Source of the DNA: Micractinium sp. NFX-FRZ
Lineage: Eukaryota > Chlorophyta > Trebouxiophyceae > Chlorellales > Chlorellaceae
Assembly: GCA_029339195.1 (NCBI GenBank)
Contig: JAPTJF010000242.1
Coordinates: 27,230-91,229 of the forward strand
Direction: 5' to 3'
Length of the DNA: 64,000 nt
The position numbers and the translations under genes were made by a program. Under the pieces are notes generated by a model. It had not been told where the DNA came from. It was given only the letters and a program-made list of their open reading frames with translations, and made no database searches. Position 1 is the stretch's first letter. The number at the start of each line of letters is the position of its first letter. Below, in pieces: positions 1-64,000 of this stretch.

Positions 1-313
1 CGCGGGCGCAGGCAGGGGGGGCCTTATGGCAGGGGCGGCTGGGTGCAGGCCAGTTGGGGGCTGCTCAGCGGGCAGCAGGGGATGATGCAGGTTGCGCATT
101 GTTGCAGCATACGGCCCGCACAAGCAAACGGAACATGGCCCCGCGGGGCGCCCAGACGCAGCATGAGGGGCACCACGACCACACAGCATGAGTAGCGCTC
201 ACCCACCCGAGTGCTGACTCATTGATGCTGCCTGCCCCAGCCAGGCTGGTAAGCACCAGCACGCCCAGCGCGGCACAGCATGCCCGCCATGGCCCCCTCC
301 CAGTGACACTCAC

Positions 314-2381
314 CAGAGTGGAAAATGATGCCTGCCTCTGCCAGGTAGATGCCAACGGTGTGCGAGGCGCCATGCTCGTGCTTCAGCAGGGTGTGGCAGC
401 CCTCGCCGTGAACCGGGCAGGCGCCTGTAGGGGAGAGGCAGGGAGGGGCCTCACCCTGGGCAGGCAGTGCTCAAGCAGTGACCATTCCGGCGGGCAGGGG
501 GCGGTAGGCACGCCTCATGACTGCCAGGGCCGGTGCCTGCTGGCATTCTCTCGCCTGCTGTGCCGGCAAGTCGGCAACAACCACCCGCACTCACAATGTG
601 CAGCGCTCATGTCAGCTCCTCCCCTGCCCCCCAAGCCACTCACCCGACTCCCCGTCATTGGCGCTGCCCTCCTCCGCATGCGCCAGCGCTGTGGGCGGTG
701 CGGTGCTGCGGGGCGAAGAGTGCAAGTCAGCCGCGACGATTGCCCCCACCAGCGCGGCCCCACACCCGCCATCGGTGTGGGACGCGGCACCGCGGCGGCG
801 GCAGTAGCCCTGCACAGGTCGGAGGGCGGCAGTGCATGACACGGCATGTCGCGGCGTGTCATGCTGTTTCACACTGAGCATGGCGGGGAAGGCAGGGCAC
901 TGCTGCCGCTGCATGCATGGCCGCCTGCATGCACCCTGCCCTGCTAGCCCCCACCTTCTCCTCCCGCTGCCTTCCCCCTCCTCCCCCGCACACGCTTGCC
1001 CTGCTGCGGGAGTGAACGAGGATCACAACATGAGAAGCATCCCAATGTTGTGCTGTGTATTGCCCTTCTCGCCCCCACCCCCCGGGCCCTCGCTCGCCTT
1101 GAAGACGGAGTCAACGGGGTGCAGCCATGACACACCAGCCCACGGTTTCGATTACTGTAAACGTTCCCTCGCTTGCCTTGATGAGGAAGTCGACGAGGTG
1201 CATGAGGAGGATGGAGAGGGTGACAAACAGGTAGGCCCACGCCTCGTAGCTGTCCCTCCACGAATGCGGCAGGCAGGGGGACGCCAGCGCGGCGACCGCG
1301 GGCAGCATCATGTGAATGATGGCTGCGGCAAAGTGGTGGGCAGGGAAGGGGGACGGGACGACGTGGGAGGGCGGCAAGGAGGTTGCGCGTGGTAAGATGT
1401 GCGGTCGGAGGGATTGATGGGGGTGCAGAGGGATCCAGGCAGGCGGCGGGGCAGGCAGGTGGGGCAGAGATGGTGCGGTGGCCAGCTGTGCTGGCGGGCC
1501 GGCCCCTGGTGCAGGCGCATCACGGCTCTTATTCAGTCCCGGTTGTGTGCCGCGCCGGGAACCGTCATCTCTACTGAGACGTACACGGTGTAACAGGAAG
1601 GAAGGAAGGAAGGACGGCACGCTTACCGGTGGACAGCATGGTGCCAAAGCCTGCAAACACGTGGGTTGGACAGGGGTGGCGGGGGTGCTTCAGTTTCAGG
1701 TTTCAAATGTGTGGAATTCGAGGGGTGGGGGGGGAGCAGGGTGGGGCCCAAAGCTTGGCAGCAGCACTGAGGAATGGATCCAACCCATCTAATGACTGGC
1801 ATCCTCATATAGCTGTATTAAGCCTCCCTTCAGGCAGGTCACCCCCCGAGGCCCCCTCACCAAAGAAGCTGCCAAGGCGGATGGCGGTGGCGGCGGCGGG
1901 GGAAGCGGCGGCGGACAGGCGCACCGCAACGGGCCCCAGCGACCCCAGCAGGCTCACTCCCAGCAGGATGAAAACTGCGGCGATGTGCATCGGCAGGTCG
2001 TAGCTGACCAGCTCCTCGGCCGCGCAGGGGTCCTCCCCCGCCGCCACCGCGGCGGCTGCAGGTGGGTGGCGGGAAATGCGGGGGCAGGTTGGCAGGGGGT
2101 CGGCGTGGCGCAGCCGGCCCCGGCAATGCTGTCCCTCAAAAGAGGCGGTCCCACGTATATAGAACTGGCAGGCTGCAAGCCCGCGTGTTCGCGTGCTCCG
2201 GGCATTAGCGCGCACCATACTCTGCTTCGGTCAAGCCGTGCGAGTGGCCCTCTTCCTCGTGGCCGTGTTCATCCTCGTGTTCATGGGCGTGGTCGGCGTC
2301 GGCAGCAGCCCTAGCGCAGGCAGCCGCCGCCATCACCAACAGGGCGAGCAGCATGAGCCTGGCCAACCCGCTGGAAGCCAT
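314..2381 (-). CDS. ZIP-family zinc/iron transporter, partial at 3' end
   Basis: Moves divalent metal cations (Zn, Fe) across a membrane into the cytosol. Exons 2381-2216, 2055-1861, 1650-1627, 1322-1177, 809-644 and 424-314, with consistent phases. The last visible exon ends in phase 1 at HSG/V, so the remainder lies beyond the window or in an unrecognised exon below 314. The start (MASSGLARL) opens a signal-peptide-like hydrophobic stretch, followed by a His/Asp/Glu-rich segment (HAHEHEDEHGHEEEGHSH) typical of ZIP metal-binding ends. Exon 2 carries the first membrane helix (DLPMHIAAVFILLGVSLLG). Exons 3-4 give GFGTMLST-A-IIHMMLPA, the ZIP helix with a membrane His, then CLPHSW and a further helix (AYLFVTLSILLMHLVDFL). 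Exon 6 ends in EAGIIFHS, the conserved metal-site helix. Exon 3 is only 24 bases. The intron after exon 4 appears to be GC-AG (AAG/GCAAGC). Family call secure, C-terminus missing. Confidence 0.85.
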
Positions 2382-2878
2382 GACTGAGGCGGTTTGGAGG
2401 GAAATGAGGCAGGCGGGAGAGGGGCGGGGGTGGCAGAAGCGAATGCGGCGGTGTTGAAGAACCTGGGGATTGCCAAAACATATGGGGATTTGCTGGTCTG
2501 CCTTCCAGAGACCCCGGCTCTCCCCCTGCTGCATGCAAGGCCTCTCAACCACGCAAAACCGTCGAAGCAGGTGCATTCAGCTCTGGAGCAAACCAGGGAG
2601 CAGGGGACAGTGTGGGAGCCCTGCAGGCGGCAAGCGGCAGGCTGATGACCCGCCCACCGGTAGCCCCGCTTCACCTGCTTTTCAAAGTATGACATTATGT
2701 GGCTGTTTGTAAAACTAGCACCGAAGTGTTATTGGATTATGCATGTAGATTGGAAGGCCGGCAGCAACAGCAGCAGCATCGCAGCAGTCAGGGGTGTAGG
2801 GCGGAGGTGGGTGTGGCGCGCGTGTGATACGGGGGCGGCCGGGCGCTAGTCGCAACGCAAGGCCCTGGCGACGGTGTT
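2382..2878. other. Intergenic: ZIP 5' flank and 3' flank of the next gene
   Basis: About 500 bases between the ZIP start codon and the stop of the orphan ORF, both on the minus strand. It should hold the ZIP 5' UTR and promoter. No TATA-like box or RNA gene was recognised. Confidence 0.4.
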
Positions 2879-3412
2879 CTATCGCATGCCGCCACTGCCG
2901 CTGCCGCTGCTGCGAGGCTGCTGCTGCTGCCGCATTAGCCGCACGTCGTACGCCGCCGTCCCCGCCGCTGCCGCTGCCACCGCCGCCGTGCAGGCCACCA
3001 CGTGTCGCGCCACCCCCGGAGCCAGGCTTTGGGCCAGCTGTACCCCAGACTCCACGCTTTCCGGGACAGCCAGGCGGCTGAATGCTGGGCGCAGCGCGCG
3101 CGCGCCCGCCACATAAGTGAGCCCCCATCCCGCTGCAAACAGCATGGCGTGCTGTTGGCCCGTGCCGAGGGCTGGTGCCGGCGAGGGGGGGCCGGTGGGT
3201 GCCTCTCGTGACAGCAGGCTGGCCCTGGTGGAGGCATCCACAGCTGTTGCCAGTTTGTAGGCCGCCCAGCAGTACGCCCCGCCCAACACGCCGCCGACGA
3301 TGGGCACCGCAAAAAGCGCCATGCGCGCGCCTCTGCAGCGCATGGGGCAGGGGAGAGCAAGCGAGAGTGGGGCCGCCGCATCGCTCACACAGCTGGCGTA
3401 TGATGTCAACAT
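2879..3412 (-). CDS. Orphan membrane-type protein, about 177 residues
   Basis: I do not recognise this protein. It is an uninterrupted minus-strand frame ending in TAG at 2879. The first ATG giving MLTSYASC lies at 3412; another ATG at 3322 (MALFAVPIVGG) is equally possible. Frame upstream of 3412 is open only from a GTG. The product has two or three hydrophobic stretches ([57 protein letters not shown]) and a Gln/Ser/Gly-rich tail, so it could be a small membrane protein. It lies between two other minus-strand genes. GC-rich DNA produces chance open frames, so coding status is not certain; hydrophobic patterning and a plausible start are the only support. Confidence 0.4.
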   Translation of the reverse strand: MLTSYASCVSDAAAPLSLALPCPMRCRGARMALFAVPIVGGVLGGAYCWAAYKLATAVDASTRASLLSREAPTGPPSPAPALGTGQQHAMLFAAGWGLTYVAGARALRPAFSRLAVPESVESGVQLAQSLAPGVARHVVACTAAVAAAAAGTAAYDVRLMRQQQQPRSSGSGSGGMR

Positions 3413-4807
3413 GGCTGGCAGATCGCCGAACGCAGCCCAATCAGCGCCACCCTGTTGGGAGGTTGGACCTTTCCTCAGCACCCAGGCGTACAGGCTGCGA
3501 AGCGGCGGCAGTGGCGGCGGCAGCGGCAGCCGCAGAGGAGGCGAGCGAGCTCCCGCTGGCTTCCCGGTACCTTAATTGTGCGTTCTGCGGGCGCTAAAAC
3601 GCCAGAAATAGAATGCAAGGAGGGTGGCACCAGACGTGCCGAGCGGACGTGATGCTCGCTGGCTACAAGAGGACAGTAATAGGGGCCTCAAGTGAATTGC
3701 AATACTCGATGAGGGTGCAAAGGACCCGTGGCACGCAGGGTTTTGCCACTGTTCCCTGCCTGGCGGCGGCTGACGCCAGGCGGGCGGGCCGCGCTGCCCA
3801 GCACTAGGCGGACTGGTTGGCTGGGCCAGCGCCTCAATTTGGCATCTAGCTAACCCTACCGAGACACCCACCCGACCATGCAAGTGCACTAGGTGTCATT
3901 GTTCCGACCACTGGCCCAGTGGCCGGCATCCCAGACTGCGCCCAGCCCACCGCCGCCGCCGGGGCACGCCTGCCTGCCGCCCAGTCAGCCCACCTGCTAG
4001 TAGGCAAGCAGCAGCAGCACGTGAACACCTGTTGATCACTGCAAGGGACATGTAACCCTGCAGGCATCCGCCCTTTCGGCGGCGGTCTGCGGAATCGCTT
4101 CCTGGTGTGTGTGCTTCGCATGATGGTCACAAAGGTGTGTAGTAGAAGGGAAGAGGGGGCAGAGCTACGGGGGGGGGGGGGGGCTTATTCATTGCGGAGG
4201 AAGGCTCGGCCAATCTGATTAAGGCCAGCCACGGGGGTGCATGCAGACACAGAGGGCAAGCAGTGATGAAAAGAAACAGGGGGGTACGTAGGATCTGGGC
4301 TCTGTGGGGCGGCGCGCCGGGCGGGAGAGCCGCGGCGCTGCATCAAGGCAGAGAGTACAGAGGCAACGCGTTGGGACACACACACATAGGTTGAGATCTG
4401 GGTGGCTGGTACACAACGAGCCATGGCAGGCGGGGGGCATCAGAAGTGCTTCATTGCAGTGCTGCGCCGGTGCGGGGAGGCAAAAGGGCGGAGCGGCGTT
4501 CGTTGGGGCGGGGGCCGGGGTGTTCCGGGGCGGCCGTGAAGACGAGAATCGAGTAAAATCGCGCGGGGCGGGCTGCTACTTGGTTGATGGAGTGGGAAAT
4601 AATTCGCGGAACGAATTGACAGCGCTAGGGAATTGACAGCAGTGCCAAATGGGGGGGCGGGGCCGGGCAGGTGCACCGGCGCTTGGTCATTCGGAGGTGC
4701 GCGCTGTTGCGCGCTGCACATCCTGCACACACTGCATGTCGCACGCTGCGCTGCAAGCTGCGCTGCGTGCTGCACGCTGTGCTTGCCTGGCGCGCGCCAC
4801 ATACGCC
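3413..4807. other. Intergenic with desaturase 3' flank and a 15-base G tract
   Basis: Nearly 1.4 kb without a recognisable gene. It should contain the upstream region of the orphan ORF and the 3' UTR of the desaturase that stops at 4808. A run of 15 G occupies 4169-4183. Short open frames here show no family resemblance or codon signal. Confidence 0.4.
4169..4183 (+). repeat. Poly-G tract (15 G)
   Basis: Homopolymer seen directly in the sequence, downstream of the desaturase stop. Length is likely to vary between strains or by sequencing error. Confidence 0.9.
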
Positions 4808-7800
4808 TCAGTTGATGGCTGAGGGGCAGATGCCGCGCAGGAGGGGCATGTCAGAGGCGGGGGTCATGCGGGCGGCGACGGCGGCGGCCGCCGCGCAGGC
4901 TCCAGAGGTTGCCGACAGGGCGACCTTGAGGGTGCCTCCGGTGCGGGAGACGCGCTTGGTCATCACGCCCTTCTGGCCCACGGCGGGGTCGGTGATGAAC
5001 TGCCACATGCAGAGCGTCCAGTTGGGGTAGGAGGTGAGGTGGGCGTAGAACTCGGGGGCGATGGCGCGCAGCTGGGGCAGCCTGCACATGGACGGGTCGC
5101 GTGGGAGGCGGCGGGCAGCAAGGCGGGGAGTCAGCGGGTGCGGTTGGTGCGGCGGCTGGCCCCCGTCTGCCTGCCGGCGGCGCCAGCGAGGAGCCTTGAA
5201 ACAAAGCGCAGCAGGCGGCCTGGCGGGCGCTGCGAAGCCGCCTGCTTGGTAGCCCCCGCCTGCTGCCGCCGCCGCCTTCAGCCCGCGGTGCGGCCTCACC
5301 AGCGCCCCTCCTTGAGCCTGCTGCCAGCTGGAGCACAGCGTGGCATGCCACCCGCGCGGTAACAGAGGGCGTGGCTGGCAGGGCATGTGTGTGTGTGTGT
5401 GCCGCACCTGTTCCATGGGATGTTGGGGAAGTCGTGGTGCTCCACGTGGTAGCCAAAGTTGTAGACCAGCCAGTTGAGGATGGGGTCGTAGCAGGAGTGG
5501 GTCTCCTGCGGCAGCGAGGCAGGGAGGGGAGGGCAGGCGAGCGGGCGGGCGGGGAGGTGTGAGGGAGCAGGGGGCGAGGGCGGGGCAGCAAGAGGGGGAC
5601 GGGAAGCAGGGGATGGGGTTGCCGCTGGAGTGGTGGTCGCATGCAGCAGCGGGAAAGGGGGGCAGGAAGGCAGCCAAGAGGTGTGCAGGGAGCAGGGGGG
5701 GCATGCGACAGTGGGGCGGGAGAAGGAGTGGGCCTTGTGTCACGCGCGTGCACCCGAAGCAAGTGCAGGGGCGGGGAGGTGGGACTGGGCGGTGGGTGCA
5801 GCGTGCAGTTGGGGGCGGCGGGGTGGCGGGCCCTGCTGCATGCGCTGGCTTGGGCTGGCTGGCTTGTGCCGACCGACTGGCTTGCTGACTGGCTTGGAGG
5901 AGGTAGGCGCAGTGTGCCAGGAAGCGCGCTGCCGCGGCCCACGGGCGGTGCAGGCATTGCATGCCTGCGTGCGCCCTTGCAGCCCACGCTGCTTGCCGTG
6001 GGAGAGGACGCTCCCCCCCATTGGAGCTGTAAAACAAGGATGCATGCATGCAAACGACTTGAGGGTTCCCAAACCGCCACCCCGCGCACCTGCCCATCGC
6101 CGCCCATCATGCAGTGCTCGGAGATGACGTGGCCGGCAATGGGGTGCAGGCCGACGCCCCAGTACAGGCCCATGATCATGTAGGCCAGGGGCTTCAGGTT
6201 GCCGGCATAGTAGCAGATGGCCACATTGTAGGCGGGCACCACAATCCAGCTCAGCACGTCCATCATTTCTGCAGCGTGAGGGGCGGGGGAGGGAGGCCAG
6301 GGCAGGTGGGCGGGCAAGCACGCACGGCCAGAGAAACATTGTAACATGGGCAGCCACAGCCAGCTGGTGTTGCAATGCCAGCACACAATTGGCCAGCTCA
6401 GAGGTCCAGTCTGATTTGCAAGGAGGGGAGAACGCGGGATAGCGAGAGGCGCCAGGTCAGCGGGCGGGCGGCCCAGGGCCAGCTTCCAGGTCCCAAGGAG
6501 GTGCACCATGTGGGCGGCTGCCGGGTGGCAGGCAGCTGGGTGGGTAGCCGGTGGGTGCCACGACAGCAGACAGGCGGATGGGAATGCCAATGCAGGTCCC
6601 GCCAAAATCCCAACCCAGCACACAGGCGGATGGGAATGCGGATGGGTGACCTCCAGGTCCTGCCAAAATCGCAACCCAACGCCGGAAAGCAGCAGCGCCA
6701 GGCACGAGCGGAGCAGCACCAGTTCACATTCTGCTCATCCCTGCCCGCTCCCCCGCCTGCCCAGAGCCCTCACCCTGAGTGCCACGCACAGCCTTCAGCG
6801 GGCAGCAGGCAGCCGTGCGGCAGGCAGCCGCCCAACATGCGGAAGCCGTGCAGCCCACCCCAGCGGGGCCCAGGCACCGCCCTTGCCCGGCCAGCATCCC
6901 AGCACACTCCCTGCAGTACACATGTTTCTGTATGCCTCGCCGCCCGCTCACCCGGCTTCTTGGTGTAGCCCACGGCCATGAAGAAGGGGCGGAGGAAGAA
7001 GAAGAGGGGGAAGACGATGAGGAGGGCGATCTTGGCGGGGATGGAGGCGGAGGCCACCCAGCGCGCCTCCACGCCAGTCCAGATGCCCGTGTCGCTGCCG
7101 TCCACGCCCTGCGCGGTGGTGAGCATGCGAGGGAATGAGAATGGGGTTTTGAGATGGGAAGGGAAGGGGTGGAGGCACGGCTTTTGTGTGGCTTGGGCCG
7201 CCGGCGTGCCCGGCGAGCGCAAGGGCGCCGCCCGCCCGTCGGCGCGTGGGGCACCTGGCGGCAAATTGCAGATGCCGCCCGCCCGGGCGCCTCTTGGCGG
7301 CCTTGTGCCCCCGCAAGGCATCCTGCACCTGTTTGCTGCACACCTGCGCACCCTGCACTGCCCCATACCTCCCCAGCGTTATCCCGTACTCTTCCGCATA
7401 CCCGCCCCATGCGCGCACCCTCCCGCCCACACGGCGCCACCCGCCCGCGCTGCATGCACCCGCAGCACGCACAAACTCCACCAGCACTTGCACGCCCAGC
7501 ACCCACCATCTCTGAGTGGTGGTCCATGTGGTATTGCTTGAACAGCGAGCCAAGCGGGAAGCCGAGCGGCGCGTTGGCGCCCACCGCGAGCGCGCGGTTC
7601 CAGCCGGGGCGCTTGGGCCCAAACACCAGGTTGTGCGTGATCTCGTGGTGCGCTGCCATCAGGTTGCCCGCCAGCACGGAGCTGACCAGGTAGCCCGCCA
7701 CGAAGACTGCCCACCAGGGGAGGTCGTAGGCACCCACCGCCGCCGCCGCCGCCGTTTGAAGCACGCAGGCTACCGCCACGGGCAACAGCGTCCACGGGTT

Positions 7801-8135
7801 GTGGCCCATGAGCGGCCGAATCTGCGAGCCAGCGGGGCGCGCGTCGCTGGTTTTCAACCCGCAGAGCTAGGGTGGAGGAAGCAGGTGCAAACTGACCCCA
7901 TCCAAACCACGCCCGCGGGTAAGCGGGGACTCACCTTGCCGCTATGCAATTGTGGCATCAGTTTGCGCCTCACAGGGGGTGCAGGGAGAACGGCAGCAGG
8001 TGCAAACCGACCCCAGCTCACCTTGTCGCTATACTTCTGCAGCATCAGCTTGCGCCTGATGGCGTGTGGCTCTGAGGACGATGTCCAAAAATGCGGTCCC
8101 CACGCCGTGGGTGAAGAGCTCGGTGAAGAACTCAT
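4808..8135 (-). CDS. DEGS1: Sphingolipid delta-4 desaturase (DEGS type)
   Basis: A di-iron membrane desaturase that introduces the delta-4 trans double bond into dihydroceramide or long-chain bases in the ER. Six exons: 8135-8022, 7821-7507, 7108-6952, 6268-6090, 5505-5408, 5081-4808; sum 1137 bases, 378 residues. The N-terminus has the family signature around EPHAIRRKLMLQKYSDK. The three histidine boxes are AHHEITHN, HMDHHSE and HVEHHDFP, the last preceded by YNFGYHVEHH and followed by IPWNRLPQLR, all diagnostic of the delta-4 group. Hydrophobic segments flank boxes 1 and 2. The C-terminal Ala-rich extension (AAAAAVAARM) is longer than usual. The ATG at 8135 directly precedes the homologous region. 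Intron 1 contains a decayed copy of the exon 1 end. Confidence 0.92.
5385..5401 (+). repeat. (TG)n microsatellite in desaturase intron 5
   Basis: Perfect TG dinucleotide run just inside the intron between desaturase exons 5 and 6. Confidence 0.85.
6560..6690 (+). repeat. Imperfect tandem duplication in desaturase intron 3
   Basis: Two adjacent roughly 60-base units share ACAGGCGGATGGGAATGC and GCCAAAATC.CAACCCA with point differences. No coding role is evident. Confidence 0.65.
7879..7976 (-). repeat. Decayed copy of desaturase exon 1 end plus donor
   Basis: The stretch matches the 3' part of exon 1 and its 5' splice site at 8015-8065: RRKLM-Q--S-K followed by GTGAGT, versus RRKLMLQKYSDK and GTGAGC. 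Adjacent intron sequence (GCAGGTGCAAAC.GACCCC) is duplicated as well, so the unit spans an exon-intron boundary. Confidence 0.7.
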
Positions 8136-8903
8136 GGCTGCGCAGCCCTAAGAGGCCTGCCTGTGCCACAAACGGTATGGGGCAACCAAGGGGTGAAGAC
8201 AGAGATGAGTGCGTGCGCGCAAGCCTCCAACAAATTCGGAAATGCCGAACCCACCTGACGCGTCTTGGGGCCAGGGCGCCAGCGCACAGCGCATGCAAGG
8301 GCCTACCACATGGTGCACCCTATCATCGGGCCCCAGTATGACCGGCACACGAGGTTCCCATGCATCTCCAAGTTCTTTGTTGCGGTATTGATGTGCAATC
8401 CGTGCCATGCAGCGCACCTGCATGCCGTGTGCGGCCCCGCCCGTGCCAGTGCCGGATGCCACGGTGGGGCTGTGGCGGGTGTCCTGCAGGCTGGCTGGAG
8501 CGGCCAAGCTCTTCCATCCCTGCCCACCGCCAACACCCTATCACCACATTGCTAGAAGAAGCGCCTGCTACATCAACACTTGAGCGCAGGGTGGGAGGTG
8601 AGTGCACGCCTTGTAATAGGGGGGCACGGCGGAGGCGGTTCCCGCCCCAGCCCTGGGGCAGCCCCTGCACTGGCACTGGTGCAGCTGGTGTGCAGGATGG
8701 GGCTGGCACTGCTGCATCCAATCAGTTCCTTGTACGAAAGTGCAGAGGCACACTCACCTCTAGCTGCACCAGCTGCGAGATGAAGGAGCAGAAGTGCAGC
8801 CCACCCACCGAGGCGTCAAGTCTTGCACAGCAGGAGGCACCTAACAAAATATCTGATGGCGTGTTGCGGTGATTTTAAGTTGCCTGGGATCAAATTGTAA
8901 GCC
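8136..8903. other. Upstream of desaturase; no supported gene
   Basis: About 770 bases, expected to hold the desaturase promoter and 5' UTR. A minus-strand stretch near 8820-8760 (GGLHFCSFISQLVQLE then GTGAGT) looks exon-like but could not be linked to anything, so no gene is called. Confidence 0.3.
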
Positions 8904-9736
8904 ATGGAGGGCTCGTCCATAAAGTTGGCCCGCTCCGCTCGCCCGCTCTCAATCACCGAGCTCCCCGACGAGCTCTGAGCTCAGCTGCTGCTGTGCATAC
9001 TGAGGAATACGGTGTTATCGGCAATTTGCAGGTGCGCGAATCCAGCCGGCGCGCCAGCAGCGGCCGATTTGAGCGGCTGCCGATGCTGCCCTGCTGGCTA
9101 CCGCTGCACTCAGGGCCTGCCACTGCATCCAATTCAAGACAAGCAACCTCACAACTTGGCATCTCACCGCCATCTACTTTATGCCACGCCCTGCAGGTTC
9201 AGCAGCCTCCCTCTGGTGTGCATGCGTTGGGCACGGGTGGCACCCCCATGCAGTTGAGGCTGCCCACCGCTCGGCGACGCCCGGGCGCAACCTCGCCATA
9301 CTGCAGGCGCTGCTGCGCACCTGGCTGGTACGCCACGGGACAGCAGGCAACCTGCGGTGCCCCTCCCTTACGGCCGAGGTGAGCGTGATGTTTGTGTGGG
9401 ACAGACAGCTCATGGTCCCAGCTAGCTGCCCTGCCCAGTAGTGCCCTGTCCCTGTGCACCTGCTGCTGTAGCCGCCTCCGCCTGCCGTGCTCGGGTCTCT
9501 CTTTTGCCCTCACCCCTACCCCACCCACCCGTTGACTGCTGCCCACCATCTACACTACTCCCACGACCACCACACCCCTGTGCTCCCCGCCTCTTGCGCC
9601 TCGGACCCACAGTGGCAATGACGACGCCAAGCAGCAGCAGGCGCAGCAGGCACAGCAGGCCCTGTGCACCCTCTCGGAGCAGTCGGTCCTGCCGGCCTGC
9701 TGCGGCCTGCAGGCGCTCGACCTGTGGCTGAAATGA
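8904..9736 (+). pseudogene. Possible decayed F-box/LRR-like locus
   Basis: The ATG at 8904 begins MEGSSIKLARSARPLSITELPDEL, which ends in the classic F-box opening LPDEL. In the same frame a TGA at 8976 interrupts it, followed by AQLLLCIL, so the motif would read LPDEL-stop-AQLLLCIL where families usually have LPDELWAQ. Downstream exon-like pieces are ILQALLRTWLVRH (near 9300) and SVLPACCGLQALDLWLK ending in TGA at 9734-9736, the latter LRR-like and preceded by a CAG acceptor at 9612. The pieces could not be joined with matching phases. It may be a pseudogene, a gene with an unseen intron, or coincidence. Confidence 0.25.
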
Positions 9737-10597
9737 ATGGCCGCCTCCCATTTTACCCTGTAACCATGGCCGCCACGGCTCAGAAACCTCCGCTGGCGGC
9801 AGTACGCTGGCGGCAGGTCACGCGCCGCTGCGCCGCCTGCGCATTACCTTTCCTTCCAAAGCACCCTCGACTGCCCTGGCGGCCGCCAGCCAGCAGGCGG
9901 AGCAGTGCAACCCCGAGTTTGCGCATTTCGTCACCTGTTCAACACGGACCTTACCAAGTGCCGTTCCACTGACCGCTGCTCAACAGCCGCTGTGTCTGCA
10001 CCCACCATTCTTGCGGCACGGGCTTCTTAGATATGCACCCGCCCTTCCCGTACCTTGCAACACTTCCTAGTGCTGCATTCCTCCATGGCTTTCCTTGTAT
10101 GCGTGGGCATTACCTTCGTAAGGCACCCTCCCTTCCTGTACCTTGCAAGCCACCCCGCTGCTACGCATGCCCCCGTCTTCCCTGTATGCCATACCTTGGG
10201 TACTGTGCCTCTAGCCACTGCCTCCGGGCTGCAAACCCAAAACTGCTGCTGCACTGTTGATTGCACTCTTGTCTTTGTTGGCAGCAGGGACAGCACCCTC
10301 TGGCAAGACGGAGAATGCAGTGAGCGGCGCTAGCGCGCGGTGAGTGCTGCACGTATTAGAGCCCCTGCTTCTGACCTCCTTGCATGCCTATGTGGCATTG
10401 CGTTTGCAACGATGGGTGCATCTTTCGTCACAGAAGCTGGGGGAATGTCACAGTTGCAGAACCTGCCTGCCTGCGTGCTGCTGATTTGCGCACACCTCCG
10501 GGGGTGCTGCGCACGCTGCAGCACCGCCAGTTGCCGCCGCCGTCCAAGCCACCCACACACACACCTGCGGTCACTCTTCGGTACAGATCATCACACC
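9737..10597. other. Glutaredoxin upstream region with short direct repeats
   Basis: About 860 bases before the glutaredoxin start. Near 10038-10060 and 10128-10152 two copies of a CCCTTCC-GTACCTTGCAA motif occur about 90 bases apart. No gene recognised. Confidence 0.35.
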
Positions 10598-12794
10598 ATG
10601 CAGCTGCAGCTCAGTCAGGCGCGCCCCGGCGCCTTCACGGCAGGCCTCCAACGCCGGGCCCTGGGCGGCTCTCGTGCGCGCCGCAGCCTCGCTGTGCGCG
10701 CCGGCATCGGCGAGAACATCATCAATTCCATCACGGCGAGTGCCCGGGGACCGCAGGGCGCGAAAAATGGGTGCCGCTGGGCAGGAGCGGCGCGGTGGCT
10801 GCGGCTCGGCGGAGGCGGCGAGCAGGGCGCCCTTTTGATTTCCTCGTGCCCACCCCACGTTCCGCCCCGCCCTCCTCCCTGCAGGTGGCCCTGAAGCAGA
10901 GCCCGCTGAACCAGGGCAAGTTGGCCCTGGCGATTTCCCAGGCAGGAGACTACGACCAGGCCGCCACTCGGGCAGAGATTGAGAGCCTCATCTCCTCCAA
11001 CCCGGTGAGGAGGCAACAGCCGTCTGCCAGGGTTCCACAACAGGCCGTGGATGGGTGGGGCGCCTTGGCATGTGTTCGGGCAGGGTGTGGTGGGCCTGAC
11101 GCTGCTCGTAGCCTCGTCCCCTTCGACCCGGGGAGCTCATGCGTTGGTGAAGAAGGGGTGCAGTACCACGCTGTGAGTGCGGCAGGACCCCCATGCTTCC
11201 AGGTCCCCATGTGCGGGCGGCAGAACAAGTCAGGCCACGGATCAGGGGTCACACTTGCCGGTTTCGAGCATCAGCAGCACCACTGCGTGCGGATCCTTGC
11301 TCGCCGCAGTCCTCCTCCTCCACCCCTCAAGAGCCTCGGGTGCCAGGGCATGAGTCCTTTCCGCCCCCCGCCTTCTGCCCCCTGCAGTGCGTCGTGTTCA
11401 GCTGGTCGGGCTGCCCCTTCTGCAAGAAGGCAAAGGTGGGTGCTCACAAATCAGGGCCTCACGTCGTGGCTCAGCACACACGCCAGCCTCGTCCCAGCGA
11501 GCAAGGGTGGATGCCTGCGCTGCCCTGCGTGGAGGGGAGGGGAGGGCAGCACTAGCCGTCCAAGCAGCTGGTGCCTTTTGTGACCGGCGATGTCAACAGG
11601 AAAGCTCATGTCGCACTGACAAGGGTAGCATCAGCAGTGTACCAACAGGTTGGCGCATGCACCAGCCCATGCGCCGGCCCATGCACCGGCCCATGCACCG
11701 GCCCACCCCAGCTCCGCTCAAGCGCCTGGTTTGCTCGTCGCCTCGCCTTGCCCTGGCTGAACTGTTCTATACCAACGGCAGGCGATCCTGGATGGCACGG
11801 GCGCCAAGTACCTTGCCCTGGAGCTGGACACGATGGGTGCCGAGGGCAAGGCCATCCGCGCTGAGCTGGCCAGGTGAGAGGGGCGCTGAGCTGGCGGGGT
11901 GCTGAGCTGGACACGATGGGTGCTGGGCTGGGGGGATGCCGAGCCAGGCGGTGAGGGTCAGTTGCGGCTGTGGCATGCCTGCATGGCTGTCTCTGGCAGG
12001 GAGGGGGCAGGGAGGGGTGCAGCCCTCTGTCAAAGGTGCCTTCTGCCGCGCCAGACTGGTGGGCGGGCATGGCGGCGTCCGGCCCTCCCACCCTGCCGCC
12101 CGGCAGAGTCGCTTGTTCGTGGCAGGCAGGCGCTTGCTTGCTTGCTGTGCCGACCTCCCTGGCTTGCGCATGCGGCGTGACCGCTGCCCTTCTCCCTGCC
12201 TGGCCCAACCTTGCAGGATGACTGAGCGCACCTCCGTGCCCAATGTGTGAGTCTCGGTCTGCTTCTTCTGTATCCGATGCATGGGTGGTGTGCTGAGGGT
12301 TGTCCGTGAGAGGACCTTGGGGCAGAGGCAGGCGAAGCAGCAGCAGCAGCAGCAGCACACGCTGGGTCAGCAGAAGCAGCATTTGGTGCTGTGCATTTAT
12401 AAGCGCACATGCACGCAGCTCGGGAGGCTTGTGGCATGGGCAGGCATGCTCGCGCCCTCCCACGGGCGAGGCACCTGTGGCGGCTGCCTGCCCCCTGCGC
12501 AGTTCTCCTGACTCACCCTCCCTGTCGCCCCTCCTTCCGTGCCTCCCTCCCTCTGCCCGCAGCTGCATTGCTGGCACCATTGAAGGCGGCCCTTCCTCCT
12601 GCTGCCTGTGCACCAGCTGACACCTTCCCCCCTTGCCGTCACCCCTCACCATTTGCACTCCCTCCCCCGCTCCTGCTGACCGCAGCTATATCGCCGGCAC
12701 GTCTGTGGGCGGATGCAACGACGGCCCCGGCGTGGCCACGCTGCAGGGCAAGGGCGAGCTCGTGCCCCTGCTGCAGGCGGCGGGCGCCATGTGA
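10598..12794 (+). CDS. GRX: Chloroplast-type glutaredoxin with CPFC active site
   Basis: A small thiol oxidoreductase that uses glutathione to reduce disulfides or remove glutathione from proteins. Exons 10598-10735, 10885-11004, 11388-11435, 11782-11873, 12217-12246, 12686-12794; 178 residues. The first 40 or so residues are Arg/Ser/Ala-rich (QLQLSQARPGAFTAGLQRR) and look like a plastid transit peptide. The core reads CVVFSWSGCPFCKKAK (active site CPFC), then the TSVPNV cis-proline motif and IAGTSVGGCNDG, the glutathione-binding loop. Intron 1 begins with GC (ACG/GCGAGT) and keeps phase 0. Exon 5 is only 30 bases. Intron 4 repeats 20 bases of exon 4 exactly, and intron 5 contains a decayed copy of exon 6. 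The gene converges with GapN. Confidence 0.9.
11655..11706 (+). repeat. 12-base tandem repeat in glutaredoxin intron 3
   Basis: Four imperfect units of about GCCCATGCACCG follow one another in the intron upstream of exon 4. Confidence 0.75.
11885..11940 (+). repeat. Intronic copy of glutaredoxin exon 4
   Basis: Bases 11904-11923 are identical to exon 4 positions 11821-11840, and flanking GCTGAGCTGG units repeat the exon 4 end next to the donor. Intron 4 therefore starts with fragments of the exon it follows. Confidence 0.8.
12554..12620 (+). repeat. Decoy copy of glutaredoxin exon 6 with its own acceptor
   Basis: After CCCGCAG at 12562 the sequence would encode CIAGTIEGG, parallel to YIAGTSVGG of the true exon 6 at 12686 and in the same splice phase. 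It then runs into CLCTS and a stop at 12618-12620. It is either a decayed duplicate or an alternative terminal exon lacking the GCNDG glutathione loop. Confidence 0.7.
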
Positions 12795-12942
12795 ACGTGC
12801 TGAAGTGGCGGTGCGGGCTGCCGTGGCAGCGCTTCATCCTTGTTGTTGATCCCTCCGTTTGATTGATTCAGCGCGTTTGATTAATTGGACTGGTCCTTCT
12901 CGTGGTCTGTTGACGTGTACTTTAAAGAATGCTGTGGAACAA

Positions 12943-12947
12943 TGTAA
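12943..12947 (+). terminator. TGTAA polyadenylation signal, glutaredoxin
   Basis: The chlorophyte poly(A) signal TGTAA lies about 150 bases after the glutaredoxin stop. Confidence 0.6.
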
Positions 12948-13857
12948 CTGTGCTGAGCACAGAGTCAAGGCTGAGCCCCTGCTAGCCACCAAGCCCCTGC
13001 TAGCCACCAAGCAACGCCTCGCGACTCCACTGTGCCTTAATCACACCCCCCCTCCCCCTCCCTCCTGAAGCTGCTGCGTCTCGCTGTGTGGGGCAGTGGC
13101 GGTGTTTGGGTTTAGGTCAGCATACTCGCGCTTGTGTAATCAAAGAGAGATGTGGGCCTAGCATATCAGTGTGTGTTCCATGGCAAGGAGGTCAGGGGCA
13201 TGCGGAGGGTGGGGATGAAAGGGATCAGGGAAGGGTGCTGGCAGGGCGGAAGATGGGGGGTGCAAGGAATCAGGGAAGGGGTGCTGGCAGGCGGCAGGTG
13301 GGGATGAAATGGCTGAGGCAGGGCGATGCTGGCAGGGCTGGGCAGGGGTGGCTGGTGTGTCATTGCTGAGGATGGAGGATGACGGCAAATGGGAAACGAA
13401 ATAGCGATGCAGAGGGGCAGCGGCGTTGGCTGTGACGCGCTGCGTTGCGAGTTTGCTGGATTCAAGGGGGCTGGATTGGGAGTGCAGGGGGGTCAACGAT
13501 CAATTTGTGGCGACGAGCTTGTGCCAGGCGTGCATTGCATGAAAGTGGGCAGCGGTGAGTGCGGCCGCCTGGCACACAAGAGGTGGGCGGGCCATTTGCC
13601 ACAGGGGCGGGGGCCCCGCCGGGTGACTCTTTGAGGCGGGTCTTCAGCTGCAAGTCGTGATTCAAGAGTGCATCTATATGTGTATGCGCCGTGCGGCAGC
13701 CGGGCAGTCTTGAACGTCGTGTGGTGGCCAGCATGCAGCAAGGCCAGGACGCCGCTGCTGCTGCGGCTGCTTAGGTGCTGCCCTAATGGCGACACGGGGG
13801 CTGAGCCTCTGCAGTGCGTGTGTGGCTTGCTTGAAAGCAGGGTGGGAGGAGGTGTGC
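12948..13857. other. Convergent intergenic region with repeats
   Basis: Between the glutaredoxin and GapN stops. It holds a direct repeat of CCCCTGCTAGCCACCAAG at about 12977-13013, and three imperfect copies of a unit of about 50 bases at 13195-13335, each with GGGAAGGGTGCTGGCAGG-like sequence. No gene recognised. Confidence 0.5.
13195..13335 (+). repeat. Threefold tandem repeat, about 50-base unit
   Basis: Units share GATCAGGGAAGG-GTGCTGGCAGG and GGTGGGGATGAAA, with divergence in the third copy. It lies in the GapN 3' flank. Confidence 0.7.
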
Positions 13858-16800
13858 TCAGCCCATGGAGTAGGAGGGGCGCTCCAGGTTGATCACCGTG
13901 GTCTGCAGCCACAAGTGAGGTGAGAAATGGGATGCACAGGGTGAATACATACAGTAGCCCACAGTGCAGGAGTTGCTGGCAGCACAGCAAGGAAGGCGGC
14001 ACACCGGCCCCACCCCAGGCCACCTCAGCAAGCCAGCCCAGCCCTCCTAAGTGCGTTCCTTTCAGCGCCCGTGTTGCACTTGAAATGCAGCAAGTTGTCG
14101 ACCACGGCACTGCTGCCAAACCACCACCACCCCACCCACACCACGCCAGCTCAGCACGCCAGCTCAGCACCCTCTCCACTTATTATCACCCACCTTTGTC
14201 TTGCACATGAACTCCAGCGACTTGTTCACCCCCTGGGAGCCGATGCCCGAGTCACGGAAGCCCTGGAAGGGGAAGTGGTCGGGGCCGCGGGCGGGGGCGG
14301 AGTTGACCTGCGGGGGCGGGCGGTGGGGCAGGAATGAAACGATGACAGTTGAACAAATGGGAAACAACGGCACTGTGCAGCCTGTCAGCAAGTCGACAAG
14401 TCGGGGCGCTGGCAACGCTGGGTGGCCTGCGCTTGGCAGCCCGCTGTGCGCTGCCAGTCTCCAGGGCATTGCCGCACTGCATTGGCACCGGCTCGCATCC
14501 AGATTGCCACACACAGCTTCGCTTGAATACCCCACCTGCACGCTGCCGGTCTCCATGGCGTCAGAAATGTACATGGCCTTGTTGATGTCCCGGGTGAACA
14601 CGCAGCCCTGAAGAAAAGTGACAGAAGGAACACAGGGTCAATTGGATGGTTAGAGCGAAGTGCAAGGCCTTGTTGATGTCCCGGGTGAACACGCAGCCAT
14701 GCAGGGCCAGACAAAAGCAACAACAGCGGTATGTGGTGAGTGGTCTTGCTGATGCTGTGGGTAAACACCAGCAGTGCATCGCCCTAGCCTGCCTGCACCG
14801 CACAGACATGCCGTGCCTGGCGTAGCCACTGCTCCTCCCCACGGCGCTGCCAGCACACACCGCCGGCAGCAGCAGACACCCACACGATGTACCACACACT
14901 ACTTGTGTGTTGGCTTGCCTGCAGCGCCAGTCGGTTGGCGTTCACGTGCTCCACTGCCTGCTCCACATCCTTCACCCGGATGATGGGCAGCACGGGGCCA
15001 AAGGGCTGCCCAGGGAGGGAGGGGAGGGGAGCACACACCAGGTTGAGAGGAGCGGTGAGAAGGCGCTGAGCTGCCTGCCCGGATGATGATGGATGGACAC
15101 ACATACCGCTCAGCTCCACCCCACCATTCACTCTGCCGCTGCCCTGAATCCACGAATCGCCCCAGCGAAGCTTAAACTAAGCCCCCATCTGTTGGTCATA
15201 CAATGAGTCACCAGTACCCACTCTCCACTCGTTAACACACCTCCTCCCACGCGATCCGCATGTCGGGTGTGACGTGGTCCAGCACCACGGGCCAGATGAG
15301 GTTGGCCTCCCGCCGGTAGGCGCCTGTGCAGAAGGTGGCGCCCTTGGCCTGCGCATCCTTCACCTGCACCGGGGGGTGGGGGAGGGGGGAGGGGGGAGAC
15401 AGAGAGGGGAAGGGTGGCGGGGATGAGGGAAAGGGGGGTGCGTGGCAACCGCTGTAGCTGTCGGGTGCGCACACGCAGGGGCGGGCACGAGGTGCTGCTT
15501 CAGCAGCGCTGCGCGTGCAGGTCGGCAGGCAGCAGGTGCAAGGATACAGTGCGGAACAAATATGGATGTATTGTAGCCACAAGTTTTGGAACAGCAAACG
15601 AAACAGAAGAAGAAGAAGAAAAGCTCACCAGCCCCTCAATGAAGTTGGCTGACGACTGGCTGATGACAGGGACGATCTGAGCATTGTCCTCGGGCCTGCA
15701 GGGGGGCGGCAAATTGAGGGTAACAGAAGGAGTCAATCGACTGAAGAATCTGCCGCTGCGCTGCGTGGCACAATGCCCACATGCGCCTCCACTAGTCCTC
15801 TGCACCCGCCACCAGCAGCAAACCCATCCCCGCCCTTCACGGAGGCGTCAGGAGACAAGCAAGTCGCCCCACCCACCCCCGCCCCCTGCCTCACATGCCG
15901 ACCGTCATCTTCTGCACGCCCGCCACCACCAGCGGCACCAGCTGGTCAGCCACGCTCTCCTCCACCAGCACCACCTTGACGGCTGCAGTTGGAGGGGGCA
16001 GTTAATAATGGTGGTCAATGCATACGTTCAATGAATAGCACAGTGCTGTGCGCTGGACGGCTGCACCAGCACCACCACCCGGCTGCAGCGATAAGACATG
16101 GTCGAGCGAGAATAGGCCCCTGGGCGTAGGCAGGGCCTTGCCGCCAGCCACTGTGCTGCTCACAAGGGTCTTATGATGAGGGTCTAAAGTCTACTAGTAA
16201 CTTTCCAAGGTGTCTACACCATAGCGCTGCCAGCCCCCCCTCACCCGTGCAGCGCTGGCCACTGTAAGAGAAGGCACCCTTCACAATGTGCTTGGCCGCC
16301 GCCTCAATGTCGGCGTCGGCGCACACGATGGCGGCGTCCTTGCCGCCCAGCTCCATCTGCAAGGGCAGAGGAGTCGGTTGTTAGGTAAGGTGGGCAGGGG
16401 GGGAGATGGTATCGGCGTCGGCGCACACCGTAGCGGCATCCTTGCCGCCCACCTCCCCCATCAGCGGAGCGGATGCCTTAAAGAGCAGCACGTTGGGTGC
16501 GCAGTGATGTGTGCGTGTGTGCATGCGTGTGTAGGTGTGGATGTGGGGCATGTGGGCAGGCAGGGCGGTGGGCAGGAAGGGGCACGCCGGAGGTAGGCTG
16601 CTGGGCAGGGCCGGCCCGCCACATCCCCTGCTGACGCTTCTTGTACCCCACAGTGAGTAGCACCCACCTGGATAGCCACCATGGCTGCTCCACAGTTGAC
16701 CCCAACACAAAACCCATGCTGCCTCTCAAAAGGAGCTATCCGTTGTTGATAGTAATGCGCCCACCGCCCACCCACTTGGATGGGCACCATGCTTCGCCAG

Positions 16801-19461
16801 TGCTGCTGCTCCACAGCTGACACCAACACAAGGGTCAGCGCTGCTCCTTGTAAGGAACACACCTTGTTGAAAGTAAATGTAGTCACCCACCCACCCGCCC
16901 ACCTGGATGGGCACCATGCCGGCCTTCTGGCAGATGGAGATGCCGGTGTCGCCGCCCGTGAAGGAGATGGCGGAGGCCAGGGGGTGGGCGGTCAGGTAGT
17001 CGCCAATCTCGCTGCCCCGGCCTGCCACGAGAACACAACACCGGTGATAAGTTTGTTGCCAGTGTGGTGGTTGCCCTCGCCTCTTACCGTGGCGGTCGGG
17101 CAGTTCCCACACCATGCACGCGACTGCCAGCAGCCAGTGTGGGCACAGCTGGCACGCGCGGCTGCCTACTAAACAGCTGCAGATTAAATTCTCTCAACCG
17201 GCCGCGGCACCTAAGCACGCCCTGCGTGTAGGCCGCGGCCGAACACCCTGGCAGCATAGCATACAGCGCCCCCCTCCCCCAGCAACAAAGCCTCCCCCAG
17301 CAACAGAGCCTCTCACCGGTGACGCAGTTGAGCACGCCCGCCGGCAGGCCCGCCGCCGCAAAGCACTGCACCATGAGCAGGCCGGCCACGGCGCCCTGGG
17401 TGGGCGGCTTCAGCACCACGCTGTTGCCGGCCATCAGGGCGGGCCCGATCTTGCTGCAACAATAAGAACGACATCAAGCGAGAAGGCGGGGGCAGGGTCC
17501 AGGGGGTGAGAGAAGGTAGGAGAGCACGGCCCTCTCTGGGGTGGCCCCCGCTTGTCCAGAACGTGTGCCGGCCACCCACTGCCGGCAGCAGCAGCAGGGA
17601 ATGTACAGCATCCTTCAGAGAGATTGCTCGTTGCCGCACCTGACGGCCAGGTTGACGGGGTAGTTGAAGGGGGGGATGGCCAGCACCACGCCCAGAGGCA
17701 CCTGCACGGGGGGGCGGGGCGGGCCCGGGAGGAGGCGCGGTCCAGTCGAGTCAGCTCGAGACGTGTCAAGTTGGAGATGGCAGGGAGGTGGGAGAGGCAA
17801 GCCATGCTGCATGGGTGTCCGCCGTGCCACCTCAGCACGCCATTTTGTGCAAGTTTGCAAGCAAAAGTGCCCAGGCGCAGTTTAATGAGCTCCTGGGATC
17901 CCGGTGGCAACAACGGCATGCAACCTAGTACAACCTTGATTAGCACCCACCTTGGACGCCAGGCACAGCTTTGTGCGGTCCTGGCCGGGGAAGGAGTCGG
18001 AGTTGAGCAGCTTGCCCTGCAGCAGGGGCAGCAGGCAGTAGAGGGTCTTAGGGGGGAGTAGGGGGCCGGGGGCAGGGAGCCGATGATGGTTGGCAGCTTG
18101 ACAGGGAGTTGGCGGCACATTGATGGCTTGGCGTAGCAGAATGTGCACAGCAGGACCACAGCACACCTCCCCAAACCAGCGCACGCAGGCCCTCTTCGTG
18201 CGCGGCGTAGGAAAGCACAGCACAGCACAGCACGGCACGGCCACAGCATGACCACAGCGCACCTCGCCAAAGAAGCGCACGCCCTCCTCTGCAGTGTAGG
18301 ACAGCAGGTCCGCGCTGCGGATGACCTCTGCAGCACAGCACGGCACAGCATGCACAGAGTCAGCTTGACAGCCGCGACGGAGGTGCAGCAAGGGCGACAG
18401 GCGTAGCTTCCCGTGCCACGTCACTTTCTTGTCAGCCGGCTTGGCAGCCTCCTGGCCCACAGCACAATGACACTCAGGAACCCTGGCCATATGCAACAGC
18501 ACAACAGGTCAACAAACACAGCAGCACGAGCCCCGCATGCCACTTCGCTTGCCTGTCAGCGCCTCGCCGGCGGGCTTTGCCACCTCCTTGACCAGCACGT
18601 CGGCAATGGGCTGCGCATTCTCCCGCATCACCGCCGCCACGCGGTGCAGGTACTCGGCGCGCTTCCACAAAGGCACCTTGGCCCAGGACTGCATTGGCAA
18701 GGAAGAAAGTAGGCAGGCGGGGGGGGATGAGCGGATTGAGGGAGGTTGGATGTGTGGCAACAAACGTCACGCAGGCCTTCCTGTGGCAGCACTTTTTTAG
18801 GGGCTCGGCTGGGTGCACCCGGAGGGGTGATTGCCCACCAGGCTGGTGCTACAGCTGTACAAACATGCATCTGCAGACGCGCAGTTCATCACCAGCGCTC
18901 GTTTTCAAGGGCCCACACCCCTGGGGTAACCAGGCTGCCGTGCACCCCCTCGTCTTCCGGCGGCGGGTGGCGCCGGAGCACAGCACCCTGCATTGGCCCC
19001 ACCTTCTGCGCCTTCTTGGCCGACTGGAAGACCGCATCAACCTCCTGCTGCGTGCAGGCTGCAGTTACGCAGGGCACGGGCAGGGGTGGCAGTCGCGGGT
19101 CGGCACAAAGGGCTGGCGCTGCGGCGCGTCAGCAGCGGGCGGCGGCTGGCGGCGGCAGGATGGTCGAGGTGCATGAAGCCGCGATTGCGACCGGGCGCAC
19201 GTCTGTGAGGCACGTCGTGACCCAATGCTCACACCGGGAGGCCGCGAGACCGGTGCAAGCGGTCAGCGGTGTGTGTGTGTGGTTGCGCCGGATGACCTCA
19301 CCTTGCACCTGGAAGGCCACCGAGTTGTTCTGACTGGGGTTCAAGATGGGGCATTCCCGGCCGGAAACAGACTCCAGCCACTGGCCATCCTTGAAGAACT
19401 TGTATGCGCCACTGGGGGCAACGCAGGGCGCATACAAGTCGCCGGCCTGTAGCACAGTCAT
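13858..19461 (-). CDS. GAPN: NADP-dependent non-phosphorylating glyceraldehyde-3-phosphate dehydrogenase
   Basis: A cytosolic ALDH11-family enzyme that oxidises glyceraldehyde 3-phosphate straight to 3-phosphoglycerate and yields NADPH. Sixteen exons: 19461-19302, 19058-19003, 18688-18553, 18327-18263, 18016-17951, 17701-17640, 17453-17317, 17021-16903, 16356-16245, 15982-15895, 15695-15629, 15363-15241, 15005-14919, 14607-14536, 14307-14194, 13902-13858; 502 residues, the normal family length. Landmarks: PPFNYPVNLA, SFTGGDTG, the catalytic Glu in MELGGKDAA, the catalytic Cys in FSYSGQRCT, INSAPARG-like VNSAPARGPDHFPFQG, and the C-terminus VINLERPSYSMG. Introns 3 (ACAG/GCAAGC) and 13 (GCAG/GCAAGC) are GC-AG. 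Several introns contain decayed copies of exons 4, 8, 9 and 14. Confidence 0.96.
14663..14770 (-). repeat. Copies of GapN exon 14 start in intron 13
   Basis: Positions 14663-14698 match exon 14 (14572-14607) over more than 30 bases, including the GCGTGTTCACCCGGGACATC part. A third, weaker copy lies at 14741-14770. Confidence 0.85.
16410..16460 (-). repeat. Decayed copy of GapN exon 9 in intron 9-side flank
   Basis: Would encode GEVGGKDAATVCADAD, against MELGGKDAAIVCADAD of the true exon 9 at 16356. It sits in the intron upstream of exon 9, so the catalytic Glu region is duplicated but damaged. Confidence 0.8.
16661..16830 (-). repeat. Two copies of GapN exon 8 end plus donor
   Basis: At 16661-16708 and 16760-16830 the minus strand repeats the ATGGTGCCCATCCAAGTGGG-like junction of exon 8 (16903) and its donor. 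The two copies also share CTGCTCCACAGYTGACMCCAACAC, showing that intron sequence was duplicated too. Confidence 0.8.
18164..18214 (-). repeat. Decayed copy of GapN exon 4 end
   Basis: Minus strand would read TACGCCGCGCACGAAGAGGG and so on, resembling the TAEEGVRFFGE end of exon 4 at 18263-18305. It is followed by a GT donor-like site. Confidence 0.6.
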
Positions 19462-20406
19462 TTTGGCGCTGTTGAAGGCTTTGACGAACAAAGGGGCCAG
19501 CGAGGATCGCATGTGTGGACGGCAGCGACTGCCCTTTTGAAGGCAGGCCACCAGTCATCTTGAGTCCCAGCTGGCGTGAGGGCTGACGTGAGGGGCTGAC
19601 ATCAACGGCTGGCTGTGCTTAGCGCACGCCCCAGCAACCGTTGACTTTCCAACCATAAGTGAATTGGCTCCAGATGCTGATTCGGCGCACTTCGAAGCTT
19701 TGCCAGCAGGCCTGCCGGAAGTGCTGGCATGAGGGTCGCTGGGGGCACAACCCAGCCCTGCCAACCGCCACTGTGAACCATCCTGAACCGCCCTCCGCCC
19801 CAGGCCGGCTGTCCCCTTTTCCCTTCCCAAGGCACACGCCCCACGAGTTGTCACCGGCTGGTGCCACTGTGTGAGCTCCGCGTGTTGCACATTGCAGGAA
19901 ATCAGGAGGGGAAGAAGGAAGGGGAGGGGCTGAGGGCACCGGTGAGGGGGGCGTGCGTGTCAAGCAGTGGGCGCCGAGAGGGGTTACAGGGAATAGGGCA
20001 ACGAATCAGGCAGGCATGCCAGAGCTGAAGTTCTTGACAGCACGGCAGCCAAGGGCCGGGCAGGGCCAGGGGGCAGGGGGCGGAGTGCAAAAGTCGGGTA
20101 CCGTATGTGTGGCTCAAAAGGGGGGGGCCGAGGGTCAGGGGCAGCACAGGTAAGGGGGGAGGAGGTACAAAAGGGAGGGAGCGATACTCAACGGGGGTAG
20201 CAGCAGGCAGCCAAGCATGGCAGCGGCACGGCTGCCAGCAGAGCAACGGGGCACAGGAAGGATGCAGGCGACGAGGGAGAGGCGACGAGAGCGTCATGAG
20301 GACACAGGGGCGGTGCATGCTGGCACAGGCTAATCACGGCATCTACCCCTGGGTTGCGCACCAGCAGGGCATGCGGCAACGGCGCCAGCCAGCCAACGCA
20401 AGTGCT
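19462..20406. other. GapN upstream region and EDR2-like 3' flank
   Basis: About 940 bases between two minus-strand genes. A TTACA (TGTAA on the minus strand) at 19984-19988 is a possible poly(A) signal for the EDR2-like gene, though far from its stop. No gene recognised. Confidence 0.35.
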
Positions 20407-23400
20407 CTACCGTGCGCTGCGCGACGCCTCGCCATCGTGCGCCGGCCCCGTGCCGTTGCCCAGTTCATCCAGGCTGCGCGCTGGGAAGGGCCGGGCCTTG
20501 TCGAAATCCACTCGGTACACCCGGGCGGCCGCCAGCACCTGCTCGGGGAGCTCCTCGGGGCGGTTGCCTGCGGGGGCAGAACAGCAAACAAGCCAGCTGA
20601 ACACAATGACTTGCGGTGACAAAAGCACCCTCAGTTGTGACCTGGCTCCTACCCAGTGTGCCTACAGCCGCACAGGCTTTAGAAGTATGGGTGAGAGCGT
20701 TAGGGGAGCAGGCAGACGGGGCGCTCAGCACCCGGGGAGGTAGGCGGGCACGGTGCATGCACGCCGACGGGAGCACATGCATGCTTGTTATTTTGAGGCA
20801 CCCTGTGCTGCCCCCACCGAGACTGCTGCCAGCCAAGGCGGCTTCTCAAGAGAGCCACAGCAGCCAGGCACTGATAATGACAAGGTTAAACAGCTGTTGC
20901 GCACCCTGCACCACAAACGCGTTCTCAAACACCACGGGCGCCAGGCGGTGAATAAAGCCGTGGAAGGCCTTGCGCGCGATGAAGGCATAGTTGTGGATGT
21001 CCAGGTCAATCTCCAGGTAGTTGGTGCCTGCTGTGCATGGCAAGGCAACGGGGGCAGCAGGCAGGGGCATGCGCGGTGCGTAGCAGCAGGGGGACGGCCA
21101 CAGGCGAATGCATGGAGTGGAAGCTATGGTGCGGCGAGCACTGTGAGGGAGGCAAGGGTGTGGCTCTCCGATGGGCAGCGCCCGAGGGTTACGGGGACAA
21201 CGAGGGCAGGGGCACACAGAGAGGGTATGGCTGGGCATGCCCAAGCCAAGCGTACGGTGGTTGGTGTCTGCAAGACCGGAATGCACAGCGCACACCACAT
21301 CGTGACGTGCACAGCCGTGCAAGCGGGGCGCGCGCCCGCATCTGCACTGTGCTGCTCGCAGCACACGCATGGCAGTGTGACAAAGAGGACTTGCCAGGGT
21401 GCAGCAGCGCTGCGCCCCAGCACAGGCAGCCAGCCCACCTGTGTAGAAGCGGTGCTGCGGGCGCGTGAGCAGCGGCTTGTCATGATAATTGGTCAGCAAG
21501 CGGTGCTCGTAGCCTGCGGGATGGGGGCACGTGGTGGCACAGCTCAGGGACGAGAGGTGGCACCGCTCAGGGACGAGAGGTGGCACAGCTCAGGGACGAG
21601 AGGTGGCACAGCTCAGAAAGGGTGGCGGTATGGCCACGGTGACAACTCGACGCCTGAGACCACCCGACCGCACGCACACACCTCTTGTATACAAAGATGT
21701 ATGAAAGATGCACCCAACGCCACCCCACCCCAAACAACTATAAAGCTTCTTTCCCCACCCCATGACTGCGTTGTTGCACCGCCCCACCCACCCGTCAGGG
21801 GCCCCTTCTCCGCCCATTCCGCAATGTTGGTGACGCGCGGGACGAGCTTGAAGCGGTCGCGGGTGGGGGTGCCGTCAAACTCGCGCTTGTTGTTCATGAA
21901 GCGCTGCACCAGCGCCAGCGCCGCCTTGTTGTCCACCTGTGCACACGAGGGAAGGGAAAGGTCAGGGTGTGAACATGACGGCGGCAGACATGGCATGCGG
22001 GGGCTGGCCAGCGGGGCACTCCAAGTGCGTCTGCTGGGCTGCCGCGCCACCGCTGCCAGGCTGGCGGTTGCCCACCTGGCTGGGCTCCCAGCCCTCGGGC
22101 AGGGCAAAGTAGTAGACCAAGCTGTGCCCATGCCCATCCGTGGGCCCAAACAGGGTTGCCTGCAGAAGGGGGGAGCAGGGCGGGCAGAGAGGTGAGCATG
22201 GGCGCAGCGTGCGGCTTGTACGGCAGCCGGGGAGCCTGCCAAATAACGACGTGCTGCCACCTGGCATTGACTGCTGCACAGCCGCCCCCGGCCCACCCAC
22301 ACCCTGCAGCCTTGCACGCAGCAAACCCGCCGGCTCTCCAGACTCTCCAGTGCCAGTTCGGCGCAGCACGGTCCGGTGCAGCCACAGCACAGCGCAGCGC
22401 AGCACAGCGCAGCGCGGCCACCCACCGGGTACCAGGGCAGCTGCAGGTTGATGATGAGCAGCGGCGGCAGCTGCTGGTCGGGGGGGAGGGCCAGAGCCTC
22501 GGGACCTAACCGCGGCGCCTCTGGTAGCTGCAGCGGGGCGACAGGCAGGCAGGAGCAGTGGCGGGGCATGTGGTGAACGGGGGAGGAGGCCCAGCAACCT
22601 GTGGAATTGGCCGTGATGGTGAGCTGCAGCATAGAGCCATGGTCGCCGCACAAAGCCAGCGCACGGCCACGTGCCGCAATCCAATCTGCCCAGACGTCAC
22701 ACCCTCTGGCCAGCCCAAACACTTGCTCTTGGCCCTCCCCGCTGCCTGCCCGCTCCCCTCCCCCTCCATACCCCCATGGGCCCCACCTGCCCCCTCAGCC
22801 ACCTCCTGCCCCCCGCCCACATCCCCCCCTCACCCACCTGCACATGCTGCGCTATGTGGAAGAGCTTGAAGTCAAAGGTGTACACGTCCACACCCACCAG
22901 CCTGCAGCAGTTGACACAGATATCCAACTCAGCACATGAAAACGCCGTGGCTCTCTCCCCTCTTGCATTGCAGCATCCTGATGCTCCGCCCACGCTGCCC
23001 GGCTGACCCATGCCACGGCGGCCTTCCGCTGCCTGCAGCCCGCCCTTGCAGCAGCCCCCGCCTGTACCGTAGATGATGCGGGGCCCGCTGTCTCCCTCCT
23101 TGTCCTCCCTGCGCATGTACTTGTGGCCGCACACCTCACCCACGGCAGTGCCGTTAGCCTTTGGCCACCTTTGCCATCATCCTCCCCGGCAGCCGCCCCT
23201 CTGCCCACCCACCCATGCACCCACCCACCTGTAGATGCAGGGCCCGCTGCTCTCCTTGACCTTGCTGCGCATGTAGTTGTGGCTGCGCACTTGGAAGCAC
23301 GACCCCTCCGCTGGCTCCCAGGCCGCCGCCGTCCGCTCCGCCCCCTCCTCCGACGTTTTGCGCTGCACGGCAGGCAAGGGCAGGGCAGGGCGGGGCGGGG

Positions 23401-25643
23401 CAGCCGTAAGGACGCTGGTGGGCAGGACGCAGGGGGCGGTGCAGAGGGAGGGGTGGTGCAGAGTGAGTTTGGTGGGCAGCGAAATGTGCGTGCGCACGGG
23501 CGGGTAAGCTTTTGATTGTGCGGTGCAGGGGCGCGGGTTTGGATGGGCTAAGGCCAACTGGGCCTGCCAAGAGCTGCGCAATTGGGCCTGCCCACATCTG
23601 CTCGCCCCGCTGCAGTTAAGCTGCACCCCGTGTGCTGGCACTGCCTGCGCCCGCCCCCAACCCACAGCGTGCTTGCGCGGGCTGCTCAGCAGGCGCTGCA
23701 GCAGCGGGAAGCCGGGCTTGCCGCCTGACGACAGCCGTGACATGAGCTTGGCAACCACACCGTGTTCTTCATGCTGCTCATGCTGCTCGTGCTGTGGAAC
23801 ACGCAGCGGGGCCAGGCCCGGGGGAGTGGCAGGCGCCTGCGCGTGGCAGCACCCCGCACCCTCCGCCTCTCCCGCCTGCTCCTGCACACATGACAGGCTG
23901 CCGCTGCTGGAAGGCATCAGCCCAACGTGCTACCTGGCTGGCCAGCTGGCTGGCAGGGTGCATCGACCAACTGGATGGGTGGCAGCCCATGCCAGGGGCT
24001 GACGATTGTCAGTGACAGGTGGTCACATCTGCCAGCCTTTGGCAGGCAGCTGCAGATGCAGTGCCGCAGCCAGTGACGACCCCAACCCCTTGCCCACCCC
24101 ATTGGCGTCCTTGCTATTTTTCAGCGGGTCTGCCCAGACGAGGGCAGCACACACTGCCCTCCCAGCAGCCTGCAGCTGCGGCAGGCTGTGGCTGCCAGCG
24201 GGGCAGCACAGCACAGCAGAGTGCAGGAGCTCCCAGCACAGCAAAGCGCAGCACGGCGCAGCATACCAAACAAACTGCAGCACACCGCAGCATAAAACAG
24301 TGGCACAAGCGCGGCACAGCGCAGCACAGCAGGCGCAGCAGCGCACCCGGAACGAGCTGCCCGCTGCTGGCTTGGAGAGCACGCGGAAGCGCTTGTTGGA
24401 CGACCCCACGTGGCCCGACCCAAAAAGGGGCAGGCAGCCCAGCTTGCCGTCGGACTGCGGTGACGGCACTATCACCTCATCGGGCGACAGAGAGCCCTGC
24501 CAATGCGGAATGCAAGTAGGACGGAGTGCGGGAGAGGGGTCAGCACAGTTTGGTCAGAATGCGAAGGGCGGACCGGAACGAGGGCCAGGACAGGGAGTGC
24601 CAGGACACAGAGCTGCATAGGTGCCGGCGGCACCGAGGCAGGCCGCGCACATACGCCTGCAACCTAGCCAGCCTAGTGCGCCTGGAGAGCACTGTAATAC
24701 AGAGGATACTATGCTGCCACCTGCAGCTGAGCTCAGCCTTGGCCACCATTCAGCGGTGCCGGCCCAGCCGCCCCAGCAGTCACTCACCGGCAGCGGCGAG
24801 GCTGGCGAGCGCGGCGAGAGGGGTGCCACCGAGATCGTGCGCGGCGTCGCCTCCTCGCTGTGCGCCGTGGCCTGCGTCGTCGCCCGCCGCCCCTCCCACC
24901 ACAGCGCTATCCGCTCGAACACGCCGCCCTGCGACTGCTCGCCATCCCCTCCGGGAGACCCCAGCTGGCTGCCGTCCCCCGAGGCCCGGCTGCTGAATGA
25001 GCCAAGCTCCTCCAACGCATCGTGGTACTCAGTGTCACCTGCAGATGAAAACGGTAGGACTTCTTGTTGGGCACAGATACAGTGAGGGCGAAGAGGGATG
25101 ACAAAATGTAGGAAGTGTGCTGTGCTGTGCTGGAGCCAAGAAAACGGTGGTTGTGCCGCCACGGTGGGAGACGGGGGGGCAGGCCAGGCAGGCGGGCGGC
25201 CAGGCAGGCAGGCAGCCCCACGCCTGCTGCAGCAGGCACGTACTGAAGGCTAGACTGGTGCGGTGCGAGACGGGGCTGACGCCATTGCTGTGCGGCCCTC
25301 CTTCACCGTCTGGCAGCGTCACGTGCACCGGCGCTGCAGGCAGGCAGCAGATGGCAAGGGGTCAGGGGAGCGAGCGCCAGATCTGGGCCATGCACTGGCT
25401 GTGCACCCCGACAGCAGCTTGCCACTGCTAGCACACAGGTGGACCCAGTCACTGGAGCAGCCAAGCGCGGGCAGCCAGGCAGGCAAGCAGGCGCAGTCCC
25501 GTACCTAGCCCGTTGGGGCCGGCCTTGGCATGGAGGTGCCGACGCCGTCGACGGCTGCGCCGCTTGCCGCCCTCCCCGCTGCTGCTGGCCGCATCCTTAC
25601 GGCGGCGTGGGACCCAGCAGAACAGGTCTCTGAGCCCAAACAT
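20407..25643 (-). CDS. EDR2-C (DUF1336) domain protein
   Basis: Relative of the C-terminal domain of plant ENHANCED DISEASE RESISTANCE 2, a lipid-associated domain of unclear biochemistry. Thirteen exons: 25643-25505, 25333-25244, 25038-24788, 24496-24347, 23881-23666, 23362-23229, 22901-22838, 22527-22426, 22159-22076, 21936-21792, 21513-21439, 21027-20905, 20567-20407; 577 residues. The N-terminal part is basic then Ser/Gly-rich (RRRKDAASSS; GDTEYHDALEEL). DUF1336 landmarks: SHNYMRSKVKESSGPCIYRLVGVDVYTFDFKLFHIAQH; LPPLLIINLQLPWYP; VQRFMNNKREFD..RFKLVPRVTNIAEW; YLEIDLDIHNYAFIARKAFHGFI; NRPEELPEQVLAA. No START or PH domain is present, as in the short plant members. The true ATG is 25643 because the base before MFGLRD is a TTG codon pair. 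Confidence 0.9.
21532..21616 (+). repeat. 23-base tandem repeat, nearly four units
   Basis: Unit AGGTGGCACAGCTCAGGGACGAG repeats with one mismatch in the second copy, inside an intron of the EDR2-like gene next to exon 11 (21439-21513). Confidence 0.85.
23062..23136 (-). repeat. Decayed copy of EDR2-like exon 6
   Basis: Minus strand would encode CGHKYMRREDKEGDSGPRIIY, parallel to RSHNYMRSKVKESSGPCIY of exon 6, and ends in TACG/GTACAG like the true donor. It lies in the intron directly after exon 6. Confidence 0.8.
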
Positions 25644-26225
25644 GGCCAATGAGGGCTACAGCCACCGAAGCGCGCCAACAGAACGAGGGACGCTTGGCTG
25701 GCGAGAGGGCCCCCGCCCCGAGTCGGCGGCGGCAGCTCCTGCCTCTCCGCCGCTGCCTCCGATTTGCACCGCCGGCTGGCGGTCCACAGATACTAATGAG
25801 CTCGCAGCCAAGGCCCTTGGGCAGTTGTCGTGGTGGTGGAGCCGCTGCCGATCTCTTTCAGAGCGGTCACTGAAGTTGGACGCCTCCCTGGCGCTACCCA
25901 GAGCGGTAGCAGCGACCTCAGAGGCTAGCTGGCGCCATGAGTTGTGCGAGTGTGTTGGCCGAGCTGCTGCTGGACGCTGGGGCTGTCTGGCGCTGCTCTC
26001 GGTGTCCCGACAATGTCGAACAGTGCAAGTAGCGGCGTCTGGAACGCGACTGGGGCTGCCAGAGCCTTCATTCGGCATTTCACGGCGCATTTCCCGGCGC
26101 CTTCTTTGCCGAGGTGCGTCTTGCGAGCAAACTCCCCCATCGGCCGGCCGATCGAAAGCTGAAACCACGATAAGTGTCGTCCAATAGGCAGCGGCACTCC
26201 TACGCAGCAGAGCCAGCCCTCAGCT
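25644..26225. other. Divergent promoter region, EDR2-like and cyclin
   Basis: About 580 bases between two start codons on opposite strands, so both promoters must lie here. Open frames on both strands show no family resemblance. No clear TATA box. Confidence 0.45.
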
Positions 26226-29200
26226 ATGCAGCGCTCCGCCTCGCCTCCCTCGCTGCGGGACGGCCTGCAGCCGGAGCAGATAGCCGCCTTCAAGCGTACA
26301 GCTATCAACACAATCATCGACGCCGGCTTCAAGCTCTCGATGTGAGCGCGCAAGTGGTCCTCTGGCCTGCCGCAGCCCCTGCACGCTGCGTGATGTCAAC
26401 ATGTCGAGGGAGACTCTGCATGCTCAGGGCATGAAGACCCAGCAGACAGGGGCCTGCAAGGGGCTGCTGCTGCCGCCCGCACAACCTGCCGCCTGCTGCC
26501 GCTGCTCCACCCTCCCACCTTCCTTCCTGACCTGCGGCAGGGACCAAGTGGCCATCTACGCCTCCATCTGCTTCCTGCACAAGTTCTATGCCGCAAAGTC
26601 GTTCGTGCGCAACGACCCGTTTGTGAGCGGGACTGGGGCAGTGCCTCTCTTGTTGTGTTGCGTTGCGTGGCACACCTGTTTATGTGCTCTTCTGGTGGCA
26701 AAGGGCAGTGTGCCCGCCAAGCAGGGGCACAAGGTTACTACACTCAAGGACGCATGTTGCCGGTCTCCCAGGAGCCCTCACACTCCCTGGCGCACACAGC
26801 TGCACACGGCCCCGCTGTAGCACCCGCCCACCCGCGCACCATTCGCAGCCACAGCCCGTTACCTACCCCAGTCGCTGCCTCTCTGCCCCCGCACTGCAGC
26901 TTTGTGAGCCCGCCCTGCCTGCCCTGTACCTACGGGGCAGGTGGGTATGTTGCCCTATAATCCTGTACCCTGCGCGCTTTCACAAGCCCGGCCCCTCCCT
27001 ATGCACCCTGGGCGCTCTCACCTTGCCCCGTCCCCTCCCTCCCATATGCGCAGCTCATGAGCGTAGCCTGCCTGTACTTGGGGGGCAAGGTGGAGGACTC
27101 GCCCAAGAGCGTGAGGGACGTGCTCATGGTCAGCTGCGAGCTGCGGTACGGCATCGAGGCGGCACGGCGCCTGATGTCGGACAAGGTGAGACCGGCGGGG
27201 GCGGGTTGCTGTGGAGTGTGCTGCTGTTGTGTGCTGAGGTGCTTGCCCATGGTGGCCTGCGGGCTGTGATATGGCATAAAGGCGGCGCGTGATGGCAGGC
27301 AAGGCGAGACCGGGGGGGTCGGGCTGCTGGAGTGCGCTGTTGTTGTGTGCTGAGGGCATGCTGAGTGGCACGCAGGGATGGTCTGTTTGACTGTGAGCTG
27401 CGGAATGGCATGGTGGCGGCGCGGCGCGCGACGAGCACACGTATCGCTATTCCCCATCACGCACACCTGTTGCTGTGTCTCCCCCGTCCTTGTGCCTGCA
27501 GGCGCTGTACGAGTCGCTGCGCGAGAAGGTGTTCACCGCAGAGCGGGCGCTGCTGTATGCTCTGGACTTCCTGTTTGGAGTGGAGCATCCCTACCGGGTC
27601 AGGCAGGCGGCTTGGTTTTGAACTTGGGATTTGAACTGGGGTTTTGAAACCTACGTGTGTGCCTGCGTCCTGGGGGATTTGTGCATGCTGTGTTGCAGTG
27701 TGGGGCGGCACATGGCCCTTCTCAAAGGCGCTGCGGCCCCATGCTGGGCATGCTGACCTCATGCTCCACACCCCTCCCCGCCTCCTCATCTCTCCCTGGT
27801 CCCTTGCTCTCTCCACCCCGCCCTCCCCCCCTAAGGCTCTGCAGCCCATGTTTGGCATGCTGACGAGCGAGCCCCTGAAGACATACCGGGAGCAGCTCAA
27901 GGTACGGGACTCACGGAAGGAGCTGCACCTCAACCAGTTTGCGCTCAACTTTGTGAACGACAGGTGGGTGCTGCACGTTTGACTGTGCTGTGTGCTGTGA
28001 ATCACAGCTGTGCCGGGCTGCAGTCAACTGTGTGAACGGCAGGCGGAAACAACAGCTGTGCCGGGCTGCAGTCAAGTGTTTGAACGGCAGGCGGAGCTGC
28101 ACTGGGGTGAGGTGTTGTACAGGAAGGCATGCTGCAGTCAAATGTGTGTGCGGCAGCTGGGCGCAGCACGGTCAACTCTGTGAGCGCCAGCTGCGCCACT
28201 TGTGCGGTCAATGTTTTGGACAACAGGTGTGGTGTGGGGGAGAAGGAGGGGGCAATCACGGTGCCTGGCGGTGCCCAGGACAGTGCTCGATAGGCCTACA
28301 TTGTGCTGCTGCAGTGGGGGCTCGCTGCTCCCGCTGTGCGCTGCGTCCAATGGGCATTCAGATCACTTCATTTACGGACGAATGCAGCAGCGCGTGCCGC
28401 GCCTGGCCGCGCCCCCCCCTTCTCCACTGCCCCCCGCTGTCCCAGCCCGCCCTCCTGCCCACCCCCTGGCTCCCTCCCTCCCCCGCCCCCCATGCCTGCA
28501 GCATCCGCACGGAGGCGTGCCTGTGCTACAGCGGCACACAGATTGCGGTGGCCTGCATCTGGCTCACCATGAAGCTGCTGAAGGAGGACTCGCACATCCT
28601 CACAGGTGGGCCAACCGGCCCGCCTGGGCGAGCTGGGCGGCAGCCACCAGTGGGGTGCAGCAGTGCACGGCTGGACGGAGCAGCGGGCAGGCGTAGCAAT
28701 TGAGGCCACCAGCGCCCCTGCCATCCCCTTGTGTCACTGCCATGCACCCGCCCGGCTGCTCATGCCTCCCTTCCTGGCTCTCCTTCAACAAAACGCATGC
28801 GCAGGGATGGGTGGCAGGCTGCACCCTGCAGCGCTCAACCTGAGCTGCCACTACTTACCCTCCGCCTTTTGTGTCATCCCTCTCTCCACCCCTCCCTCTC
28901 GCCGTCCCCTCCCTGTGCGTGCCTGCAGAGGACGGGCAGCTGTGGTGGGTGGCCCAGGGCGTGCAGGAGCAGCATCTGTTAGGTGAGAACCTGACGCCCT
29001 GCCTGCACTGCCTGCCTCCTGCCTTGCACCCGCCTTGCACCCGACCATAGGTAGCATGCAGGACTTGCTCCACACTGCGCCGCCATGCTGTGCCCGCGCC
29101 GCCCCTGCCACGGCAACACCTGTGTGCACGTGCTCTAGCCTTCTGGCCCTCGCCTCTGTTGCTGTCCCATCCTCGCCGCTTCCCGGTCCCCTACTGCTCG

Positions 29201-29634
29201 TGACCCGGTGCTGTTGCCTCCTTTTGACCATGTGCCTACCTGGCGCCACCTGGCATGCAGGCGTGGAAAGCTTCCTCCAAGAGCTGTACGCCCCAGACCT
29301 GATGGCCTGCTATTCAAATGGCGACCTGGTGCTGCAATCCGCCAAGCTGCTGCCGCCAGACCAGGCGCAAGCGGTAGCGCTAGAGCAGCGGCAGGCGGCG
29401 GCGCAGCAGGCGGCAGCGGCAGCGGCCCTGCCGGCTGACATTGCGGCCGCGAATCGCGAGTCATGGGCGGCAGGCGCGGCGGTGGCGGCGGGAGGCGGCG
29501 CGCCACCGGCGCCCATGCCGCCGCCGCCGGCAGAGCCGCCTGCGCCAGCGCCGCCAGCGGCAGCGGGGAAGAAGCAGGCGGCTGCTGCAGGGGAGAATGA
29601 GTATGATGACTTGTTTGCAGACCTGGAAGGATGA
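26226..29634 (+). CDS. Cyclin T/K-like protein
   Basis: A transcription-type cyclin, the expected partner of a CDK9/CDK12-class kinase that phosphorylates the RNA polymerase II tail. Eight exons: 26226-26341, 26541-26622, 27054-27185, 27502-27597, 27836-27963, 28502-28605, 28929-28982, 29261-29634; 361 residues. First cyclin box: QVAIYASICFLHKFYAAKSF..NDPF, LMSVACLYLGGKVEDSPKSVRDVL, then ERALLYALDFLFGVEHPYR. Second box: LNFVNDSIRTEACLCYSGTQIAVACIWLTMK. The tail is Ala/Gln/Pro-rich (APPAPMPPPPAEPPAPAPP) and ends in DDLFADLEG. Length fits plant cyclin T. Which subclass (T, K or L) is uncertain. Introns 3, 4 and 5 carry decayed copies of the neighbouring exon ends. Confidence 0.9.
27258..27432 (+). 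repeat. Two copies of cyclin exon 3 end plus donor
   Basis: At 27258-27309 and 27386-27432 the sequence repeats the GCTGCGGTACGGCATCGAGG-type end of exon 3 (27140-27185). The first copy also repeats the following GTGAGACCGG and TGCTGTTGTGTGCTGAGG intron bases. Confidence 0.8.
27728..27765 (+). repeat. Decayed copy of cyclin exon 5 start
   Basis: Reads AAGGCGCTGCGGCCCCATGC..GGCATGCTGAC, matching the acceptor and first codons (ALQPMFGMLT) of exon 5 at 27836. It lies in the intron just upstream. Confidence 0.75.
27995..28240 (+). repeat. Array of about five copies of cyclin exon 5 end
   Basis: The true junction AACTTTGTGAACGACAGGTGGG is at 27950-27970. Five decayed relatives follow, each with a GTCAA-TGTGTGAACGGCAGGC-like core at roughly 28020, 28070, 28138, 28168 and 28207. 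The two nearest also share CAGCTGTGCCGGGCTGCAGTCAA upstream. Confidence 0.8.
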
Positions 29635-29683
29635 GTGATGCGGCAAGGTCAGCGTTATTCTTCGTTGACACGCCCTCCTGGAA

Positions 29684-29688
29684 TGTAA
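29684..29688 (+). terminator. TGTAA polyadenylation signal, cyclin
   Basis: TGTAA lies 50 bases after the cyclin stop, within the 310-base gap before the IMPDH start. Confidence 0.65.
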
Positions 29689-29944
29689 CATGATAAGGAG
29701 CCTTCAATTTTAGCATACATTCAAGGTGTTGACAGCATTTGCTTGCTTTGCCCCTGGGCAACCGAACTGGCATACACCTTGCAGCTGCTGCCCACGCCAG
29801 CTCACATCCTGCCGCCAGCGGGCAGTGGTAGGGGGCTCCTGGGCCTGCTGCCGCCCTCTTCCGGTGCATTGCCATCGTCACTGGCACTCCAGCCTCTAGA
29901 GCACCGGCGATAAACCGCGAGGCTCAGCAGAAAGCCCTTTCACT

Positions 29945-35457
<5,513 letters not shown>

Positions 35458-36077
35458 TGTGGCGCTGACGGCACCGATGACGCTGACGTGGCGCTGGGCG
35501 CGGCGTTACCACCTGGCGCCTTCAGGCGTGAGCACCTGTGTGTGCATGCAGCCGCAGGACAGCGAGCGATGGCAGCAAATCACCAATCCAGCCACATACA
35601 CACATGCTAAAGCAGCAAGGAATGGCGCAGCTGCATGCCATGCGCGTGAGCACGACCACACTTTGCACTCCGCATTCTTTCTTCACCTCCATACACCGGT
35701 TTTCAACAGCAGCGGTTGTGTGGCCACACGCATCTATCAACACAGCACAACACAAGCAGGAGGAGGAGGGAGGGAGGGAGGGTGCGGCCTGCCAACTGCT
35801 TGCTGGTACACCCAGCGCTGCCGGCGAGCGCGCCCTGGGCCGCTTGCAGCCGTGTGAGGTGGCGCACTGCCTGTGGATCGCCCGCCTGCCTGCCGCCCGT
35901 ACAGCAGGCAGCTCTACTGGCACCCTGCTGCTGGAGCTCTCCTCCCACCCCTGAAGGCACACCTGTGGGAGGGTGCCCCTCTGGGTGGCGTGCACCCCCT
36001 TACGGAAGGCACCCCTCTCCGAGAGGGCAAGCCCCAGGGGAGGGGACGCTCCTCAAAGGGGTGAGAGCACCCGCCTT
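35458..36077. other. Convergent intergenic region, IMPDH and orphan gene
   Basis: About 620 bases between two stops on opposite strands. It holds GGAGGGAGGGAGGGAGG at about 35763-35782 and CACCCCT/GGGTGCC-type short repeats near 35950-36050. No gene and no TGTAA recognised. Confidence 0.4.
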
Positions 36078-37138
36078 TCAGGGGTTATTGAGGTCTTCAG
36101 GCAGGCCCAGGCCGGGCCCCACCCGCACTGCCGCCTCCCCACTCCCCTCCATCTCCGTCTCCGTCCTCAGCACGCCCAGGTCGCTCTTGTCGCCTGGTTG
36201 ATGGGGAGGGGCAGAGGGGCATGCCGCGTGAGTCGCCTGCCTGGTGGCAAAACTGGTTGAGGCCTTTGGTGATATAACTTTCATGAATAAAAGACGTGAG
36301 AGCTTGCCGGCTGCGCCCTGCGACCTTGCCCTGGATATCGGGGCTCTGTGTGGCTGCCTTCCCACGCCGCAAGTCCCCGCTCCGCCTCTCCCCCCGCCCC
36401 CAGCACTGGCCTTCAATTCAAGTCGAACCGCTAAGGAGTCCTCCCAGCCCTCCCTGTGCCCACGCACACTGCCCTCCCAGCCTCTCTTATCCAAGTCGAC
36501 CGCTTCCTCACCGGGCGCCTCCTGAGCGGAGCTGTACACGTAGGCCACGTTGCTCCTCACGGGAGCCGTGTTGATGTGAGGGGTGGGGGCATCTGCAGGG
36601 AGGCGTGGCGGGCAGCCAGGCACACTTAGCAGGGAGGGGTGGCAGGCAGCCAGGCACACTCAGCAGGAGGGGGCAGGCGGAGGTGGCACCATTCTGAATT
36701 GGCCGTCGTGAGGGAGTTTAAACTTGCATGGGGCGGGAAAGCGGGCTGAGAAAGGCAGGAAGGCAGGCAGGCCTGAGGTCCGGGGTGGCAGGTTGGTTGA
36801 AGGCGGGCGGGCACCCGGGAGAGCTTAGCGGCCGGGTGGTCGTGCTGCACTACCCACAGCCCAGCCCCCGCCATCCTCTCACCTTCGGACTCCTCAGAGG
36901 AGGGCTTGGCCTCTGTGGTAGGCAGGCCTGCAGCAAGAACCAAACACACACACTTTGGGAGGTCAACGAGGAGGGCAGGGCTGCGTCGAAGGGTGGTGAA
37001 GGTGCCAGGCACCTGCGCCCACCAGCACCGCTAAGGTCCCGTAGCTGCCCGCTCACCCAACTCAGCCCCTGCGGTCTCGGCGCCCAGGCTGCCCGGCTGC
37101 TGGGCGCGGCGCTGCTCCTCCTGTTGCGTGGAGTCCAT
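36078..37138 (-). CDS. Orphan acidic protein of 107 residues
   Basis: I do not recognise the family. Four exons with closing phases: 37138-37057, 36927-36883, 36592-36512, 36193-36078. The product starts MDSTQQEEQRRAQQPGSLGA, continues with an acidic Ser/Glu stretch (TTEAKPSSEESEG), then a more ordered block (PTPHINTAPVRSNVAYVYSS) and the tail KSDLGVLRTETEMEGSG ending in LPEDLNNP. It has no membrane segment or signal peptide and looks largely disordered apart from the VRSNVAYVY block, which may be the conserved core. It converges with IMPDH and lies downstream of the queuosine-salvage-like gene on the same strand. Support is splice-site quality and phase agreement only. Confidence 0.55.
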
Positions 37139-37580
37139 CAGGGAGGGCGCGAGGGGTGGGTCCGGCGGAGGCGGGACGCAACCTTGGAGTGAGCGAAGGC
37201 TTACTATAGCGGAGCAGCTGGTTGGGTAGCCTTTAATACAACAAGGAAGCACGTTGAGCATGGTGAGCTCGAGAGAAGCCCGTGTCATGCTATCGCACCG
37301 CACAGCGCACCGCCCATGCGCATGCGCTGCCACCGCTCAAAACAACAAAGCGCTGTGTTACGCCTGCCTGCTCTACAGGCATGCGCCTGCATGTGTCACC
37401 TTCCAAAATTTCCTGCTTGGTGGTGCCGTATCGGCTGAGAATTCCTGCTTGATTGCTTACTCTGCCGCATTGACATGTGCAGGCAGTCTGGGCGTGGTGC
37501 AGGTTCACAGCAGGCCAGCCACCACAAGCGGCCACCTGATCAGGCAGCAAAAACAAACGGGCACTCAAGCCGCCAGCTGG
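37139..37580. other. Intergenic between two minus-strand genes
   Basis: About 440 bases holding the orphan gene's promoter and the 3' UTR of the queuosine-salvage-like gene. Nothing further recognised. Confidence 0.35.
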
Positions 37581-40500
37581 TCAGTAGGCCATGCTTCCCT
37601 TGGCCACGTGCCGCTTGGGGGCCACCGCCGCCGCCGCTTCTGCCGCCGCCTCGCCTTGCCCCTCTGCCCGCTGCCGCCGCCGCTCCTCCTCTTTCAGCAG
37701 CAAGTACATGCTCAGCTGCCAGGGCTGGATGCTGGCAGCAGGCTCCTCTTCTGAGCTGCCCCCTGCGGCAGCTGCTGCCTCTGCCGCCTCCTCGCACATG
37801 CGGCGCCCCGCCACCACGGTTGCCGCCCGCAGAGCGCGCTCCCGCTCGTCCCCTTGCAGATCGGCGCCTGCAACATGAGGGGCACAGGGAGGGCAGGCAA
37901 GCAAGCAAGCGGTGAGGCACGGGTAGAGGGCAGGGCTTGGGGAGGAGCAGGGAAAGGAGGGCAAGGGCAAGAGCATGGCAGGGGGAGAAGACAAAGAAGG
38001 CCGGCTGCCTAGCTGGCCAGGTGGGCTGGCAATGGCGGGGTGGGGCACGCAACTGAGCTTCTGGCTGAGGAGGCAGCAAGGCATGCAGGCGGGAAGGCAT
38101 GCAGGCAGGCAGGCAACAGATACTACAGAACGCTCTGCCTGGCGGGCCCTGCCGACCCCACCTGCATCCACCGCTGCCGCCAGGCTGTCCGACAGGCGCA
38201 GCACGCCCTGCTGCCGCAGCACCGCTGGCAGCACGTTGCCTGCACAGGGGCAGGGGGGAGGGGGTTGGGGGGTTGGGGGCAGGCGCAGAGCAGGAATGCC
38301 ACACAAATGACCTGCACAGACGGCGGAGCGAGGCTACCAAGCCTGCCCACCTCTACACCTAACACCCTAAGCACCCCCTCCAGCACCGCCACACCTTCCC
38401 CAGCATGATGCGCCCACCCCATGCCACCCTACCTAATGCACATCAACCAATTCACTGATGCTCGCCCGCGCCCCAGCAATCCTGACCTCTACCCTAACCT
38501 GTACCAACCACTTCTGACCAGCATCCACATGCGTTGATAGCCAATAAGTTGTTAATGCACATGCATTGTGACTCACCAGAGTCGACGGTGAGCGCCTCCA
38601 TGTCGGTGAACCGGAAGCGCGCGTCGCTCCCCCTGAAGCGCAGGTGCAGCTGCGCCGCCAGCAGCTGGGCCTTGCGGTAGAAGTAGACCTGCTTGTTGGG
38701 GGAGCAGGAGGGGCCAAGCAGGTTTCAGGAAGCTATATGAAGCAGGAAGAGGCAGCACTGCGGGACGCAGCTGCGTCATGAAGCCTTGCCCTCGCCTTCA
38801 ACGCTGCCTGACTCCCCACCCGCCCGCCTTCCCGGCTGCCCCCTCCCCAACCCCTGCCCGTCCGCCAAGTTGCACACCACACACCTCAACCCGCCCTCCC
38901 AAACCCCCACCTGGCGGCCGCGGTACAGGCCGGCGTCGTTGAAGGCGGGGAATGTGTCTGCCAGCTCTTCCACCAGTGCGGCCGCCGAGGGGGCCTGCCC
39001 GCCTGCCGCCTGTGCGTCCAGGTTTGCCAGGACGTGGGCGCCCAGGCTGGCGTGGCCTGCAAAGGATAGAGGGGATAAGGAGGCAGGGAGGCAGGGAGGC
39101 AGGGGGAAACCGTGGGGTGGGAGTGGGAGAGCATGGAGGGAACCCGCGTCCACCGGGGTGGTCTGCAATCATCGCGACCCTGACCCTGACCCACCCACCC
39201 ACCCACCCACCACCTAGACACACAAATACATGAGGCAATCACTAAGGCGCCACAAGGTGGTGTGGTCATCCTGACCCAACCATCCACCCACCCACCCACC
39301 CACCCCAATAAACAAACCAACCAACCAACTACAGGCTCACCCGAATCCCCCAGGATGGCCCCCGTCTCGTTCAGCGCCTCCCTCAGCCTGTTTGTGAACC
39401 CCGCCAGGGGGCCCTGCCGTGACAGCACCACGCCCGGCAGGCCCGGCACCGCCTCGTCCTCTGCGGGGCGGGGCAGGGGGAGGGGGAGGGGGAAGGCACG
39501 GGGGGATGAGGGGCGGGCAGCGATTGAGGAGGAGGGCAAGGGTGCCAGCCGGGGTTGCGTGCTTCCAGCTCCTGAACTGGAGGCGCCCCCCGTCCTCTGC
39601 AGGGCAGGCAAAAGGGAAGTGGGCCAGTGGGGATGGACGGCTCGGGGAGCTCGCAGGCGGGGGAGTCTGAACCCTTTCAATGCGCCCCAGCCAGCCAGCA
39701 CCCTCAGCTATATGATCTATGTCGACCCCGATCCCACAACTTCCTCACCTGTGACGTCGATGGAAAAGAACTGGAGCACCTGATATGATGATAACTCTCA
39801 CCCGTCGGCCGTGAGAACGCGCCCCCCAGCCAGCCAGCTGCGCCCCAGCCAGGTGTGTGCCCTTCATCTTACCGGTGACGTCGATGGAAAAGAACTGGAG
39901 CACCTGATAGGCCGAGAACTCCCTCATCCAGTGGTGGCTCTCCAGCGGGGCACCGTGCATCAGCATGCCCAGCAGCCCAAACTGGACCGTCTCCCGCGCA
40001 TCTGAGGGGTGGCAGCAAAAGAAGCGGGTGGGAGCACAAGCAGTGTGTGCAGTGGCAAGACGGCACGATGGGGCGTCCGCGCAGTGGCACATGCCCGGCA
40101 GCCCAAACTTTGACTGTTGTGCGCGCATTTGAGGGTGGCTGAAGAGAGGCGAAGGCAAACCAGGCAGGGGCAGCAAGAGACGTGGACAGGCAAGCAGTGC
40201 CAGGAAGCAGAGCAGCAAGCGGGAGGGGTTCAAGTTTGGGCCTACCGGGGGCTGGAGAGTGGGAGCTGGAGAGGAGGCAGACAGGATTAGGCATTGCGAG
40301 CCAGGCAGAGCATAGCCTTCACCGCCTGGCTTCCATGCTTCCCCTCCTTCCCCCGCCCCCTTGCACCACCACCCCCGGCCTCCTGCCCCGCCCCACCTTT
40401 GCCGGTCTTGGCGAGCAGAAGGGAGTCAAAGCCGCTGCCAAAGTCGAGCAGGTGGAACACGCACATGGCATTGACCTGCATGAGTGGAACATCATATATC

Positions 40501-41115
40501 CTTAGAGAGCAGAGAGCAGAGATCATGAAACAACAAGAGATCAGAGAGCGTGACAACAAGAGAGCAGAGAGCATGACAACAAGAGTGCCCGCTCCCGCCG
40601 CCACTTGGAACTCAAACCTCCAGGCTGTCACAGCGCAAGGGAAGCAGCGGGGCAGGGCACTAGGGGGGCGGCACAATGCAGACATGCCCGGCCAACAAGA
40701 CCGCCTGCCCCACCTCTGCCTGCAGGCTGTCAAAGCGGATGGGGAGGCGCATGAACTGGCAGGCAGCTGCCACGTCCGCCGCGCTGGGCAGCGCCGCCGC
40801 CGCCGCGTTGAGCTCCGCCTCTTGGATGCTCACATCCTCCGCCCCTGCCTCCATTGCCTCGGCGCACGTCCTGCCAAGGGGAGGTTACGGTTCATGTTGC
40901 GAAGGGGCATACAAGTGGAGCTGCAGGCGCGCCAGGGCTTCTTGGCCAGTTGCCGCAGAATGCGCCGGACGACAGACGGCAGGCGGCAGGCGGCAGGCGG
41001 CCTGTCCCGGCGGCGGCACCAGCGGCGCGATCCGTCTGTCGGTCGGCCAGCCGATGCCCCGCACGCACCTCTCCGCGCGCTGCAAGCACGTCTCGCGCAC
41101 CGCCATTCCTGGCAT
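37581..41115 (-). CDS. Queuosine-salvage (DUF2419)-like protein
   Basis: Resembles the queuosine nucleotide N-glycosylase family, which frees queuine from Q-nucleotides. Nine exons: 41115-41069, 40870-40714, 40475-40397, 40001-39873, 39460-39341, 39056-38911, 38688-38577, 38239-38162, 37867-37581; 384 residues. Family-like features: N-terminal AVRETC followed by AEDVSI; a central FHLLDFGSGFDSLLL in place of the usual DALNF motif; FPAFND..LYRGRQVYFYRKAQLL; FRFTDMEALTVDSGNVLPAVLRQQGVL. The tail is Ala/Glu-rich. The usual LNFSFW core is replaced, so it is a divergent member and enzymatic activity is unproven. An upstream open frame to 41292 could extend the N-terminus. Copies of exon 4 ends flank that exon in both introns. 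Confidence 0.6.
39190..39306 (+). repeat. (CCAC)n clusters
   Basis: Two CCCA/CCAC tetranucleotide runs at about 39190-39210 and 39285-39306 within an intron, separated by related sequence with GTGGTG..ATCCTGACCC-type repeats. Confidence 0.75.
39747..39786 (-). repeat. Copy of the 3' end of queuosine-salvage exon 4 plus donor
   Basis: The block TGACGTCGATGGAAAAGAACTGGAGCACCTGATA occurs here and in the true exon end at about 39875-39909. It is an exact match over about 34 bases and is followed on the minus strand by a GT donor. Confidence 0.9.
40078..40140 (-). repeat. Copy of the 5' end of queuosine-salvage exon 4 plus acceptor
   Basis: CATGCCCGGCAGCCCAAACT..GCGCGCATTTGAGGGTGGC mirrors the true exon 4 start at 39965-40010 (CATGCCCAGCAGCCCAAACT..CGCGCATCTGAGGGGTGGC). 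Confidence 0.85.
40500..40590 (+). repeat. Imperfect AGAGAGCAGAGAGC repeat
   Basis: Units with AGAGAGCAGAGAGCA-GATCATGA and GACAACAAGAG recur about three times in the intron between exons 2 and 3. Confidence 0.75.
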
Positions 41116-41491
41116 CCCTTTTTGGGGCAGAGTGATCAGCGAGGAGGGACCCAGTAGCAATAGAAGCTCGCTGCAGCGGACGGAGTTGCGCACCCTGAAG
41201 TAGGTTTGAGAGTGGCGCGGCCTTGGACGGCCTTCAGGGGCGCTGACTGTCACATGCCGCTGCCGCCGCGCTGGGGCGGGTTGCGGCGGCACAGCTCACT
41301 CATGGGGATTGTACCATCCAGCTCCTCGAGAGTCTGATGAGGTCTGGGAAATTGCAATCAGACTTGTGTGCGATGCGGCCTGACACAAGCAATGTATGTT
41401 GCACATTTGAACAGCAGTGCATAAATATCAGCCATGCATGCATCTGAGGCAGCTGTGCCCGTCTACAAGGCGCCCCACATCACCTGCCCGC
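41116..41491. other. Intergenic, queuosine-salvage-like promoter and MYND 3' flank
   Basis: About 375 bases. A minus-strand open frame continues from the upstream gene to 41292 and could be an N-terminal extension. No poly(A) signal of the TGTAA type was seen for the MYND gene. Confidence 0.35.
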
Positions 41492-44400
41492 TCAGCTGGC
41501 CACTCCCGCGCCCGCTTGCTGCTGCCTCTGTTGCTGCATGTGCCGGCAGGCCCGCCGGTGGCGCGGCCAGTCGACAGCCGCGCACGCGGCACTACAGTAC
41601 CTCAGCAGCTTGCACCCAGCGCAGCGCTTGCCCGCCTCTTTCTTGACCGCCTCACAGGAGCCCGCCAGGTTTGTGCACTGCAGGCTGCCACAAGCCCGCG
41701 TGGCACCAGCCTCGGCGCACCGCAGCGCTCGCTGCAGGTCTGGTGCCGACCTGTCTGCCGCTGGGCTGCTGCTGCTGCTGCTGCCCTGTGAAGCGCCGTT
41801 TGCAGCAGCCTCTCCAGCAGCCGCTTGCCTCTCCGACAGGGCAGCCTGGCCCTCGAAAATGGCGGTGTGGAAGAGGGGTAGCAGGTCTGCACAGAAGGAG
41901 GCTGCTGAAGGCGGCGCCTGTTCTTCTGCTGACCCGAGGGCTAACAGCAGGTCCTCGGCTGAGCGGCTGCCGGGCACGTGCTCCGCCAGCGCTGCCAGCA
42001 CCGCCCGCATCACTGCTAGCGGCTGCTCCGGCCTCGCCGCTGCCTGCAGAGCAGCATTAACAGACCAAGGGAATGGGTGGGGTGAGGCGCGGAGGAAAGC
42101 TGCTGGTGCCACACCAACTCATTGGCAGCGTTGCAGGGGGCATGCAACCTGCTGTCCCCACCTTCCACGGTGCACGAGAAGCCGCACGCTGTGCACAGGA
42201 GGCCACAAGTACACATAGAAGCCATGCGTTCACAGGTGCAGTCTGCAGGATTGCCATGCCCACCTTCTGGCGCTCTCCAGGGTCGGCCAGCCATCCCGCC
42301 GGCGCCTGGCAGGCGCCATGCACCGCCGTCACGCTCGCCTCGTCAACAGCCAGCTCAGCTGCCAGGTCATCACGCGCCGCCAGCAGGGCGCTGGCCGCGT
42401 GCAGCACAAGCCAGCACGCTTCCTTGCACGCTGCTGATGCCGGCTCGCCCTCGGCTGCTCGCAGCTCGCGCCGGGTGCATGCCTGGGGTAAGCGGAAAGG
42501 GAAGGAAGGCGGGGGGGGGAGGGGAGTGAGGCTGGGAGGGGGAGGGGGGGAGGACAGCGGGAATGGGGCGGGGGATGCGGAGGAGGGGTTCGAGGGGAGG
42601 AGGGGAGGCAGGGAGGGCGCTAGGCAGGTGCAGCAAGCCCTACGTGGGCGCTGCAAGCTGCTACTGCAGTGTTGGCTGCATGGCAGGCCAACCATACGCA
42701 TGCATTGCGCATGCATGCGTGACCTCCGCCCTGCCAGACCCTCGCTCTCTAAACACCCGCAGCGGGCACAGGGTCGAGCCGCATGCGGCAGCCAACGCTG
42801 CAACACCTCCAACAGCTCACCATGAGATCCACCATGCTCCGCTGCAGGGCAGAGGTGAAAGCAGAGCCTCCACACCCACTTGCACCTTCTTGGACACCCT
42901 CCTGAGCACCCCTCTGGCCACCCTCTGCCGCCGCCGGTGGCAGCAGTAGGTCAGCGAGGTGCGGCACGCGCAGCAGGGCCAGCAGGGCCAGCAGCTGGCT
43001 GGACCGCACATCCTGGGCGTCTTGCCAGGCTGTCGCGCCATCCAACTGTTGCAGCTGGCCCACAGCTGGCAGGGAGTCCAGGAGCAGGAGGGCCAGGGCA
43101 TCAAGCCGCCTGCAAGGGTGGGTGAGGCAAAGGGGGGTCATCTTGTAAAGAATGTATAGTGTTGACGTAGAGGTGAGGGGGCTGACAGTTGAGACTGGTG
43201 CTGCACAGCTGACCGGGGCGTCAAGAAACTAGAGGGCGAGAGCGCCTAGCCGCCTGCTGGTTTGGTGGAACATCACAGGGGCAGGTGGTGAGCGGCAGCT
43301 CGGGTCATGTGAGGGGGCAAATGCGGTGCAGGGCAGGCAGGGCTTCCTTCCTTCCTGTTACACCTCCTGCTCCTGCTGCTGCTGCTGGGAGTATGGAACA
43401 CAGACGCTGCCCCACTCCTGCGCACGGTCCCAGGCAGTGTCCCAATCAGCAGCACCCACCTGCGCAGCAGCTCTGCATCCGCCGCCTGACCCGCCAACGC
43501 TGCGCTGGCACTGGCGGCAGCCGCCTCGCCCGCCATGAACAGCGTCCGGGCAGCTGCCTTGTGTTGCTGGCACATGCCGGCTGCCCTGCCGTCGCTGACG
43601 TGGCCGTCGCCCGCCGCCGCCAGCAGCCACACGTGCTTGCCAGCCGTGGTGGCGGCATCTAAAAGCAGCGGCGCAGCCTCCGGCTGTGCTGCCGCTTTGC
43701 TGCACAGCGCTGCCATGAGCTGGGAAGCCAGGGACACGCTGGCTAGGCTCAGGCTGGCCGCTGGCGTGTCACGCACCGCCGCCAGCAGCGGGTGCTCCGG
43801 TACCATGCCCCTCCCCGGCACCGGCCCAAACTGCGGCATGCCATTGCCCGCCAAGAGCGGCTCCAGGCGGAGCAGCGCCTCGGCGGCTGCCACCACAGAC
43901 AGGCAGGCCGCTGCAGAGGAGAGGTCCAGCCGCAGCCCGCCGCTGGCCAGGGCCGCTGTTGCGTTGGTGCAGAATGCCGCCCAGGCGACGAGGGTGTTAC
44001 GGAGGTCTTCGCTGAACCGCTGGCGGCACAGCGTGCCCAGCAGCAGGGCGCCGGCGTCGCCGCCGCCGCCGCCCGCCGCCGCATCACCTGCCCCCAGCCG
44101 GGGAGGGCCGCCTGCCGCTGCCACCACAGCCAGCAGCCGCACCAGCTGCTTGGCGGCGTGGGCCATTGATGCCAACTGTGCAGCCGACAGCTGCGGCGCG
44201 CGCTGCTGGCCCCCGCGGCGCTGCAAGGCGTCGGTATACAGCAGCCGCAGCTCGCCCTGCACACAATCAATCCAGCAATGCACCAGTTATGAATCCACCC
44301 GTCAGGTATAACATCCTGGGAAGCGAGCAGCGCACGGGCATACATCGGGCCCAGCTCATCCTGCAGACAACAACCGATCGGGTACCCAAAAGCAGGCAGC

Positions 44401-46560
44401 CTATCGGCAAGCACCCTCGCCAACACGCTGCCTGGAAGCTGGAAGCCACCCAGGAGCTGCTTTTGTTCTTTCTCTGGCACCACTCCTCACCTGCGGCCGT
44501 ACCGCGTCGTCCAGCAGCAGTGCGGGCAGCGCCGACGCCCCGGCGTGGAACTGCGCAATCACTGCCGCCACCGCCGGGCGCTCACCGTCGGGGATGGACA
44601 GCGGCGCGGTCTTGAGGGCGCGCACCACCGCGGGCAGCAGCTGCCGGGCAACTTCCTCCCCGCTGGCCGCCACGTACTGCCGCCGGCCGACCTCCACCGG
44701 AGTGGCAACCAGCACGGAGGCTATGAGGGACCGGGCCTCTGCCCAGGCACCCACCTGCTCCTCCCGCCTGGGCGGGCGGGTGCGGGAGCAGAAGGTGCGG
44801 GCAGCCAGGGCCACTAGGCGCTGCTGCAGGGCGGGGTCGGTTGCCACCAGGTCGGCAGAAGGGGCCGTGGTCAGCAGGCGGACCACGTTGCCGACGCACT
44901 CGAAAAAGACGGGAATCAGTGCCTTGGTCCCTGCAGCCGGGGCGGGGTTGGGGAGGATGAGGTGGGAGAAGTTTGGGTGGGGTGCCGGAGGCGGGGCAGG
45001 GCTGATTTGGGCGGGCAGCAAGGACGGGCGGGCAGGAGGAAGGTCGAACCTGCTGCACCCACATGCCATGCACAGTGTAGTGAAGAATGGGCAGGTGGTG
45101 GGCTGCACACAGGGATCAGCACGGGAGTGCCAAACAAGGAGTGGCGAGAAGCCAGGGGCGGCCGGCAGGCACAGCACAGCACAGCACAGCACAGCACAGC
45201 ACAGCACACAGCATGGCTGACTGTGCCACAGCATGCCCCCCCCCATGGCAGCCACTTAGAATGCGCAGGCAGGCCACCCACCTTCTGTTGCCAGCAGTTT
45301 CTCGGCGCCAGTGCATGCTGCCCGGAGGAAGGCCACCACTTTTGTCGGCTCCAGCACAGTGGCGTGCGCTGCCGCCACCAGGCGGGGGGGCAGCGGTCGG
45401 TTGACAGATAGCGCCACCTGCGCACAAGCGCGAGACGCATTCCTGAGCGGGCTGCTGTATAAGTTGCACGTTGCTCAAACACAAGGGTGCAGGCAGGAGC
45501 GGGCGGCAAGGGCAGTGCAGCCTGTGTGCAGCCACATGCCGCGGCCAGCAAAGGAGCGCACCGGTGAACACACGCACACTTGAAGCCCACCCACGCGCAG
45601 CAGGCCCTCTCCCACCTCACCTTCAAGCACTCACTGAACCCGCCACAGCTGAGCCTCCACAGGATGTTGAGCGCCCCTGCTGCTGTGCGCCGCCAGGCAG
45701 GGCTGGCCGCAACCGCCGCCTCCCCGCCGCCGCCGCCGCCGCCGCCTCGAGCTGTGCTGCGCCGCGCCTGCGGCCGCGCGGGCGGCCCCACAGCCGCTTC
45801 AATCAGCACGGGAGCCGCCTCGCAAGCCAGTGCTGCCGCCGAAATCAGGGTCAGGATGTCGGCTTCAGTTGCCACCTCAAAGCGCCCATGCTTTGCTGCC
45901 TCCAGAAGCGTGAAGCAGATGTCGAGTGCCAGCATGTAGTGGTTGCACGCAGCCTGCGCCGCGTCGTCCTGCCGCTGCGACACCGCCACAGCTGCTGCGC
46001 TGGCTGTCCCAAGCGGCGCCACGGCTGCGGACAGCGCTACAAGCGCGCTGCAGGGCAGGGCGGGGCGGCCGTGACGTGGTGCCGTTTTACCAGCAATGCG
46101 GGGCGGCAGGAATGCAAGTGCAGGGGAAGGCGACATCGCATGCCTGCAGTGCACTGTCGCGCTCAACATACTGACGTTATGGTTCTACAAGCAGGAGGCC
46201 CACAAAGCTGATGGGCATCCCCACTGCCGGGGCGCACACGCTCGCCGCCAGCAAGCGCGGCGGGTGGGGCGGGCCGGAGCAGCTGGCTACAGGCGTAGCG
46301 GGGCTCGCGGAGCTGCTCTGTTTACACGCTGTCAAACCTCTGAGAGCCTGCCTTGCCAGCTCAAGCGCTGCCTTGCCTGCCAATCACCTTGCCAGCGGCT
46401 GGGGGAACACTTGGACGTGCACAATGCGGCTCTCGATCCGATTCCACATTATGGAAAGGCTCCGTGACTCGGCAAACGAGCGCGGCAGCGAGCCAAGCTG
46501 GGGAGCGAGCTGCACGGCAGTCGCCAGCGCCGTGGCCGCAGCCTGGCCGTGAGTCGTCAT
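41492..46560 (-). CDS. Large MYND-type zinc finger protein
   Basis: Probably a protein-interaction factor; MYND fingers bind proline-rich partners. Eight exons: 46560-46388, 46047-45621, 45417-45282, 44930-44491, 44256-43460, 43109-42821, 42482-42264, 42043-41492; 1010 residues. The only recognised domain is the C-terminal MYND finger: CTNLAGSC, RCAGCKLLRYCSAAC, then W-RHRRAC, all zinc ligands present. The remainder is Ala/Leu-rich and helical, with repeated AALVALSAAVAP and LLALLALLRVPHLA-type blocks that may be armadillo-like. Such long helical proteins ending in a MYND finger are, to my knowledge, common in chlorophyte genomes. No catalytic SET domain is visible. The ATG at 46560 (MTTHGQ) is the first in frame. 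Confidence 0.8.
44308..44366 (-). repeat. Decoy copy of MYND exon 5 start
   Basis: After CTGCAG the minus strand reads GATGAGCTGGGCCCGATGTA, coding DELGPMYARALL, parallel to GELRLLYTDALQ at the true exon 5 start (44256). It lies in the intron directly upstream. Confidence 0.65.
45170..45209 (+). repeat. (CACAG)n microsatellite
   Basis: Eight or so pentanucleotide units in the intron after MYND exon 3. Confidence 0.9.
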
Positions 46561-46750
46561 TGGTGCCGTTTCCAATCAGCACACTGCAGCAAACACACCG
46601 CGCGATGGATGCAGCCACGGCTGCACACAGCTCCTTGAGAGCATAGCGCGCGCAGCAGCGGGCGGTGCCACGGCGCGCAGTGGCGGTGCTGCCAAATCTC
46701 GATTCTGCATGGTACTCTTTGCTCTCCCCGCAAGCTTAAACTTCCGTTTG

Positions 46751-46755
46751 TTACA
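46751..46755 (-). terminator. TGTAA polyadenylation signal (minus), strictosidine-synthase-like gene
   Basis: TTACA on the plus strand, about 75 bases beyond the stop at 46829. Confidence 0.6.
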
Positions 46756-46828
46756 GATATGTACAAAACAACTCCAGGCATTCAAACAACACGAGCGGGT
46801 GCCGCTTGCACTACCCCACCGCCCCGCT

Positions 46829-49800
46829 TCATGCCTCTTCGCGCCCGCCCAGGTCGACAGCACACACGTGGCTGTCCTTCAAAGTCCCCATGTAGAGCGT
46901 GCCGCCCACCTCCACGGCAGACGTCAGATCATGACAGGTGGCTGCGGTAGGATCGCTCAGGCTGCGCAGCACCCGGCCATCCGCCGACACCTGCGCCCAG
47001 CACAACTGGTCGGCGTGAGTGAAAACGGGTGGCAAATGTGCATGGGAGACTCAATGACTGCTCCCTGCCCCCCCAGCAAACACCGGTGGTTGAACTGACA
47101 ATGTGACGTTCAAAAAGCGTAATCGAAAAACGCTTCCTTGCTTGTTCGCACCTCAACAGCAAGCCCCATGGCGCGTGCCTTGGGCTGCAGGGCAGGCGGC
47201 GCCCAGGCAGCCAGCCAGCGCAGCCAGGGCAGCTTGGGCAGCAGCTTCTGCATGGCTGCAGGGCGCAGGCGGGGGCGAGGGGGAGGAATGCTTCGGTTTT
47301 GGGCTGAAGGCTGCAGACCACTTCCACAAGTCGTAGTCGTTTGGAAGTCACAGTAAGGGGCGTCTGGACAACCCTTCCCAGGCACCGGAATCCAAGCTTC
47401 GGAAGCTGGCACGACGAGGCGGCAGCGCGTGCGCTGAGAGGCGGCAGCATGAGGCGGGCGGTGGCAGAGCGTGCGAGCACATTTCACGTTCATGTGCACG
47501 TGATTGACAAGCAATGTGGGGGACAAGTTGGCACCAGGCTGGCGCCAGCTGGATGATCTGCAGATGAAAAAGCAACCCACGATTAGGGACTGCGACGATG
47601 GCGACCCAAAAGCTGCCGCCGGCTGGGGAGCGGGAGACGCCATCTGGGAAGCCGGGAAGGGCATCACTGAACACCTGAGGCAGGCGGGCGGGAAGGTAAG
47701 CAAGCAAGCATGCAAGTAAGCAGGCGGGTGGGTGGGTGGGTGGCAGGTTCGGCAGCAGGCACATGAGCGCACATGCAGAAAGAGCGAGTGAGTGAGCGGG
47801 CGGTTTGGTTTTGCTCCAGTAGCTCAGGCAGTTGCCGTGAGCTTTCTCCCCCGATTAAGACGCAGCATCCCCTGCATGCGTGCATGCCTGGTGGGCACGG
47901 ACAGTGCACACCTCTGTGGTGCCTGCCTTTGGCCCCGCCAGCCAGTGGCGCAGCAGCCGGGCGCCGAAAGTCTCCGCCACCACCACAAACGACTCGTCCT
48001 CTGCAGCAAAATAAGAATCAACAAAGGCACTGTCACGCATCAAGCGTGCTTGGTAGGCACACTGGGGTGGTGGACCAAAGGCGGATGCCTGCATGTTTCC
48101 AGCAGGCAGAGTGCGTGCAACTGGCCGCTCATTTGCCATTCTGCGTGCTGCCTGCACCTCTGCATGCCCGCTCCGGCCTGCCTGCTACAGCGGCTGCAGC
48201 GGCTGGCCCCCCCGCTGCAGGGCATGGGGGCGCAGTGCCCACCAGGGTGCGGCTCCCCACGTGAAGTCACTTCACTTTCATGTCCAACGAAGGGGCAGCA
48301 AGCTCCGCACCTGCCACCGCCAGGCCGTTTGCAAACCAGATGTCGTCGGCGAGCAGGGAGGTGGTCCCAGTGGGGGGGTCATAAGCAAGAAGCCGCCCCG
48401 TAGCAGAACCCTGCAGCCAGCGGGCCGGGCAGCAATGCAAGTTGGCTGGGGTCCTGACAAGCGGCAGGCCGGCAAACACGAGGTTGCGAGCAAAAGGAAG
48501 GTTCAGCGCCATGCCTCCAGAAAGCTGCCCAGGCTGTGCTGACGCGGCAGCTGGAGGCAGTGCTGACGTGGCAGATGGTTTGCAGTGCTGACGCGGCAGG
48601 CAGCGCAAGGCAGCGCTATACACCCTGCCCTTGCCTGCAGGAAGCTGAGGAGGGCTGCTGCCATGGGGTCGGTTGCGCCCTCCCGGTCCCGCATCGGCCC
48701 AATGCGCGAGGCGTCTGCAGAGCAAAGGGCGGTGGGTCGTCACATAAGGCAGGCGGGCAGGCAGGCGGGCAGGCAGGCAGGCAGGCAGGCAGGCAGAAGG
48801 GCATACAGCGGAGCGGGTAGGCGGACGGCCACATACCGGAGCGCACAAGCTCGTGGTGATGAGGCTGGTGGGCAGTCAAGCAGGCTGGCACAAAGCAAAT
48901 GCGGACAGGCACATGTACGCAACCTGGTGGGCAGGCAGGCAGGCAGGCAGGAGATGAGACGTCTGCATCCCGCCAGCCGCCAGCCAGCCAGCCAGCCAGG
49001 CATCCACCTGTGAAGTAAATGCGCCCGCTCCTGCCCACATCCACGTCATCGCAGAATGCCACGTCAGCCTGGGCAGGTGCCAGGCTGGCATCGGACAGGC
49101 GGGAGGACAGCAGGGACACGGCGCCGCTGGCTGGGTCAACTGCCAGCAGGCCCTGCAGAAGGATCACGAGCAGCAGACTTAGTAAGGAGGGTATGAAGAG
49201 AGACGGATGTGTGGCAAGAACGGGAGCAGCAGCAGCATTGCACCAGCCTGCTCCCAAGGGCAGCAGCCATCTCACGGAGGCAGCCAGTGCCAGGTACTGG
49301 TCGACCCTCTGCAGCACGCCTCACCTTGACCATGTCGCACACCACAATGCGTCCGTCTGGGTGCATCGCCATGCCGCCGGGGGCGCTCAGCCACGCCACA
49401 TGCTCCCTCCTGCACCACAGCGAGGCACAGTACTAGATAGTGAGGCACACCACCACAAGGCTGATGCCCTGCAGCACAGCGAGGCAAGGCATGGCACACT
49501 GGGATAATGCCGTGCAGCATGATCCAGGGTTTGCACACGCCACAAGGTAACTCCCTGCTGGCAGCTGGCGCTGCCACGTAGGCTGGCTCCAGTATGTCAA
49601 GCGGGGTGGCGTGCCTGCTGGGCTCCTTCACTGACGAGCGCAGCAACTCCCCGGTGGCTGTGGAGGCAATGTAGGCTGTGCCGTCGTCCAGGATCAGGGG
49701 AGTTTCTGCGGGCGGGCAGGCAGGCAGGCAGGAGGTGGGCAGGCGTGCAAACGGTGGGTTGGTGTGCAGTACCCAGGCCTGCGCGGTGCGCCCTCTGTTT

Positions 49801-50099
49801 CCGGGTCCTCAAGCGGCTCTGCCACACCGTCACTTTGGGCTCTGCTAGCCATTGGACGACCATTCTGCCTTGGCGCAAGCAAGCGGCTGCAGTCGCTTGC
49901 CTGGGTGCTCCACTCCCTTCCACAGCTGCCGCGCTTGCTGGAGGGCAGGGCTGGCGGGCGCGCTTGCGGCGGCGCCATCGCCGGCCAGCTTAGCCGACGG
50001 CACCGCCACTGCAGGCGGCGACGGGAACGGCATTGGCAGGTGCCATATCTGCGGTCCGATGATGGCGGCCGTGACAGCAAGCAGGGTGAGCGCGCTCAT
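46829..50099 (-). CDS. Strictosidine-synthase-like/APMAP six-bladed propeller protein
   Basis: Member of the strictosidine synthase-like family, six-bladed beta-propeller hydrolases. Ten exons: 50099-49901, 49705-49552, 49409-49325, 49152-49008, 48714-48635, 48410-48311, 48000-47912, 47674-47581, 47255-47152, 46990-46829; 403 residues. An N-terminal hydrophobic helix (ALTLLAVTAAIIGPQIW) suggests a membrane anchor. Landmarks: LDDGTAYIASTATGELL; GGMAMHPDGRIVVCDMVKGLLAVDP; DASRIGPM; TGRLLAYDPPTGTTSLL..FANGLAV; FVVVAETFGARLLRHWLAGPKAGTTEV; LPGFPDGVSRSPAGGSFWVA; and AVEVGGTLYMGTLKDSHV. Introns 1 (CCAG/GCAAGC) and 5 (GCAG/GCAAGG) are GC-AG. The true substrate is unknown; alkaloid synthesis is not implied. 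The exon 2 donor is the least certain boundary. Confidence 0.85.
48749..48795 (+). repeat. (CAGG)n microsatellite
   Basis: GGCAGGCGGGCAGGCAGGC tetranucleotide tract within an intron; a shorter one lies at about 48930-48950. Confidence 0.9.
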
Positions 50100-50669
50100 C
50101 GCGAGCCGGCGAAAAACAATGTTCAGGCGGTCAATTGGGGCACTGCTACCGGCCAAGGATTGTGACGGAAAGGCACAATTGCACAATCAAGCGATCGAAT
50201 CAAACCGTTTGAGGTAAGAAACACCTCTGGGCAGCCAGGTGCAGCTGCCCGCCTGGCGGCAGCGGCGCAACAGCAGCCACACAACAGACTGGATGCTTTG
50301 TTTGCACGCTCGATAGCACGTGTCCGTAAAAATGGACATGTCCTGATATGTGTGTGTGCAACGAGGGTGGCTGCGTTTGCCATTCTGCAGCGGCCTGCAG
50401 ACAACCTGCGGCGTGCCAGGGCGGCCATTGCCCGAACGTGCCCCCCCCGCCATGAACTGGCACTCCCATCCGAGCGTCTGCAGGTTCTACAAGGGTAATT
50501 GAAATTCAACGTCTGGCTAATAAGCAGAGAAGTCCAGAAGAGGGACATGAGGAAAGAGGGGAATGGAGGGGTGTGATGCACAGCGTACTGAGCATGAGCC
50601 TGCCCACCTCCCTGAGCCAGCCCTGGAAGCACCTTCCTGTGCTGGCTCAGGGCAGCCTGACACGCTCAG
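50100..50669. other. Divergent promoter region
   Basis: About 570 bases between the start codons of the strictosidine-synthase-like gene (minus) and the SEDG-repeat gene (plus). Less GC-rich stretches occur near 50190-50215 and 50500-50550. No motif could be assigned. Confidence 0.45.
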
Positions 50670-52554
50670 ATGGGCCACCTCTCATACCTTTACTTTGACG
50701 GGCAGTATGGGGAGGATGAGGAGGGCGATGGGAGGTTGTTCGCTCAGGCCGTGGTGGGCACGCTGAAAGACGTGCTCACCCAGTGCGACCTTCCCAGCGT
50801 GCTTGGAGCACCCCCTGCGCCAGGCTACCTGCATACTGTGTTGGTGAGAGGCAGCGCCAGCTGTGGCAGTCGTCGTGTGTGCTGAGGGCTGCTCAGGGCG
50901 GGCCGTCGTGCTTGGACCGGCCACAGTGGCCGCTGCCCAGCCTCAACAATGTGCAGACTGTAGCTTCAACTTCTGTTGCTGCAGCTCAATCTCGACACAG
51001 GGCTGCCCCTTGGATGCGGACCTAAGGGGCTACTGGATGGATATGCGACGAGAGGCAGCTAAAGGGCTGCTGCTCAAGCTGCGGGAGCGGGGCTGCCGCA
51101 AGGCACCCTCCAGCTGCCCCTCCAGCGGCGGCAGCAGCTACTGCGAAGACGGGTGGGCACCCTCTGACGACTACGAGTGGCGTGATGATGATAGCGACGC
51201 CAGCTGGGTGGACTACGCTGGCACCGGGGGCAGCACCGGCAGCAGCAGCGGGGCGGCGCTCAGCTTGGCTTCTGACACAGAGGAAGGCAGCGAGTACGGC
51301 AGCGAGGATGGCAGCGAGGACGGCAGCGAGGATGGCAGCGAGGATGGCAGCGAGGACGGCAGCGAGGAAGGCAGCGAGTACGGCAGCGAGGATGGCAGCG
51401 AGGATGGCAGCGAGGACGGCAGCGAGGACAGCAGCGACGGCAGCTGGGAAGCAGGCACTACTACGGCTGGCAGCTGGAGCGTCATCTTGGAAGAGCTAGC
51501 AGAGTGGTACAGCCTGAGCGAGGACGGCAGCAGCATGACGCTGTTCTTAGAAGAGCCCCTCAATGAGCGGCAGCTGCGGGCGCTGCTGCGCACCCTGCGG
51601 CGGTGGCACCCACGCGCGTACGGCAGCAGCCAGGCGGGCAGTGCGGAGCGGCACAGATTGCAATTTGTGCAGCTGTATATGCATCTGCTGGGCCCGTGCC
51701 ATGACAAAGAGGCCCTTGTCTGCTTCACTTCCCAATTTGGGGCAGCAGGCTTGCCAGCCATGCAAACGCCGCCTGCCGCTGCCGCCAGCGGGGTGGCGGA
51801 GCTGCAGCGGCGCCTGCCCTATCTGCACGCATTTGAGTACTGCCCCGTCAATCCCACGTGAGTGTGCTTGTGCTGTGCTGTGCTGTGCTGTGCCGTACTG
51901 TGCTGTGCTGTGCTGTGGCCTAGAGCTGCCAGCTGCCCTTGCCAGCCGGGCGGCGTTACTCCGAACTTCTTGGGAGGTTGGCCTGCCAGGAGACTGGCCT
52001 GCCCTGCCGGCCTGCCTCGCTCACTGCAGGGGCCCGCGGCAGCAGAACCTTGGGCAGGGAGATCTGCTCGTGACCAACGGCTGGGGCGTGTATGCTGTGG
52101 TGGAAGCCAAGTGTCAGACCGGGAAGAGCAAGGAGCGTGGGCGCGTCGGGCGGCAAAAGGTGGTGCAGCAGGCGCAGCGGTACGCCAGGGAAGGTAAGGC
52201 GGATTGACAGCAGAAGCATCTCTCTGGGGCACGTGTTAGCTGCAAGGATCTGATCTGCCCGGGTGCAACGGCTGCCGGTACAACTGATGAATCATCGTGA
52301 TGATCAGCTGGCCTGGCGGCACAGTAGAGCATGCCTGAGCGTCCGGCCATGCCTCACACCCGGCACATCACCCCCCTCCCTTCGCCCCTGCAGTCCACGC
52401 CCACTGCCCCGGAGCGGCCCTGGTCCTTCCCTTAACTTTGATTGAGGAGTGGGGCAGCCTGCTCCTCCAGCCTGTCAGCCAGCCCTGCTGTGGCCAGCTC
52501 AGCGGCCCTCGGGGGTACGCGCTGCTAGGGACGCACACTGACTGCTTCTGGTGA
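50670..52554 (+). CDS. Orphan with Ser-Glu-Asp-Gly repeat and PD-(D/E)XK-like C-terminus
   Basis: Four exons: 50670-50843, 51001-51857, 52030-52193, 52394-52554; 451 residues, closing phases. Residues about 1-130 contain DGQYGEDEEGDGRLFA and a basic RERGCRK block. Residues about 145-215 are acidic, with a SEDG/SEYG/SEEG tetrapeptide array. A helical middle follows (ERQLRALLRTLRRWHPRAYG; RLQFVQLYMHLL). The C-terminus reads FEYCP, then GDLLVTNGWGVYAVVEAKCQ and VVQQAQRYARE, then ALVLPLTLIEEWG. The order Glu, Asp, E-x-K then a Gln-bearing helix matches PD-(D/E)XK nucleases and related restriction-type folds. Function is unknown; it could be a nuclease, or an inactive member acting as a scaffold. 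Fold assignment is inference. Confidence 0.7.
51285..51440 (+). repeat. 12-base coding repeat, SEDG array
   Basis: In-frame GGCAGCGAGGAT/GGCAGCGAGGAC units, about 12 of them, including two GGCAGCGAGTAC variants, in exon 2 of the SEDG gene. Confidence 0.9.
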
Positions 52555-53005
52555 AGCCAGCCCAGTGGTGGGCGCCATAGCCGCTGTTCACAACAACCGC
52601 AGCGCTTGTGGGGAGTTGTATGAGGCGCAGCCACAATCGCACCCCATGGGGAGTGGGGCAGGCACCCCTGCGCGTCCCCCTGTTTGTGCAGCCCGCTACT
52701 CCTCCCACAGCATTCTGCTGGCACTGCCCTGTGCCAAACTGTAACAGAGGCTCGCTTGCCGAGGCGTTCCACATGCAGTTTTTGTGGTCAAAGAGATAGC
52801 TGGCCAGGCGACCTGGCACAGAAGGCGCTCAGGCAGAGCGAGGCAGGGCAGGAGTTGCAGGAAGGCGTCTGGTGGCATTGAATGTTGGCAGGAACACCCA
52901 GGGGGACTGGGAGATGAAGGAGGCGGGCCACTGGGAACGGAGGAAGGCACCAGGTTGGAAAGAAAAGATGCCAATCCGGGTCGGGTGGGAAGCAGGGCAG
53001 GGTGG
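52555..53005. other. Convergent intergenic region
   Basis: Between the SEDG gene and PAF1 stops. A TGTAA at about 52749-52753 may be the poly(A) signal of the SEDG gene. No gene recognised. Confidence 0.45.
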
Positions 53006-56000
53006 TCAGAGGTCGTCATCGTCATCTCCAAACACATCTCTCAGGGCCGCATTGCCCGTGCCCCGATACTCGCCCCCGCCCCCGCCGCTGCCCCCGCCGC
53101 CGCCGCCGCCGTCGCTGCCGCCGCCGCCCTCCTCCTCCTCGTCTCCCCAATCGACCCCGCCGCCCTGCTGCTGCCCGTCCGCTGCCGTGCCAGCCTGCTG
53201 CTGCTCCTCCTCCACTTCCTCTTCATCAAACTCCTGGCCTGGCAGCCGCAGCAGCACCTGGGCAGGAAGCAGCCGGAAGCGGGTGGGCAAGGATCAGGCA
53301 ACGAGACGGCGGGCTCAACAAGTGCCTCCTCCTCTTCTTTCCCCGCCTCCGCCGCAGTGACATTTGCAAGCTGACTGGCAGCTCACCTTTGCAGCTGACC
53401 TGCCAGCGCCAGGTGGCTACAAACTAAAGGCCCGTGTCCCCCTCACCACAACAGAAGCCCCATCCGGTCTGGCAGAAGCTCTTGCTCCTCTTCCTCTCCA
53501 CTTCAGGCTGCCGCTTGCGCTGACCTCCCCGCCCCTCCCCACCGCAACACGCCACAACCAAAGCCCTGCATGTACGTAACAGCTGCTCCCCACCTTCTCC
53601 GGCAGCAGCGCCTGCTCCTCCTCCTCCTCCTCCCCGCGCGGCTGCCGCTTGCGCTTGCGCAGCTCCAGGCGGGTGTTGAGGTCGTGGAAGCGCACGGTGC
53701 CGTCATCGGAGAAGCGGAAGAGGTAGGTGGAGGCTGCAGCACGGGGCGGGGGGGCGGGGGGGGGGGTAAAGAGGGCCAGGGTTGCAAGTCAGTAATATTG
53801 GGCTCAGTAGTAACCAGAAGCGGAAGAGGTAGGTGGAGGCTGCAGCACAGCGTGGGAGAAGCACAGGGAGGCAGCACGTGTCAGCTCCAGGCGGGTGTAC
53901 TGAGGTCGTGGGCGCGCCATGCTGTCGCCAGCGAGGGTAAGAGATGGGTGGAGGCTTCACAGGCCAAATAGCAGGATGGCATCAGATGTCACAGATAAGC
54001 AACGGCCCAGTCAGCGCGCCTCGGTTGTGCAAGTGCGCAAGCACGAGCTGCCGCAGCGCAAGTAACCTGAGTGGTGGGATAGTTCGAGGCATCGCCAGAA
54101 GCCAACAGGAGCAGGAGTGCACCTCTGTCGTCCATGCGTGCCAGACTCCAGCACAGCACAGCACAGCATGCAAAGCAGCGGCAAAAGTAGCGCACCTCTG
54201 TCGTCCAGGCGTGCAGCGCCGGTGTACTCGCGCACCCAGTGGTAGTCCCGCACCAAGTCCTTGGCTGGGATGCCGCCCTTCTGGCTCAGCTCGTCGTCAC
54301 TGCAGGGAGGGAGGGGCCATGGGCCAAGTTTGAAAAGGGGGTGGGGAGCGGGGTTAACTGGCTGTGTGCTGAATAGGGCAGGGTGGCGTGGTTCGGGACA
54401 CAGAGCCGCGTGGTGCGGCACAAACAGCGGTGGCAAGCACAATCATGGGGTTGGAAAATGAGCAGCCCGGACTTTGCCCCGCCCTGCCCCCCCGCCCTGC
54501 CCCTCCCCCGCCCTGCCTCACCCCAGCGGCGGCAGCGTCTGCGGCACAAGCAGCGCAACAAACTGCTGCCCCTTGGGCGGCCGGAACGACTTGAGCTGGT
54601 GGGCCTGCACGGCGGTGGGGAGGGGGTGTGTGGGATGGATGGTGAGTGGCAGGGAGTTGGTCGGGCAGGGAGTGGGTACAGCGGTCAGTGGGGGGTCGGG
54701 GCTGGGTGGCAGGGTCGAGGCCGTGCAGCAGCGACTGTGGTCGCGCCAACCGTCTGCAGCTGCCCAGCACACTCGTGTCCCCTGCGTGTGCACCTCACGT
54801 GGCTCCCGCTTCAGCCGCTCCAACTTCCAGCCCATGCCTGCCCGGTGCAAAGCTTCTTCCTTGCTTCCAGCTCTAACTGCCTCCCCTCCCTTGCCCGCCT
54901 GTCAAGCTCCCTCCCTGTATCCTAGCACCCACCTGCGTGGCCCGCGCCCGAAGCTCGGGGGGCACCCTCTCCAGGTGCTCCACATCGTCCATCGGGTGGT
55001 TGTCGAATGTGGCCAGCACGCACGACCGCCCCTCCATCAGGTCATCGGGGAAGACTGCAGCAGGGGGAGGGGCGGAAGTTCGAAGAGGTTCAGATTGGGT
55101 ATGGAGGGGGGGGAAGTTCAGATATACTCGGTAGTTAAAGTGTTACGGGAAGTGTGCACGACCGGCCCCTTCATCAGGTTGTCGGTAAAGACTGCAGCGG
55201 GGGTAGGGGGGAAGGGGTGTAGAGAGACTCTGGCAAGATACAGCTCCGAAAAGGGCGCACGACCGCCCCTCCATCAGGTTGTCGGGGAAGACTGCAGGAG
55301 CGGGGGGAGGGGAGGCAGGGGTTGTGCAGGTGGCACATGGTGTGGTGGCACGAGGTGTGGTGGCACAGGATGAGGTGGCACACGGTGAGGTGGCACGAGG
55401 CGTGGCGGTGCGAGGTGGCGGGAAGTGGTTGTCAACTGTGGCCAGCAGATGTGGTTGCCCCTCCGCGTGTCATCGTTGACTCCCTTTTCCCAAACACAAT
55501 GTGCGCAGGTGCACTGATCGCACCTCGCCCCGCCGAAAACACACCCTGCTGCCCTCCCACCCCTCGCTGCTCCCACCGTGCCACCCCCGCCCACCTGGCA
55601 GCACCTCCAGCGGCTGTATCGAGGGGTCCCGCGCGTGCACGGGCGCCCCCTTTGCCGCCGCAAACTGCAGCTCAATATGCCGGATCCGCGCCTCCCGAGG
55701 ATCCTCATTCTCCTCCTCGGCAGCAGCTGCCGCGCCCGCCGCCGCCGCAGCGGCCGCCTTGGCGGCCGCGCCGCCCGTGCCGATGCCGCGCCGCAGCCCC
55801 GTATCTGCAGCCAGCCAAGAAAACAGCACACACTAAGCCTGTTTACTTGTCCTGGCAAGGTGCCCCACCTGCGCTCACAAACTTGGTGAAATGCAACAAG
55901 CAAGGCCGGCTCCCTCCGGAGGCCACATCAGCGCCACGTCAGCGCCGCATCGTCAGCCTGCTGTCGACAGGAAGTCACCCTTGCCGAGAACCCCCACCCC

Positions 56001-57634
56001 TACAACAGCGGCACGCACCCGCCGTCATGTACTTGGTGCGCAGCAGCCACGACACCTCGGCCGCGTCGCCACGCAGGCGCGCCCGCTTCGGCTCCAGCTC
56101 CTCGTCGCTCTGCGTGTGTGAGTGTGGGGAGGGAGGTGGGCGAGAAGTTAGTAGTTAGGTAGAGAAGTTGTGCAGAAAGAGGCGGAGTGAGCAGGTGCAG
56201 GAGCGTGTGGGTGAGGCACAGCGCCGCTGCGAGGGGGTTGGCGCGAAGCGCCTGGCGCGAAGCGCACAGCCGCAGCACAAAACAAGAGACGGCAGCATTC
56301 CATGCTGGTGCAACGCTGCACAGCGTAGCGCAGCACAGCACAGCGCATGGCCCCCCGCACCTCCACCAGCGCAGCATCATCTGGGTGAAGCGGCGGCACC
56401 ACATCCGGCACGCTATACCTGCAACCAGGCAGGCGCCGCGTGTGTGTGGGCCAGTCAGCAGGCCAGAAATGCAGGCAGCATGCTGCGCCCTGTGCTGAGG
56501 TGCTCCCACCAACGCCGCTGCCGCCACCCGCGTTCTCAGTCCCCCGCCCTCGCCCCTCCCCCCCCGCCCCCCCCGCCCCACCGCTCGATGTTCCACGGGT
56601 GGATGGGTATGCCCAGGTCCGGCTCAAACAGCAGGTCCTTGCGCAGATCCTTCTCCACCTGCAGCACACGACGCCAAAAGCAAGCAAAGAGTGTAAAGAA
56701 ATGCTCATTGAATCACACCTGTCTACCAGGAATGTCTGTAGGGGGGAGCTGTAGGGCACCCAACGAGCAGGCAGGTTCTCCCCGCGGGGCAACACATGAC
56801 ACAGCATCCAAAGGTGACAACTCATTTCGACACGTGTTCAACTAATTATCAATCCAAACTATGCATTCTTGGGTAGATCAAGATCACCAGCCCCAATGGT
56901 GCCTTGCACAGTTCTCATTTGCTGTCGTTTGTTTGATGTTGCCCACCTCTGTCAGCTTGAAGGCCGCAATCTGCTCTTTGACGTAGGGCGGCAGCAGCAG
57001 CTTGGGATCACATGGGATCTGCAGGGAGGTGGGCAGAAAGAGAGGTTCAGAGGGCAATAGAAGGCAGCACAGGCTTGTGATTGGCAGCAGCAGCTGCAGC
57101 AGCAGCAGCAGCAGCAGCAGCTGCAGACAGCAGCGGGCAGCAGAAGCGGCGGCAGCGGCAGCAGTGCTGTGCTGCAATAACATTGGCCATGCGGCGGCAG
57201 CTCTGCTTGAACGCGAGAAAATGAGAGGGGAAGCAGCTACAAATAAGCTCGGAGAGGGATGGGAAGTGCACCGCCGCCCCACAGCGCCCCCTGCACTCCC
57301 TTGGCACTCACGGTGCGCGGCAGGCCCCCAACACCTCCACCCCAGCCCTCTCAGCACGCCTGCAGCCTCCTTGCCAGCCACAGTAGTATCTGGATGTGCC
57401 AGGCCTTCGCTCAGCACCCACCTCGGGCAAGTCGTTCTTGAAGCGGATGTTGCAGAGGAACGCCGTCTCTCGACGCAGCCGGTTGGGCTTGTCCGTGGGA
57501 ATCCGCACGTTCCACTCCGGCCCGCGCTTCTTTTCCTGCAACTTACATGGTTATGTGGTGTCTGAAAGCGAGCTAGGGCGACAGGGAGGCCATGTCGTGA
57601 GAGGCAGCACCCTTCCCACCTTGCCGTCGGCCAT
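53006..57634 (-). CDS. PAF1: PAF1, RNA polymerase II-associated factor 1
   Basis: Scaffold subunit of the Paf1 complex, which travels with elongating RNA polymerase II and promotes H2B ubiquitination and H3K4 methylation. Twelve exons: 57634-57620, 57535-57422, 57018-56947, 56658-56582, 56418-56361, 56109-56019, 55804-55595, 55054-54933, 54604-54522, 54299-54196, 53733-53594, 53257-53006; 445 residues. Landmarks: FLCNIRFKNDLPEV, CDPKLLLPPYVKEQI, EKDLRKDLLFEPDLGIPIHPWNIERY, LLRTKYMTADTG, and AHQLKSFRPPKGQQFVALL. The C-terminus is acidic and Gly-rich (DWGDEEEEGGGG; DVFGDDDDDL). Exon 1 is a 15-base coding exon (MADGK). Introns before exons 8 and 11 and after exon 10 contain copies of those exon ends. 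Confidence 0.93.
53812..53852 (-). repeat. Copy of PAF1 exon 11 start plus acceptor
   Basis: GAAGCGGAAGAGGTAGGTGG..GCTGCAGCAC here duplicates 53713-53742 at the true exon start. It lies in the intron directly upstream. Confidence 0.85.
54112..54140 (-). repeat. Copy of PAF1 exon 10 end plus donor
   Basis: GCACCTCTGTCGTCCATGCGTGC repeats the GCACCTCTGTCGTCCAGGCGTGC junction at 54192-54214. A weaker relative lies near 54015-54035. Confidence 0.8.
55155..55475 (-). repeat. Three copies of PAF1 exon 8 start
   Basis: The true block (CGACCGCCCCTCCATCAGGT..TCGGGGAAGACTGCAG) is at 55020-55060. Copies lie at about 55158-55200 and 55255-55297, both with the acceptor, and a weaker one at 55425-55475. 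Confidence 0.85.
55325..55415 (+). repeat. GGTGGCAC tandem repeat
   Basis: Units of about 15-17 bases built on GGTGGCACGAGGTGTGGTGG recur five or six times within PAF1 intron 7. Confidence 0.8.
57085..57130 (+). repeat. (CAG)n microsatellite in PAF1 intron 2
   Basis: GCAGCAGCAG tract with CTGCAG interruptions, noncoding. Confidence 0.85.
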
Positions 57635-58005
57635 GGCGCCGCGATGGCGCGCCTGCGCCCCCTGTTACAACCCCAAGCCTCTACTGCAAGCGATGGGACG
57701 GCCTGCGGGGCTGGGCTGGACTGGCCAAGTGGGCGATCAAAGAGCAGCCCGACAAGTGACGGGGTAGCGTGCAGATCGATCAGGGTAGAATGCCGGGATG
57801 GTCCGGCGGTGTCTGGGTCCCCCTGTTCACGGCCGAGGCCATTTAGAAAGCCGAGGCTCCACCTAGGCGAGCCCGCCTCCCTGATGGCGCATTGTCGAGT
57901 CTGATCATTCTCGCCACTCCATCAACGTCTCTGAGCCTGTTCACAGCATTTATAGGCCCCAGGAGAGCGACCCATTGCGGACTACCACTCAACAGGCCTC
58001 TCATT
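57635..58005. other. Divergent promoter region, PAF1 and UreH-like gene
   Basis: About 370 bases between the two starts. A TTTATAGG at 57949-57956 lies about 50 bases before the plus-strand ATG and could be a TATA-like element. Nothing else recognised. Confidence 0.45.
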
Positions 58006-58248
58006 ATGCAGAGCCTGGCTGCGACGATGCAGCTGGGCGTGAGGAGCACAGGGGTGCGCGTCGGTCCCGCTTCGGGCAGCGCGGAACGCATGAGGATAAC
58101 AGGACGCCCCTCCCGCACACAATTGCTGCGCTCTGAGCGGCCCCTCTCGGGCCAGCAGGCCGCCGGCAGCGTCCGAGGCGCGGCCGGCAGCGTGCAGTGC
58201 TCCGCCAGCTATGCAGCACCAGTGGGCGGCAGCGGCGGCGGCGGCGAG

Positions 58249-58282
<34 letters not shown>

Positions 58283-60886
58283 CCGTGCGGCCGCCGCTGC
58301 TGCCGCCCTGGGCAGCCACAGCCGCCCGGGTGCTGGGTGCTGCGGCGGCTTTCGTGGCCTGGTATAACCTTGCAGCTGCCCTGGGCGGGCCCTTTGCTTC
58401 GCTGGGCATGGCGGCAGCGGCGCCCGCCAACGAGGGTGAGCTGGCGTGAGGCAGAGCGTCTGGCGAGTTTGGGTGCAACCGGGCGCGGAGGTCTGGCATG
58501 CATTTGCAACAGCATGATCTGTGCACGCAGGGCCGGCCATGGCAGGGCTGTCAGGCTGCAGCGCAGCATGCATGCGGGCCTGCACCCCGCAGGCCTCCTG
58601 TTCAGGCGTGCGGGTGTAGCGAGGCTGGCACCACCGCTGTATGTCGGCACCCACACATGCACTTTGACGACCGGTTTCACCCAGGCGGCACTTGCTGCCA
58701 GTGCCCCACCATGCATATCCGCCCGCCATGCCGCTCTCCCCTTACAATCCCCGTCAAGCGCTCGCTCGCCCCCCTTGCTGCAGGCCTCAAGTCTGCCGTG
58801 CGCAGCGCATGGGCGGGCCTGGCGGCGGGCTGCCTGCACACGCTGGCGGGCGCCGACCACCTGGCGGCCCTCACCCCGCTCACCATTGGGCGGAGCCACC
58901 TGAAGGCCTCCCTGCTGGGCGCGCTGTGGGGCTTTGGCCACTCCACGGGCCAGCTCATCCTGGGGCTCCTCATGATCCTGCTGAAGGACCGCTTCCAGCA
59001 GGTGGGGCAGCGTGCATGCATGTGTGCATCACGTGTGACGCGTGCATCATGCATGTGACAATTGATGCCATGAGTCCTGTTCCCTTGATGCACAGTACAA
59101 CTTGCGTCGCTTATGCACGCTACGCTTTCGGACAGGAGTGCGACAGCCTGGCCGGGCCCCTGCCAGCCCGTCGGCCTTTGCTGCACTGCGTTTTGGGTGC
59201 CTGTGGTGAAACAGCGGGGTGCAGCGTGCATGCTAGCATGTGCACGACATGCCTTTACAGCCATGCCCGCTGTGCACAAGGGCAGGCCATCAGCTGCAGT
59301 CTTTACACTTGCCCGCAGCTGCCCCGCTCCCCTGCCCCTGCTCACCCCGCACCGCCGCACCGCACCGCACCGCCCACCCGCTCCTGCCTGCCCCTGCGCC
59401 CCCTGCCCCTGCCTGCAGCTCGTGCCCGCCCTCTCCAAGTGGGGCGGTGCCACTGTGGGCCTCACCCTGCTGGCCATCGGCGCCATGGGCCTGTATGAGA
59501 CCTTCTTTGAGCAGCACGACGATGAGCATGAGCACTCGGACCCCACAGCCGAGGCGCTCACGGGTGCGCCTGCGCTCTGCCAGTAGGGGGATGGGGGTTT
59601 GAGAAAGTGCCTGTGTGAGACCCTTGTTAGCCGTGGAGGGAGGGTTTAGTTAACGCGTGCATGCTGGCGCATGCCGGAGGGATGGACCAGCCCCTGGCGA
59701 AGGCCGAGCTGTGTTGCTTTGCCGCTCGGGAGCGGCAGTTTTGGAACATCCCTGTTGCGCTCCCGTGTGCCTGTGTTGGGCAACGTGAGGGTCTGATCTT
59801 GGGGTCGAAGGCGCGCTCGCCCTCCCACCCCATGCCCGCGTGCTGCCCTGCTCATGGCATTAGTTGGCGATTTTTACTTGCAAAGAGTGACCCCAGGTGT
59901 GAGGTTGCCCGTGGTGCAGGGATGGAGATGCAGGGCGGCGTGCTGGTTGCGCGCAAGGAGCGCGGCGGCTTTGGGCTGGCCACGTTTGCCACCGGCATCG
60001 TGTATGGATTGCAGGTGAGAGCTGTGGGGCACGTGCTGAGTTGGGGAGAAGAAGCAAAGCCGTTGTGGCTGTTCTGAATGCGTCCGGCGCGCAGGCTGTG
60101 CGCAGAGGGGCAGATGTCGGCATGAGATCTGTGCGGCAGGAAGGCCTGGACGGCTGGATGCCAGCCGGCCTGTCAGCTCTGTGCGGCAGGAAGGCTGGCT
60201 GGCTGGGTGCAGTTGCCCTTTTCGAATCTGTGCGGCAAAGGCTGGGTGCAGCAGGGCTCCACCCGCCACTGCGCCAACACCCGCCGCCCACGTGCCCCTC
60301 ACACCCGATCGTGCGCCGTCTCACCCCTCGTGCCCGCCCCCCACGGCCGCCCCTCCCCTGCCTGCAGCCCGACGCGCTCTTTGTCATCGTGCCCGCCCTG
60401 GCGCTGCCCACCAAGCTGGCTGCGGCTGCCTACATCTGCATGTTTGTGCTCGGCACGGTGGCAGCCATGGGAGCCTACACCGGCGTGATTGGTGAGCCTG
60501 GCTTTTGGTCTGGTGGCAAGGCAGGTGGAAGGGAGCATCCGCGGCGGGGAGGGGGCACACTAGGCGGGCACACTTGGCGGACACACTAGGCGCCTCATGG
60601 CCGCTGCACCGTTTCCACAACTGGCCGCGTGCGCCATCCCCTCCTGGCTGCCTCCCAGTTGCCCTGACCCTTCCGTCCCCCCTGCCTGGAACCTGTGCTG
60701 ACGTTGCGTGCACGTGCAGGCGCCACGTCAGCGGCCATCAAGAAGAGCAACAGCGGGCTGACCCAGAAGCTCAGCGGCTTTGCCTCCTTTGCTGCGCTGG
60801 CGCTGGGGGCCACGATGCTGCTGGGAGGGTTTGGCATCGAGCTGCCCTTCTCCCTGCCCTTTGGCCTGGGCGGCCACGACCACTGA
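58006..60886 (+). CDS. UreH/NicO-type membrane protein, probably plastid
   Basis: Resembles plant proteins annotated as urease accessory UreH-like or high-affinity nickel-transport family, thought to be chloroplast membrane proteins. Six exons: 58006-58435, 58784-59001, 59419-59563, 59920-60014, 60368-60491, 60720-60886; 392 residues. Residues 1-75 are Arg/Ser/Ala-rich, a likely transit peptide, followed by Gly and 11 Gln. The core has AAGCLHTLAGADHLAALTPLTIGRS with its conserved His and Asp, then ALWGFGHSTGQLILGLLMILLKDRF, SKWGGATVGLTLLAIGAMGLYE, a His/Asp-rich loop (EQHDDEHEHSD), KERGGFGLATFATGIVYGLQPDALF, PTKLAAAAYICMFVLGTVAAMG and a last helix. About seven membrane segments. Metal specificity cannot be read from the sequence. 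An ATG at 58027 could also start translation. Confidence 0.85.
58247..58282 (+). repeat. Poly-Gln (CAG)n coding tract
   Basis: Eleven Gln codons in exon 1 of the UreH-like gene, between transit peptide and first helix. Confidence 0.9.
60105..60260 (+). repeat. Three copies of TCTGTGCGGCAGGAAGGC
   Basis: Imperfect direct repeats near 60128, 60178 and 60227 in the intron between exons 4 and 5. Confidence 0.7.
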
Positions 60887-61652
60887 GGAAGCTGCCGAGC
60901 AGCTGCCGCGTGACTGCAGCTGACCGCTGAGAACAGGGCGTGGCCAGCAGAGCACAGCACGGCACGGGATGGAGTTGCCGCGACGCCTTCGCAACGGCGG
61001 CCCGGCCCTCTCTGCAACCACTCAGTGGTGGTGGCTGCCTTGTCCTGGTGACTGTTGCCATGTGATCCTGCGGCACCCACTTGCCGTGCTCGCGGCCCCG
61101 CCCTTCACAGACTATTCACAGCCCAGCCGCCACTCCGCCTCGCAACCCAACCCAGCATCTCCCTGCTTCCCTTCCTCTAGTCCATGCACTCGTTCCTTCC
61201 CGCATGCACCCCCCCACCACCCATCCTGATTTTTTCTCATGCTTTCATTTCCTGCAAGCCCCCGTCCCCCCGCATGCGCAGCCCCCTCAGCAGCTGCGCG
61301 CACGTCTGTGCAGTTTACGGTGCCCCCTCTCCCCCTGGGGCGCATGCTGTGCGGGAGTCCCTCTTTCGCAAGCAAAAAGAGTCTCCCATCCCGTGCCCTA
61401 CTTTCCAGCGTCCCTCCCCTATGCATCCTGGCGGCACGTGCTTGCTACCTGCGCTGCCGCCCTGCTGCTGCAACTCACACGGCCGCCGCGCGATGCACCA
61501 TGCCACACGTCCTTATGTTGCAAACCGTGTAAGCAGGCAGGCAGACAACAGGTCATATGTGTGCCAGGAGGTGCAGGCTTACAGTTGTTCTGTATGGCAA
61601 AGGCTGGCAGCGGTGGGCACCACGGCACCTGGGGTGAGGCAAAGGTGGTGTA
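60887..61652. other. Convergent intergenic region
   Basis: About 770 bases between the UreH-like and MED31 stops. Pyrimidine-rich (CCT-rich) around 61080-61300. It contains the MED31 poly(A) signal. No gene recognised. Confidence 0.4.
61579..61583 (-). terminator. TGTAA polyadenylation signal (minus), MED31
   Basis: TTACA on the plus strand, about 70 bases beyond the MED31 stop. Confidence 0.6.
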
Positions 61653-62937
61653 TCAGCCCGGCAGTGCCTGCTGCTGCTGCTGCCCTGGCTGCGCAGCCCC
61701 ATCCACATCCATTGCCGCAGGCCCTGCCTGCTGCTGCTGCTGCTGCTGCTCCCCCAGCTGCGCAGCTCCCCCCGCTGCCTCGTCCGCGCCCTGCCTCGGT
61801 GCTCTTCCGCCTGCCGCCGCCGCTGCTGCTGCTGCCTCTGTGTCTGCTGCTGCCCTCTCCCGCATGCGGTTGGCCCGTGCGTGTTGCCAATAGTAGAACT
61901 GCACACAGGGAAGAGCGGGTTGAACAACTGTGGAATCAGTTGGCACAGATGGGGGCAAGAGCGGGTTGAGCAGCCTACGGTCCAGCCGGCAGCAGCAGCA
62001 GGGCAAAACACAGGGGGTATGGCAAGGGATGAGCAGGAAGCGCTGCTTGCCTGCTGCGTGTGCACCATCTCCTTGTACGCAGGGTTGGCTATTTTGGCTC
62101 GGAATTCCGGGGTCTGAAGCAGGTCAAGAAAGTAGAGTGCGTGCGGGTAGCTGCAGGCAGGCGGTGTGGGCGGGCAGGAGGGAAGGAAGGGTTCCGGAGC
62201 AAGTGGGTGGCTGGCCCCTGAGGCGCCTGCTTGCAGGGAGGCACACACACACACCACAGACACCACCACTCCAGGAGAGGAGCCCAGCACCACTCCAGGA
62301 GATTAACCCATGCAGGAGTCCGCGGCCGCAGCTCGGCGCGCGGCGCGCCTCTGCCTGCACCCATTTCCACGACCGCTCTGCCCCCACATCAGGCTTCAAT
62401 GGCTCACACTACAAACTTGGCGTACTGCGGCTGCCGCCAGTACTGCAGGTACTGCAGGTATTGCAGGAAGGCGGGGTCATCGAGGTACCGGTTCTGGGCC
62501 AGCCCTGCATGCACACAGCACAGGGTAGGTGGGAATTGAGAGTGCCTGGGTCGGTGTGCTTGTTTTGCCGCTGCCGCTGATGCGACGTGAAACCGACCGA
62601 GGCAGTTTCACAACGTCAGGCAGCTCAAACATGGGGGCGGAGGAATATGCAGACACGGCAGTGCTCGTCCCTAGCGGGCGTCCACGGCACAGCGGAGCTC
62701 TTTCATGCTCTACTGAGCTCACAGTTCAGATAGCCGGGGTTGGACAAGCAGTGCAGGAACTCCAGCTCCAGTTCGAACCGGCGGCGGTCGTTGCACCCCA
62801 CCTCCGCCTCGCCTGCACGCCTGCACCAGCAAGGGAACTCGGTGGCGGGGAGGTAGGAGCGGCGGCGGCAGCGCGGGGCGGGACCCCCTTCACCTTGGCT
62901 GGGCGCGGCCGATTGGCTCAGCGCCCCCTGCCACCAT
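61653..62937 (-). CDS. MED31: Mediator complex subunit 31 (SOH1)
   Basis: Middle-module subunit of Mediator, which bridges transcription factors and RNA polymerase II. Five exons: 62937-62894, 62820-62723, 62504-62408, 62150-62051, 61898-61653; 194 residues. The conserved core spans [63 protein letters not shown] and [22 protein letters not shown], matching the family end to end. The C-terminus adds an Ala-rich stretch and two poly-Gln runs, an extension beyond the usual length of about 100-130 residues in other organisms. Intron 4 starts with GC (CAGCAG/GCAAGC). The first exon encodes only [14 protein letters not shown], so start choice rests on splice phase. Confidence 0.93.
62230..62310 (+). 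repeat. Direct repeat CACCACTCCAGGAGA in MED31 intron
   Basis: Two copies 26 bases apart within the intron between exons 3 and 4. Confidence 0.75.
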
Positions 62938-63054
62938 TTTGCATCGCCCGTCCTCCGCACTGGCGGCGCAAAGCTGCAGGTGCAAAGACTGAAGCTCGGC
63001 CTGCCCCACTGCCCACCTGGGTTCATCCTCCATCCTTGTTTTGAATTATGGTGA

Positions 63055-64000
63055 TCGCGGTGGGTTTGGGAATGGCAACAGGGGCGCAGGCTCGCCGCTG
63101 TAATGCCGCAGCACGCAGCACGAGGCGGGACGGCTTGCAAGCTGCCGAACAGTGCTATTCGGACGTTCACCCTGTCCCTCAACTGGCGCCACCAGCGGGC
63201 ATTGACACGTGAGCTCTTGGAAGGGAAGGTGGCGCAGCTAGGGCAGGCGCCTGCTGCCCCGGACATCAAATTGTGCGTTGAACGCCAGAGCGTTTTGGGG
63301 TCGCTGCGCCACACGTTCTGCGTTGCGCCCTATGAGCTCCAGCATGTGGATGAGTTTGATGCCATTAGAGCACGCGCTGTTCGACAGGCCTATCGCCTGC
63401 CAAAAACGTTCCCGACCGATGCCATCTTTGCGTCCAGGGCTAACTTTGGGATGGGGCACCAATCCCTCATGGCTGAGTATGTGACAGCACTGGTACAACA
63501 CCTGTTTGAGGCCCTTAATGACTCCGGGCGATTGGGAACCTTGGCTAGGGCTGCAATGGGCCGTTCCCTGCGGGCTGGGGCTCCGCCCCAACCGGGACAG
63601 CACCACACGGCACAGGGGAGCCCCGTGGGTGACCAGCCCTCTCTTGCTGCTGAACCCGCCCCTGGCAGCCTCTTCGCCGCCCTTTTTGCAGATCCTGAAC
63701 CCCCATCTCCGGTGCCCCTACCCCCCCCACCTCCACCTGCTGATGGCCTTTGGGATGCACCGCCGCTAGATTCCGGTTGCAGGCAGGCCAACATGTTGGA
63801 CCGCATGTACCAGTGGCTCCAGGACTGGCACTTCCGGTGCAGGCTTAACACGTGTGCAGGACCCCATCAGACAACATTTACCGGCCTCTGGGAATCTCTC
63901 AACGCTGCCAACTGCGTCCATGCTCGAGGCCTCGGCACAAGCGACCTCCTCACCGCCATGGCGGCGCCACTGTGGGTATGTGGGGTGCGCACGCTACGGG
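63055..64000 (+). mobile_element. Retroelement-like polyprotein fragment, runs off window
   Basis: One frame stays open from 63055 to the window end (over 310 codons; first ATG 63103). The product contains LRHTFCVAPYELQHVDEFDA, RQAYRLPKTFPTDAIF and FGMGHQSLMAEY, a spacing I associate with the region behind the polymerase in algal and plant non-LTR elements (LPxxFPTxAI..GLGxxSLxxxY). A Pro-rich linker and a second ordered block (MLDRMYQWLQDW..CRLNTC) follow. No polymerase YxDD motif is visible, so the catalytic part is absent or outside. Local GC is lower than in neighbouring genes, consistent with a foreign or mobile origin. It may instead be a host orphan. Confidence 0.4.

Follow-up and report, generated by a model that had tools for sequence, protein, structure and literature searches.

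The window, by which we mean the whole stretch analyzed, comprises 64,000 nt of contig JAPTJF010000242.1 from Micractinium sp. NFX-FRZ, and all positions are given in its coordinates. Nine of its genes were counted in which exon sequence recurs as a nearby copy (Table 1), against the "at least ten" of a preliminary description of this DNA, and for three of these (GAPN, IMPDH and PAF1) orthologues served as a check. The copies of the desaturase and cyclin genes take in an edge of the ab initio model. For the queuosine-salvage and EDR2-like genes, where the model calls both members of the pair exonic, exon and copy were told apart by eye, and for ZIP and glutaredoxin what is copied is a piece 30 to 33 nt away from the predicted edge. 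The names ZIP and EDR2-like are presumptive, from motifs. It should be noted that exon-edge copies can mislead gene finders; the ab initio program called 52 exons in the three verified genes versus 42 true ones.

Table 1. Genes of the window and exon-derived copies in or near their introns (n/m, identical positions).
Gene	Feature	Position	Strand	Basis
GAPN	NADP-dependent glyceraldehyde-3-phosphate dehydrogenase, 16 exons; copies in introns 4, 8, 9, 10, 13, 14, 15	13861..19461	-	Spliced alignment to P0002 (Micractinium tetrahymenae) and P0003 (Chlorella ohadii)
GAPN	Intron 13: exon 14 start copy (edge copy 14569-14632), period 91; exonic 37/39; AG lost (CTGCAT)	14660..14722	-	
GAPN	Intron 8: exon 9 start copy (from 16310-16354), period 102; exonic 40/45	16412..16456	-	
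GAPN	Exon 8 end, donor and about 100 nt of intron, copied (original 16805-16919), period about 121-127; 16663-16683 holds a third copy, degenerate	16684..16792	-	
GAPN	Intron 4: copy of exon 4 end and donor (original 18242-18370), period 96	18146..18269	-	
IMPDH	Inosine-5'-monophosphate dehydrogenase, 14 exons; copies in introns 3, 4, 6, 7, 9, 10, 13	29948..35453	+	Spliced alignment to P0121 and P0123; human IMPDH match
IMPDH	Intron 4: exon 4 end copied three times in succession, as judged by eye (at a score of at least 22, four matches)	31205..31353	+	
IMPDH	Intron 6: last 65 nt of exon 6 (32017-32082) copied, period 214-223, 9-nt insertion	32231..32305	+	
IMPDH	Exon 8 start and CAG acceptor (33053-33080) copied, period 212	32841..32868	+	
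IMPDH	Exon 10 start (33839-33868) copied, period 127; acceptor AG changed to AA	33712..33741	+	
IMPDH	Exon 10 end and GTGGG donor (33917-33949) copied, period 91	34008..34040	+	
IMPDH	Exon 14 start (35329-35386, 9 nt inside edge) copied, period about 109	35219..35278	+	
PAF1	RNA polymerase II-associated factor 1, 12 exons; copies in introns 7, 9, 10, 11	53009..57634	-	Spliced alignment to P0241 and P0242; Pfam PF03985
PAF1	Exon 11 start and acceptor (53710-53750) copied, period 106; exonic 24/24	53816..53856	-	
PAF1	Exon 10 end and donor (54186-54214) copied, period 73	54113..54141	-	
PAF1	Two copies of exon 8 start, acceptor and pyrimidine tract included (original 55019-55078), spacing 100 and 137	55156..55318	-	
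Fatty-acid-desaturase family	Exon end and donor (8017-8068) copied, period 87	7930..7981	-	Ab initio model
Glutaredoxin	20 nt of exon (11821-11840, 33 nt from predicted edge) copied exactly	11904..11923	+	Ab initio model
ZIP-like (presumed)	Exon stretch 1166-1202, 30 nt from predicted edge, copied (31/37)	1087..1123	-	Ab initio model
EDR2-like (presumed)	Exon segment and copy, period 156; model makes both exonic	23038..23290	-	
Cyclin	End of exon 27054-27185, donor and intron copied, periods 118-123 and 257	27235..27427	+	
Cyclin	Exon end 27925-27968 copied, 48-bp period, two copies 95% alike, another at 28131	28004..28156	+	
Queuosine salvage	Exon end and donor and its copy, 48/54 identical, period 124; model makes both partly exonic	39744..39921	-	

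The presence of exon-edge copies within introns, already claimed from inspection, is confirmed. In the verified genes, where edges were set by orthologue proteins, 22 of the 78 exon edges match their own intron at a score of at least 26, far above both controls (0/78 for the reverse-complemented intron and 0.28 expected for other introns). Chance similarity in GC-rich, simple sequence does produce some matches, and two of the 22 (the acceptors of PAF1 introns 2 and 11) were removed as such, but this edge test rules it out as the explanation and leaves it a negligible probability. The 20/78 edges that keep a copy after this removal comprise 12 donors and 8 acceptors. An unbiased scan of the same genes gave 20 exon-intron pairs, 15 of which overlap an exon edge or sit within 4 nt of it; the other five begin 14 to 57 nt off, and their blocks reach to within 9 nt once gaps are allowed. 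Incidentally, a BLAST self-comparison yields fewer pairs than the diagonal scan.

The copies are in direct orientation, non-coding and typically 80 to 210 bp from the original (median period, 105 bp). Inverted repeats served as a composition-matched control for direct ones. Among local repeats of the window, with short periods filtered, we found 68 direct versus 2 inverted at a score of at least 15 and 36 versus 0 at a score of at least 20. For 18 other 10-kb stretches the values were 360 versus 5 and 216 versus 0, of which a single stretch (L005), apparently coding for a repeat protein and left out of the pair-class counts, gives 160 and 110 of the direct repeats. Copies recur in 15 of the 23 stretches sampled elsewhere in the 66-Mb genome. 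Over 294 kb, with edges from an ab initio gene finder that is less exact than the orthologue-based ones, 59/960 edges match their own intron at a score of at least 30 (54 of them not short-period) versus 1 in the reverse complement and 0 in other introns; at a score of at least 28 there are 66 (60 not short-period) versus 5 and 2.

The copies decay as non-coding DNA. Their exonic parts differ from the exon at 29/234, 28/233 and 49/237 sites of the three codon positions (12.4%, 12.0% and 20.7%; three edges with fewer than 20 exonic columns dropped, one simple-sequence edge kept), and 18 of 20 gaps are not multiples of three (10 of 12 without GAPN intron 4, whose alignment overruns the exon start). 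They also diverge independently, with 75 differences copy to copy versus 91 summed from exon to copy (13 pairs, 356 nt). Exonic parts are 80 to 95% alike in 29 of 44 cases and at least 95% identical in 3, a class that bears on the suggested running process and in which the draft assembly may have collapsed young duplicates. The splice sites had been said to be kept. Indeed, 12/19 donors retain GT and 18/24 acceptors AG, and the dinucleotide is intact in 30 of the 43 copies where it is aligned (11/54 copies do not reach the splice site), but this is about the fraction of 0.65 that decay predicts. An interpretation of the copies as alternative or mutually exclusive exons with a function, or as backup splice sites under selection, would agree with this retention and with IMPDH intron 4, where each successive copy is followed by an intact GTG-type donor, all of them downstream of the true donor at 31182. 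However, the frameshifting gaps and the similar change at codon positions 1 and 2 lead us to reject functional exons as a class; retention is close to the decay expectation, the copies are omitted in spliced alignments to orthologue proteins, and we regard this explanation as highly unlikely. What the sequence does contain, as anticipated, are candidate decoy splice sites.

An assembly artefact, i.e., two alleles or paralogues joined in tandem, seems slightly less probable still. The assembly is a draft of 838 contigs, but a second allele would be coding, whereas the copies are frameshifted and have changed by about 12% at each of the first two codon positions, and no second locus exists for any of the four introns searched. 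On these grounds allelic misassembly was rejected. In that search of the whole 66-Mb genome, which passes over simple repeats and very common words, each of the four introns or intron parts matched itself and nothing else, apart from one that additionally matched its own exon edge. The proposal that the copies are gene-specific is thus borne out for the introns tested, and a dispersed family or introner, which would have left similar sequences in other genes, was rejected for all four.

The preliminary description had allowed for either birth or lengthening of introns by tandem duplication. Of birth there is no sign: the signature, an exon end repeated at the intron end or an intron head repeated at the exon head, was present in 0/465 introns at 15 or more of 20 positions (control, 0) and in one of the 465 at 14 or more (control, 0), and intron birth was rejected on this count. 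Lengthening by tandem duplication across borders is supported by the direct-only orientation, the local placement, the contact with the exon edge in the verified genes, the greater length of introns that carry copies (median 334, n = 55, versus 224 without, n = 448; introns under 60 bases left out) and a subset of copies in which homology extends through the period.

Our preferred reading, at a probability of roughly 0.7, is that the copies are relics of small tandem duplications across exon-intron borders, which have lengthened the introns. Small tandem DNA duplications would hit these borders as well as other non-coding DNA, the duplicated unit consisting of an exon tail with an intron head or of an intron tail with an exon head. 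Splicing would go on using the outermost donor or acceptor, so that the protein stays as it was and the inner piece of exon, splice site included, turns into intron, each event adding about one unit to its length. The real exon would be held by selection while the inner copy decays neutrally; it is because selection keeps this exonic copy constant that a border duplication can be seen at all. The intron parts of both units decay, and hence diverge twice as fast, often past recognition. We infer that tandem duplication was the birth event in every case, that the outer sites are still used and that the decoys are neutral.

Homology over at least 60% of the remaining period was found at 9/47 edges versus 39/648 control extensions (7/54 edges were dropped, with an exonic side above 70 columns or fewer than 20 bases of period left). 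Divergence in this subset is 0.156 in the exonic and 0.329 in the intronic part, a ratio of 2.11, which is the value expected if one exonic copy but both intronic copies change. In the copy of the GAPN exon 8 end, homology spans the whole period (exonic 16/17, intronic 71/99), and in the cyclin gene the copies of exon 27054-27185 are homologous through the first period (113/152). The other 38/47 edges fall short of the 60%, a shortfall for which faster decay of the intron half accounts only partly, and residual intron homology at p < 0.05 was detected at 5 of 19 tested edges (GAPN intron 4 was too short and left out). Identity between copies was 0.685 for exon-derived and 0.680 for intron-derived parts, in a comparison that includes sequence beyond the exon and for this reason carries no weight here. 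Junctions looked too old for microhomology or blunt ends to be read from them with confidence. Plain tandem duplication does take place in this genome, given that the period is filled by pairs lying wholly in introns (n = 20) or between genes (n = 15; medians, 0.98 and 1.03, respectively).

A different process, tied to exons or splice sites (e.g., breaks, R-loops or RNA-templated repair), might insert copies of the exon with its splice site and not of the intron. In the verified genes homology ends within 10 nt of the splice site in 13/20 copies, and exon-containing pairs outnumber intron-only ones by 52 to 20 overall and by 20 to 3 in these genes (three additional low-complexity intron-only pairs not counted). 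Neutral simulations at a constant rate gave a ratio of about 0.6 to 1.0 and a median fill of 0.70 to 0.97, versus 2.6 and 0.44 observed. An older wave, without events in the last 0.15 to 0.20 substitutions per site, partly reproduces the pattern (ratio, 1.8 to 16; fill, 0.56 to 0.87), but such runs are short of pairs with an identity of at least 0.85 (4/41, 11/87 and 12/80 versus 18/52 observed). The observed fill lies under every run, and the fit of the tandem model to ratio, fill and identity is therefore partial. When gene labels were rotated, exon-intron pairs showed no excess (E-I, 24 observed versus 30.4; EI-I, 25 versus 21.8; E-E, 79 versus 19.1; I-I, 24 versus 45.2); since repeat proteins inflate E-E, rotation was not taken as the main null. 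Against exon-biased copying, only 18/54 of the genome-wide ab initio edges have homology ending within 10 nt on either side of the splice site and 28/54 run more than 15 nt into the intron, the copies in the verified genes touch the exon edge as contiguity with a tandem unit requires, and the 9/47 full-period edges show the neutral ratio. Besides, two donor-side copies (IMPDH introns 6 and 10, by eye) do not carry on with sequence of the next exon, as copies made from an mRNA template would. The case for a splice-coupled mechanism that the stop of homology at the splice site makes is weakened, not removed, by the older-wave simulations, the 2.11 ratio and the genome-wide count of 18/54. We consider it rather unlikely, but clearly less so than the alternatives above, that exon edges and their splice sites, without adjacent intron, are copied into adjoining introns by a process specific to this lineage. 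If they were, a large share of exon borders would carry fossil decoys left by a mutation process that reads exon-intron structure.

Accounts of how introns lengthen usually turn on transposons and random insertions. Duplicating the border itself in tandem would be another route, seen here across a genome, and its relics could serve to date events and to measure neutral decay within introns. It also poses a question to splicing, namely, how the outer site is chosen when several donors or acceptors that are almost the same follow one another at about 100 bp. Introners, elements that create introns, are alike in the recurrent gain of intron sequence in one lineage, but the copies described here come from the neighboring exon and, for the four introns tested, are found nowhere else. 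In the Rogers model, as outlined in the sources consulted, an intron is gained by tandem duplication of an exon segment containing AGGT (PMC4974935, PMC3443670). There too, intragenic tandem duplication creates redundant splice sites and leaves the protein unchanged, but the signature of that model, a period equal to the intron length, is the one absent from the 465 introns at 15 or more of 20 positions. Small tandem duplications have been described, in human and mouse cells, as a product of break repair by CST-guided Pol alpha-primase (PMC8355091). Being direct, adjacent and small, they would be a natural source of units; the portion of that report considered here describes no connection to splice sites. 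Searches of the open-licence literature gave no report of exon-edge copies in introns of green algae. The closest parallel is the potato RdRp intron, which by the published account arose as a new intron when a segment spanning an intron-exon border was duplicated in tandem (Ma et al. 2016, PMC4974935). As here, the duplication spans one border and the splice signals are inherited from the parent border, but in potato a new intron was formed, whereas in Micractinium existing ones were lengthened, at 20/78 edges and in 15/23 stretches. Single border-spanning duplications are thus already known; their frequency in this genome is new.

Local direct repeats (distance 20-600) were counted against inverted repeats of the same sequence, with short-period sequence filtered out. 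In the window there were 68 direct versus 2 inverted at a score of ≥15, and 36 versus 0 at ≥20. In 18 other 10-kb stretches of the genome (66,065,352 bases in 838 contigs) the counts were 360 versus 5 and 216 versus 0, with a single stretch, L005, providing 160 and 110 of the direct repeats, respectively. L005 is apparently a repeat-protein gene and was excluded from the pair-class counts below. Exon ends came from a gene-finding HMM trained on 244 kb (splice consensus GTGnG for donors and TGCAG for acceptors; window GC, 62-67%), except in GAPN, IMPDH and PAF1, where they were fixed by spliced alignment to orthologue proteins of at least two species (42 exons, 39 introns and 78 edges together). 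Identity to the Micractinium tetrahymenae orthologues (86, 90 and 76%, respectively) places the window near Micractinium, and GAPN and IMPDH, close together in the window, have adjacent locus numbers there (ABPG75_002899 and 002900). Four of the 39 orthologue-supported introns (GAPN introns 3 and 13, IMPDH introns 8 and 13) start with GC instead of GT, a high share relative to other eukaryotes.

Each edge, taken as at most 60 nt of exon with the adjoining 8 nt of intron, was searched against the remainder of its own intron. In these three verified genes, 22 of the 78 edges matched at ≥26, 18 at ≥28 and 14 at ≥30, versus none in the reverse-complemented intron at any threshold and 0.28, 0.08 and 0 expected from other introns, so that the copies proposed in the preliminary description do exceed controls. 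Two acceptor-side matches (PAF1 introns 2 and 11) were simple sequence and were dropped, leaving 12 donor and 8 acceptor edges; at ≥30, 12 of the 39 introns hold a copy. After retraining on 294 kb (24 sequences), the HMM placed 68 of the verified genes' 84 edges exactly and called 52 exons for 42; with its edges, 59 of 960 were positive at ≥30 (1 in reverse complement, 0 in other introns) and 66 at ≥28 (5 and 2). Of 719 edges outside the window, 37 were positive at ≥28 and not short period; positive edges occurred in 16 of 23 stretches (15 at ≥30). These counts are probably underestimates, since the HMM takes some copies as exons. A whole-genome search with four introns gave no match elsewhere, one also matching its own exon edge, in agreement with gene-specific copies rather than a dispersed family. 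The copies themselves stand, but the number of window genes carrying them, given earlier as at least ten, comes to nine, of which three are orthologue verified and two more include an edge from an ab initio model.

An unbiased scan of the verified genes found 20 direct pairs joining exon with intron. Fifteen overlap the exon edge or lie within 4 nt of it; the other five begin 14-57 nt away, with gapped blocks reaching to within 9 nt. Over 47 edges the median period was 105 (10-90% range, 80-212), and in 9 of them the homology covered 60% or more of what remained of the period, versus 39 of 648 control extensions. A tandem duplication spanning the border would leave one exonic copy, and both intronic copies, free to change, for which a divergence ratio of two is predicted; the nine edges gave 0.329 in the intronic versus 0.156 in the exonic part (ratio, 2.11). 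Median length is greater in copy-bearing introns (334, n = 55) than in the others (224, n = 448), though long introns also give matches more room. The proposal of intron lengthening by tandem duplication is thus supported. Intron birth, suggested alongside, is not: an intron end like the upstream exon end, together with an intron head like the downstream exon head, was found in 0 of 465 introns at ≥15 of 20 and in one at ≥14, with no control hit at either threshold.

Among the 19 edge-copy pairs that align over at least 20 exonic columns, one being simple sequence, mismatches at codon positions 1, 2 and 3 were 29/234, 28/233 and 49/237. Of 20 gaps, 18 were not divisible by three (10 of 12 without GAPN intron 4, which supplies eight gaps and whose alignment extends beyond the exon start). 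This pattern points to a non-coding copy decaying by ca. 12%, to which silent change in the true exon is added. Where one edge has several copies (13 pairs, 356 nt), these show 75 differences from each other versus 91 summed differences from the exon, so they change largely independently. The splice dinucleotide was aligned in 43 copies, 11 more ending before it: GT is kept in 12 of 19 donors (GC in 3 more) and AG in 18 of 24 acceptors. Against the 0.65 retention expected from exonic identity, there is therefore no sign of selection keeping or removing decoy sites. The row of donors in IMPDH intron 4 (see table) poses the question of how the first is chosen. The spliced aligner also placed zero-length exons within introns of GAPN (two) and PAF1 (one); exon-end copies with a CAG|GTG junction resemble recursive splice sites.

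Features of the window and of stretch L005
Feature	Position	Remark
Series of exon-end copies, IMPDH intron 4	31205-31353	GTG-type donors intact, 3' of true donor
Zero-length exon	16667-16668	AG then donor at once; copied exon end and its donor
Zero-length exon	14792-14793	AG then donor at once
Zero-length exon	53399-53400	AG then donor at once
Minisatellite-like array	21533-21616	15-34 bp units
Minisatellite-like array	36595-36678	15-34 bp units
Minisatellite-like array	40511-40585	15-34 bp units
Minisatellite-like array	55328-55417	15-34 bp units
12-bp repeat, ca. 13 copies	51280-51437	inside predicted coding exon; encodes acidic Gly-Ser-Glu-Asp stretch of predicted protein
Filtered local direct repeats	L005 1-10000	160 within 10 kb

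Exonic parts have diverged by 16-17% on average from their copies (47 edges). Because the GAPN, IMPDH and PAF1 proteins already differ by 10-24% from those of M. tetrahymenae, we infer that the copies arose after the separation from that species. Only 3 of 44 exonic parts are ≥95% identical to the copy, a scarcity that would argue against a high present duplication rate, unless the assembly collapsed such copies.

Some features fit less well. There are 52 exon-containing versus 20 intron-only pairs (20 versus 3 in the verified genes, where a further three intron-only pairs of low complexity were left uncounted), and a median of 0.44 of the period is homologous in the former, with 0.98 in intron-only (n = 20) and 1.03 in intergenic pairs (n = 15). 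Residual homology in the intron half was detected (P < 0.05) at 5 of 19 edges tested. Neutral simulations of random tandem duplications at a constant rate gave exon-containing/intron-only ratios of 0.6-1.0 and median fills of 0.70-0.97; when events ceased 0.15-0.20 substitutions per site ago, the values were 1.8-16 and 0.56-0.87. The older-event simulations are closer to the data but yield fewer pairs of ≥0.85 identity (4/41, 11/87 and 12/80) than the 18/52 observed. Rotating gene labels within stretches revealed no exon-intron excess (exon with intron, 24 versus 30.4 expected; exon-intron with intron, 25 versus 21.8) and fewer intron-only pairs than expected (24 versus 45.2). Since simulations and rotation match incompletely, age accounts for only part of the pattern; the remainder would reflect either intron turnover by larger insertions and deletions than modelled or preferential copying of exon edges. 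For 13 of 20 copies in the verified genes, homology ends no more than 10 nt from the splice site. Preferential copying nevertheless seems improbable to us, its odds lowered by the genome-wide count, where edges are less certain: 18 of 54 stop that close and 28 continue over more than 15 nt of intron.

Among titles and abstract openings of the open-licence literature, we found no report of widespread exon-edge copies in green-algal introns. The parts examined of PMC12636532, which deals with the related Auxenochlorella, put mean intron length at 179, 206 and 272 bp in three green algae and do not mention such copies. A cellular pathway producing small tandem duplications has been described (PMC8355091). 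In potato, one tandem duplication across an intron-exon border created a new intron (PMC4974935), whereas here the outcome is lengthened introns that carry decoy borders. Such events are already known in kind; what is new is their frequency and this outcome.
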